DNA of 64,000 nucleotides, from assembly GCA_038373885.1 (NCBI GenBank), contig JAWZYV010019530.1, forward strand, positions 457,127 to 521,126, read 5' to 3'. The notes beneath the pieces were generated by a model. The model was not told the DNA's origin and did no database searches. It was given only the letters and a program-made list of their open reading frames with translations. Shown one piece after another: positions 1 through 64,000 of this stretch. A program made the translations under genes and the position numbers. Positions within the stretch are counted from its first letter, which is position 1. Each line of letters starts with the position of its first letter. This DNA comes from Cheiracanthium punctorium. Its lineage: Eukaryota; Arthropoda; Arachnida; Araneae; Cheiracanthiidae.

Positions 1-121
1 AAACGGACGGATAAAACATTGTCAGCTAAAAAACGACCTTAAACAAACTGCAGTTATTTTAGTGCACGCTGTACTTGAAATCGATGTTCAAGGTCGCATG
101 TGTACTAGTAGGTTTGAAAAT

Positions 122-385
122 TTACCAGCAAAAACTCTTGAAAATCACAAAAAATACGCTTAATCCAATAGCGACTGGTGCGGTAACAACAAGAGGCCAA
201 CTCTTGTTGTTACCGCACTTGCAACGGGAGACTTTCTTGGTACTGTGACCAACGTGACCGCAGTTGTGGATAGCATGATCATACCAAACAAATCTGAAAC
301 CTCGCGGTATTTCATATTTCCAAACACTTCCATAATAATACTTCTTCTCTCCGGTCAGTCCTTGTCTGCCAATTGGAAGAAACAT
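122..385 (-). CDS. Small ORF, possible tail-anchored 87-aa protein, unrecognised
   Basis: This ATG-to-TAA minus-strand frame encodes 87 residues in DNA more GC-rich than its surroundings. The first 60 residues are rich in aromatic and basic residues and carry a HNCGHVGH segment followed by CKCG, a spacing that could bind a metal. The last 25 residues are hydrophobic (LVVTAPVAIGLSVFFVIF) and could form a C-terminal membrane anchor. I do not recognise a family. The frame runs through a perfect hairpin at 178-218, so part of the sequence may have arisen by local inverted duplication. It may equally be a chance frame or a piece of a mobile element. Confidence 0.22.
   Translation of the reverse strand: MFLPIGRQGLTGEKKYYYGSVWKYEIPRGFRFVWYDHAIHNCGHVGHSTKKVSRCKCGNNKSWPLVVTAPVAIGLSVFFVIFKSFCW
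178..218. repeat. Perfect 18-bp inverted repeat, 5-nt loop
   Basis: Arms 178-195 and 201-218 are exact reverse complements around the loop GCCAA. The arm contains GGTAACAACAAGAG. It lies inside the small minus-strand ORF. Confidence 0.9.
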
Positions 386-832
386 AAGCGGTTACCAGCA
401 TATACTGAACTTGAAGGTGGATTGATAGTTATTGTCGTTGACAAAAGTTAGCCTCGGATATGACCAAATAATTAAAATTGAATTTGCTGCTGTTTGAAAA
501 GCAAATTTGTTGCGCTTTGACTTCCTAATTCAGCTTCAGCCTTCAATGCATAAATTAGTACAATTAGTGCAGGTTTACAGCACAGCGCTTTTATTTGCAT
601 GGGTTACATGTAAAAAAATCATTGTTCACATATTTATGGTATACTGCATTATGCTTTTCTTTGATTTCATATTACGTCATAACATCGCAAATCAAGCACA
701 ACTGTCCGCATCATTTTTTAACTAACTGGAAAAATGCATCCGTTTTTATTTTAAATATTTTAATATAAAAAATTCTACGTAGAAGAAAATCTTTCGTGGT
801 ACAATGTGAAATTCTTTTCAAGAAAAATAATG

Positions 833-863
<31 letters not shown>

Positions 864-3800
864 AGCAGCATTTAAGTATTCGTCGTAAAGATTACTGCTG
901 AAGTGACATTATTAATGTTTAATAATTTTATTACTAAATGATGTCATTGATGTACTGGTGTTTTCGAATTTAAGCATTTGAGCATTTTTTTATACGCACG
1001 GTATTCACATATTAAATAATTATAATACTAGTAAAATTAATATCAGAAAATGCACATATTTTGAAAAAAATCAAATTCAAGTTCACAGTTTTTCAAATGA
1101 TAGTTATTAAGTGTTTTGATTCCAATGAAAGGTTAACAGGAATTACAGTTCAAATGAGATATCCTCAGTACAAATTTTAGATTACTGAAAATGCCAATTT
1201 TTACCGCAAATAGTGTTTTTCAGTCTCCTGCCTTACAAAATTTTTTATGGGACTTGTAAATTCTAGAATATATAAAGAATTTTTATTTTATTTTATATAA
1301 TTTATTTATTTTTATTTATTTATTTATTTTTGGTGCAGCTGCAAGGGAAAGGGATGTCGGACAATAGATGGACAATAACAAAGGATGGACTGAAGTTTTC
1401 ATTTATGAATAAAAATTAGGTTTTGCCTCCAGAATTAAACTCTTTCGTGATTTTTCTTCTTTAAAAAAAATAAATAAACCAAATTTAGTCACTTTTTTCA
1501 AACGTAAACATATTGGTAAAATTAGTACTTCTGTTTCGCCCTTTTAAGCTTCTTTAATACCTTTTATTTAAAAAGTTAAAAATCTCTCTAGCGTTCCTGT
1601 GAAGTTATTTACTATTAAATTATATTATTTACCATGACGAGCAGTTCTTTGTAAATAAACATACTTCAAAATAATAATAATAATAATAATAATAATTAAT
1701 TAATAAATAAATAAATAAATAAAACAGCCTTTTTAATAAGATGTAAAGAAACTAAAAATTTGATTTTGATTTTTTTTTTAATTTGATCGCTTTCATATTT
1801 TTTTTTTTCAATCGTAAATATTTATATTTATTTTATGAGTGTAAAATTATATTATTAGTAAAACCAGTGAAGTTTGCTTATCTTTCTGTTGCTTCTATTT
1901 TCATATTACAAGCTGACACTAATTCACTGATTGCCTTGTTTCAGAATCAATTACAGCGTAGTGTTTATAGATTGCACGATTGATCATTTTATGATGAAAT
2001 ATATAAGAGTTTTGTGTAATTTAGCTTTCTCACTTCTCAGTGTGATTTCATTAGATATTGTAAATGCACCGAATTATACTTTTACAATTTTCTCTCTTAT
2101 CTCTTATCTCTTTCTGTGGAACTGCTCTCTCTCCTGTAGGTAATGCATCCACTACTTACACCTTCTTCCTTTCTCAATATCTATTATTTATTTCTATGCA
2201 GCAGTTTATTTTTTTTTTCTAGTGCATTAAAACATTAGTGTCTCTGATAGATAAATCTATAGAGTGTATGAATTTAGTTATACTAGTTGCTTGTTTAGAT
2301 TCCTGAATGTAAGTAGAATTCATCTCACAGTCCCACTTTTGCCACTGAAAAAATGCACTCAGTTATAATGAGATTACGAGACCCTATTTGATTATTATTT
2401 TATAATGTATTAATATTTATTGTGATTTCAGAAAATGATTTTCCATTTTTGTAATATGTTTACAATAAGCTTTTTTTAATACATTGTGTTAGCAAATTGT
2501 GTTTTAAGCTGCTTTACATGGATGCTTCATAAGTATTTATGCACTTTTCTGATTCATTAACTTATGCACTTTTCTGATTCATTAATTTATATTTTGTGTG
2601 TTATATCTGCCAAACATTATATTTCAGACTACATTAAAATAAATATTATAAGAAATTTAAAAGATTTCACCATGCTTTTGTTGATAACGCATTTGAAATT
2701 TGATACATCAATCTATGCTTTTCATGAAAATGGAAAATGCAGTTATGTGTCATAAACTGATAACTTAAAAGAAAACTCTAACAGAATAGCAGCCCTTTAA
2801 AAATCCATTTTCTGATTAATTAAAAGCAAAAATAAATCTAATTTATCCAAAATTTCAATATTTTGCTACTGTGAGCGACAATCATTACATTGCATTCAGC
2901 TAAAATCCTTTGTCCTAAACTGTCTACGACTGTTGACTTGTATTATGCAAATATAAACGAACTTACAGAAGAAGAAAAAATCTTAAATAATTTGAAACTT
3001 TGATGGACAAGCAAAATCATATTTTTTAGTCATCCATTGTTTCACAAATGATGATAATTTGAAAAAAAAAAAGAAATTCTTTGGCTATTATCATCGTTAA
3101 ATACTGATTTATTTTATGTTACAGAATTAGAAAATGTACTTTGTTTGAAATTCTCTTTAGAATTTTTGGCTTAGAAGAATTTTTTTCCTTTACGATTAAT
3201 AAATTATATGTGTTTCAAGTAATTCCTTTCATGTATTTAACTTTTATTGAAACATAAATTTTCTCAGTTATATACTACGTAATTCAATTAAATGCTTGTT
3301 TTTTTAAATACATTATTTTTATATACTTGAAGCTTTCAAATCACAACGATTAAAAACAAAATTTAAATACATGGAGTTTTACAAAAGATGGGCAAAACTT
3401 GAAGAAATGATTGTACACATCCAAACAATACTCTCAATCTTTATACGCCAATTTGTTCCTCATTTTTCAATGAACAATTTCCGTGATGTGTATTTCTTGG
3501 AAACGTAATATTTCCGTGAATTCTTCTTCCCGAAATCTGAAGAGGGGGGAGAAAATATTCGTTGAATCTGAAGAAATTTCTTCAATTAGTTGGAGAGAAA
3601 AAAGGCCGCTGCAAGGGAAGCGCGCGATATACCATTTATGTTTGCGAACTTTCGCCAATTCTTCCTTCGCCGTTGTACCTCGTTTATAGCATCTACTGGG
3701 CAGCGTTTTAAACACTTAATATAATCACATGTCATTAAAAGTGCTTTTGAAACTCTATTCTTTCTTTGTGTGCAGCATAATAAAGGAACCTTTGGGCGAA

Positions 3801-3999
3801 CTCCAACACATTTGCGTTTTAATACCGACAATGCATTCATTCTACGATGGAAGTTGTTCGTTTAGATGTGAACTGTCACCTCTTAAAGTTTAGGCCCATC
3901 TATTGTGAAACACCATGTACAGCGATAAATTTAGCTATAGACAATTTTTTTAAAGGGACTAATTCGGTACATTTAATTCTCTCTTAGCCTGTCCTCATA

Positions 4000-4222
4000 A
4001 ATAAAATAAATAAAATATTTGTATAAAAACACATATAAAAAGATACGTATAGCAAGATACGATTGTTTCGACTGAAAATTCCTTCAGTCTTCCTCAGTCA
4101 AAGCCCTTTGTCTCGGGCTTTGACTGAGGAAGACTGAACGAATTTTCACTATAAACGATCGTATCTTGCTATACGTATCATTTTATGTGTGTGTTTTTTA
4201 TACAAATATTTTTTTATTTTAT
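4000..4222. mobile_element. Fold-back MITE-like element
   Basis: Two arms of roughly 107 bp (about 4000-4106 and 4115-4222) are highly similar reverse complements around the 8-nt centre TTTGTCTC. Shared blocks include GATACGTATAGCAAGATACG and TTCAGTCTTCCTCAGTCAAA. The arms differ at several bases, so it is an older insertion. No coding capacity is seen, and target duplications were not identified. Confidence 0.75.
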
Positions 4223-5145
4223 CTTTCAGCACCAGTATTTTCCATATCCTCATAGAATTTATGAAAAATAATGTTGCTTTGAGATTAAACTAATAAAAAG
4301 ATTTAAACAAGATCTTTCACCATATAGGATTAAAAATATATTGATTAGAAATTTTTTTGTAGTGTTATGGATTCTTTATTGCGAATCGTTTTTAATATCA
4401 TAAATTAAACTGAAATTTGTGTACATATGCGTTAAATGAAATATATTTTAGGTACTAGGATTTAATCGTTGATTTATGCCTAATACTTAGAATTGCTGAG
4501 ATTCTGCAATCGCTTTATTTGGGAACAAAGAAGATAATTCTCAATCGCATATTTTATTTACTTTTTTTTCACTAAAACTTTCTGTTTAGTTGTAAATGCA
4601 TTGCATAAAAATGTAACCAAGTCTCTGGACTCTAGAAATATCATTGGAAGCACTTTCAACAACTTCGGTGCTTTCATTTAGAAATAAAGACGAATTTCCG
4701 TATCATCTTATGATTTTGAAACTGTGCAGCTTTAGAAAGTTACAAAAGATAATGCTACGCGTAATCAAGTCCTCGTTACAGCTGACTATAGCTTAAGGGA
4801 TGTCAGAAAACGTTGCCTTTGCCGTTTTATAACTTTCATAAGCTCATTGGCTTGTAGTTTAAACTAAAAAGTTATAAATTGCTGACTGAAGAATCAATTG
4901 AATCATTCAATTCATTACGATAAGTTATGAGCTACGCGGAACAAAATGTTTTGTTGAATGAACAATACATTCAATGATTCAACATAATAATTTGTTGATC
5001 CAAAAAAGCTGGTTAATTCAAGGTAATATTTTGAATTAAAATATTTGAATAAAATTAGCATCAACCAAGTTTTTGTTCAACTGAAAATTTATTTAAATTA
5101 AAAGAAAAAGTTCTTTTGTGAGAAGAAATCCTCAAACAAGTAACC

Positions 5146-5420
5146 CAGCACATGCAGGTGCACAGAACGTTAATAGACTTTGCGAGAACGTTAGTGAATG
5201 TTCTCTGGACGTTAATAGACGTACAGAGAACTTGTGTCTGCTGTTTGGGAAATCAATCAAAATGTTCGGTCAATCTGCGAACAAGTAACAGAAACAGCAC
5301 ACCAGCACACACAGGTTCTCTGAAGGTTAATAGAGTTTGAGAGAACATTAGTGAATGTTCTTCGAACGTTAATGGACGTACAGAGAACTTGCGTGTGCTG
5401 TCTGGGAAATAAATGAAATG
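5146..5420. repeat. Two tandem copies of a repeat whose ends are inverted repeats
   Basis: Copies begin at about 5146 and 5303 (period about 157 bp) and are clearly similar. Each contains GAACGTTAAT-type motifs several times. Within each copy the ends are inverted: CAGCACACACAGGTTCTCTG at 5303 faces a matching end near 5380-5400. This resembles a tandemly duplicated short fold-back element just upstream of the PMCA exon. Confidence 0.7.
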
Positions 5421-5545
5421 TTACCTGATATTTATTGTGTCAAATAATCATTAGCTGTATGCATTTTTTCTCTTGATTCTGCTTGTGACACGTTCTTAAC
5501 ACGTTAGTAACACTTTCTTTTTCCCCCTCATCCCTGCTTTTTCAG

Positions 5546-5752
5546 ATTCGTGTGGTGAGTGCGTTCCGCAGTGGGATGGACTCCCGCAAGAATTCGACCA
5601 CGGATGCTGGCGCCCTGGGCCGTTCGGCCAGCAAGCGCACCCCCCACATGCACCCCAATGCCGCCTCCGCTACCGCCTCTACAAGCGCAGACGTCATCAA
5701 GGATGCTGCCAACGACAAGAAAAACTCCGCTCACAACGAAACTCCCGTCTGA
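5546..5752 (+). CDS. Plasma-membrane calcium-transporting ATPase, C-terminal coding exon (partial gene)
   Basis: This is the last coding exon of a P-type ATPase that exports calcium across the plasma membrane. It is entered in frame from the acceptor TTTTTCAG at 5538-5545 and encodes 68 residues before TGA at 5750. The opening IRVVSAFRSG matches the second half of the PMCA calmodulin-binding helix (IRVV.AFRS). In vertebrate PMCA genes an exon boundary falls at the same point, where C-tail splice variants diverge. The rest is low-complexity, with a basophilic site (RKNS, residues 14-17), a GRSASKR segment and many Ala, Ser and Asn residues. It ends in NETPV, whose last four residues fit a class I PDZ ligand, as in vertebrate 'b' tails ending ETSL or ETSV. 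Pump domains lie upstream, outside the window. Family assignment rests on this short motif and the tail. Confidence 0.75.
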   Translation: MRVVSAFRSGMDSRKNSTTDAGALGRSASKRTPHMHPNAASATASTSADVIKDAANDKKNSAHNETPV

Positions 5753-8700
5753 AGAAATCGAAGAAACAGTCGTCGAATATCTTCTTCTCTTCTTTTTTGT
5801 TTTTTTGTTTCCTTGCGGATACGAGAAAAAAAAAAACACACTGTCGACAAGAAAAAAAAAAGACAAAGGGAAAAAAAACGACAAAAAAAACGCAAAAAAC
5901 CCTTTCATTCTTCTCTCTAATCTCTCGCTCTTCTCCTTCTTCTACTCTCTCTATCTCTAATATCTTCTCATTTCCAAGAAGAAAAAGACAGAGGAAAAAA
6001 GTAATGGTTCTCTTTCTTTCCTGGCTGTCTCCATTTCGTAGTAATTAATACCTAGGGTAAACAAGACTACTACGACGCGGCGAATATTTAAAATAAATAA
6101 ACCGTGTGCAGAAATAAAAAATACCGAAAATCATCCGGATCCGCAGCAGCACTTGTTGTGTGTTTTTATAATCCAGTAGAAGATATATAAAAGACCGAAA
6201 ACAGAAGAACTGTAGAAGATTACGTAAATAAATATTATACATATTAAAAAAAAAAGAGGCGGGAAAAAAGTGCTAGTTTTTCCCTACACATAGATTGCTC
6301 TTTAGTGTTTTAGATTGTGACTGCATTTCTTGGATGCTGCGACCGACAGTTCAACCACGTGTACATTTGTAAAGTGCTCAAATATTAATTAAATATTGGA
6401 AGAGAAAAAAAAAAGAAATATATATATATGAATATTAAAAACACAAGAGATATGAACCTCTTCAGAGATATTATACATACATATATATATATATAAATAT
6501 ATAAATAACATTTATATCAAAACAAAGTTGGTGAACTGTGATGATATCTGCAGACACCTCCAAGACTGGAATCTTTTGTTTTGTTTTGTTTTGTTTTCCG
6601 AACAGTTTAGAACACAGAACCTTTTTTCCTCGTGCGAAAACTTCAACTAAGAGTGCAACATACGGTGCCACTCGCGACGCATCGAGAATCTAACAACGAG
6701 TTTCAAAAAGAAAAATATATTAAAAAAAAACACACCACTCTTGAAAATAAAAGAAAAAAAAAAGTTATTGAACTCCATTGCCAAGTTCCTCTTCTTCGCT
6801 TTACGTTCTTCGGGCTCCAAACGGTTGAACACCGACCGAGGGGACGAAGAATGAAATGGAGACGACGTGCCCCTACTTTCCAGAGCCACCCCCCCAAAAA
6901 AATTGGGGGTGCGATGGAAGGTTGTGGTTGACTTCACCCCCCCCCCAACCCCACCCTCTCTCTCTTAGCCTATTATCACTGGGAAGCCGTCGTTGCAAAA
7001 TATTACTGTAAATACATTTTTTTTGCCGGCTGTCCCGGGGAATTTAGAGATATATTATACATATTGTACGACAACAACGATGTGGTTAGTTAAAGCAGTA
7101 AACCTTTTTCACACTAGTCCACTCGCGTTAGATAAAAAAATAAATAAATAAATAAAAAGGAGAAATAAATAGGTAAAATTAAGAAAAAAAAAATTTAAAA
7201 ACTTTCGATTCTCCTTTTTCGAAAGCGTTTTTCTAGCCATTTTCCAAGTTGGAAGTTCTTTTTTTAATTCTCGCTTCCGCGATTCGGGATTCGGTAGGCT
7301 CGCTTTTAGCGAACGCACTTCTTCGTTCATCGAAGTGGGAGGCATAAAAAAACGAAGAAGCCCCTTTGATCTGTTTAGCTGCGTGTGTGGTGCGGGCACC
7401 GTTCGACGATGTAGGTTATATTTTTCCATCAGAAACTGTCGATATTAGATAGGTGTTAACCAAATCATATTAGAATAAAACGAAAGAATTCTTTTTTAAT
7501 TGAACCTTTTTTTAAAAAAATTTTATTCAGGTGCGACATTAGAACAACACTTTCTTGTAGGATCCGAATCTTTGTCTTGGATACGGTTCTACTTTTAAGT
7601 TTTCAGCTCTTCATTGTAGCATCTGAATCTTTGTCTTGGACTCGTTTCTATTAAGTTTTCAGCTCTTCATTGTAGGATCCGAATTTTTGTCTTGGATTCG
7701 GTTCTATTTTTTAAGTTTTCAGCTCTTCATTGTTCACCCTTGCTTCCTAGAAGATTAGCAGCCATTGAAAGCAACTTGGCAACCTATTTATATATATATA
7801 TAAATATCAGTCGGTATTGCGGATCCATAGGGATGATCAACTTCATAATCATTGTTTTTTGGTAAAAAAAAAGTTCATCTAAGGAAGTAATTTTTCTCCC
7901 CAGTAAGTGTAAATAATCCATTTCTACTCGTACATTCAGAACTATTACAAAGTAAGTTGATCATTTTTTGACTTTTTTAGTCTACGAATTAGAAGCCAGC
8001 CTTCTAGACATCAAAGAGGCGGATGCGTTGTAAAACAGTTGTCTTCCCCCTTACTTTACGGTAATGTAAATGTTAAGTTTTCCAGTTTCGAGATACGTGC
8101 ATATTTTATGAGTGTCAGACAAATCAAAATCTTCAATTAAACTTGAACATCTTGCGAAAGATGCCAAATTTAAGCAAAAGGGACGGACATTTTATATGTG
8201 TATAAAAAAATAATAATAATAACATTTGCCTTAAGATTTATAAGATTAATGACATCTTATTTTGCAAAATCTCGAAAGGAGATGATCTTCAAATTTGAAA
8301 ATAAATTTTTGAAAAAAATTCGTACATCCTTTTAAAATAACATTTAAAAAAGTATCCTGAAAATTTTGAACCCAGTTTTATACCACAACTTACGTAATAT
8401 ATTTGTAATAGTAAAATTAATATGCAATTTTATCAAAATACTTTTTAGCTTTTGTAGCAGCGACGTAAATACTAAATAAATATATATGTAAGTATATATA
8501 TATATACCGTGTTAAATCGCAACCTTAATACATTTGTACGAAATCAAAAGTTAAATACGTTAAGTTAAAAAAAAACTGATTTAGACAGTATATTACCCCC
8601 CACATCCACGAGAATATTACATGAAAATGTAATATGTTACATGTCACACATAATCATTGTTGTTTGAGAGTGACTTCACTATAGGTAGGAAGAATTCAAA

Positions 8701-9620
8701 AAAGAAAGACATATCTGTCAGTGGCTTTGTGATTGGTTTAGTTAACTAGGGACTCGATCATTTCTCTAAATGTTGCCAAAACCTTAATAGTATGAATTCA
8801 ACTTTTTTTCAAAACTATGCAATGCAAAAGACAGCGGAAGTGAGACAATTGTGATATGCTAAGCTAAAACGCCTATGCAAAGACATTCGGTCGGGAACTG
8901 ATCTCTTCAGCCTGAAGGTTAGGGAACATCGCAGTTGTCACCAACACGGGGGATTCGGGAACACATCCCCCCCTCCCTTCTAATATTTTCTGAATCTACA
9001 GATAGTGATTTAAAAAAAAACAAGTTAGTGTCTTGCTTTCTTTAACCTGTTCCCTTTGTCGCATAGATAAGTCGCCAGGGATTCACGTTCATGTGTCCAT
9101 CGTTGCATATCGAAATGGATCTTTGATCGCTATTGCGCAACAGCTGGGCATGGGAAGACTCGGTCCGGGAAGCAAAGATTGGCGCAGAAGAGAGACTCTT
9201 GCGCACTTTTCGACACAGGCGACCAGAAACAGCATAGGGACAAATTTGATTGGTTGCCGAGTGCGTCACTTTTAAACACACCGGTTTATATGTTAATTAT
9301 ATCGTTAATGAGTGATATTAAAGCACCAGTTTCTTGTGGTATTGTTTATTTGTTAATGACAACCGTATATTACTTATTATACAAGTCATTATTATCGTTA
9401 AAACCATATTGGGTACTTGTGAGGTTTTGTTACGTCCCGTCTTGCTAGCCAATCGGAATCTTCGTTGCTGTTTCTAGTCGCTTTACATTACGACGATGGG
9501 AAGCGAACGGGTCAACTCTTCGCATCTGTGCCCAAATAGAGTAAGTGTTTTATAACTGATGCGTATGGCAAGATTCATCGGCCTTGCTTAATAAAGACTG
9601 GTAAAAGAAAGTGTCAGTCG
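5753..9620 (+). other. Probable PMCA 3' UTR with several poly(A) signals
   Basis: After the stop comes a long plus-strand non-coding stretch of runs of A and T, CT-rich tracts and no sustained frame. AATAAA hexamers occur at 6092, 6096, 7474 and 9590. The 9590 one follows a GC-richer block (about 9030-9580) and could be a distal site. Short frames here are low-complexity chance frames. The true 3' end cannot be set from sequence alone and may lie beyond 10.1 kb. Confidence 0.45.
7555..7733. repeat. Three tandem copies of a ~60-bp repeat
   Basis: Units begin at 7555, 7614 and 7670 (about 59, 56 and 64 bp). Each runs from TTGTAGGATCCGAATC-like through TTGTCTTGGA to AAGTTTTCAGCTCTTCA. They differ by small indels and substitutions and lie in the putative PMCA 3' UTR. 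Confidence 0.85.
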
Positions 9621-12600
9621 TTCGATGTCTCCCCCAATCCCCTGCAGTAATCAGCTGGTGGTGGCGCCTGTGAGGGACGTGATGAGGATTTGTAAGCTAT
9701 GTATCAGATCTAAAATACCGGGTACTTGAGAGCAAATTATGCATATTTAAATAAGTATATAAATATATATAATTATAAATATATCTATATATAATCCTTT
9801 AAGCGTCGTCTCCATGCATTCTCATTTCCTCCACGAGAAACTAGAACCCTGTGGAAAAAAAAAAAAAAAAACATTGAAAAAAAAACAAAAGAAAAATCAT
9901 TTTGGATGACGTCTTCTTCCGTTGCCACGGGACCATTCGACGCTCTTTGAGTTCCTTACTTTCTGCATATGGAATGGGCAAATATGATTTCATTTATTTC
10001 TGTTGTGTGTGTGTGTATGTCTCGATCTGCTTCCTTCCACTGGCGGCCCCATCACTTGTAAAATTGGCACTTCTTTTAGACGTTGCATACAATGACAGAC
10101 TGTACAGTGGTTATTTTTTCTATAGGTTATTTTACTGGTGAGACATTTGAGTACAAATATTTATCGACATTAAATGCTGGTAGTCTTTTTCTGTTTTTAT
10201 TTCGATGATACTTTGTCTATTTGCTTCCACAATGGCGGCTCTGTGAATGATAGATTTGGTTTTTTTTTTTGTTTTTTTTTGCTAAGCATTTTTAAGCATC
10301 TGATAAGCATCTGATAAGCAGAAGTGTTTTTCTTTTTAAGCTTGTTGAATTGTACTGTAACTTTTGTTTGAATATTTATGCCTGTAAACATGAATGTGAA
10401 TATTTTTTTAAGTTTTTGATTCGGTGCTGTTTTGATATCGGGATAATTAATATCTAATTTTTTCATCAGCTCCAGTAGTAAGGTAATATATTATTTTTTT
10501 AAAAATATGATACGATTGAAATTACTGACATGAAGAACACACAAAAATTTATACCACAGTAAAACTGTTACTTTTTTACATTATTTATAGTTAATGAAAA
10601 AATACGAACCTTAAACTAAATTACACATATTTTCCCTTAAAGTTATTTCAAATAACATGTATGACACAGTAAAAGTAAATTAGCTTACGTACATCATAAA
10701 TACGATCCATATTCCGGATGAAATAACCAATATAAAACATTTCATTTTCATCATAACATGCATAATTCTTTTATAAAATGATAAATAATGATTTCCATAC
10801 TTTCTTTTTGCAATCTTTTGATAAAGGTAGACAACTAAATAAATAAATAAATAAAGACTTGCCACGTACATTTTAAAAATGTGTAAATTGTAAGATACTT
10901 TTAGTTACTGTTGTTCACCAACATAAATAAGTAATAAGAGCCTTTAATTTCAAGACCATAATTTTTTGAAAGTTTATGTAATCTCAAATATTTAAACCTT
11001 AGAATAATTTGAAATCTAGTTTTGCATGTAAAAATACAACGTAGAAACTAAAATTTCGGAATTTTAGTTTTTAGTAAGTTTCCAAAACTAAACTCACATT
11101 TAATACATATAATAAAGAATTCATAGAAAGTACGATATGCGGTACAGAAAGAGAGAAAAAAACGTACGCAGGTATGTTGTACCTATAAAATATACTCATT
11201 ACGTGTTTCGGGTCCTACATTAGGATACCAGATCTCAAAATTTATAAATGTGTACTAAGCCTCTCATAAATGTCTACTAAGCTTAATGATGTATTAAGTC
11301 TTGAATTTCCGGGGAGGGGGGAACAGTTTATCTGCCTGTAAAGTCAGAAACATACTTCATTGTGCTTGATAAAGGACTTTAATTACGTCTTATGATTTAA
11401 ATATATATTTTTTAAACAATGAATAACAAAAAAGAAAGCAGAGAAATTAATTTATCCTACATGCGTGATATAAGCTTACACTTTTAATTATATCCTACAA
11501 ATAAATGGCTGCATGCAAAACTAAGGCTGAGATCTATTTCTTTGTAATTTTCACGCTTTTCTAGTTTATATTCGACAGAATTTTCAACCATTCTAATGGA
11601 AGTAATTTCAAAAACAGTTTATGCTTCTAAAAACTTTGTATAAAGTAATTGCGAAAAAGTGTAGCACCTTAAAATGAGCCGCCATTGTTGAAATTCTAGA
11701 ATCATACAAACTGTTTAGTAAAAATAAGTACATCTATACTTTTTTTTTCATCTAGTTATATCTTGTTCAATAGCTTAGTGGACGTCATAATTATCGTAAC
11801 AGCAAAAGAAATCCTTTGAAATGACGATTGAATGTCAAAACTGTCTTTTTTGAAAAAAGAAAAAAAAAAGAAAACCAATAATATTAGAAAATGAAAAGTG
11901 TCTATCATCTCCAAATAGATATTCACCGTCAACATTATTTTTTAAAACTTTTTTAATTTATCTCATATAGAAATGTATTTTTTTATTTTCTGCTAATAGT
12001 TAAATAAATTATCCTGAGTTCATCCAACTAGTTTTTACTTCTAAGCATAAATAAATGTGTGTAAACATTTATGCAAAATAATTTTTCATATTAAGCCTTG
12101 CCAATATATATATATATATCTATATATATATATGCATATGTATACATATAATTTTCATTATGTAACTGTACATTTGTCTCTGTGTGTTTGGTGGATAGCT
12201 AATATATCGATCACTGCCAGTTTTTCTATACATTTATCGATATATAAAATCCCTCCCAATTATGGTAAAAGTTTAATCATATAGGTGTTCATCATGAATT
12301 CTCCCCCACCCACCTACTTTACATGTGACGCGGCCTGTCTACTTATTTAAAGTGTACCTATCATAGTTTGTGCAACAAATATTTGAAGAATATTTTATTA
12401 TTAATTACCATAATAATATACGTAACCACTAACTATAGGTTAGTGCACGTTAAATAGTGAATTTTGTGAAAAACACATTATGATTCTAAAACATCTATGG
12501 CTAAAAATGTGGCTTTTAAAAATTAAAATTTTCTCGGAGTGGTGCTTTATTTGATAAATATAGTCTAGTGGTAAAACCTAACATAAGCTGTGTCAGATGT

Positions 12601-14178
12601 TTCTAGGGCATTTTGCATTAAAATACTAATACCAAGAAAAAGTCGTAAAAACCATGTTTCACGTGTTATTTTAAATATACCGTCAGGCATTTTCTTGCTT
12701 AAAAGCATTTGAAACGCTGAATAAATTTGCAGTTAATAATTTTGTAGATAAAGTATTAAACATGTTTTTTTTTCATATGAAGTAAATGTCGAACAAAATA
12801 TTTCAGGCAAAGTATTCTTTATAATACTTTTTAAAAAAAAAGTAGTAATTTAAAAAAATCTACAGTTTTTATCATGCAATATTACCGTTAAAGCTCCGAA
12901 TGCAAAATTTTCATTTCCCTCACACATTACGTTGGATAGCTATTTTTAGCTATTTTTTTTTTTTTTTTTTGCTTTAGTGTTTTAAATGTTTACACCAGAA
13001 TCACTATATCATTGACAGTTTTTAATAGCAGTAGATGAAAATCATGCAACATCTTAATGAACTCATCCATCCTTTCTATTTATTTATTTTCAACAACGCA
13101 GGATGAGCAATGCCCATCAAGTATTCTGTTTTCACATTTTTGGCGAGTTTATACCTTTTTGGATGCGATAAAATTAAAAAATTACAAATAAAAATTTTAT
13201 TTTCGTATTGTTTCTTAGTCTGTCAGTATCTTTGTTTTTAGAAAAAAATTTAAAGTAGATTAACAGGAAAGTTTCGGTACATTACATATTATCGTGGCAA
13301 CAGATCTATCAGAAATTACAAAATCATTAAAAAAGGGGATTTCTTAAAGAAAAGACGTTGAAAAACTTTAAAGTATGTCATGGCAGTAATCTTCCAGACG
13401 CTTGTACACCAACTTTCTTTTATAACTTTTTAACAGAGCAAGTGAGCCATAAGCATGTGCCTTTCAACAATAAATATCCACGTTTATTTTTCAACTTTCT
13501 GTCGGAGTTGGGAATGTATGCCTTTTAGAAACTCCTCATGAGTACTTTTTCTTATATCACTTCAGTATATTTTTTATGTATACTGGATGATCAAATAATC
13601 ATGATAATACAATCACTGACAAATTTTAATCCGATGACTAACGACGATATTGATTTATGAATCATTTCTGCGTACTAAGGATAGATTGGTTTTTTGCATC
13701 AAACATAATTTAATTTCATCATATTATAGGATTGTAATTAAAAACATTCTGAGATCCACACAGCAGGATTTTAGTTTCGCATTTTTGCTTATAAGAAAGA
13801 TTTATATTTCAACTAGATTAAAAAATCAGTTAAAATCGTTTCTGGTAATGTAATTCAAGTTGCTTATTAAATTATAAAAAGAAAAGCACTGAATTGCTGA
13901 CACCTTCTGAATATGTTGGCAATTTTGTGGGTACATTTTTTACCTTAAATCGCCTATTTATTTTTCAAATTATTGAAACATATTTCATTTAAAATATAAA
14001 TACTCTTTTAAATGCTGTATATTTAGACTATTGTGCAACATTTTTTATCTAAAGAACATCTAATTCAATAAAATACATCTACTCTCAAATTGAGGTAAGG
14101 CATTGCTGTACTTGAATCTGGGAGAGCATAAACTAATCTTAGCAAAACAAAGGCCTGTAAAGTACTTTTCGTTTTGGT
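9621..14178. other. Intergenic AT-rich stretch, no supported gene
   Basis: No coding exon, RNA gene or intact mobile element is evident. The first 500 bp, to about 10.15 kb, is somewhat GC-richer and may still be PMCA 3' UTR. Simple repeats include A-runs at 9857-9873, an AAAT run at about 10838-10856, TA/ATAC runs at about 12103-12150 and poly-T at about 12952-12971. Confidence 0.6.
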
Positions 14179-14697
14179 CAGGCCCGGACTGGCCAGGTCG
14201 GAGATTGCCGAGGGCCTCTGGCCCAAGCGCCCCCCAAAATGGATATACTACTTTATAATTAGAGTAATTTGATATGTATATCAGAGTAGTTTGGTTATTT
14301 ATTTCCCAGTGATCTTACATCTTTACGCAGTAGCGCACTGAGGGACGCCAGAAACATAGCTGCTCGAAGGGCCCCCGAATAATCAGAGGCACCAAAAGCT
14401 CTATAATAGTTAATAATGGTTTTTAGTCACGTAAGCCTAATTTTCAAATAATACATATTCTAGTATTCTAGTCCCCCTAAATTCATCAGTAACAAGGACG
14501 TATTTAAGGAAGGGGGTTCCTCCCCCCTTATTGATTTTGTTTCTAAAATGATAAGACGCAGTCTTTTTGTGAAAAATTCTACAGATTTTACCGTTTGGAC
14601 CCCCTCCGAAATGTTTTTCTGGATACGTGCCCGCTCAGTAAGGGACCCCCTTTTCAATCTCTAGACGAGGGCCCTCAAAAGAGCCAGTCCCGGCCTG
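14179..14697. mobile_element. hAT-type non-autonomous element with exact 8-bp target duplication
   Basis: Terminal inverted repeats are CAGGCCCGGACTGGC at the left and GCCAGTCCCGGCCTG at the right. The element is flanked on both sides by GTTTTGGT (14171-14178 and 14698-14705), an exact 8-bp duplication typical of hAT transposases. The interior (519 bp in all) has no transposase frame. CAG...CTG ends also fit hAT. Confidence 0.9.
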
Positions 14698-15791
14698 GTT
14701 TTGGTAAATGGGCATTACAGGAAACGGCATTCACTTTTACTTTCACTCTCGAGGCTAATTATGAAATTGTCTGTGCGGATTCGACTTAGGAATAACGTCA
14801 TAACATATTGATAGCTACACAGCATATCTCTTGGTGCTATAACATCAGATTACTTCATTTTAGCTTTCGCGACCAACACACGTTATTTCAAAATAACCCG
14901 AATCGATGGCTCTTATCGAAGTTTTCAGTTTTTACAACCAATTTGTTCCTGGGTTGGAAAAAAGAAAAAATAGAGGCTTCAGTCCGCGTCTGCTTCTACT
15001 TTTCAACTCAAAAATTGCAGTAAGCTGTCCAATTCGCTGATGAAAATCATTGAATTGATAGTTGTAGATACAAGTAAAAAAAAAATGTACAGTTGTTAGT
15101 AAAAGAATAACACCTCTATATCCTTAGTACGTTCCGAAGTCAGATTCATAGCCATGAGATGTTATTACCCTACTTTAAAAAACAAAACAGGAGACTTTTA
15201 TACTCAAAGCAATCAGAATACCCTTGAAGAAAAAGAAAATAAATGAAGAAGAATCACCAGTAAGTTGGGCCGCCAGTGTGGACTACAGTCTTATTCTGTA
15301 CAATCGATACTTTTTGAGTACTCATTGAATACTTTTTTGAGTTGTATGGATGTGTCCCATATCTGCGCTTCAGTGATGTCTACTATACAACGAGTTTCAG
15401 GCTTCAGAACGAGAGAAAGTGTAAGTAGTTTGAAAGTATGCCAAAATAAAAAAGAGATTAAAAGAATAGCCTGTTAATAAAGCTCTACTCTTAACTTCTG
15501 TTCAGAGTCATTCATTTCTTCACCATCCCCTTTTTTCAGGTAAGAGAAAAAAAATCATTGGTCACGTACCAGGGTGGTTATAATTGAAGTTCCCCCTCAT
15601 TTACATTTACATTTACGGTGTTGTGAGGAGAGTGCTGCAAGCACGCGGGTCGGCTTTACCTCAAATAATCCGGATGTCAAGCATCCCTCTGAGCAAAGTT
15701 CCCAATACTCTGTAACTGAAATGGTTGAGCAGACTGCCACCAATTTTGTATATATGGACTGTACATGAGATAAGCTGAAGGAAAATTTTTT

Positions 15792-16130
15792 AAAAGTTGA
15801 GTTCGAAAAATGTCCACTAAGTAGAGCTTTGCATAAGAATTCAGCTCAAGAAATGACTCAAATTAGTTAGTAAATGCTCAAAAAATATTGAATAGATATT
15901 GAAATTATTAGCACATTTCAAGTTAGTCATTTGCGCTGTTAGATGATTATTGAAGATGACAGTATTAAAGATTTTTAAAAAGTTGAGTTCGAAAAATGTC
16001 CACTAGGTGGAGCTTTGCATAAGAATTCAGCTCAAAAAATGACTCAAATTAGTTAATAAATGCTCAAAAAATATTGAATAGATATTAAAATTGTTAGCAC
16101 ATTTCAAGTTAGTCATTTCCGCTGTTAGAT
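15792..16130. repeat. Direct duplication, ~150-bp copies with 185-bp period
   Basis: Copy 1 (15792-15944) and copy 2 (15977-16130) are nearly identical, from AAAAGTTGAGTTCGAAAAAT to CGCTGTTAGAT, with a 32-bp spacer between them. The arrangement is a recent tandem duplication. No coding frame is conserved between the copies. Confidence 0.9.
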
Positions 16131-17277
16131 TTGCTTTATATTCATGCATAACGCCACCTAGCGGTCGTTTTTTGAACTATTTTCTTTCTTCGAAATTCCT
16201 TGAGCACATCTCATGTATACACAATATACCAAATTTGGTTACAATCCGTTCGCCCGTTTTAGTTGTAGAGCCCTATTCACTGGGTAACCAACCTGTATTT
16301 TCTTTGCACACATCACATCGGCATAACGTAGTAGTTTCATCGGCACGTAAATTACTGATGTCTAGTCCAGGGTTTTCTTTTTTTTTTCAAATTGTGTTTG
16401 ATAGATCATTACCTAATCCAAAAATTTGCCATTACAGCAGGCAGCAGGTAACTCGTCATTGGGCCAGCGTATATTATTGATTACCATCCGGCTTGGTACT
16501 GAATACTTGTTTGGGTAAGAATACTTATACCAGATGACCAAAAAGTTCGTAAAAATTTATTAAAAAAGAACAAATAATGATAGAAAATCGCAGTTTGCAC
16601 AAACAGGTTTAGAAGGTGATCGGATTTTTTTTAATGACAAGAATTTTTGTAGTTCCAAGTGCTGCCGATAGGTGGCGCTGACTTGCACAGTGGGAAGCAA
16701 GTTTCCAATAAGAAAAACTTTGAAATCTCTAATCTTATCCTTACAAGCCGCAATTTTGTATCGTTATTTGTTTTTTGTTTATGAATTTTTAAACTCGGGG
16801 TGTAATCTTTTGGAATGGCGTTCGCCAAATTCTGGCACTTCTGCATTGACGATATGCTTTTGTACCGTTCATTTCAAAGTTTTTCTATTTTTTACGCCTA
16901 CCGGACAGTTTTGGTCACGTGGGCCGTGGCTTATAAGTGGCTCATCGATTACTTACCAAGCTGTAAAAAGCTGGCCGTTTTGTTAAAAAGTTTCAGAGAC
17001 TTCTCCGTTTACGGAAGTCGTATTGTTTTTTTATGGGACTCCGGCATGCTGTGTGTTCTTGTGGATCAATCAGATTTTTGAACCTACCTTTAACAACTTT
17101 TGTAAAGCAATGCACTTTATGAAATGGAACTTGAGTTTTAAACCTTTTCGCTTCTAATTACAATAAAATGTAGCCTTGACATCACCGAGAGTCATATCTG
17201 TTTTCTTGGACTTCAGCGTTTCATATGGATTTTTTAAACACACTATACGTCATGTAAACCGCCCAAAGGAATGTTCT
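16131..17277. other. Unassigned repeat-like stretch without a supported gene
   Basis: This moderately GC-richer sequence contains several frames of 60-130 codons, none with a recognisable product. It includes CGCCACCTAGCGG at 16152-16164 and TAGGTGGCGC at 16669-16678. The phrase ACCAAAAAGTTCGTAAAAA near 16538 resembles mariner-like ends, but no matching inverted end was found. Confidence 0.4.
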
Positions 17278-17473
17278 AGATCGACCACCGACGACTTCGC
17301 CATATCCTCCTCCCAAAAATTGTATTAATCCGTCGCTGGAATGGGCCCCCCCAATGGGCGGACATTATTACCCTCAACAAGGACATTACAAACACCCAAG
17401 CCCATGCCGGGAATCGATCCCGGACACAAGGTGTAGTAGAATGCGGTGCATTAACCACTATACCGCCGGGGCG
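17278..17473 (-). mobile_element. tRNA-derived SINE inserted in the Gypsy pol remnant
   Basis: Read on the minus strand from 17473, the head is tRNA-like. GGCGGTATAGTGGTTAATGC fits box A, and a 5-bp stem with 7-nt loop (CCGGG ATCGATT CCCGG) fits a T-arm/box B. The anticodon arm does not fold well and the acceptor stem has mismatches, so it is not a working tRNA gene. A non-tRNA body follows toward 17278. It abuts the retrotransposon connection/RNase H frame at about 17480, and no pol sequence is seen beyond it. Confidence 0.7.
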
Positions 17474-17740
17474 AGCGAAATCATGTCCTTTCACGACCAG
17501 ATCGGCGCAGATGTTAAAGCCGTTTTCAGTTTGTTGAATGCATCCGCACATTCTTCCGTCCATTGAAATTTTTGTCCAGTCTCTGTCAATTTGTGAAGTG
17601 GTCTTAGACGTCAATTGGAGAAAAACCCTTCACGAATTTTCGATAGTAGGTCAAAGTCCGAGAAAACTTCGCAGCTCATGGATATTCTGAGGATGACTCG
17701 AGTTCTTGACTGCGGACGTCTTTTCGGGATCGGTTCGGAC

Positions 17741-18375
17741 TCAGGGGGCAGATATTATGTGCCCGAAGTAACGTACTTCCCGACAAAACAATTTGCTCTT
17801 CAATGGACTCAATTTCAAGTTTGCCTCCTTTAATTTCTGCAGCACCTTTCGGATGTTCTTCAAAGTCTTTCCAACGATAATGATGTCGTCCAAGTACACG
17901 AGACATGCTTCGTAGGAAAGTCCTCTCAACATTGTCTCCATCAGACGCTCTAATGTAGCCGGTTGCGTTGTAGAGTCCAAAAGGCATAACTTTAAACTTC
18001 CATAATCCTTGTCCAGTAGTGAACACAGTCTTTTCACGGTCATCGGGATGAATTTCTACTTGCCAGTAACCTCTCTTGAGGTCCAGCGTCGAAAATCATT
18101 CATTTCCCAATAAAGTGTCTAAAGTATTGTCTATCCTGGGAAGAGGGTAGCTGTCTTTCTTGGTAATGTCATTCAGACGTCTATAGTCAACGCAGAACCG
18201 GGTGGAACTATCCTTCTTTCGGACCAAAACAAACGGCGAGTCTCAGGGACTAGTCGATAGCTCGATGACGTCATCATGCTGCATCTATTCTAAAAATCCC
18301 TCGCCTATACTTGCTGCAAACGGCAGCCGCCTAGGGTGTTGCTTGATGAGAGAATGGCTGCCAGTATCTGTTCTG
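17741..18375 (-). pseudogene. Reverse transcriptase remnant
   Basis: Fragments read in RT order: an N-terminal IKQHPRRLPFA segment (about 18320-18350), then motifs about FVLVRKKD and [10 protein letters not shown] in a separate frame, then KFKVMPFGLYNATG (about 17970-18010). The catalytic YLDDIIIVGKT (about 17860-17895) lies in the frame ending at 17741. A frameshift between PFGLYNATG and the YLDD block breaks it. YLDD marks a Ty3/Gypsy-type RT. Confidence 0.88.
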
Positions 18376-18884
18376 TGTTGAGTTAACTTCGTACGACCAA
18401 AGTCACCGTAAGTACGAGAGAAGAGGTCTTGGATTTCTATAATTATTTTCTCACAGCAGCGCTTCTCTGTTCTGCCGTTAACTCCACGTCTTGTAATAAT
18501 TCCTTTGTCAGACACTCAGAAGATATAGCTGTCAGTGGGCCGATGTTCTTATTAATGCATGTAACAGGAGTGCATGTTGCCAGTACATCATTTTTCTTTA
18601 TCACCTTCGACTTGTCCGTCACATTCGCCACTCTAACTGGAATGTTAGGTCTCGAACAAGTCCACAAGTGTGGCACCCACAAGTACTCTTCTGACAGAAT
18701 CACTGTTACTTGGGTGCTCAAGTAATCCCAGCCGGAATTTGTTGCTTTCCTTTACTGTTCCGAAAATTATAGAATGAATTCTTGGAGGTGGAGTGATATC
18801 AGTCTGGGCTATTATTTGCTGAATAGGTAAAACGGTTTCATTTTTAATGTCGAACACAGCTATTTCTTCAGAGTCTGAACAAAG

Positions 18885-19200
18885 CTAATTATTTTTAAAG
18901 TCCAAGCTAAATTTGTGTGAATTTAGGAAGTCCAGTCTGAGAATGAAAGAGTTCGTAATATTGGCGACATATACCACATGGTCATATCTGGCATTTCCAA
19001 AAGTTATTTCTACTGTTGCTTTTCCGCCCACTTCGATCTTGTCAACTATCACAGTCTGGAGGGTCAGCGAGGGCAGAGTCCAGATAATCGTCAAATTTTA
19101 TTTCTTAGTCAGATCTGTCCTGATGATGGTTACATTCGCTCCAGTATCAATCACCATGTGGCACGGAGAACCATTTACGTATCCTAGTAAGAAGAGCCCA
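18885..19200 (-). pseudogene. Retroviral-type aspartic protease remnant
   Basis: MVIDTGANVTII (about 19120-19160) has the DTG active-site triad of retropepsins and is followed by a fold-typical VEITFGNARYDHVVYVANI and a LDFLNSHKFSLDF C-terminus. A stop or frameshift near 19096 separates the halves. Upstream, CWTYSGVGPLQKYC (about 19370-19410) looks like a CCHC knuckle that lost its second Cys and its His. Confidence 0.85.
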
Positions 19201-19470
19201 TTACTGCCGCCATTCACTGAGAAAATCTGCAAGACTTTCAAATGAGGCTTTTGAATTATCCCGCAGCCTCCGTTCCTCAATGTTGTCTCATTTCCGTCTT
19301 CCTTCATGGACTTCTCTAGTGCACTGATAACCGCGATCTTTACGAAGACAGTTTTTTGTGCGTCACAGTATTTTTGTAAAGGCCCCACGCCACTGTATGT
19401 CCAACATTTCACTTTTCTTGGCTCTGGCTGTACTTGCCTTTCCACCAGATCTTCGAGCCTCCTTAATTTA

Positions 19471-20217
19471 TTAACTAAATCTCTCCCTTTCTCCATCCGT
19501 AGGCTCCTGGAACGACACAGCTCTAACAGTATCACGATCTTTCTGTACGGCCCACTGAGCTGCCTCAAGCTTCATGGCAAATACGAGGGCGAACCTCAGA
19601 TCTTTATTATCCGCCAAGATCAAAGCTTTCAGAATTTCAGAGTCCCTGACGCCTTCAATAAAATGTTGCACTGCAACAACTTCTCGAACGTTATCAGGAT
19701 AACTGCCGCAGGCTAGATGACAGCCTAATATCTGAGGCTCTTGAGGGGTCTCGCCAGGTCTTTGCATCCTTGACTTTAGTTGTATTCTACTATACTCTTT
19801 CTGGCACATCTCTCCGTATTTCAGCTGCAAGGCACTGGCAAGGGCGTCAAAATCTCTTATCTTCGTCGCTGAAATGTTTTGCAAAACGTTAATTGCGTCT
19901 CCGCTTAGGGATCCGCCCAGTTGGTTGGCTTTTTCGGACTTGTCCCTACCATTGGCTTTAGCGACAACCGAAAATTGGGTCTCGTACTCGTCGTCGATGT
20001 CAACCTGATGATTTCCCGGAGCTTCCCCAGCTTGACGAGAGAGTCCTAGTTTTTCTTCAAGTTTAGCTTCACATTCTTCACGTATTTTCGAAACTACATT
20101 TTTCTTTCTAGTCCAGTTTGTCTTCAATTTCACTCTCAAATTCTTGACGCATCCTAGAAATATCTTTCTGCAATTCCTTAACATTCTCTTCTGTTTTTCC
20201 TTCAATTCTTTCTTCAT
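19471..20217 (-). pseudogene. Gag capsid-like ORF of the Gypsy element
   Basis: This 248-residue minus-strand frame has a basic, charged N-terminal third and then a retrotransposon capsid pattern: GGSLSGDAINVLQNI, DALASALQLKYGEMCQ and a RMQRPGETPQE segment. It continues the coiled-coil frame at 20273-20731 after a short break. It would have formed the particle shell together with that frame. The nucleocapsid knuckle lies in an overlapping frame (19098-19568), so the gag-pol order is preserved but frameshifted. Confidence 0.8.
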
Positions 20218-20272
20218 ATTTAGTTTGAGTTTCTTCCAGGCGCGACATTCTCTTCTCCATTTCTTCTTTCAT

Positions 20273-20731
20273 TCATTTCCATTCCTCTTGGCTTTGCTTA
20301 ATTTCTAACTTTAAATATATTTTCTTGATTTTCTCTATTTTATCCAACCCGGTTTTCATCTCGTCGGATGCGGCATTCATCTCTTCCAACCCGGTTTTCA
20401 CTTCGTCGTATGCGGCATTCATCTCTTCCAACCCGGTTTTCACTTCGTCGTATGCGGCATTCATCTCTTCCAACCCGGTTTTCACTTCGTCGTATGCGGC
20501 ATTCATCTCTTCCAACCCGGTTTCAATTTTCTTCTGTAAATCGGATTGTCCGGCTTCAATTTTCTTTTCTAAATCAGCTTGCCCGGCTTCATTTTTGTCG
20601 TAGGTTGCTTTTACTTCTTTTCCGGCTTCTATCTCTTCTCGCTCAGTTTTCAACTCTGTTTTCATCTCTTCATGTCCGGATTTTATGTCCTTCAACATAT
20701 CCATGAGCTTTTGTTGAAATTCTTCTTCCAT
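20273..20731 (-). pseudogene. Gag N-terminal coiled coil with 14-residue tandem repeats
   Basis: The 152-residue frame starts MEEEFQQKLMDM and is almost wholly charged, with Glu, Lys and few hydrophobics in heptad spacing. The centre has about four copies of a 14-residue repeat (TGLEEMNAAYDEVK), mirrored in DNA as a 42-bp tandem repeat at about 20346-20525. More divergent AGQSDLQKKIE-type repeats lie N-terminal to it. It probably supports Gag assembly. Copies are nearly identical, so the array is young compared with the broken pol. Confidence 0.8.
20346..20525. repeat. 42-bp coding minisatellite in gag
   Basis: About four near-identical 42-bp units containing TCTTCCAACCCGGTTT followed by ATGCGGCATTCATC are arranged head to tail. 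The period is a multiple of three, so unit gain or loss keeps the frame. Confidence 0.9.
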
Positions 20732-20779
20732 TTTTCCGGTCTACACCATTCACTGGAAAAATAAAGCCTTTCTTTAGAA

Positions 20780-20796
20780 TCCCGATTCTGACACCA
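20780..20796 (-). other. Primer-binding site, probably for tRNA-Leu
   Basis: On the minus strand, two bases after the LTR end, comes TGGTGTCAGAATCGGG. It is complementary to a tRNA 3' end of the form ...TTCTGACACCA. That end fits arthropod tRNA-Leu with a GTCAG acceptor strand. The position directly 3' of the LTR is where minus-strand synthesis primes. Confidence 0.7.
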
Positions 20797-20798
20797 AA

Positions 20799-21490
20799 TG
20801 TTGCAGAACACTGTGCTTGCTTGCTGGGTTAGTCGTTCTTAAGTTCAGTAGATGTAATAAGTTCTAGTAAAGAGTCGACTGGTCAGGATGGAACACAAAC
20901 TTTATTGCTTCTAGAACTTGTGTCGAACAATCAGCTGTACAAAATTCCCAGGCACTAACGGCCAGTAGGTAGTCTCAATCCACTCAGTACCGAAGCTTTC
21001 ACAAATGCTGTAATTCTCACAGAAAATAAAACACTTCTACAGGCAAAATTCGGTTGAAATATACAAGGGATGTCGTACACAAGCCCTTAAGACACAACAA
21101 TGAAAAACTTACACACATCAGTTAAAAATAAAGCTTCAAAAAAGACAAGCTAAAATACCGCTTCTATAGCACAATACAATCCGCGGAGCAAAGCAGCGTG
21201 CTCATCAGAAGCTCGATCCACACTGACCTGTCTGTTATGCCGGTATTTATAGATCTCGCAGAAGGTACGGGGAACTTCTAGAAGAATGTATCGCTCGAAT
21301 ATTCCACATGAAGCGGGAATGTTGATTACGTCATAGAACAGATATATTAGGCTATTATGCATGCTAATGCAGAAAAACTAACTTTACAAGCCCCATTGGG
21401 AAAATCGTGCCGAATGACCAAAATGTCGCCAAGCTTGGCGACTTTTAGCAAAATATCACCAAATTGGGCGCCAAAAATAAAGCAGCAAGA
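20799..21490 (-). mobile_element. 5' LTR of the Gypsy element (copy 1), incomplete
   Basis: The LTR reads on the minus strand and ends ...CTGCAACA at 20799. It aligns by eye with copies at 24753-26245 and 28960-29690. Conserved promoter parts in transcription order are the palindrome GTCGCCAAGCTTGGCGAC (21425-21442), a CRE-like TTACGTCA (21326-21333), a heat-shock-like GAATATTCGAGCG (21292-21304, minus) and TATAAATA (21244-21251, minus). Similarity stops at about 21490. The missing outer part probably resumes at 23228-23426. Confidence 0.85.
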
Positions 21491-23227
21491 AATCCCCGGC
21501 CTCATCTCGGCCAACTGTCTTCACGGGACCCCAATTTCACCCGTTCGACCTCGGCGCAGGACTTCCATTGAAGGTTGGGGATGTCAGGTCGGGTGACGGT
21601 CCCTGGACTGTCTACTCCGGACGGATTCTGTGTGTCTCCGGGCGATTTCCCGAGGATTCCCCGGCAATTGGATTCCCCGGCTCTCTTATCCCGATTCACT
21701 CGAGATTGTATCTGCTTTAGAGACATTTTTAATGATCTTTACCATATAAATTTTCCACTTCAAATTGATGAAGAAAGTGGTTCTTAATTCGGATAATTAA
21801 TTTCTTCAAATAAAGATGTTAAATAATAGTTATATTTTCAAAATACAGTAACTTTTAACACCCATCAACACCTAATGTAGTATGCTAAATTTCACAATTT
21901 AACTAATATAATTTTTATTCGCCCTTTCATTTTTATAGAATTTAAGACTCTCTTAAAATATTTTCCTATTAAATAAGAAATAAATATCTAATATTTAGTC
22001 ATGAATTTAGTCTAATAATATTTTAGAAATCAGATGAGTAAATTATTTCTGTGTTAAAGCGTTGACCTTTGTGCTGAACATAAGTAAATTGTTATGCATA
22101 TATTTAATTACATAATTATAGTGTCACATAAATTAAAATATATATTGTGATATTTTGTGTATTTACAAGAGAAAATTCTTCTTGGATAAATTCAAAATGT
22201 CCCAGTTTATTTCAAGGAAATTAAGCGATTACATAATTAAATTTATAATGAGACTTATATTAAATGCAATACAAAGAAGCACATGGGGAAGTATTTGTGC
22301 TGACCATACAGAGTTATATAAGGACTTTTAAAATGCTAAAAATGCTAGTTAAAGAATGAAGAAATGAAACTAGTTCATTTGCAATGCTCACGTTTAATTT
22401 CAATGTTATAAAAACAAATAGGTTTTGGAAAATATGTAATAGAAAAAATATATTTTCAGTATTTTATTAATTTTTTAAAATATTCGATGTTTTATTCTTT
22501 TAAAAAAGGTTGCAAAGTCGCTGTAAATCATAAATTGCTTACTTCGACTTCAGATCCAATTATATTATGCATGCAATTTTATTTTCTGTTCAGCAGAGAT
22601 TTCAACAAGTAACAAAAGTACACTTGTTTTAAGTGAACAAACACAGAAATAATTTACTAACCTTTTTAAATTGAGTGTGTTTCTTGTTGGTATGTTATCT
22701 TGTGTAAGCCGTTAAACTTTTGAATATGCCACCCAACACTATGCAACACTGCACTGTGTCAAACGAAGCTAACTGAACGCTCCCGAAAAAAATACTGCCA
22801 GGCAGAATGAAAAGGGGGCTTCTTATTGGATGGAAGATAAAAGAGATAGGAGCGGGCGAAATTCAAATCGACGTGAGGGGTGGGGGGAGGGGATAGCGAT
22901 GCTGTATTAGGAAGCAGCATCTCCCTTTCATCCCCCTTCCCCACAGACAACGCCATCTCTGAATAGTCCTTTCGAAGTCCGAACCAGACCTCGGTTCAAC
23001 GGATAAAAAATACCTGAGACCGAGGAGTATATGGAGGAAGTAGGTTGAGTTTTCTCCCGAGGTCAGGGAGCTGCGGAACGAATTACACGTCGGCGGTATA
23101 GCTTCAGCGGACGTTAAATGGACGTCAAACAAAAATTCCCGAGTACGAGCCGATGAAATAGACAGTCGGCCAACTTTTACCGAACTCTTTTGCTGCCTGG
23201 GATAAGTCCTTAAAAGTGAATTTACCG
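21491..23227. other. Sequence interrupting LTR copy 1, no supported gene
   Basis: A GC-rich block (21491-21730), a very AT-rich block (21730-22700) and another GC-rich block (22740-23227) separate two stretches that are adjacent in LTR copy 2. I found no terminal repeats or recognisable protein. Frames in the GC-rich parts are short and unassigned. It may be one insertion or several. Confidence 0.4.
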
Positions 23228-23426
23228 AAGGCCTAGGACCCATATTTTCCAAGATTTCTTGAAATTGCTATAGAAATCAATGGGAAAACCCAAACCTCCG
23301 TGTCTCCGGTTCTAGTTGACCGATTTTGATGCAACAAAAAGCAAAATTCAACTATCTGACGCGCAGAATACGAATTTTGAACTATTTTAAACCATAGAAC
23401 AGCGGGTTGCCCGAAAATTCCTAACA
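23228..23426 (-). mobile_element. Outer LTR fragment, matches start of LTR copy 2
   Basis: This shares the segment from AGATTTCTTGAAAT through GTTCTAGTTGACCGATTTTG to CGAAAATTCSTAACA with 25985-26245. On the minus strand it begins TGTTAGGAATTTTCG, a TG-starting LTR end. It is probably the displaced outer part of LTR copy 1. Confidence 0.65.
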
Positions 23427-23434
23427 CTATTCTA

Positions 23435-23654
23435 GGGGCTCTATTCTGCCACGTTCGTTTAAGCGGACATTTGGATGTGTGACGTCAAATTGACGTTATT
23501 CGCAACCTGCTAACGTATTTTGGTATTCTGCAAGATACGGTAGAGCTTTAGGTGCAGATTCTCCCTATCGAATGTTTGAATTGTGGCATGCGATTCGAAT
23601 TACGTCACAAATACAAACGTTCCCTTAAAGGAACGTGGCAGAACAGACCCCCCC
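23435..23654. mobile_element. MITE with ~29-bp terminal inverted repeats
   Basis: The left end GGGGCTCTATTCTGCCACGT matches the reverse complement of the right end (AACGTGGCAGAACAGACCCC) with a few mismatches, extending through TTTAAG. The element is about 220 bp and has no coding capacity. The superfamily is not clear from the ends. Confidence 0.75.
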
Positions 23655-24448
23655 CGCCTCCCAAGGTCTTAGCCAGTAAAAAATCTGGGAGGGGGATATG
23701 TAGCATTAAAATTAAAGTTCGAGAAGGTATAGGTAGCGCTAAAGTCTTTTCAACTTTAATTGATCTTCAGAATCAACGCAAATAAAAAACTACTAATGCA
23801 TTGAAAAAAATTTCGGGAGGGAATCAAACCCCCATGATTTCCCCCCTCGGCTAGGCCTTGCCCCCGCAGATTTCGAATGCCACATGCCGAGCGTTCGAAC
23901 CATTCGAACGGATGTTTCAAAATCGATGGATTCGAATAGTTCCATTCATGTATGCCTGTGACTCGTCTCTTGCCGACCGAACTGCAAGAAGAGACCAGGG
24001 ACTGATTTGCGGCAGGGCATTAGGGGCATGCGTGCGGGCCCCCAACAACACCCCCCCCCCAAATTACCTTTTAAGTTTAAAAATTTGAAATTTTTAATAT
24101 TAATTTTAAATGAGAGACAGAGAAACTAATAATATGAAAAATAATAGTAATAATAATGACTCTACTACTATTTCATAGCGATATTATATCCGCACTTACC
24201 TGCTCATTACCTACTACCGCCATATCCTACACTTTGTATCCGCAACTGTTTTAAGCTAAACGCTTTAGTCTCGGGCAATCTTTCAGCTTATTACTTAGGC
24301 GCGGCCTATGGAGCGATGTAGGCTGATCGCGGCCAAACCACAGAGCTGATTTTCAATGGGAACAGATAAAACGAAATAGCTTCCGAAGTGGAGTGAAGTG
24401 AGTATCTATCCCACTCTAAATAAAGGCTCTGATATAAGCATTTGAACT

Positions 24449-24620
24449 TCACCATGGCACAGTGGTTATGTCGCTGAAAATGGTTGACGGCCGAAGTGTG
24501 AAGGGCCCGGGTTTGGGTTCCATTGCACGGCTGTCGACCTAACCTTTCGGAGTTTTCCGTGTTTTTCTCCGAAACTAGCGTAAATACGGGTTAGAACCCC
24601 CTTAGAAAGACCCCCCCTCC
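24449..24620 (+). mobile_element. tRNA-derived SINE
   Basis: The head CACCATGGCACAGTGGTTAT contains a box A-like block, and GGGCCCGGGTTTGGGTTCC further on resembles box B. The tail ACGGCTGTCGACCTAAC...GCGTAAATACG recurs near 31350. A related head CACCATGGTTGAGTGGTTC occurs at 56230, so this is a family in this genome. Confidence 0.65.
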
Positions 24621-24803
24621 CCCTCTGTGTTGTCCTTCTGACGTGGATTTATAAGTTCGCAAAAGCACACAAATCCGAGATACATGATACACAAACAAAC
24701 AAGCAAACAAAAAGCATTTGGGAAATAAATACAAAAATAGTGTGGTGATACATCGTTGCAGAAAACTGCTTGTTTCCTGGGTTCGTGGTTCTAAAGTCCA
24801 GTA

Positions 24804-25271
24804 GGCAGAGCCAGGGGCGTAGCCAGAAATTTTTCATGGGGGGGGGGGTTACGACTACTGCAACTCATATATATGCATACATGTGTGTGATAATGGAGTG
24901 AAGAATATACATTTTGTATGGCAAAAAAATCCTCATGGGGGGGGGGGGTTATGACCCCCCTAACCCCCCCCCGTGGCTACGCCTCTGGGCAGAGCCATTG
25001 CTAAGACTTTTTTAGAGAGGGGGTGGGGAAGATGTCGATAAACTGCCACGTCAAATATCGGTTTTTACCAGCTTATTTATTTTTTAATCAGCTATACTAC
25101 CAACTTTTTACTTTTGCCAACTGGATTTGCGTCATTTTGCCAAGTGTACAAGAAATAGGAAGCAAATTATAGTTTTCGTTAACATTTTTTTTACCAAGTT
25201 TGCCAACTAGGTATCTTATTTTGTCAAGTGTAATAGAATTTTGCTAAGCCACTTTAGAAAAGACTCTGCCA
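24804..25271. mobile_element. Nested TIR element inside LTR copy 2
   Basis: Ends GGCAGAG and CTCTGCC are inverted, flanked by AGTA on each side. Removing the block restores alignment with LTR copy 1 around CAGTA/GATGTA. It contains the hAT MITE at 24812-24987 near its left end. Class is uncertain. Confidence 0.55.
24812..24987. mobile_element. hAT MITE with exact 8-bp target duplication (copy A)
   Basis: Ends are CAGGGGCGTAGCC and GGCTACGCCTCTG. The duplication GGCAGAGC is exact at 24804-24811 and 24988-24995. The 176-bp interior has G-runs of 9 or more at both ends and a core of GACTACTGCAACTCATATAT type. An inverted copy lies at 37511-37685. Confidence 0.92.
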
Positions 25272-25484
25272 GTAAGTGTAGAAAGTTCTAGTACAGAGTC
25301 CACTTCTCAGGATGGAACTGGAACTTTATTGCTTCTATAACTTCGTCGAACCATCAGCTGTACAAAATTCACAAGCACAAACGGCTCGTAACAGTCCACT
25401 TAGTACAGAAGCTTTCACAAATGCTGTATTTCTCGCACAAAATAAAACACTTCCACAGGCAAAAATTCAGTGGAAATATACGAA

Positions 25485-25524
25485 GGTTATCGTATACAGT
25501 CCCTCAAGACTGTATACGATAACC
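25485..25524. repeat. Perfect 17-bp hairpin, 6-nt loop, in LTR copy 2
   Basis: Arms 25485-25501 and 25508-25524 (GGTTATCGTATACAGTC) are exact reverse complements around CCTCAA. LTR copies 1 and 3 have a different sequence where the second arm lies. Confidence 0.92.
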
Positions 25525-26478
25525 GAAGTGATGAAGAATTTACACACAGCACTATAAAACAAGTCTTTAAAAAGGCAAGCGAAAATTCTATAGCACAAAA
25601 TTCACAGCGTAATACAGCGTACACACTCAACAAATGCTCGGTGAGAAATTGACTCTTGGTCTCTCTGCCTCCTATTTGTAGGTGTCCCCGAAGTTAAGAG
25701 ACGCTTCTCGAAGAATGTATTTTCCGAAGATTCTACATAAAGCGGGACTTATGATTACGTCACAGAAGAGAAATGGAGCAATATTAGGCTATTATGTGAA
25801 GTTAATGCAGTAAAACAAACTTTAAAGACTCGTACAAACTTTAAAGACTTTAAAGAAGGAAAAATCGTGCCAAATGTCCAAAAGGTCGCCAAGCTTGGCG
25901 ACTTTTAGGCGAAATATCGCCAAATTAGACGCCAAAAAGAAGTCCCCAAATGTGAGGCCAGCAAAGCTCTAGCATCAATGTTTCTCGAGATTTCTTGAAA
26001 TCTTCAGAGACTTCACTACACAAACCAATAGGGAAACCCAAAACTCAGTATCTCGTGTTCTAGTTGACCGTTCTTTGACTCTCCGTTCTAGTTGACCGAT
26101 TCTAGCTGACCGTTCGTTGACGCTCCGTTCTAGTTGACCGATTTTGATGCAACAATATGCAAAATTTAACTATTTGACACGTAGAATACGAATTTCAAAC
26201 TTTTTTTAACAACCAGGAAACAGAACATATCGAAAATTCGTAACAAAATGTTACTTAAAAAGATAGGGAATGAAATGAACGATTAAAAATTTTCAAAAAA
26301 GGAAAAAAATCTGAAACACTTTCAGATTTTAAATACACACGATAGTGCTTCATATTAAAAGCGTATCATATGCGCCGTCCCTATTTTTCTTCCTTATTCC
26401 ATTAAGTTGGAAAGTGTATCATTATTCATGAGTGTGCCGTATTTTGCTTCATTGTTCCATAAAACACATCTTCAGAAT

Positions 26479-27012
26479 CAGGCGCGCACACAGGATTTTG
26501 GGCTGGGGGGTCCAACTTTTACAGTTTGGGGGGGGGGGGGGGTCCAACTTTTACGGTTTGGGGGGGTCTAACTTTGGGGGGGTCTAACATTTTGGGGGGG
26601 ATCCAACTTTTATCGTTTTGGGGGGGGGGGGGGGTCCAACTTTTAGGGATGTTCCAGATTGACAAAAATCAGTGATGAAATAGCTCGTTTTCATTAGAAG
26701 GAATTAATCACAACTCGTCCCATCCAGTTCCCTAAGAATACACTACACAGTGCAATAGGAAGCAAAGTAATAGTTGTACAGTTTTGAGAACGAGATGGTG
26801 TTTTATGTTCGCTTTCAGTTCGTTTTTGAAAAGTTGAGGAAAACGAGAAAAAAAATTCTTTTTTTATTTATTAGAACTGAAACTATTGCTACCTTTTTTT
26901 GGAATTATTTTATTTACTATAGATATTGGATAATAATCAATCAAAAAAAAAAAAAAATCAAGCCCGATGGGGGGGTCCGGACCCCCTAGACCCCCCCTTG
27001 TGTGCGCCACTG
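26479..27012. mobile_element. hAT-type element with exact 8-bp target duplication and G-rich interior
   Basis: Ends CAGGCGCGCACACAGG and CTTGTGTGCGCCACTG are inverted with few mismatches, flanked by TTCAGAAT on both sides (26471-26478, 27013-27020). The left interior is a decayed array of G-runs separated by GTCCAACTTTTA-like spacers. The right end has matching C-runs. There is no transposase frame. Confidence 0.9.
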
Positions 27013-27244
27013 TTCAGAATTGAAATCATCTTAATATCGCTAACTAACACTGTTTTAGAATCTTCGCCAAGCCTATTCCAGCTATACTTCACCCTTTTAA
27101 ATACTGTTTCGAATGGGCATCCAAATCCATGAGTGTAGCGTGTTCTGCTTCTTTGTTCCATAAAACACTTCTTCGGAATTAAAATCTATATTAAAGTAGC
27201 CCACTAAAACTATTTTACAATATTCGCCAGGCGTTTTCTAACTA

Positions 27245-27460
27245 CACTCAAAATCTATTATATAAATGTGAAAGATTGTTTGTTTGTTTGTCCGGGAACT
27301 CCTCCCACACCGTCAGACTGATCGGCTTGAAATTTTGCACATAATCGTGAAACGACATAGAATAGGCCGTAGGCTAATTTAAAATTCTGGAAATCCACCC
27401 GTTCCCTAATTTTTAAAGATTTTTCGCGATTTTCAGGGTTCCATAGGGTTCCATTCAGGG
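27245..27460. repeat. Interspersed repeat with TTTG run
   Basis: It opens ATTATATAAATGTGAAAG followed by a TTTG run and a segment ending near TAGGCCGTAGGCTAATTTAAA. The same layout recurs at 58211-58400. Such blocks are common dispersed repeats in arthropod genomes. The family is not resolved here. Confidence 0.55.
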
Positions 27461-28950
27461 TGGAAAGCTACTCAAATGTCCGATTTCAACACATTCGTGA
27501 GCATGCGCCGAGACGGTTGGTCGCAGACCTACCGAATTTTGCATACGGCTTCACTAGGACAGATCCTAACACGCCTCGGAGTGATTTTTTTCGAAATTCG
27601 ATTTGGAAAATGTTTTATTTTGTTTTGTCAGATTTTTAGAGATTTTCCTCGCTTAATACGGAATAACGCCGGTAATTACACTCGCAAGAGAACGATATTT
27701 ACATCATCGGATAGAGGAGAAAATTTTCTTTTAAAAACTTTTTGTTCGGACTGAGTAACATAATTTGCAGATTTTTGGGAATTTTTCGATTAAAATTAAA
27801 TTTGACGCTAACTTTTGTAAAATATTTTTTAAAACTGCTGCATCTTGAATTCTATCCGTCATAACAATTTTATATTTTGTCAAATGACAGATCATACATT
27901 TCACCCTCTTTTAAAAGATAAACCAGAGGAAAATATAAATTAGGAGATTTTTTACGAATTTTTAAGTAAAGAAGGATTTTCATTTCAATAGCAGATGCTT
28001 AAAAACTTCGGTATGATATCTTGCGGTTTGGTTGTCTTGGAGACAGTAACAATGATTAAAATTGCCAGTTGAAAAAAATAAATAAAATTACTTTAAAATA
28101 GCTAAGTTTTCGAATGTGAAATGTGCATGATTTTGACGTCACGAGTTTAAAACCCCTTTCGAAAGTCAATCAGAATAACGGGCTCACAAACAAAACATAC
28201 GCCACGCATGAAATAATTCAATATTTTATTTTACGTTGCCAGAAAAAGAACTGAATGCTGTTTTTTCACCAGTGAATTATCCAGCATTATTTTCAATTGA
28301 GATTTTAAAAAGAACACGTTTTCGAATCGCAGGAAATATATTGCGGTGTTAAACAGGACCTGATTATGACCAACAAGGGGTCCCGGGCATTGATGAATTT
28401 GGTGCCCCCATCTATGAAATGTGTTTTTTTTTTCCATAAAATTTTGTTATAAAAAAAAGAGCAACATTTGAAATTGGGGGCCATTTCGAGCCGGGGGCCC
28501 TGGGTAAACTCCCGATTTGCCCGTGCGATAATAGAACCCTGGTGCTAAATACGCTAATCTGACAAGAATTATGCGCAAAAATTTATGGAGAGCTCATTTA
28601 GTGGCAACCATAAAGTGAAATGATTACCGTTTATGCTAATGCGTAAATTGCAAAGAATCACCAAAGAGCAATAGACTACATTCGTGACAAATATCTAAAC
28701 AGTTTCTTTAAATTAGGCATTAACGGTTGCAAAGCACGGTTGAACGAAAAGCAGTTTTAATTCGGTTCATTGCAGAAAATCCCCGTTCACATGGAGCTGT
28801 GCTCACAGGAACTAACTGGATCAATTCCATAAGTTTTAAAATCTGCCAGTACATCGCAGTTCTTTGTCTTCTGCAGCCAACCGGTTATATAAAAAATTGA
28901 AAGAAACTCTTTGTGTCGACGAGGAAGGAAAACTCGGTCTTTTGAGCATC
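27461..28950. other. No supported gene
   Basis: Frames of 68-92 codons occur, but none has a recognisable product. The stretch 28370-28520 resembles the ends of decayed elements (GGGGGCCCTGGG). Nothing else was seen. Confidence 0.5.
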
Positions 28951-28959
28951 ACTCGCCAT

Positions 28960-29690
28960 TGTGGCGAGAGGACCTAAACTTTTACCAGCCAGTAAGGATT
29001 TTTTTATCGCCATTTGGCGAGCGGCGAGCGACATTCGCGAGAGTTGGTTTCTAGAAATCTCGAGAAATATTGGTCCTAGAGCCTCGATCTCTTCACTTTT
29101 GGAGACTTATTTTTGGCGTCAAATTTGGCGATATTTCGCCAAAAGTCGCCAAGCTTGGCGACATTTTGGTCATTTGGCGCGATTTTCCTATGGGGCCTGG
29201 AACTTGGTTTTCCTGCATTAAAAACACATAATAACCTAACATTTCTCTTCTATGACGTAATCAAAATTTCCGCTTTATGTAGAATCTTCGAGAAATAGAC
29301 TTTTCTGGAGGCTTCTTGTACCTTCTGCGTCGGCTATAAATAGAAACGCCTTAGAAGCCCCAGTTCAGTGTGAGTGAGCTTCCCTTTTTGTGAATTAGAG
29401 CTTCTCTGAGCGAGTAACGCTTGCTTTGTGAATTGGTAGTGCTACAGAAGCTGTGTTTTCGCTTGCTTTTCGAAGCTATTTTTAAAGTGCTGTGTGCAAA
29501 TTCTCCCATGCTGTGTCTTAAGGGATTGTGTACGATATCCCTTGAATATTTTCACTGAATTTTAGCCTGTGAAAGTGACTTATTTTGTGTGAGAAATACA
29601 GCATTTGTGAGTGTTTCAGATCTAAGCGGACTGTTAAAAGCACATTATTATTTGATTGTACTATGAATTTTGTACAGCTGATTGTTCGAC
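28960..29690 (+). mobile_element. LTR copy 3 (plus orientation), 3' truncated
   Basis: This aligns with copies 1 and 2 from about 29041 to TGTACAGCTGATTGTTCGAC at 29690, where similarity stops before the expected LTR end. Promoter parts are intact: the palindrome (29145-29162), TGACGTAA (29253-29260), GAATCTTCGAGAA (29282-29294) and TATAAATA (29335-29342). This is the best-preserved promoter of the three. The upstream 80 bp (28960-29040) has further TGGCGA-type repeats. Confidence 0.8.
29335..29342 (+). promoter_or_regulatory. TATA box of LTR copy 3
   Basis: TATAAATA is preceded 41 bp upstream by the heat-shock-like site. The spacing is the same in copy 1 (21251 to 21292 on the minus strand). 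Confidence 0.65.
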
Positions 29691-29794
29691 CAGGCGCGGG
29701 TATAATATAAGTACAACCTGGCAGTCAAAGGGACACCGGAAAAATTCCCGATGTCGAGTTTTCGAGATAACGAGGGAAAATCTATTTATTCGAA

Positions 29795-29832
29795 GTATCA
29801 AGGGTTTTCGAGATATCGAGGTTACACTGTAT
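29795..29832. mobile_element. Tigger/pogo-like terminal repeat remnant
   Basis: Read on the minus strand the sequence is CAGTGTAACCTCGATATCTC followed by GAAAACCC, close to Tigger ends (CAGTnnAACCTCG). Similar GTCGAGTTTTCGAGATAACG occurs at about 29755. No transposase is seen. Confidence 0.5.
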
Positions 29833-29948
29833 TTTTCCGGATGCCGAAGTGCAAAAACCTTGGGAAACGCTGTTGTTAAGTGCGGGTGCCTTCTGTAATC
29901 CTAGCAGCAGGGTTGAGGGCGCTGCTGTCGTTGAAAGAAAAGCATTGA

Positions 29949-29979
<31 letters not shown>

Positions 29980-30382
29980 GGAGGGACTCAGCTCAAACCG
30001 AAACTTTTACACGAACGCGTTCTTAAACGGCTTCTTTTTTTTTTTTTTTTTTGGCAATCGCTGATAGAAAAAACGACTTCTTCCTATGAGTTGAATTGCT
30101 TAGTGACGCAGTTACGTCTCCCGTGGTTCATTGATTACTGTTGCATTCCTTCATTGTTACTGCTAATTTATGCTTTTTGCCCTTGATGAATGCTGTCTGA
30201 ATAGAGAAAGGACCTTACAGAAAACATTCATTAATAAAGAATCCGCATCTACAGCGACGTCAGCAGTCTTGAACGTCCTTGAGAACTGTCGTCCTCTCTT
30301 AAGATGTCATCTGCATCGGTAAGATTCCATTCCGTTACCTTTTCAGTATGTTTTGTTGTTGTTTGAGTTGTTATGATTAAGC
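29833..30382. other. No gene; homopolymer-rich
   Basis: A long A-run (about 29949-29976) and a T-run (about 30037-30052) flank a short GC-richer piece. Nothing coding is supported. The frame through the A-run encodes poly-lysine only. Confidence 0.6.
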
Positions 30383-30539
30383 CATTAGGGGATCCAGAGG
30401 AGGGTACGTGTCCCCCCAGACGAATGAAGTGCACACTATAGAAGATTGTCTTGTTTTGTAAATCCAAGTGATTCTCTAAGAAAACGTGACAAAAAATATC
30501 TTATGCCCCCTCCAGAATTTTGTTCTGGATCCGCCACTG
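30383..30539. mobile_element. Short hAT MITE with near-exact target duplication
   Basis: The left end CATTAGGGGATCCAGA corresponds to the right end TCTGGATCCGCCACTG (inverted, three mismatches). Flanks GATTAAGC and GACAAAGC agree at 6 of 8 bases. The element is 157 bp with G/C-run ends. Confidence 0.65.
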
Positions 30540-30571
30540 GACAAAGCCATATGCATGGACTGTCTGTCTGG

Positions 30572-30793
30572 CATGGGCGCCCATAAGAGGGGCCAAGGTA
30601 GGGCACTTGCCCCCTCCTCATGGGCGCCGACAGCATAGGGCAAGGGGGGCAGTGCCCCCCTGGATTTTTGTATGCAGTGTTTTCCCTTGCATTTTTGCTC
30701 TTTCCACCATGATAACCATACGTTGAAGTAGTCTTTGCCCCCCTGGAGTAGTCTTTGTCCCCTCCCCTGGGAAATATTCTGCCGGCGCCCATG
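30572..30793. mobile_element. TIR element with GGCGCCCATG ends, possibly nested
   Basis: CATGGGCGCC at the left and GGCGCCCATG at the right are inverted. Internal CATGGGCGCCGACAGC suggests a second insertion. A related block lies at 62897-63080. Confidence 0.5.
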
Positions 30794-31279
30794 CCCCTCC
30801 TAGAGTTTTAGGTTAATGTCTCATGATGTAAACAAATAGCAAAACCAGAACTAAATTTGTTAAAAGTTTGAAATTTGCCCCCCTCTATAAAAATTTTTTG
30901 AAGTTTCCCCCCCTTCTAGAAAAATTCCTATGGGAGCGTGCCTTGTTCGTAGAACTTTCTAAAAGGATCTTAACGCTCGTTACATCTGGGGAAAACCGAC
31001 TCAACCTCCAGACCGTTACATCGACTGGCCCGAACCAAAGACTTTCAGACTTCGTCCATCGACCATTTTGAGTGTTTTAAACCCACTCGGCCATGGTTGG
31101 GGGCCAGCTTTTTAGTGTGAATAATAGTTATTTTTATGCGCATGGTGTACAGAGCAGGAAAACGCTGTAATTATAGGAGCTCTGCGAAATAAATGCAAAT
31201 TTGAGTGCAAAATAAAATTAACGGCGAATTTCGAAAAAAAAAAAATCGTGATCATCCAAGAAAACTGATTACATCAAGC

Positions 31280-32345
31280 CAGTGCAACAACTACAGTTTA
31301 CGTTATCGATGTACCTGAGGTGTGAGAAAGTCCAGGTTTCTGGCCAACCGAACGGCTGTCGATCTAACGATCTGGAGTTTTGGATGGTTACCTTCAGATG
31401 TTACGTAAATACGCATTACAAGTATAGAGATGTAGGCCACTATTCGGTATTCGGCAGTTTTGCCGAATAGCGAACAGGTATTCGGCCGAATATTGCTACA
31501 TATTCAGCTGAATAATTTCAGAACAAAGAGGAAAAAATATTTTTAACGTGTATTTTTAAATCCATTTACAAATAATATTGCTTAGTTATACTTCAGTATG
31601 TTAATTTCATATTATAAAATAGCCTGAGTCATTGAATTTTAAGCTGAATGAAACATAATCTAACTTATTAAATAATATTACAGAAATGCAGACTTTTCTA
31701 CTACTTGGCTTAGTACTCCCACCCACGGGGCCCCACCAATAGTACTCCCACCCCTTCTTTAAGGGGTGGGAGTACTATTAGGAATCTTTTCAGATCCTCC
31801 CATTACAAACACAACTTTGGAAAGCTGCTACATGTGTTTGCCCAGAAGCTGTAAAACTCAAAGCATGATGTGATTATGTATAGTTACCAGATTCATCACA
31901 TTTACTATAGCATGTTTTGTTTATTAAATTATGAATATCTCAAAATATAATTATACAACTATTAGTGTTTAACAATGTAAAAGATATTTTTTCATGACCC
32001 AGATTTTTTAGTTTTACAGACAATACTGTTGTGTATTTTTAAGTACATAAATAATGTAAAATAAATTTTCATTAGTCTTTATTTAGTATTTAATTACAAA
32101 TTTGAAAAACGATGTTTCATTTACAATCAAAATGAAATTTTAAAAAATTAAATATTCGGCCTAAACTATGTGCCTAATATTCGATATTCGGCCTGAGCTA
32201 TTGGCCGAATCACTATTAATTAGATCTCTAGTAAAACTCTTTAGAAATTCCTCTGCCCAAGGCACCCACCCCTAGGCTGGTAGCCGTCGGAAAGCAGGCA
32301 CCTGTAGGTTTGCCTCCAACACAATACAATACAATGCATAAAACC
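31280..32345 (+). mobile_element. SINE tail split by a TIR element
   Basis: The segment 31345-31423 (ACGGCTGTCGATCTAACGAT ... GTAAATACGCATTACA) matches the tail of the SINE at 24449. The match resumes at about 32226 (AGTAAAACTC...). Between them, 31424-32225 has inverted TAGAGAT/ATCTCTA ends and TTCGGC-rich subterminal repeats, resembling the element at 42753. Confidence 0.55.
31738..31779. repeat. Perfect 19-bp hairpin, 4-nt loop
   Basis: Arms 31738-31756 and 31761-31779 (AATAGTACTCCCACCCCTT) are exact reverse complements around CTTT. It lies inside the TIR element that splits the SINE. Confidence 0.92.
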
Positions 32346-34008
32346 TCCCCACACCTCAAAGCTTATTTAAACGGTTGGTAAAACTTTTACTACATCATAG
32401 AAAACAATTAACTTGCATGACTTTACTATTAGGCGAAAGAGGAAGTGCGATTACTACTATAACTCTTTTTTTTATCTCTTAACTATAATAATGCAGATTG
32501 CGATTTCCAGACGAACAATGGCATTTTTATCTGTTGCAGCGCTGTTCCGTTCCGTTCCGAGTATTTTCATTAGTTTTAAATGGCTGTCTCCATCGCGACG
32601 TTATCGAAAACAAGAAAGATAAATCATGCCAAACGCATCGCTTATAAAACACTTTCCAACACAACAATATTTTTTTTGAGCCAAATTTGGCGATTTATTG
32701 TCCTTAAATCTGGCGAGATTTTGGAGATGCTGTTATAAACATTATATTTTTATTTACGCTTTATCTACGTTATAGGCACGTTCTGTTCCCCGAAAAACTG
32801 TCCGATATAGGGAGGTGTCCAACTTGGGACCTGAATCGGGAAATCTATTTTTTCAGTCGCCCCCCAAGATTTTCTCTGAGATTGGCCCTGAGCAGAGTCG
32901 CAGAGAGCCCAGTCGGGGCCCCGGGGATAAAATCTTCGGTATCCCTTTGCTATCCAGAAACACTTTCGACCAGGTCCTTATTTTCAACTACGCCATTAGG
33001 TCCGGTCCTAGGGCCCCCGAATATTGGATCCCCCGAAGACAAAATCTCAATTCAATGTTTCTTAATTTATCTTTTTTAATTGCAGATTTTTATATAACCT
33101 TTCTATCCTTTCAAATGCTTTCAAACAATATTTTAAACAAGTTGTCAGTCTGCTCGATGATCGATGACATTTATAGCCAGGGGTTGAAAAAAGTTGTAAA
33201 TTCTTAGGCATTTTTATATACAGATTGAATATGTTTGTTAAATTCATCATGCAAGATAATAGACGGCTGCCATTTTGGGAAAAAAAAAAAAAGCCCAGAC
33301 TTTCGACAGCAGGGCACAGCCTGACATTTACCTTTGGAAATTTCACACTGCCTACATCAGTGTCAGGGAGTCCCCATCCAGAGTTTGATATGCCTATAGT
33401 CGAGAATTTTCTATTGCTTTTGGTGTCGTATTACATCAGTCTTTTAGTCCTTATTAAAATTATTAATCATTTAAAGAAACTTTAAATTAATAGTAATTGG
33501 AAAATAATTAATAGAATTAAAATTGTTAATTTAAAAGTATTATAATTTAATAAACTTCCGTGCTCTAAAAAATACCAACATTTTATTTTGAAGGTTTCGC
33601 CACTTCCATAAAGAAACTGCATTTGGAACGTTAACAACATTTTTGCAGGGCATGTTTCCTCAGTATTGAAAAAATTAATATTTTTATTCATAGTACTTCC
33701 AAGCAGGCAGACAAAAAATTGAAGAAGTAAAAAAAACTGGAAAGTTCAAAATTTCTCATAGAATGTCTTAATCTTTAATATTTTGTTAAGGAAAAATCAA
33801 AATTTATTTGGTTGGGTGGGTCCATGGCTATGCCCGTTCTTCCACTATTTAACAGTGTCTCTAACTTTTAAACTTCTCTTGAAAAAGAAGGCTAAATCAC
33901 TAACACTCCTCGTTTTTGTGAAGTTGGTAGATTATGCTCTAGCTGGTTTTTGTAATTTTGTTTAAAAATTAATAGGAAACTTCTGGGGACATATTCTGTA
34001 TTTGGACA

Positions 34009-34042
<34 letters not shown>

Positions 34043-34300
34043 CAAAATTGACAACACACAATTAAGTATTATATAGAAGCAGCAACAGTCGGGCCCATTC
34101 CCAAAGTGAGGCCCTGGGGATATTTCGCTTGCTCCCCCTGTCCCTCTCTGCGCCACTGGCCCGGAGTAAAATCATATCTGCGTTTTGCTTCTGGAGGTAG
34201 GGAGGGAGGGGTAGTAGCGAAATTTTCAAAACAGATGTTCTTCCCACGTGTCCTACTTGTTGCGTTCTTATCAACTTATCAACGCGCCCTAGAGGGCGCT
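32346..34300. other. No supported gene upstream of the cGLR locus
   Basis: Frames up to 130 codons (32815-33207) are open but of no recognised product. A piece of the LTR-type TTTGGCGA repeat occurs near 32680-32730. The last 100 bp contains the near-palindrome GCGCCCTAGAGGGCGC (34284-34299). Confidence 0.5.
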
Positions 34301-34408
34301 TTTTTGTAGAATGCACACTTGTATCGTCTGCTAGCGTTGTTTGTTGTGTGTAAACAAAGGTGGTGCTTAATCTCTTTGAGATCGTTGTTGGATGTAAATA
34401 AATCGAAT

Positions 34409-34445
<37 letters not shown>

Positions 34446-34462
34446 AATTTTTAGTTAGGACT
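34300..34462 (+). promoter_or_regulatory. Putative promoter/5' leader of the cGLR gene, with TA microsatellite
   Basis: The 160 bp before the ATG contains a non-coding leader-like stretch and a TA run (34415-34443) preceded by TATTTATA. The run ends 20 bp before the start codon. TTGAATTTTTAG at 34444-34455 could be a splice acceptor for a non-coding first exon. The transcription start cannot be placed from sequence. Confidence 0.35.
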
Positions 34463-34516
34463 ATGGGAACTTCTTCGTCTAGCGAACAACCTGTAGCCGA
34501 ACCGTTGAATCAGGGA
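34463..34516 (+). CDS. cGLR exon 1 (residues 1-18)
   Basis: ATG at 34463 opens an 18-codon exon, MGTSSSSEQPVAEPLNQG, ending at GGA before the donor GTAAAT. It joins exon 2 in phase 0. The start fits an N-myristoylation signal (Gly2, small residues, Ser6). The donor is weaker than others in the gene, so this is the least certain exon. Confidence 0.7.
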
Positions 34517-37500
34517 GTAAATAAACTTTTTTATTCCACCTCTCCTTTTTTGTGCTTTCGTGTATTGCAACAGTCATGTGTTTATTTTCTTTTTCATGGT
34601 ATATTTTGTTAAATGTGTTCGTGGGCCATCTCATTACGCCGACAGATTTAAGAGCAACCCCACCCCCTCCTCCGAGAGTAAATAAATTACATAAAAAAAA
34701 AGGAAAGAGATCCCATTTTACTGTCATAAAATGGACATAAATATCAACTAGCCTCCCCCCATCTACAAAATTCCATGAATCCGTCCCTGTTTCATTATGA
34801 TATTCCATTCAGTACTTAACAGTTTTCCTGAAAGTTTTAATATGCAATCGGTTTATTTATTTATTTGTGAAAGAACATCTTGGGTTATAAAGCATTCAGG
34901 TTTTTTTTTAATTTTATTTTTTTATGAGCAGCTGCCTTCCATGTCAAGTGATCCAGTGATTTTTATGTTACTATTTTCATTTGCTTTTATTTTAAGTATG
35001 TGTAAACTGCTATGAAAGAAAATTTGGAGTCTCTCTCTCTCTATATATTTTTTAATCTCATTTTATTTTGGTATAACATGAGCTTAAAATTCCAAAACTT
35101 TTCAGATAATGTTGTTGTACTGTGCTTCACATAAACCATTATAAATTAGCATAGATTGTAGATAGATAAAAAATAAAAGTAGCATTTTATTCAGGAAATC
35201 ACAAACTTTAAAATGATATGTGAAATCATACCATTACAGTAATTGTAGGAATTAATTTTTAAAATTTAATGAGTAAAATTTTTTCAAAAAGTTATTACAT
35301 TTTCTCTATTTTTTTTTAAATGCTGCAAAATTTCAACTTAATAATCATATGGCCATACGGCCTAAAAAAAGGAATAAACATCTTCCTAATTTCATCTTTG
35401 CAGTGCATTAAATGTGTATATATTTTTTCTCTGCACTCTTTAAAAATATACATGTAATGCATATTTTTAAAGAACTGATCCTTTTGAGATCCTATGCTGA
35501 AAATTTTGCAGATTTTGAGGAAATAGAATGGAATTGTGATTTTTTAGGAAAAATTTTATTCATAATGATTTTCAAAAATTTAAGAAATATGCAATCTATC
35601 ATTTTAAAGCCCATAATATGCTGAAGACAGTGATCCTTTTATCTTTTAAATAATTTAGTTCTTGAAAGAATTATTTAGATTTATTGAGAGGCAAGTTCCA
35701 CCAAATTGGAATCTTCAAAACATGATAGCTTAGAAATGGCAACAGACAAAACTTTAACATTTTATATTTATACTACTTTTGGCCAGAAAACATAAGAAAT
35801 GACTTCAAAATTGAATCTCTTGGCATGTAATAATGCCCTAGAGTAGTGGTTCTCAACCGTTTCTCATTTGCACACCCCTTATTTAATTATTTTCATAAAT
35901 TGCACCCTTGGATTAGATTCTTGTCTAGAGGCAATAATAAAAGAGAAAATTTTAAATAGTGAGAGTATTATATTTCGTGGCTACATTTTAGCACTACAAT
36001 CTTAATAATTTTTCACTAACATTTTTTTAGAAAATCTGACTTGTTTTTCATTAGTTTTGTTAAATCGTATAAAAATGTGATTTTTGTAAATATAAGCTGT
36101 CACACTTTCATGACTTCTGTTATTTGCACCTTAATGGTAGCTCTGTAGCATTTTAGAATTTATTGCAGATGTAATCATAAAAATCAGTTTTTGATAACTG
36201 CATTATGTTTTATTTCAAAACCATGTATAAAGAGAATACTATATTTTGAATGAGTCCATTGCCTACACTGTTAATATTTATACTATCTGAATAACATTTT
36301 GCATTCAATTTTAGGCCAAAAAAGGAATTTCAAAAGGATTTCAGTCTCTGGAATCGCAAAGTTTACAACCAAAAAAACTAAAGTCACCTTGTGTGACTAT
36401 ACTTAATGAAATTTTGAGGGAGAAAGTGAAGCTTGATGAAAATCTCGAGAAAGAAAATAATGCCATCTTAAAGGAGTTTCTGGAGACATTTATTCCAGAA
36501 ATGAGAAAGCAAGATAAAACATTTGACAAGCTGTTTCGACGCATTTACTTCACTGGGAGCTATTTTTCAGACCTGCGCATTACAGAACCTAATGAGTTTG
36601 ATTTAAATCTTATACTAAAATTACCCTTCAAGGCAGCAAATGTACAAGTGAGTACTTTGTACTTTTTGTTAATTAACTTAATATACAAAGATTAATATCA
36701 ACCCTTTCAAAACATGATTAGGTAATTTCTAGTCATGTAATCAGTTTGGTATTCGGCTGAAAAGACGAAGATTCTGTTTGGCTGAATAACACAGTATTCT
36801 GCAGAATAGTTCAGCCAAATACTAATGCAAAATCAATTTTATTTATGATAAATAATATCGATTGATGCATCTAAAATAACACATATATAATTTATGTTCA
36901 TTTTTTACACAATACATGAAATTTAAATGTTTATTAAATTCTTAGTATAGTTTTATAGTAAATATACATTTAATAACAAATTGAATTTTTGTAATGTGCA
37001 ATACAAGAAAAAAATCTTACTTAAAAAATTAAAATAAATTTATTAATTTGAATTCTGTATATTGCAATGATGCTCTGATGCTAACATTGATAGCCTTCAG
37101 ATGACTGACAGTGAAATAATTGACACTGAATTAACAGTCTCAAGATACAGACTTTGGCACAGTAACAACTCTGAGGATGATCAAAAGATTGATGAAATAG
37201 CATGTAATGAAGGTTTGACAACAAAAGAGAAATATATCAGATTTGTAGAGCAGCAAACTTATGGTACTGATCAAATAATAATGACTAAAAAAAAAACCCA
37301 CAATGATTAGGATATTTAATGTCTAATTGCTGTTCAAGATATGTTTCAAAAAGTTTAAATTATTTGTACATAATCTCATAATTTTGCATGTCATATTATT
37401 CCCCTGTATTTTTATATGTTATACTAGCTGAAGAACCGTTCTTCGCATGGAATGGATATTGTTAAACCAACTAATACAAATGGAAAAGTGTTTTACAATA

Positions 37501-40500
37501 TTCGTTAGGCCAGGGGCATAACCAAGGGGGGGGGGGGGGTTAGGGGGTCATAACCCCCCCCCATGAGAAATTTTTGCCATACAAAATGTATATTCTTCAC
37601 TACATTATCACACACACATATACATATATGAGTTGCAGTAGTCGTAACCCCCCCCCCCCATGAAAAATTTCTGGCTACGCCCCTGCATTAGGCATATTCT
37701 ATCTACACTTGATTTTTTAAAATAATGTTTGGAATGTGCACCATGATCCGCGAGTGAAACATATTTGTTTTAGTAGCTCTATGAAATACTTCTTCAAAAT
37801 TGAATCTACATTAAAATTGTCTACTAAAACTTTTTTTGATATCCTCGCCAGAAATATTATTACTATACTCCATTTTTACTGACAACGAATATAAACGCCA
37901 ACACTTTAATTAAATAAACAGTAGCATTTGCAATTTCTCGACAAATATGGACAATATCGTCAATCTGGTTCCAGTTTTGGGGACTTATTTTTTTATCCTA
38001 AACTTGGCAATAAATCACCAAAAACAAAAAACCTTGGCTAGTTTTCACATTTAATCTGGCAGCCCTTGAAAAGTGATCCGCCCTTTCAACAGGTAGACAA
38101 AAATCTTTGTCTGAAATTAACAGCACTCAAGAGCTAAAAAAATACGTGAAAAACACCTTTTTTTGTAAACTACCCCCTATTGAGATCGATTTTTAAAAAA
38201 CCTTGAAAAAGATTTGTAGGAATTTGAATTCGATACTTTTTAATGCAAAATTTTTATGGCTATCTTCATTTCCTTTCAATATAAGATGAGATTAAAATTA
38301 TGTTTCGGCTTTTCACACCAGTTTGGACATGAATTCTAAAAAACCTGAAGATGAATTTAGGTGTTTCTGTTAGCTAGATTTTAAAGCAAGAACTTATGTC
38401 TATCTATTTTTACCTCTGAGATATGAAAGAAACGTGAAAAGAATGTTTTAGACCCTAACCCCCGTTTGGGTGCGAATTTCAAAAAACCCTGAAAATGATT
38501 TTTAGGTATTGCCACTTGTATTATATGCATGTAATACATGTGGATTTTATGCACATCTCTTTTAATTTGTGCCAAGTAACACAAAAATATTGTGCAAGTA
38601 GCCATGAAAATTTCAGTTTTCCACATTATCATTGAGAATAGATAAAACTCTCTTGTTAATAATGTTAACCTGCAATTATATCCTTGGTTTCAGATTCATT
38701 CTATATCTAGCAAGTTTGTATCCAGAAAAAAAAATTTCATAAGGGTCCATTCAGTAAAAAGGCAGAATTTTACATAAAAAGACTTCATCATCATTTTAGT
38801 AACAAAAACCAAAATTTCAGGAGGGTTGTGGATCCCGCCTCTTAAATACATCCTTGATATCTAGTAAAATTCTTTTATTTTGGTGTAGTTTAAGGTGCTT
38901 TCTCAGATATAGATTCTACATTTTTTTCCATGTATGTGTGTTTGGCTTTCTTTTATTCCTAATTTTACTTAAAGTTTAGCTCATTCATTTTCAGTATAGA
39001 GGGTTTTTTTTTATACATTATGGTCACAGTGTCTAAATGCGTTACAGTTTCTCGTAGATTTGTCACATAGGGAATATTCAGTATTTTACTGAGGATATTT
39101 ATGTAAAATAATTAAAGTACAGTAGAAGACCTAAAATCCGCCAACCCGAAATCCGCAAGGCTCTAAGATCCACACTGCCTGTTCAATGTAAACAATGAAA
39201 TCTGCCCTGCCACCTGCAAGTTCAGAAAACTACGCTATAGCCACAAAGTAAAACTAAATAAGCTATTCCCACTTGAAAAAAAATAATTTAAGAGTTTGTG
39301 AGCTCTGTTGATAACATTGATATCCTTCAAATGACTGACAGTGACATAATTAACACTCAGATATGGTCACATGACAGACTGACACAGTAACAAGTGAGGA
39401 TGATCAAAAAGTTGATAAAATAACATTTAATGAAGGTTAGGCTCTTAGAAAGAAATATCTTAGATTTGTAGAGCAGCAAAGCTGTGTTGCAGAACAGAAA
39501 ATAATGGAAAAAAAACTATAATTAGAACATCTTAAAGTCCTAAACTACTATTGAATATACATGTTTAAATAAGTTGTACTGTAATCTCATAATTTTGTAT
39601 ATTGTATTGTACCTCTGTAATTTTATATCACGATTCTGATTATAAGTAACATGATTTGTTTATCTTTATTTATTTTATTTTTTTTCTGGGTGGGGTGAAG
39701 GAAAATAGAATCAATTTATTATGACCCAAAATCTGCAAAATTCTAAAATCTGCACAAGGTCCGGAACCAAGCTGTGCGGATTTTAGGTCTTCTACTGTAC
39801 TATTATATAAATTTTACCTTAATTTATAGAAATTAAATTAATATTGCTTAGGGCAAGTTGAAGGAGCTTGAAAGTGAATGATGTGTATTCAAATAGAAGT
39901 TGGTCCACCTAAAAGTTGTTAAGCTAGAGGGAATGCTGTGTACTTTGTTCCCAAAATGTGTATCTTTATTTGCATCTAATTTTAATATGATTTTTGTGGT
40001 AAAATTTAACATGATATAAGAACATCAGATTTATGCATTATTTGTAATTGCATTCAGGCATGTTGACTGTTTTTTTAATGTTTGCAAGTTAGATTTTCCT
40101 TGCTCAAGTCAATTTACATTCATGATTTTTATGCTAATTTTGAAATATCAGTAACTAAATGCATATAATTAACAGATATATTATTTTTTAGGTTATGCAT
40201 CTTTCACAAGTTCCTTCATATGTAAAGTATTACGTCCCTGACAGCAGTGGCATTATAAATGAAAATGGTTTAACGAGGCTTTTTGAGGATGGATATTTAA
40301 TTCCTCACAAAGTACGAATATGGATTCAAAGTATAGTCGATAAGGCTTTGAGAAATTACAAGTCATACCCAGCTAACGTTGTTAATGTAAGTTCTGTAGT
40401 ATTGAATATAGTATATGTCAGTGATAATTGAAATGCAAGAAACATAATTTGTATTAGTTGTGTAAAGCTTTTTCTTTTTAAATTAGCCCCTTATAAAAAT

Positions 40501-43500
40501 TTATTTGTATCCTCCACAGGTTGTATCTGAAAGTAATGCTGCTTTTTCACATTAAATTCAAATAAATTTTTGCAAGTTTTTAATGACGAAGCAGTTGTGC
40601 CTACACAAAGAATTCAACTTTGTTACATTTTAATGCATGAATCCCATTCATAACCATTGTTTACTTTCAAAAAAGGTGTGTGAAAAAAGGGGAATGTCAA
40701 ATTAATAAATGCCCTGAACATTGGTATAAATAGGCATGTAACATTGGGGGTGGGGCAACATGTAACATTGATGGGGCAAAGTATTTCCTTTTGTAGAAAA
40801 ATTCATTTTTCAAATAGGTTTATATCTGAATTATCTTGATTTTTTTGGGAAGGGGGATTGCCCCCCTCTTTGCCCATAGTAAATTACACCTAGGTCCTAA
40901 AATTGATTTTTTATATTTGTGTGTACTCATTTTGCATGTAAGTCATAGCAACCGCAGTAAATACCATGAGATTATCCCAAATAGCCATGAAGGTCAACAG
41001 TTTTCATGGCAAGTTTAATTGAGAATATTTAAAACTTACATTGCTGCTTGAGTGTTTCTTCCAATTTGAGATAAATTTTAAAGTTACATATGAAATTTCA
41101 GAATGCTCAACCATAAGGAAAGTAAAGCACGTTTTGTTTTCTTTTTGTTCTTCTCATAGCATTACCGATATAATTTTTTTAAAGCAAAAAATCTTAACTG
41201 CCATTTACCATGATTAAGAAAATTTACAATTTTGTCCTGTGCTGAATTTTTTTTTTTTTTTTTTTTTTTTTTTGCTATCAGCTCATTAAAGCTGGCTATA
41301 TTTTATTCTGCCAATTTCAAAATTTTATTTTGAGCTCTGTTGAGAGATGTGCCCCCGTTACAAGTTTTGGAAAACCCTCTTATCGAGCATCAGTGTAACG
41401 AACCTTACAAATTTTGTGCTTCAGTAGTTTTGGTTATCCGAAATATTAACTTATGAAAAAAACGATACTATTGTCCTACTAATATTTCTTTTGTCATGAA
41501 TGGAGGGGGATGAAAACGTTAACCATTTCTAAACATGTTTAAAAATGTTTGCTGTTTACAAACATTTTGTAAAATAAAGGGAGTATATATTGAGTATTCC
41601 TGATTGCTGTTTTTATGTACAGTATTACACAGTATTTTATTTATTTATTTTTTTTGGTGCGTGTGAAAATTAATACTAGGCCTTCTCTCAGCTAATCAAA
41701 AGAAATATCAACTTTTTTTTTTCTTTTTGATTCATATCAAGTCAATAACAGTCCCAAAATGCATATTCATTTTCATACACAAATTTTTGGGGGGAGGGGC
41801 TAGTTTTTGCAAAAAAGTTGTATTTGATGTCAAACAAAATGACAATTTCAAGTGAGATTTTACTCTAAAGCAATATTACATTATTTTGTGGGAGGAGCTA
41901 ATTTATAATAAATGCTGATTTCATTTAAGCAAAGTGTACAGTGGAGCAAAAAGCTACCCTTTAGCAATGCGTTAGGGAGAAGGAGGATCAAACTCCCTAG
42001 TGCCTTGCCACTGTGCAGTGTGCATACTCTAATAAATACCCCCCCCCAAAAAAAAAAAGAAAAGAAAACATATTGTTGCCATTGGCATAACTGAACAAGG
42101 CCATGTTCCCTTCGAAGCTTTTAGTTCTTTCTAATAAGAATCGATTTCCTTTTGAAAAAGTCAGAGATTGAGATCACAAAGGGAGAGGGGCTTTATATTC
42201 CTTTTTAAAATTGTCAAGAATTTTTATCCAGTAATGCAAATATATTTCTGCTGTTCACAGTTTGTAAAAAATTTTACTAATGAAAATTTTGATACTGATC
42301 TAGTATCATCAGGAAATCAATCAAAATTCACCAATATATGAAAAATGTTTAGAAAAATAAATAAAATAATTAGACATAATAGAAGTGATTGTTATTTGCT
42401 AATTTCTCTCTCGCTCTCTCTTTTTAATGTAGGGTTTCAAAGACTTAAATTTCATTTTTTATTATTTTCCTATTGATATTTAGAATAGAAGGTTAATATT
42501 ATGAAAAAAATTTCATTTTTTATTATTTTCCTATTGATATTTAGAATAGAAGGTTAATATTATGAAAAGTTATAGTTAATATTATGAAAAAAAGAGCAAA
42601 TGTAAAATTATCTAGAAAGAAAATACTCAAAGTAAAGTTAGTATAATTTTATTGTTTGCAAAATATTTTTGAATTTTCAGAAGCAGACATGCTTGTATCT
42701 TGATAATTTGGTTCATCCATTGTGGCTATCATTTATTGCTTTTACTTTTTTATAGGGATGCACCGAATACCATATTTTGCCAAATAACAAATACTGAATA
42801 TTCGGTTAAAATTCTAACCGAATATTTGGCCGAATACCGAATACTTGGTTAAAATTTATTAAGCTTATTTAACCATTATTAAACTTTGATTGCAATGATT
42901 AATTTGATTAGTCTGTTCTTAAACAATATTTCATATTTCATATGGTGTAAAACTTAATAAATTTAAATGCTGCAAAATTTAATATCCAAGTACTTCCTTT
43001 ATATATTATTAATAACATTTTTAAATATTACTGAAATGCTGGTAATTTTTTTACATGCATATTTTATTTTAAAAAATTAGCAGTTAATTAACTTTACATA
43101 TTTATGAACACTTAATGTTATGAGGTTTTTTTTTTTTTTCTGGTTACTTTTAAATTTAAATGAGTTAGTAATAGCAAGGTTAATGTAATGTGTCATAAGA
43201 TTTAAGAAAAATTGAAAAGCAACAAAATTTAAATTTAGCATCTGAGTATTTTCTCTTACATTAAAACCAATTTTATTGTGATATTAGTTTTTGATGCGAT
43301 TGTGGCAACGTTACACTAGGGCGATCTGCCAAGGATGGGGTGGTCTTGATAGGTGAACTTTCTAAGGGTTTCTAACGCTTATTCACGTGTGATATTAGTA
43401 AGTAACAACTTGAATTAATTTAGTACTATGGTACGATACCAAATCTTTCATTCATGATATAAAAAATATGTATCTGTTTACCAATTGGAGAATACTTAAA

Positions 43501-46500
43501 TTTGTTTACTATTCGGTTGCCGAATATTTAAGTATTCGCCGAACTGAATATTCGGTTTGTCTACCGAATAGGCAGTATGCCGAATACCAACCGAATATTC
43601 GGTGCATCCCTACATTTTACCATTGTGAAATTATCTGATCCATTCATTAAGTTTGACTCTCATCCTTGATTTGAGGTTTTGCACGTACACCATTAATTTT
43701 TCTACTAATTACCTAAGACAGTTGTTCATAATATGAAGTCAGATAATCCTGTTTTCATAAATGTCAAAAAAGTGTTTTATTTATTTTCTTTTTCTCATAT
43801 TTTATGACTATACATATAATGTGTGTGTATGCATATCTCTATTATGATTTTATTAATATTGCATTTTCTAATTAATAAATTATTTTTAGGTAAAGTGCAG
43901 TGGATCAGGCCCTGCCAGAACTATAATATTAGAGAAAAGAAGTGGTGTTATAGAAATTGATCTTGTACCTGCAATTAAGCATACTGTAACGTCTGCGCCT
44001 CCTGGTATTGATAGCAGAGTGTATGCAAAAGTTAAGCACGATCTCAAAGTAATGCAGTTTTATTAGATGTTTTAATTATTTTTATTAAGTGGAAGTCCTA
44101 CGAAGGATCATTCCCTTTACTCAATTCTGTTACAATCTTATCGAACCGTTCATTTACAGGGTTTCTTTCTACAGACCTGGAAAGTCAGGAAAAGGAGTTT
44201 TGGTCAGGGATTTGGGAAAAAAGTCAGGGAAATTAGCAGAAATTGAAGAAAGGTCAGGAAAATGCAAGAAAAATTGAATTTTGCGGTAAAATCAAGAAGA
44301 TATTTGCTGTTTGAACCATAGAAATTGTTTGAAGTATAGAAATTGTTTTATTTTCATTTTCTCATTCAACCTTATAAATAATTTTAAAATGTGCTCTTTA
44401 TGAGCATATCTTGTGTAGTTGAAATATGCTTAATTTTATCTTAAATTATTATCAAACGTGGTTTTTGTTGGAATCCAGTTTGTCAAATAAGCTTCTTATA
44501 TATATTAATTTAATATTATTATTTGTAAAAAAAGGGGACAAAAATATAAAAAAAAACTATTAATTAAAGGATGTAATGATAAAAATAGAAACACAAAATT
44601 CGGGAAAGCACGCTAAAGTCAGGGAAGAGCGTGATAGATGTCAGGAAAAGTTAGGGAAGCCAAAGCTATGAAATCTGTAGAAACCCTGATTTAGAAAGGA
44701 CTCCATATTAAACCTTGAGAATTGGTGAATAGGTATGAAAATGATCACTTCATAGCATATGTGATGCACATCGCATATTTATTATTTTCTATAATTTCTT
44801 CCTCAGTTTTAAATTTAATTTGTTGAAAATCACTGTAACTTTTTTGTTTAATACTCATTTTCCCCTTACTTTGGCTTTCAAAATTCTTTTCACTCTCTTT
44901 TCTGTTGGAGTGCAGCCTTCTATTCAGAAATAATTTAGAGAGTAAAAGGCAAAAGCTTGTCTAAAAGTAGGTCTCGCCCTCTTCTCATGATTTGCTCCGA
45001 AGGAAATCTTTTGGTATTAAATATTTCTTTCCCTATCTTTTGGCATGTCTGGTTTTCAAAATTATTAATCTTGTTTATTCCTAACAATCTAGGTGCCATG
45101 TGCAATGCAAAATGTTCTTGCCATTTTATTTGAGAACCAATTTGTTTGCCTACTTCTGTTTTCACCAGAGAAATTCTTTTGGCATTGAACGTTTAATTGC
45201 TTCGTCCAAGAAGTGCAACAATGATAATTTTTTTTTAAGCCTTTTCTGTAATATCTAATTAAATTCATTTTATATGAAGTAAATATTTTATAGGTTAATA
45301 TTATATATTCTGAATAAACAATTAATTATTAATCAATTAGAAATTAATGTTATTTATTAGTTATATTAATCATCTTATTTTGTAATTTCTCTTTGAGTTT
45401 GGAAGGTGGCAACAGGTGACACATTCACTTTGGGATCGAATAATGTTTGCTTATTATATTATCAAATCAATTTAGCTGAGAAAAAATATGATTTTATGAA
45501 GGGTACAGTAATTTCTAAGTGAACCACCAGTCTAGAAGATTGTAACATAGCAAGTATAGGGAATGATTCTTATTAAGATTTCGTCATGAGTGTTGGCAAT
45601 TGTCTTTTGCACTTATCAAAGTAAACTGATCAAAATACCAATCTCTCATTGTAGACAATTTTTAGTTCATTAAGTGTACAGGTGAGAAAGTGCCTTTTGG
45701 AATTACTTAAATGTACCTTTAGGATTTATTCTAGTCCTTTTTTTAAAAGATAGAGAAAATCAGTATACAGTAGCTATCTGAAATCTGCACACCTTGGGAC
45801 CAAGGGCTTTGCAGATTATAGAATTATGTGGATTATAGATCATTGCTTTATTTACATTTTTCCTTACCTTAATTATAAAGAAATATATTATTAATGAATA
45901 GGGCCCTACAAAATATGCGGATAATTTTTTGGAACTATGCGGCATCGATGCAGTAGTTTATTGGGATTATGCAGTATTTACAGAAATTTATTGAAGTAAT
46001 GCGGATGAGTAGGGAAGTAACTACATTAAAAAGAAAAGCAATATTACAATTAAAAACAAATAAGTGCGTCTTTCTTTTGCACTAAAGTTTTATTAAAATA
46101 AAGTGATGTTAGCCCAGCCTCCGATGCTTCCTTCAAACTCTGCCTTTATTTTGTAAATATTTGACCGTAACATGAAATAGCACTTTCATAGTCTACAGAA
46201 TTAGTTAAAACCCAGAGTACTTGCTTTAAGTATTAGTTCTGAAAACCTCCGTGAAACATCCTCTGAATTCCAAATCTTACTAAGTTTTCAGTGGAACATT
46301 CCTTGACATACCCCTTGTAAGCAGCATACTCAAGATTTATTTGTGAATCATAAAATCCTGGAATAATTTTAAACTTCTTCATCGACATTCATGTTGGACA
46401 AATGGTCTGGGTCTCAGGCTGCTTTCATGAATTTCAAACCAGTTTTTGAAAACTTAAGTCCTCGCTTTTCAGAGACGCTCATTTCTGGTCAATAATAAAG

Positions 46501-49500
46501 ATTCAATTTTGCTACTGTGGCATTTTCCCCATTTATGGTCCCAAATTGGGATACAGCGGGTTTTTGAAGAAAATATGTTGAGAATAAATGAAGAAATAAA
46601 AAGTTTGCCAAAAGGTGCAGTCTTTTGCAGAAAGTTGTAGTTTATGCAGAGAATTGTAAATTATGCAAAATTCCGCATTTCCTGCATTTTTACATATTTT
46701 ATAGGGCCCTATTAATGAATAAATTAAAGGTAAAAACTGATTGTATGCTCACACTTAAGTTTAATTAATTAAAAAGGTATATAAAATACACTAAAATACT
46801 AAATTACATAATACGTAATAAGTCCACAAAGATATGATCAATTACCTAGTAAAGTAATTTGTTTTATTTAGTTCTTTGTTATAAAATTAATTAAATTTTA
46901 TAAATTAAAGAACAAATGAGTTTTGCAATATGAATTGCATTATTATAGTGTTTATGAATACAAAAAGAAAAGGAAACACATTTACATTTTGTTTCTATAT
47001 GCCTTTTGCAATCTGAAATAGTTAATAATTCTACAGTTTTCTTTCTAAATTAACTATTTTGCTAAAAATGTTCTTCAACTCTAACAAAAACCATTTAAAT
47101 TTTTATTCAACCTTCATTTATATTTTGTCAATAAAATTTCTATTTCACCTTCATTTGAAAAAACAGTCCTGTGCTACATGCTTAATCCATTTTGCTTTGA
47201 GTTTGAATCAAAGCATAAACTACTCAATCCGAACATAAAATTTTTTATATTTCATCTTCACTTAAAAACCAATCTCATGTAACATATTGCTATGTACATT
47301 AATCTTCTAAGCTTGAATCTGAACATATTAGCCAAAATTGTAAAATAGAACAATAACCAAAGAAAAAACAGCCATCCTAGAGAAAGTAATATTTTGTGCA
47401 GGACTGTTTTTCAGGGATTTTTTACTACTCTCGATAAAGTAAGACAATTTTGAGGATCAGAAAGGTTAATATTTCTACAACTAATTTTGAATCCTTTAAT
47501 GTACATACAAAGGCTCAAAATAAATTGCGGCAACCAAGGCAAATGCTGGGAGATTAGTTCAAATAACCATGATGATTCACAGTTCTTGCAGCAAGTTTAG
47601 CTGTGAGTATTTGAAACTTTTAATAAATGCATTTTTTTTTCTGTCTATGCATTTTAAGGTTGCGTATGAAATGGCTGAATGCTTACAAGGAAAGTTAAGC
47701 TTTTACAGTCGAACCTCGTTAAGACAAAGTCAAAGGACAGAAAAAATCTTTTCGTACAAACCGAAATTTGTGTTAATGATTTTTTTCTCTTAGTGTTATT
47801 GTGTTATTGTTTCAATTTTTTAAGAGTTATGCGAAGAACTGCAACTTCAATTTTCCATGATTGCAAAAATTTGGGATTTTTCACAGTAAGCCAGTTTTTG
47901 CATATTAGTACTGCTTTTGCACATAAAAGCTTTGTTTTTGCTGCCAGCTTTTAAAAACTCAGCAGTTTTTGCTGCCAGTTTCAAAATCTTATTTTGAGCC
48001 TCAATACATACATATTACTATTTTTTTAAACTTCTTTAAACATTTATGTTTTTTATTAATTTTCAAATTCTTTTACCTTCATAGTGTTTTCTTGTGCCAA
48101 AACCGTACCAGCCATCTAAGCAGGCTCCAGTAAATTCAGCTGAAAGAAATCGTTTATGGAGAACTCACTATCCCGATGCCGAAAGTAAAATAATTCATAA
48201 TCTTGGCTGTGTGAAACCTGTGATAAAACTTTTGAAGGTTTGCCAAATCAGTTAAAACTATTTTCCTCACATTTTGCCTAATGATTAGAAACCTTTTAGA
48301 GTCACAAAATTTTTCCCTGTTAAAAAATTTGTCAAAATTTCATTTTAAAGCTTTAGTTCAAGAATTTGACTGTACTAGGTATGTGTTTAAATTCTCTTTT
48401 CAAATGTTGATTTTCCTTTTGATATTTTTTAACACTGTATTTTAAAGGAAGGTGAAAATTGATTTTTAAGAGCTAAAATTAAATGAAATTTTTTATAGAA
48501 TTATAAGAGTTTTAAATTAGACTTAAGCTTATTAATTGTGTAAAAAGTAATGAAATACTTTTTACACAATTAGGTATTTATATTAGATAATTATAGCAAG
48601 ATTGATAATTTTTATTAAGAATGTTTTTAAAGTGTACTTTTTTAGTTAATTTTTGTATTTTTAATTCATAAAAACATAAGATCAATGCACCAAAACCTGA
48701 CACATTAACCCCTTAAGTGGTTTGCCCGTACAGTGTACGTGCTACCCAAAATTGGCCTCAACTGGTTTGCCCGTGTACGTGTATCTTCTGATGTATCTGA
48801 GTTTTTCACAAAAGCTTAAATTGTCTCTTTAAAGACTTTGAAAAAAAAAATTCTTTTAACTGTCAGTTTTTACGAGACAATTAATTCTTAGTTATAGCTT
48901 TTTTTTTTCTCTCTTTTTGTCTATGTTTTGACTTTCTTAGCCTTTTTCCCTCGTCTACGCATATTCCTGCCATACTTTTGAAATAACAAACAGAAGGAAT
49001 TTTTTCATATCCTTTTTATTTTTTAGTGTAGAATTTTTATTTCTTCCAAATGGCAATTTTAAACCACTAATTGTACTGGATGGGAAACTTGTTCTTTCTA
49101 TGACTTGTTCCCCCTCATTCCAATTCTTGTCTTCAGTGTCAGGTCATTGCTAGCCATTAGGTCCACTCATCCTTATTAAAGTAACTTGATTTTCTGTTTC
49201 TACTTTTTCATTCTTCTCACCTAAATCTGTAATTTGTCCAGGAAAATATTCTCTCTCACAATTGACATCATTTATTCCTAATTTCTGACCTTCTATTTCT
49301 GAAAAGATTTCCTTATGAAGATATCTCTCTGAGTCAATGCATATTGGACTATCTGTATCTTCTGATGTATCTGATTTTTCACAAGCTTAAATGTCTCTTT
49401 AAAGACTTGAAAAAAAAAAAAAAATTCTTTTAACTGTCAGTTTTTACGAGACATTAATTCTTAGTTAGCTCTTTTTTTTTCTCTTCTTTTTGTCTATGTT

Positions 49501-51555
49501 TTGACTTTTTAGCCTTTTTCCTGTCAGCATATTCCTGCCATACTTTTGAAATAACAACAGAAGGAATTTTTTCATTCCTTTTTTTTTTTTAGTTGTAGAC
49601 TTTTTATTTTCCAATGGCAATTTTTAACCTATTGTACTGCTTTTAATAATTTTTACTAAACTTATTGTAACCTTATACTGGCCAGTCTTCCCAATTGGCA
49701 GCATCAAATTAAAAATTTATTGAAAAATTAAATTTTGTCAATATTGACTTGGAAAATATAAACATATAAAGTTAAAAGATGACTCAATTTTTGCAATAGA
49801 AGATGCCTGTCTATCATAAGTGAGAAACTGAACAAAAAATTTTTAAAATAGCCTTTTTTATAAATTTTTAAGGATCTATATTGATACACTTCCTCCTGCT
49901 TCGAACTTAATTCATATATTTACTTCAATTTAAAAATAATTTTTTCATTTATTATTTAAACTACTCATAAAAGTATTGTCAGAAATGACCCATGCTCCCG
50001 ATTTGGAACTCAGTAAAAATTGGGGGGGGGGAGGGTTACAACATGTCCCCTCCATTTAAATGACTAATATCCTTTAACTAATTCATGAAAAGGCAAAATA
50101 TTATTAATAGAATTTCGGAAATATATTCAGAATGCAGTCTGTAAAAGGTTAATTGTTCATACCCCAGATTTGACGACATTTTAGGGGAAACCCCACATAT
50201 AAATTTGTTCTGCTTCTTTAAGTGTGTTCGGCCACCTTTCATTGATATGAAGAGTGTGACATGTTCTGACTACTGTCTGGATGGGTTGTCCCATGCATTC
50301 ATGCCTCTTTTCTGAATTAACTACTCTTTTTTGTTATTTTGCTTTTGTCTTTTTTCTTTTGTTGCAGTTTTTAGCTTTTACACTTTTTAATGTAGTATTT
50401 TTTACTTAGTGGAACCTTTTATATTTTCATCTTATCATTTGGTACAATATACCCTATCTGTATTTTGCACCAACAAACCTCAATCAACTAACCCAGAAAT
50501 TCTTTAACTGTGTGTTGTGACCCCAATTGGTGTCGTGGGACATGCAGCAAGGGTCGCCAAATATTTTAGCAATTTTAAATATTTCTTTAATTTTTAATAA
50601 TTTTACATTTTTGTCTTTAAAACATTTTTTTCTTTAACCACCATAAATCAAAGTGTCAATCCAATCCAAAGAATATTGAAGAAGCGCTTTGTCCTGCAGT
50701 GTTGATTATTTTGCCAAGTTTTGATAATATAATTAAAAATAAACAGGCGCACCCTTCCCATTGATACTTAATCCTCATATATGCACTGTTAAAAGTAAGT
50801 GGATTTTCTTAGTAGTGACCTTTCACACAAGTGTCTGGTTAATGTTTGAATTTACCCAAGTATTTGAATTTATTTTTATAATTTGTATTACATTTTTAAG
50901 TTTGTAACTTATTTAAAATTTAACATTTCTATGTCTTAAAAATTAAATTTAATGACCTAAACTGCAATGTTATATTACTTTACAACGGAAGAAACTGAAA
51001 GTTTCACGCACACGTGTGTAAGATTTTTGCAATTTCTATGGAGTCCCACAAAATTTTTGTAAATATTATAGGGCCCCCATATCAACACGTTTAAAAAACC
51101 CTGAACTAACCAATGGAAAAACAGGGATTTTTTTTAAAATGGTGTTGATATCCTGGGTGAATCTAGTAAAGATTGTTTTCATTGAGTTGTTCAAATTGGT
51201 ACATATGCTACTTACTTTTATTTTATTTGTGGATGCTAGGTTTCCGAAGATTGATTCTGCTAAACAATAAACTAGTTCATAAGTGCTTTTTGACTCTAGC
51301 TACTCATCACAAAGTGAAACTCACTGAAAAGATGAATTTAGCGTCCTCCATGGTCTATGCATCATACTTAAGAACTTTCTTCGGTGTTACAGCAGGGTGT
51401 CTACCCTGCTGTAACACCGAAAAGTTCCAGACTGTTTCCGGAAAGTCTGGAAAAAGCCGGGAAATTGGAAAATGGGTCCGGAAAGTCTGGAAAAAAACCG
51501 GGAAATTGGATAGTGGGTCCGGAAAATTCATCAAAAGAATCATTTTATTTTCGTG

Positions 51556-51599
<44 letters not shown>

Positions 51600-54500
51600 C
51601 TCTCTAATTGTCAGACTCGAAACCGAAAACAACTGCAACGCATTTTTTAGACCGCAAAAGCATCAAGCAAGTGATGTGTTTGTATGAGGGAAAAATGGGG
51701 ACGCATATCAATCTTGACGGGAGGGTAAAAGACAAAATAACTTACTTTGTAACTTATGGTTTAGGACCGTCTTTCCAAGAACAGTTAGTTAATTCTATCA
51801 GAAAGTGCGACTACTTCTATTTCTCAATAGATGAAAGCTTAATCCTGTATACTTCAGTTAAAATTGATTTCAAGAAGTTGTACAAAATATGCAAATATAA
51901 AGACAAGGGAGGGGGCATTGTGCAATTTCTCAAAGTAAAATGCAGTGGTCAGGAATTTTTTACCCTTGACCTCCCAAAAGTCAGGAAAAAGTCCGGAAAT
52001 TGACTTTCAGAAATTTGGTAGACACCCTGTACAGCAGCATCAGCATTATTGACACCTAATCTTAAAAATAATCAGCTAATCTTAAAAATGGTTAACAAAG
52101 AAAAAGAGACACCATAAATTTATCTTATACTGCTCTTCATTTCGTTAGATATTCTGCAGTAATACAATAATAAATTGTAAATAATATTTTCAGCTGAAAT
52201 TTTCTTTCAGATCTTCTAAAAATCCATTTACTCCACACTTTTATGAACAAATAAATTGCCACTTCTAAAACATAGCATGGAAAATGATTCCCTTTCTGAC
52301 ACAAATATCTACTTTTATTTTCTGAAACTAATTTTTAAGAAACTAGGAACCAAAGTCCCTAGATTCGCTTTTCGTATGAGGCATTCGACCAGGGACTAAA
52401 TATTTTGGTTAATTGTATTAATTTTTAAGCAAAAATACACTATAAACACACAGTTACAGTTAATGAAAACATTTGTGAACATATTAACTGATTCTTGACT
52501 ATGACAATTCTGATTTTTCTGTTTTGATATTTTTTACTATAAATGATGCTACTGAAGGTTGTCTTGTACATTAAGCTTGAGAATTCTATGGAGTAGGGCT
52601 GGAGCTTGTTAAACTGGATACATCTGATATGCTTTCATCAGAATCTTGTTCACACTTTCAAAGTTTGGGGCATTTTTCAAAATGGTTTCATATTCTATGT
52701 GCTTTAGCACGAATGCTATTAGAGCACTCTTTACTGCACATTCTAACAATTTCAGCATTTTTAGTTAATTCTTCAGAAAATTTTCTTTTTGGATCTTTTT
52801 TTCTACCACATTTATATATAATTGTACCCATCTTTTATTTCTTCCTTCTTTCTTTCTTGACTAAGACTTAAAGAAGAACATAATTTTCTTTCTACTTTTA
52901 AGTATATTAAATGAAGCATTCGACTGCATTGCTGATGCAACTCATTATGGCTGAGAAAAGAGCAGAGAAATTATAAAATCACCTTTTAGTTTTGGTTCAG
53001 AATTTTTAGTTATTGTTCCTGTTTTAAATTTTGTTTTATGTTCTCATTCAGTGTTAGAGAAAAACTTACTGTGACTGTGCATAGAATTGGCTCTTGAATG
53101 AAGATGAATTAAAGTGAATTTTAAGTTAATTTTCCTTTTTATAGTTTTGGTTCAAAATTTTAGTATTTGTTCCAGTTTTTAATTGTGATTCAGGTTTGAA
53201 GCAGAACTGATTTTTTTTAGTATGCATCAAATGACTGTTTTTTAAATGAAGATTAAATGAAAGAATTTTTCATCTCCAACAAAGTTTTAGAAATATAGTT
53301 CATTTAAAAGTACAATTGTGAAAGTGTTTACTATTTTCTCAGTATCATATTGTTATATGTGTTAGGTTCGACACACTATTACTATTAATAAACAAAACAA
53401 AACATTTATTTCACAAAAATGTACAACGTAACTTACAGTTACCGTACTTCGTATATATATTTAAAAACCTTCTTTCAATGCATTTTCTTCCTAATCATTT
53501 TTAAATTCCATTACTTATCCATTGCCATTTCTGAATTGTTATTGCAATCATCGAAAACCATGCTTCTGTTCTAAATGTTTGATAATAAAAATAGCATTTA
53601 CATTTGACCATCCTGAAATTTCAACTGTCCTCAGTTGAATTATATCAGTACATTACTAATTGTATTACATCATTTTCATCAGTCCTATTGTAAAAGTTGG
53701 AACATCGGCCGCATATATGTATATTTTTTTCTTTAAGAGATTTTGTCGGCCTTATAACTAGTGCAAGTTTTTTTTAAATAATATTTTCCAGTTCCTCTTC
53801 ATAAGCTTCACATGATCTTTAATAAGTAATTCTGTCGAAGGCTTATCATTATTAAAATCTTTCGTAAAAATATCTTCAAGCAGAGATGATTCTTCTGAAA
53901 ACTGTAACTGAGGAAATGAAGGAGCTATTTGATAGAGGTTTAATGTAGTCTCTTTTAAAAACATTCTTATCTTGAAGTTCAGACTCACAAATAAGACAAT
54001 TATACACTCCACAATATTTGCACTTAAGTTGGCTTTTTGGAACTTATCATTGCCCGCAAACGATACTAATAATATCTTGCTGAGTTATTGATGGTGATCA
54101 TTCCACAGTTCTCCCCGCGTTAGCATAGTTCCATATTCACTTTCGCTGTTGTCACTGTCTGACTTTGTATAAAAGAACAAGGCATTTTGTGTTTATCTAC
54201 AATGGAAAGGTTTGGGATGTTTCTTTTTCAATGGTTCATAATCTTTGTCAAGTTGTAGCAAATACGGAGGTGGATCTCTATTACTGGTAGCATTGTCTGG
54301 ATTTGAAAATGGTCCATTTTTAACCTCCACTTTTTTAACTTTGATTCTACACGTTAGACAATCTTCCACCAGCTTTAAATCCATTTCTACGATGGCATTT
54401 TCTAAATAATTAGTATCAAAATCAGTACTTACCAAATCTACGACATGATCTGGCAATGAATCTTTCAAACCCATGTCTAAGTTTTAAAAATTTGTTTCTA

Positions 54501-57500
54501 CATCTTCAATAGAGAGACATTCAGGTACTGAAACTCCATTTTCTGATGCACTAAAAGTTACACTGCCATCATTAACAAAATCGATATCTTTTCCACCTGA
54601 AACTGTCATAGACTGAAGTTTGTCATTTACGTTGTTTCATAAAGAATCAGAACTGCTTTCACTGTCACATGACCTTGCAAAATTTTCAATACACTCCAAT
54701 ATTTGACCTCTATGCATGTAATAATTTGTAGGAGTAGTATTATCAGTATTCTTTAATAACTCTGGAACTGTATAATTTTGGTATTAAGTATCCAGCTTTT
54801 CAAGCATTTATCATACCCATGTAAAGACCAAAAATTAGTCGTATCAGTATTTTTAGATAATTCTTCCTGAATACTAAGATCTGCAGTTTTTGAACAGTCC
54901 GATTTATTATTTTCTATTTCACCTTGCAGGCAATTTTCATAGTTTTCTTCACATTCACCAATAATGACACTTTCTTGATTTGCATCTTTACTTCCTTCCT
55001 CCTAATCAGAGTAATAGTTTTCATAATCACCCTCTTCTTGATATTCATCCTCATAGGTTTCTTCTCTGTAGTTTTGATTTTTGTAGGAAGAATAGTACCC
55101 ATTATACTCATTGATGTGGTTTTTACGAAGGCAATCCCGTACTTTTCATTAATTCTTCACCCTCTTCATCATTAACATAAGACATTTCAGGGTCTTCAGA
55201 CGATTCCGTTAGAGCTTCATCATACACGTTTTCATTATGTTCTTCATTTTTATTGCATTTTTTTTTTAGGCACTCATTTTACATGGTTTCATACATATGG
55301 GTTTTGATCTGTCAATTTCGTTAATATCCATCTCTATTAAGATTGTACATCCTAGCTCCGAAATATTCAGTGCGAAACAGTCTCTACAGTCATTCAACAA
55401 ATTAAGTAGTTCTTCTTTCTTCTCAGCGTTTGTAAGCAAAACAAAACATTTATTTCACAAAAATGTACAATGTAACTTACAATTACCGTACTTTGTACAT
55501 ATATTTTAAAACACTTCTTTCAATGCATTTTCTTCCTAATCATTTTTAAATTCCATTACTTATCCATTGCTATTGCAATCACCAAAAATCAAGCTCATGT
55601 TCTAAATGTTTGATAATAAAAATAGCGTTTAGATATGATATATAGAAATTAAAGTCTATAAAAACAAATATAAAATTCCTTTATTTTATATTTTAAATAA
55701 AAATGCTTAAGTTTATGCTGTATTATAAACCCCTTTTCTCATGTACAATGTAATTAAATTAATTATTTGATAACTAATTTATTATTTTATTTTGTTAAGT
55801 TCAGCTTCTTGGTTAATTAGTGGCGACAGTGGCTGTTACTTTTTTTTTTTTTTTTTAAATAGAAAGATTATTATGGTGAAGTGTTAGATGTCTTCCCCTC
55901 TCTATTTTTTCCAAATGCTAATGAATTTATAATAATCAGCATTCACCTCTGTACATAATGGTACAAGTCAGAGATTATATTAAATTAGCTTTCAAAATTC
56001 GTAACTACATCCTTAAAAAGAAAATTTTAAAAATGTGTCTAGTTTAGAAGCAGGAAAAAGAATAAGAGTGTTCTAAAACCTGACACCATGGTGTGAGGTT
56101 GAGGGACAAAAGTTAGGAGTCTGTACCTTATACCTGAAATCCTCTTTCGAACGTAGTTATTGAAGTTATATGTTTGATAATAATAACCAAAAGTTATTTC
56201 ACTACAAAAATAAATAATATCAATACTTGTGGGCCTCACCATGGTTGAGTGGTTCAGACACTGAACGTAACAGGTGGCTGAAGTGTGAAGGTGCCGAGTT
56301 TGGGCCTGTGGCCTGACTGTTGATAAGTCCTCTGTCCAAGACACACACCCCACCTAGGCAGATGCCCCTCGCATAGGCTTGCCACTTTACTCATTAGTAC
56401 TTGTGGCTTGACCAACAAGTTAACTATACTGTCTAAATCTTATTATAAGCACATTCAAATGTTAATAATTTCATGTAGCACAACAGCTCAATAGCAACAG
56501 CAGTCCCAGCGTGATTTTTTTTTTTTTTTTCTAAAATGGCATTAACTTTGACATTTCACCAATTTGCTTTGAAAACATTCAGAATAGTATATTACATGAA
56601 ATAATATTTTATTATTTAAAAAGTAAATACTGTTACCGCCAGTATTTTTATTATCTTGTTTTTATTGAATGTAAATACCATTCTCTGCCTATGTTTTAAT
56701 TGTCTTACTTTTTATTCAAAACAGTTGCTTAGAGACAAAGAAAACTGGAAAATCCTTGCATCCTATTATTTGAAGACAGTTGTACTGTGGATGGTGCTGG
56801 AGAATTCTAATTCTGATTACTGGAAATCGGATCGTATTGGAGAGAGATTTTTAGATGTAAGAGTCTTTTGATTATTCTTTACTTTTATGAGCCAGCTATG
56901 ACTATGTAATTTTGATTTATTTTTGTGCATGAAAACAAGGTATCAGGAACTTGCAATAACTGTTGAGCCAAAAATGTTTGTTGGCTTCAGGAGATGTGCT
57001 GGAAAGTAATGTCTTTTTTTCTTTTTACGTCAAGTTCAAACAAATTTTCAAAAACAAACAGTTTCTCATTTCAAGTAAGCTGCACGTAAACATAAAATTT
57101 ATATTTGTTGTATTCTTTGTTGCAAAGCAAGAACTTTCTGGATCATTTTGTGTATATGTGAAAGTTTTTTTATTATTATTTTTAGGCATATCTGATTATT
57201 GTATTGTACAGCAAGAATTTAAGAATTTCTCTTTTTTTTTTCTTTTTGAGAAAAATATGTCTAAAAAACATTTTGACCCCCTGCCCCTCATAGGTTACAA
57301 ATTTTGGAAAATGCTGTCTAATCTTCACTTATGTAAAAAAACTCGCATACTTGTTCAGTTCCATTTTATTAGCTTCAAAGGTTTTGGCTTGGCGAAATAT
57401 TGACTTATGGGAAAAAGTCATTACTTTTCAGTCCCCCTAATACAAAAATTATGATCCAGTCAAAGTTAATCTGATCATATCGAAGTTTCAATATCTTTAT

Positions 57501-60500
57501 TAATGAGGGATTTAAATTAAAATTTTTCCAAATTGCACTTACCTTAAAGGTAGCAAGTGCTCTATGAAAAAATTTGAATAACAAAGAATTTTTCTCCCTT
57601 TAATATTTGAATTTTATACATGAATAATTCGTGGCATTCATGTTGGTGCAACAAAACATCAAACAGATTTGTCAACCAATAGGACAGTTAGTTTAGTCAC
57701 CAACTATGTCATGGCAGACTCGGGGCAACTGAGTCCAAACATCCTACAGTTGTGAGTCTGCCTGTGATGCCAAGTTTTCTGAAAACATTTTTACTTTTTT
57801 CTGACAACATGATGCGGCAGCTATTTTAGTGAATTGCATTCTATCTCGAAGACAGGGATTTTGAAAGGTTAATAGAGGGGAAATTTGAACTATACTTACT
57901 CTAGGCTCTCCACCAAAATTACATGAAGTGCTCTGTCAAAATTCTAAGACCCTCAAAGTCTTTTATGAAAAAAAATGTTTGGTAATGCATGATATATATA
58001 AATATATATGATAAATAATGTTTTGGTTATGAAACATTACCCATCATGTATTATTTGTGCAGTACTCAGAAAGAAGAATGAAAGAAAGAAAAAAGCAGGC
58101 AATCTAAGGAATACCTTCTTTTAGTTCTAGTGGATGTGCTGTTAAAAAATAGCTATCATTTTATTTTGATAAAAGCTCTCCATTATTGTGTTCAATTTAA
58201 TCTAATCCTAACTAATATTATAAATGCGAAAGTGAGTTTGTTTGTTTGTTTGCTACGCTTTCACGCCTAGACCGCTGAATCGATTATGATGAATTTTGGT
58301 ATAGAGATAGATGGGACCCTGGAGACAGCTATAGGCTACTTAGAATTTTAGATTTTTAATTGTTTTTTTAATTATTAATTTAAAACAGTTTTTACGTTGC
58401 CTTGCTTGGCAAGTTTCACTCGTATAAAATGATTTGTGTTTTGAGCTAACAGAAATGCTATTACTTCAATGAAGTATCACGCTCATTTGAAAAGCATGAC
58501 ATGCCACTATCTATCTACCTTATAATAATAAAAATGAATGTTCTCCAGACAAATCTACTGCACACAGAGCTTTGAAATTTTGAACATATAAGCCCGTGAC
58601 TTTAATGCTCACCTGAGGCTCAGAATTTTGAAATTTCAATTACTTTTTTAACTATTAATCAAAAACCGTTTTTAGGTAGTCATGCTTGGCAAGTTTCGCA
58701 CACACAAAATGATTTATACTTTGAAATAAAGCAGAAATTCTATTTGCACAATCGTGTGCATTTGAAAAACATGAAATGGCATGGAAATTAGGTTAGTTTT
58801 GTTTTACGTCCCTAGGGGCCAAAGCCCGTAGCCTCGCTTTTCGTATAAGGCTATCGGCTCCTAACAAGGCTTATTCGTAAAAAAGGCATAATTGACAAAA
58901 CCCAAAGATTGGATCTGATAGAATGTTACCGAGCTACACATTCCTTGATTCTTTCATTTTAATTAGAACAATTTCACACTATTTTTAATTGTGTAAAACC
59001 TATGGAACACCTTGCATATTTGCCATCCATGGCAATTTTTCATAATTTGGCGACTTAAGTATACGTATCGTTAGTAATTATTTCTAAGAAAACAGCACTG
59101 CATATGTTTTCTTTAATAAAAGCTATTATATCTTGCCACCAATGGCGACTTTTTATTACTTGACGATTAACACATGCTCATAACCTATAATTACTGCTCA
59201 TGCAAGGTTACCGAGAAAACCGTTATCCATACATTCATTTACATAATCCTTTCCAGATTGACTTATTTAGCACCGCAAAATATATCATTTCGCCACGGGG
59301 TTCACAATTATTGTTTGTAACTGTCTCTATTCGCCAAGTGCATAAAAAAAAAATCTTAATTTAGATTTTATATATTTCTGAAAAAGTTAATTTAAATGAG
59401 TATATTTAAAACAGTGTATGCAAAAGTATATATTTGAAGAATGTGGCAAAAGTTTTGGTTGATTCTTTTCCTGATTAAATAGAATTTATAAAGCATCCAA
59501 AAGGTGATGGAAAATCCAAGATCTGGCTGATGTCTTTTGAGAATTTTATTATTTCTTTGAAAACTTAAGACCTGTAGATTGGTACCATTTTTGAAAAACA
59601 TTAAAAAGGCAGGTTCACTTTTCTGCTACACCAGCTCTGAATAAACCTTAAACAATCAAACTAGCTTTGAAAAGTATATTTTTTAATAGGAATTTTAAAA
59701 CCTACAGAAAAAGTTCTGCTTTTTAAAGGGTTAAGGGAATGGGTATGAAAAATATTTTATGTAAGTTTTTTTTTTACACAAGTTTTCACCAGTGGTCTTC
59801 AAAGTGTGATTATTGAAAGTTATACTTGTGGATACATGATTTGATATTTGACTGTGTATATTTACACATACATTGTATAATATTCCAAAGTGTGATCCAC
59901 ATGATGTATTTGAATTAAAATATTAAGTTATTCAATTTTTGTATTACAGTTACTTTTGTCTTTGGGTATTATGGGCAAAAAAGACTGGAGATTGATTTTC
60001 TAGGCTAATTGTGGATATTTTAGTATGTGATAAAAATTTATGTGTGAAAAGGGAGTTTTTGGAATACCTTGGTACTTTTCTTGACGTTTTAAAACCTACA
60101 AATGACAAAAGGTTTCATTGCATATTAGTAATTCATACCTGCCAACTCCAGGTATTTTCCAGGAAACTCCCAGTTTTTAGTCTTTACTCCGAATCTTCCA
60201 GTTGCCATAAAAAATCTCCAGATCTCCCCCCCCCCCCCCAAATTTTGGAAAAATCTGTAAATAGATTTAGAAAAAAAGTTTTCCTTTTACCACGAATGCA
60301 GTAGAAAGTTGCCAATCAAAAGCAGGGTTGTTTATGTTCTAAAATTTAAAAGTTTTTTGGATTTTCCGAGTATGTTATGTCAGGGAGTTTTTTTTTTTTT
60401 AACAAAAAGAAGAATTACTAAGAAAATCATGCTGAAGCCCATAATTTCAATCTTTTACCATTCTTCTTGGCTATTTTTTCGTGATGATTCCTTTGTTTAA

Positions 60501-61349
60501 ATCTCTAGTGTCATAGGATTCAAAAGTGAATTTCATTTTGTATTTATCTAATAATTTTTACTGATTTGGACAATTAAATATACTTACGGTTGTTTGTAAG
60601 CTGAAATTTATTTTTAAGGTCAAATTTACCTACAAAATCTGATTGAGAAATGTGTTTGTGAAATATTTATTGCCACTAGTTAATGAAGATTATAACATAC
60701 TATTTCTCAGACTTAAAACAGGAGAATTTGTTAAAATAATTTTAATATTATTGATAAAATTAATAGAAAGTTACCTAACTAAGACAAGAATCTTTCCAGA
60801 GTAATCAATTTCTTTTTATTAATGCTTGTAGTAAATGTATGATTATTAGTATAAAATCTTTTGCCAGCAAAATTAGTTTTAACTTTTCTTAATACCTTTC
60901 AAATTTGTATGCAAGAAAAAAAAACATTTTCTTCCTATAAATTGCTAGGAATGCAAAACATCGGTACACCATGCAAATCTACTGGATTTTTTCCCTGACT
61001 TCTAATTCAAAAATAAAAGTTCATTTAAGAACATTTAGCTCTTACTCTGTCAAAATGTCATATCAACATTTTTTTTTTTTTTTTGAGTTTAATGTATATT
61101 TTAAATTTTATTTCTGTTTATTAAATATATGTATATTTTTAAATTTAGGCTCTGGAAAGTCTTGCTGAATGTGTTGAGCAGCGAAAAATCCGTTACTTTT
61201 TTAGTTCTCGATATAATTTGGTGGAGAAACTTTCACAAGCACAAGCAAATATTATACGTAACAGATTGCGTATCATTATAAGAGATATTGGAAATGATAA
61301 TAATAAGTTGTGGGCTGTATTTGATTGCCGACCAACTTTTAACTTATGA
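34463..61349 (+). CDS. cGAS-like receptor (cGLR), complete seven-exon gene, 408 residues
   Basis: Joined exons encode a Mab-21/cGAS-type nucleotidyltransferase, expected to sense foreign nucleic acid and make a cyclic dinucleotide for STING. Exons are 34463-34516, 36315-36647, 40192-40386, 43890-44048, 48085-48237, 56725-56856 and 61149-61349; every junction is phase 0 with GT-AG sites. Residues 97-122 hold the GS motif (G99, S100) and PNEFD with acidic pair E112/D114, spaced exactly as in vertebrate cGAS. The third acidic residue is D218 in VIEIDLVPA. LVPK (250-253) and WR (272-273) fit the spine region, and a helical C-terminal lobe follows to 408. The vertebrate zinc thumb between HN (285-286) and C289 is absent. 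No piece of the family core seems missing, so the model is probably complete. Product and ligand are inferred. A non-catalytic Mab-21 homologue is less likely because all three acidic residues are kept. Confidence 0.9.
34517..36314 (+). other. cGLR intron 1, no other gene
   Basis: AT-rich sequence. A hAT (Charlie-like) end, TAGTGGTTCTCAACC, occurs at about 35845, with only weakly similar flanking sequence. Several short frames show nothing recognisable. Confidence 0.7.
36315..36647 (+). CDS. cGLR exon 2 (residues 19-129), catalytic GS and PNEFD motifs
   Basis: The exon runs from acceptor TTTTAG to a consensus donor GTGAGT. It encodes a basic linker, the long helix ILNEILREKVKLDENLEKEN and then the core IYFTGSYFSDLRITEPNEFD with LNLILKLP. 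This is the most diagnostic segment of the gene. Confidence 0.93.
37101..37310 (+). pseudogene. Tigger/pogo transposase C-terminal fragment
   Basis: The frame has MTDSEIIDTELT, an acidic stretch and IACNEGLTTKEKYIRFVEQQ, matching the helical C-terminal end of pogo/Tigger transposases (EQQ motif). A decayed copy of the same segment lies within 39120-39797 at about 39315-39500. No catalytic DDE region is present. Confidence 0.65.
37511..37685. mobile_element. hAT MITE, copy B (inverted relative to copy A)
   Basis: Ends are CAGGGGCATAACC and GGCTACGCCCCTG. Flanks CGTTAGGC and CATTAGGC agree at 7 of 8 bases. The interior matches copy A (24812-24987) in reverse orientation, with G- and C-runs. 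It lies in cGLR intron 2. Confidence 0.9.
39120..39797. mobile_element. pogo/Tigger-type element with TA target duplication
   Basis: Exact inverted ends CAGTAGAAGACCTAAAATCC and GGATTTTAGGTCTTCTACTG are flanked by TA on each side (39118-39119, 39798-39799). It is 678 bp and carries a broken transposase C-terminal segment (about 39315-39500). It is a deletion derivative of a Tigger-like element. Confidence 0.88.
40192..40386 (+). CDS. cGLR exon 3 (residues 130-194)
   Basis: It lies between acceptor TTTTTTAG and donor GTAAGT and has 65 codons. It encodes VKYYVPDSSGIINENG, LFEDGYLIPHKVRIWIQSIV and a helix running to NVVN. It occupies the region between the first catalytic strand and the third acidic strand, as expected for the family. 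Confidence 0.9.
42449..42567. repeat. Tandem duplication, ~61-bp period
   Basis: Two nearly identical adjacent copies run from TTCATTTTTTATTATTTTCC to GGTTAATATTATGAAAA. A third partial ATTATGAAAA follows. Confidence 0.92.
42753..43612. mobile_element. hAT-like element with TAGGGATGCACCGAATA ends
   Basis: Exact 17-bp inverted ends TAGGGATGCACCGAATA and TATTCGGTGCATCCCTA flank an 860-bp AT-rich interior with subterminal TTCGGT repeats. Flanking 8-mers agree at only 5 positions, so the target duplication is decayed or not the right unit. No transposase is seen. Confidence 0.82.
43890..44048 (+). CDS. cGLR exon 4 (residues 195-247), third catalytic acidic residue
   Basis: It has acceptor TTTTTAG, donor GTAATG and 53 codons. 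VKCSGSGPARTIILEK leads to GVIEIDLVPAI, where D218 takes the place of the third metal-binding acid. It ends VYAKVKHDLK, directly continuous with exon 5. Confidence 0.92.
44157..44688. mobile_element. hAT-like element with CAGGGTTTCT...AGAAACCCTG ends
   Basis: CAGGGTTTCTTTCTACAG and CTGTAGAAACCCTG are inverted ends. Subterminal GTCAGGGA/GTCAGGAAA motifs recur on both sides and are shared in type with the element at 51393. No clear target duplication was found. Confidence 0.7.
45899..46711. mobile_element. hAT-type element with exact 8-bp target duplication
   Basis: Ends TAGGGCCCTACAAAATATG and CATATTTTATAGGGCCCTA are inverted. TTAATGAA flanks both sides exactly (45891-45898, 46712-46719). It is 813 bp, and the interior shows no intact transposase. 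Confidence 0.9.
47511..48001. mobile_element. TIR element with AGGCTCAAAATAA ends
   Basis: AGGCTCAAAATAA and TTATTTTGAGCCT are exact 13-bp inverted ends. The interior matches about 40930-41345 in intron 3. A pogo-like end (CAGTCGAACCTCGTTAAGAC) at 47707 suggests a nested insertion. Confidence 0.65.
48085..48237 (+). CDS. cGLR exon 5 (residues 248-298)
   Basis: It has acceptor CTTCATAG, a weak donor GTTTGC and 51 codons. CFLVPK and the LWRTHYPDAESKII block match the family spine (LVPK, WR.S...E..I). The zinc-thumb insertion would lie after IIHN; here only LG separates it from CVKPVIKLLK. Confidence 0.9.
48533..48572. repeat. Perfect 17-bp hairpin, 6-nt loop
   Basis: Arms 48533-48549 and 48556-48572 (TAATTGTGTAAAAAGTA) are exact reverse complements around ATGAAA. 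Confidence 0.9.
48780..49630. repeat. Direct repeat pair flanking a short acidic minus-strand frame
   Basis: About 48780-49065 and 49348-49630 are clearly similar (GTATCTTCTGATGTATCTGA ... TTTTTACGAGACA ... CATATTCCTGCCATACTTTTG), differing by many small indels. Between them a minus-strand frame (about 49150-49390) encodes roughly 75 acidic residues including SDTSEDTDSPICIDSERYLH. Nearby TTAACCCC at 48706 would suit a piggyBac-type end, but no partner was found. Confidence 0.6.
51380..51421. repeat. Perfect 19-bp hairpin at the end of a hAT element
   Basis: Arms 51380-51398 and 51403-51421 (TTCGGTGTTACAGCAGGGT) are exact reverse complements around GTCT. The inner part overlaps the element end CAGGGTGTCTACC, which itself contains GGGT/ACCC. 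Confidence 0.93.
51393..52029. mobile_element. hAT-like element carrying a transposase fragment
   Basis: Inverted ends CAGGGTGTCTACC and GGTAGACACCCTG bound a 637-bp element with GTCCGGAAA/GTCTGGAAA subterminal repeats. A long T-run (about 51560-51592) lies inside. Flanking 8-mers match only in part, perhaps because the left edge was remodelled by the hairpin. Confidence 0.8.
51608..52003 (+). pseudogene. hAT-type transposase fragment
   Basis: The frame has ITYFVTYGLGPSFQEQLVNS followed by IRKCDYFYFSIDESL. This resembles the segment found in arthropod hAT-like transposases and their domesticated relatives, where FDESL follows YGLAPYF-type text. Only about 80 residues match. The rest of the catalytic domain and the dimerisation domain are absent. 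It lies within the TIR element 51393-52029. Confidence 0.65.
53389..55636 (-). pseudogene. Decayed element/retrocopy with ~200-bp direct terminal repeats, unrecognised product
   Basis: Blocks 53389-53606 and 55437-55636 are similar direct repeats (ACATTTATTTCACAAAAATG ... AAATGTTTGATAATAAAAAT). Between them the minus strand reads as a long acidic protein broken by stops and frameshifts. Readable parts are an N-terminal EDEYQEEGDYENYYSD stretch, VVDLVSTDFDTNYLENAIVE (54193-54474, ending KPFHCR), and CKYCGVYNCLICESELQDK (about 53940-54015 in another frame). The Cys pattern suggests a zinc-binding part. I do not recognise the family. It could be a retrocopy with a duplicated 3' region or an LTR-type element. 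Confidence 0.5.
56223..56370 (+). mobile_element. tRNA-derived SINE, related to the copy at 24449
   Basis: GGGCCTCACCATGGTTGAGT gives a box A-like head. GGTGCCGAGTTTGGG further on resembles box B. The tail ACACCCCACCTAGGCAG is similar to that at 32260-32280. It lies in intron 5, about 350 bp before exon 6. Confidence 0.6.
56725..56856 (+). CDS. cGLR exon 6 (residues 299-342)
   Basis: It has acceptor AAAACAG, donor GTAAGA and 44 codons. It encodes LLRDKENWKILASYYLKTVV and then LENSNSDYWKSDRIGERF, matching the helix with the SY.LKT pattern and the following W...R.G.RF of Mab-21 proteins. Confidence 0.92.
56857..61148 (+). other. cGLR intron 6, no other gene
   Basis: It contains the dispersed TTTG-run repeat at 58211-58400 and a related block near 58520-58680. 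A short motif shared with 52365-52400 (TCGCTTTTCGTAT) is at about 58838, and a CATACCTGCCAACTCC end-like block is at 60133. The 146-codon frame at 56963 is low-complexity and has no recognised product. Confidence 0.65.
58211..58400. repeat. Interspersed repeat with TTTG run, second copy
   Basis: ATATTATAAATGCGAAAG is followed by GTTTG repeats and a TAGGCTACTTAGAATTTT end. The order matches 27245-27460. Confidence 0.55.
61149..61349 (+). CDS. cGLR exon 7 (residues 343-408), stop codon
   Basis: Acceptor AAATTTAG and 66 codons lead to TGA at 61347. It encodes LESLAECVEQRKIRYFFSSR, YNLVEKLSQAQANIIRNRLR and a short tail ending FDCRPTFNL. The Y.F...NLVE pattern is typical of the family C-terminus. 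Confidence 0.92.
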   Translation, partial: ALESLAECVEQRKIRYFFSSRYNLVEKLSQAQANIIRNRLRIIIRDIGNDNNKLWAVFDCRPTFNL

Positions 61350-64000
61350 CTGTGTAAAATATGAATTTAGCGACTAATTTTACATGTATATGTGATAATC
61401 ATATTACTAATTCTTGTGAGATTTTGAAAATAATTGAAATGTTTTTGAACAAAATTGAAGTGAATAAAACAGTGGCGGATTGCATAATTTTTTAGGGGAG
61501 AGGCTAATTTGCCCTAAACAAGCAGCACAATAAAGAAAAGTATTGCCCTTAAGCAATATCTTTTTTGTTTCTTTGTATGTGTGTATTTGGGGGACTGAAG
61601 CTTCCTAGCCTCTATACTGCATCTTCCACTGTATATAGAGTGAGAATATCAGTATTATGTTAATTTACATATACTTATATAATTGGATTGACTGAAAATA
61701 TTGAGTATCTATTATTATTATTACTACTATTTCAGTGAACAGCTATGAATGAATTGACCAATAAAAGGGTCAAATTATCAACTAGCTATTTTTAATATTT
61801 TTGTGGTCTATTAAAAAAGAAAATGTGAAACTATTTTCATCATAAAAGTTTCGAAACAAGAATTTTATTATTGAAAATACTGTTGAGTGATACTCAAAAG
61901 CTTTGCAGTTAAAAATATTGAACAAATTTTTATGTATGTACAATTTTGCAGTATTATTGTTGTAATGAAGGCTACTGTTAATGATTATTCAATTTTTAAA
62001 ATTAGGAAAACTCAAAAATGTAAATTCCCAATTTAAGTTTCCTCTTTGGTTGTTTTATTTCATATCAGTGTGGGTAGCAGATATTGTTTACAATGGTAGG
62101 TAGGTGTCATGATTCCATCTTTCAAGCCAAGTACATGCTGAGTTGATTTTATATTATGTTAAGCCCGGTTCTGCATTAAACAATTTTAAAATATCATTCC
62201 AGTTTATATTGGCAAGATTTTAACTCATAACTATCTTGGTAATCACATTTAAAAAAATTAGGTTTCATAAATTTTAATTAGATTTGTTTGTTTGCTGATA
62301 TCTTTTGGTGATAACTGCAAAACCTTGATAAAATTAATGAGTCAAATGCGTTTAAAACTTTTAATTATTTTATTTTATGATTATGTTAAAAATTACAGAA
62401 TTTACACTATATTTAATAGTTCATTGTATTTTTAAATAATTTTAGCTAAAATGTATTGCATTTTGATAATTGAATTAGTAACATTTCAGGCTATCCCTTA
62501 ATTATTTAAAACCTATTTCTTATGTTAGTATGTTCAGATGCTAATAATAGTAAAGTTAAGAATTTTGAATGCACAGACACACATACATAGCAAAATTAAT
62601 TTAAAAAATCAGCTGAACAGTTTATTAATTTTATCCTTTATTTCTATTAATATAACACAGGTTTTTCATGAGTAAAATAGCCAATGTGGCATCACCCTCT
62701 GTCATGTCAAAAATCTAACTGTGCACTAACATACAAAATTAAATGAGAATGTGATTTTTTTTTTAGTTGCATTATATTAGTACTTATTATATTTTATTCC
62801 ATCATGTTGTTTCTGCAGTTTTTACCTATTTGATTTATTTTTGGCTGCATGTTTACATGATTTAATGAGTAGTATAATGGCATTATTTTTTGGCATGGGT
62901 GCCCATATGACTGTTTGTAGGCGGGAAAAGGGGCAACTCAGGGGTCCTGTCCCTGAAAGATACTATGTGTTAGTGTTGAGCCACTTCGATGTTATAGCGG
63001 TAGGTAAATCATTTTGGTAATATATAGCTTGGGGGGGGCAGTCCATGGTCCTCTCTACATATAGGTATGGGTGCCCATCTTTCTCACCATTGTTCTATGT
63101 GTGTTACTTATTTTCAGTTTCTTTTTCTGTTGTTTTTTACAGCTAAACACTATTTTTGAAGTCACTGTGTAATTTAATATTTGTAAATTGAGGAAAGATC
63201 TCAGTTTTTGATTTCTTCAGATTATGTACAGAAACTGGAGGAGCAGAAATTTGAAATTCAGTATTTAAAATAATTGGGTTCACTCTGATCTTCATGGTGC
63301 AATATAAACTGGCACCATTGTGTGCTGTTCTCTTTCAATTAAATTCACTGTGGGACCAAGGTACTTAATTTTTAAGATATTGATATTTCTTCTCATAGTT
63401 TCTAATAGTTTATATTCTAATGGTTTCATATAAATGGATTCATATATGGTATTCTAATGGTTTCATTCTAATAGTTTATATAAAATTATAAAGTGTTCAG
63501 AAATAAATTGAGTGTTTTAAGATTAGTGTTATAGCTTTTTCAATTTTATATGAAAAATGCTCAAAATATGTTTTGTAAAAATGGCAATGTTTGTGATTCT
63601 GTGTAATGAAAGCTTTTATAACTGGAACTTCAGAACAAGACACCTTGTTATATAACTGGTTTTCATTTTTGAGTGGCTAAAATCATTGGTTTGTTTTAAA
63701 AGCTGCTCAAAAGTCGTGTGATGTCTGTAGTTTTTTTTTTGTGTGTGTGTGTTTGTGTGAAGGAACAGTTTTTTTAGCAAATATTGTAAAATCTTGCCTC
63801 TGGTGCTTGCTTTATTTACTTACATCACTGCCAGGCAAAAAACGTAATGAATTTTTACTGATAACTATAAAATTCCAACTACCAGAATGTGCTCGCTTTT
63901 CAATGTGGTGAGCTTTGTAAGTGCACTTAAAAAAACGAAAGTCACTATCATATAAATTTACGTGTCCCAAGTACAATAACCAACCTTTCTGATGGTAAAT
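61350..64000. other. cGLR 3' UTR then intergenic, no further gene
   Basis: After the poly(A) signals the sequence is AT-rich with no supported exon. CAGTGGCGGATTGC at about 61470 looks like a single hAT end. 62897-63080 carries CATGGGTGCCCATA and ATGGGTGCCCAT, like the element at 30572. A GT run is at about 63741-63757. Confidence 0.6.
61463..61468 (+). terminator. Candidate poly(A) signal of the cGLR gene
   Basis: AATAAA lies 114 bp after the stop codon; a second one is at 61529. Either would give a short 3' UTR. Confidence 0.6.

Follow-up and report, generated by a model that had tools for sequence, protein, structure and literature searches.

A seven-exon cGAS-like receptor gene of the spider Cheiracanthium punctorium with a putative N-myristoylation signal on its first exon

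Seven short exons scattered through a 64-kb stretch of Cheiracanthium punctorium DNA (hereafter the window; AT-rich, with a GC content of 29–42% in 4-kb steps) raise the question of whether they encode one intact cGAS-like receptor (cGLR), and what a separate first exon of 54 bp contributes to such an enzyme. The closest labelled relatives of the joined protein (the query) are spider proteins with 50–54% identity, and several of them bear the name cyclic GMP-AMP synthase-like receptor already; the gene therefore adds a member to an established family. Its family membership is ordinary, and it is one more cGLR enzyme; what is new here, if real, is a lipid-anchored architecture.

Layout of the gene and its surroundings

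Conceptual joining of the seven + strand exons gave a product of 408 residues with a TGA stop and no inner stop codon, which confirmed the observation of an intact seven-exon cGLR gene. As the original prediction had described, the exons are small (the longest is 333 bp) and join in phase 0, all lengths being multiples of three and all introns GT–AG. Intron sizes, derived from the exon coordinates, range from ~1.8 to 8.5 kb. Exon 1 (34463–34516, residues 1–18) provides the start codon, reads MGTSSSSEQ at its beginning, with Gly2 and Ser6, and is followed by the donor GTAAAT. Exon 2 (36315–36647, residues 19–129) contains the remaining leader with the sequence QPKKLK, the spine helix, and the activation-loop GS and catalytic residues E112 and D114, which lie at 36555–36560, 36594–36596 and 36600–36602 within the segment GSYFSDLRITEPNEFD (36555–36602). 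The nucleotidyltransferase (NTase) core continues in exon 3 (40192–40386, residues 130–194), and exon 4 (43890–44048, residues 195–247) encodes the SGSGPARTI strand and the third catalytic acid, D218 (43959–43961). LVPK, WR and KPVIKLLK follow in exon 5 (48085–48237, residues 248–298). The C-terminal lobe is encoded by exon 6 (56725–56856, residues 299–342), which includes LLRDKENWKILASYYLKT, and ends in exon 7 (61149–61349, residues 343–408 and stop), with AATAAA motifs located 3' of it at 61463, 61529 and 61760. The original prediction also held that ORF-based annotation would miss this gene; this is true of ORF callers but not more widely, as annotated gene models exist for relatives in several spiders.

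Several features of the non-coding sequence were also observed. A (TA)16 repeat at 34411–34443 ends ~20 bp upstream of the start codon and is followed, eight bases upstream of the ATG, by a possible acceptor (TTTTTAG); there may be an untranslated exon upstream of exon 1. In intron 3, a 61-bp unit is perfectly duplicated in tandem (42447–42568, two copies, 100%), perhaps as a very recent event or perhaps through an assembly effect. Within intron 5, a 131-residue open frame on the + strand (51608–52003) had no Pfam match at 0.05; judged by eye, we take it to resemble a hAT/ZBED-type transposon protein.

Upstream of the gene, a broken copy of a Ty3/gypsy-like retrotransposon occupies 17676–20740 on the - strand, with fragments of reverse transcriptase in two reading frames (RVT_1, 1.3e-9 and, below the cut-off, 2.2e-5) and a weak gag-protease-like piece. 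When 19 distinct ORFs selected by hand from the window, a sample that small exons of neighbouring genes could escape, were searched against Pfam, the curated cut-off was reached only by RVT_1 in 17741–18055. The remaining matches, including coiled-coil matches in 20273–20740, fell below their own cut-offs. No tRNA was found in the window, and nothing in it matched Rfam at the gathering score.

The leader encoded by exon 1

A point absent from the original prediction is the hexapeptide MGTSSS (34463–34480) at the very start of exon 1. N-myristoylation signals begin with MG, followed by a small residue at position 3 and Ser or Thr at position 6 (PROSITE PS00008 type; MGxxxS), and the query start, MGTSSSS, fits this pattern. 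In the window, the leader that bears the motif is divided between exon 1 and the start of exon 2.

The N-termini of relatives were compared in a spider-side set of 22 rows, from which the partial P0017 was left out, as were P0019 and P0020, other isoforms of genes already represented (P0020, too, starts MGSNWS). In 16 of these rows the activation-loop GS lies at residue 88 or beyond, indicating an added leader, while in the other six it lies at 57–72. Twelve rows start with MG. These are related by descent and so do not count as 12 independent events; they do, however, cover both sides of the split between P0016 (with P0046, 65% identical to it) and the main group. Because five of them (P0001, P0005, P0016, P0022 and P0046) come from transcript-like contigs, the MG start is unlikely to be a habit of gene models. 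Trp is found at position 5 in eight of the twelve, a possible sign that the N-terminus has a different function.

The remaining ten spider-side rows lack an MG start, which means either that gene models differ or that there are paralogues without the leader. Six of the ten have short N-termini (P0010, P0012, P0013, P0014, P0015 and P0045), and P0045, which starts MAASSS, may be truly leaderless. In the longer models P0011 and P0021 the motif appears at an internal Met, where position 6 is Ala in the former and Ser in the latter. An inner MG in P0003 fails the motif (Pro at position 6), and the long model P0008 lacks it.

The best-placed alternative, which we nevertheless consider unlikely, is that the protein is an ordinary soluble cGLR, a sensor and cyclic-dinucleotide synthase whose MG terminus carries no acyl group and has another function, such as that of an N-degron or of a tail that binds nucleic acid. 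Outside the spider side, GS lies at residues 45–72 in 28 of 30 rows, the exceptions being P0051 (267, with a long extension) and P0073 (9, cut short); ticks, insects and a millipede therefore start near the core, as do the scorpion rows P0023 and P0030, and the enzyme needs no leader of the spider type. Stand-alone enzymes are also reported to make up 87% of cGLRs (Li et al., PMC9980059). Against an unacylated tail, however, G2 and S6 are identical in 12/12 MG-starting spider-side rows, the query included, while the leader positions that follow drift: at positions 7–16 the commonest residue occurs in at most seven of the twelve, so that G2 and S6 form an island of conservation. Judged from this sequence pattern, the exon 1 signal probably serves to fix the enzyme to cellular membranes through a fatty acid.

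Among the 52 remaining relatives of the 76 homologues collected, MG with Ser or Thr at position 6 was seen only in P0036, an insect-side cGLR that starts MGAIPSNVS. Rows with similar starts read MSxVPSNVS, and in P0048, P0049 and P0052 the start is otherwise like that of P0036 with Ser replacing Gly. A separate gain of a myristoylation signal in P0036 is possible, as is chance. P0059 and the Ixodes rows P0067 and P0069 start with MG without Ser or Thr at position 6. A different kind of N-terminus was noted in a second cGLR group (P0025, P0026, P0027, P0029 and P0051, all labelled spider except P0051), which has a long extension with a Cys-rich, zinc-finger-like start; in four of these five rows GS is found past residue 220.

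Catalytic core and integrity of the exon join

A protein search over 5.8 billion proteins gave 29 relatives. The nearest, P0001, shares 59% identity with the query over its full length (100%) and comes from a contig whose size (1,883 bp) makes it look like a transcript. Profile, sequence, tree and fold searches agreed with the original prediction of a cGLR with a complete catalytic core, the enzymatic function of which is predicted from sequence. The motifs stand at the places it had named, with GS at 99–100, PNEFD at 110–114 (E112 and D114), D218 in DLVP, LVPK at 250 and WR at 272, and the spacing from GS to EFD equals that of cGAS, in a region that is ungapped in the sequence alignment. GS, E112, D114 and D218 are invariant in all 25 aligned rows. 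Two cGAS/Mab-21 family domains were identified in the profile search, the Mab-21 NTase domain PF03281 at residues 101–286 and Mab-21_C (PF20266) at residues 289–382, scoring 78.3 and 73.7 bits against a cut-off of 24.1. The structure check was made on P0001 rather than on the window protein itself, and the predicted fold of this relative is homologous to known cGLRs.

The published cGLR motif reads h[QT]GS, X8–20, [DE]h[DE]h, then X50–90 to a third h[DE]h (Li et al. 2023, PMC9980059). Its first half is present in the query as FTGS, 11 residues and EFDL, and was matched literally by 23 of 30 sequences tested, all but P0017 (partial), P0018, P0020, P0025, P0026, P0028 and P0029. The third acid is present as IDL, but X = 101 falls outside the literal X50–90, a point that weighs against the explanation preferred below. 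As the Tribolium cGLR, a query in the same study, has X 118 and GGS in place of [QT]GS, the literal range cannot be strict. The spider proteins named cyclic GMP-AMP synthase or cGLR by their own sources, from Uloborus diversus (P0003), Trichonephila clavata (P0004), Argiope bruennichi (P0011) and Parasteatoda tepidariorum (P0010), are 52–54% identical to the query and have the same domains and catalytic residues, with the third acid 102–104 residues on.

These residues also bear on whether the protein might be a catalytically silent Mab-21 scaffold, which we regard as very improbable. There is a crustacean precedent, in that shrimp Mab21 proteins are reported to bind IKK-epsilon without nucleic-acid-induced cGAMP synthesis (PMC12928593), but they are described there as lacking essential nucleotidyltransferase residues, whereas GS, E112, D114 and D218 are all present in the query. 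Placement in a non-catalytic Mab-21 group, the outcome named in the original prediction as refuting it, was not seen. The closest similarity was not to MAB21L1/2, MID51 or MB21D2 (E-values of 1e-5 for MAB21L1, 0.02 for MID51 and 1.1 for MB21D2) but to cGLRs (5.4e-38 for the beetle cGLR), and a Mab-21 developmental or scaffold protein was rejected on the catalytic residues and this similarity ranking.

To assess the exon join, 76 homologues were compared with the window by tblastn. Exon 2 was matched by 74 of them and exons 3, 4, 5, 6 and 7 by 37, 26, 54, 63 and 22, respectively, while exon 1, which is too short, was matched by none. The join reflects more than chance. A single match fell elsewhere (P0040, 21 bits, 56541–56648, just upstream of exon 6), and no tandem paralogue was seen in the 64-kb window with these homologues. 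When ten relatives were compared, the aligned protein crossed five of the six junctions; the first falls in the variable leader, a part missing from P0010. A gap exactly at a junction was seen in P0001 only (two residues, following residue 129), and two other junctions have single-residue gaps nearby. Of the 350 plus-strand ATGs further upstream or at this position whose first nine codons contain no stop, ATG 34463 was the top match to the P0001 N-terminus (score 40, the next being 13), and it again came first (40 vs 24) when every ATG took its best of ten N-termini. At columns invariant in 14 relatives, the query keeps 73 of 77 and P0001 73 of 78, which argues that the gene is no decayed copy but is constrained like a working gene; a pseudogene was rejected on this ground. 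That the exon set is mis-joined or decayed is thus scarcely credible: the introns are long and AT-rich, the set is known in Cheiracanthium punctorium from genomic DNA alone and exon 1 lies below the reach of tblastn, but against this stand the canonical splice sites and uniform phase, the open frame, the alignment across junctions, the rank of exon 1 and the retained columns.

A candidate membrane-tethered sensor and its known counterparts

The best explanation, to which we give a probability of roughly 0.65, is that the gene encodes a spider cGLR, a nucleic-acid-activated cyclic-dinucleotide synthase that would be membrane-tethered by myristate. Met1 would be removed and Gly2 N-myristoylated, and a disordered tether of ~35 residues, ending in QPKKLK, would keep the catalytic lobe at the cytosolic face of the membrane. 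A single myristate usually needs a second membrane contact, and the basic patch after the leader may provide one. From what is known of the family, we infer that foreign nucleic acid would bind and open the active site, and that E112, D114 and D218 would support the two-metal joining of two nucleotides into a cyclic dinucleotide, which would in turn activate STING or a receptor equivalent to it. The ligand would more likely be dsRNA than dsDNA, as suggested by the lack of a Zn-ribbon in the query and by its nearest solved relative, which is described as dsRNA-sensing. Anchored in this way, the sensor would sit at the sites of RNA virus replication, as has been reported for human OAS2. We also lean towards the wider view that spiders evolved a lipid-anchored class of cGLR, with a myristoylated exon-1 leader, which sits at viral replication membranes in convergence with OAS2, beside soluble leaderless paralogues.

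Of PDB structures, that of the Tribolium castaneum cGLR (7lt2, titled dsRNA-sensing) matches best, in sequence as well as in fold. Like the spider query, it has no insert at the place of the Zn-ribbon in the alignment, which begins at chain residue 4 and query residue 46, the construct being without a spider-type leader. Vertebrate cGAS, by contrast, has a Zn-ribbon (H-x5-CC-x6-C); this pattern was not found in the query or in any of the 76 relatives, and cGAS rows are 17–21% identical to the P0001 model. S-palmitoylation has been reported for cGAS, in a source that names myristoylation for ARF1 rather than for cGAS (PMC12057185). The cGLR family has 3,020 listed animal members (PMC9980059). 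A tick is reported to have 12 cGAS-like proteins, all without the Zn-ribbon, and two STING-like proteins, and the tick STING preprint states the activation and product of tick cGLRs as an open question (PMC12869556). Nineteen animals with a cGLR-like sequence, ten of them arthropod species, are reported to have no detectable STING (PMC10732462). The literature search gave no report of a myristoylated cGLR among the matches listed, and by title and abstract start none of those on spider or chelicerate cGLR, STING or cGAS dealt directly with spider cGLRs. The stem 'myrist' is absent from the main text of the main cGLR survey.

The products of OAS enzymes are 2'-5' oligoadenylates, and human OAS2 is a related NTase sensor. 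It belongs to a different NTase branch from the spider cGLR, so that an anchor in the latter would be convergent. The Golgi localisation and antiviral action of OAS2 reportedly depend on myristoylation of its N-terminal Gly, and the G2A change is reported to abolish the specific Golgi localisation and reverse restriction of HCoV-OC43 (PMC13372824). Substitution of a single residue of the spider leader (G2A) would test whether a cGLR has to be membrane-bound in order to detect viral RNA. If confirmed, this would be the first N-myristoylated cGLR as far as the literature search reached, and would suggest that two antiviral NTase branches, OAS and cGAS, gained membrane anchoring independently.
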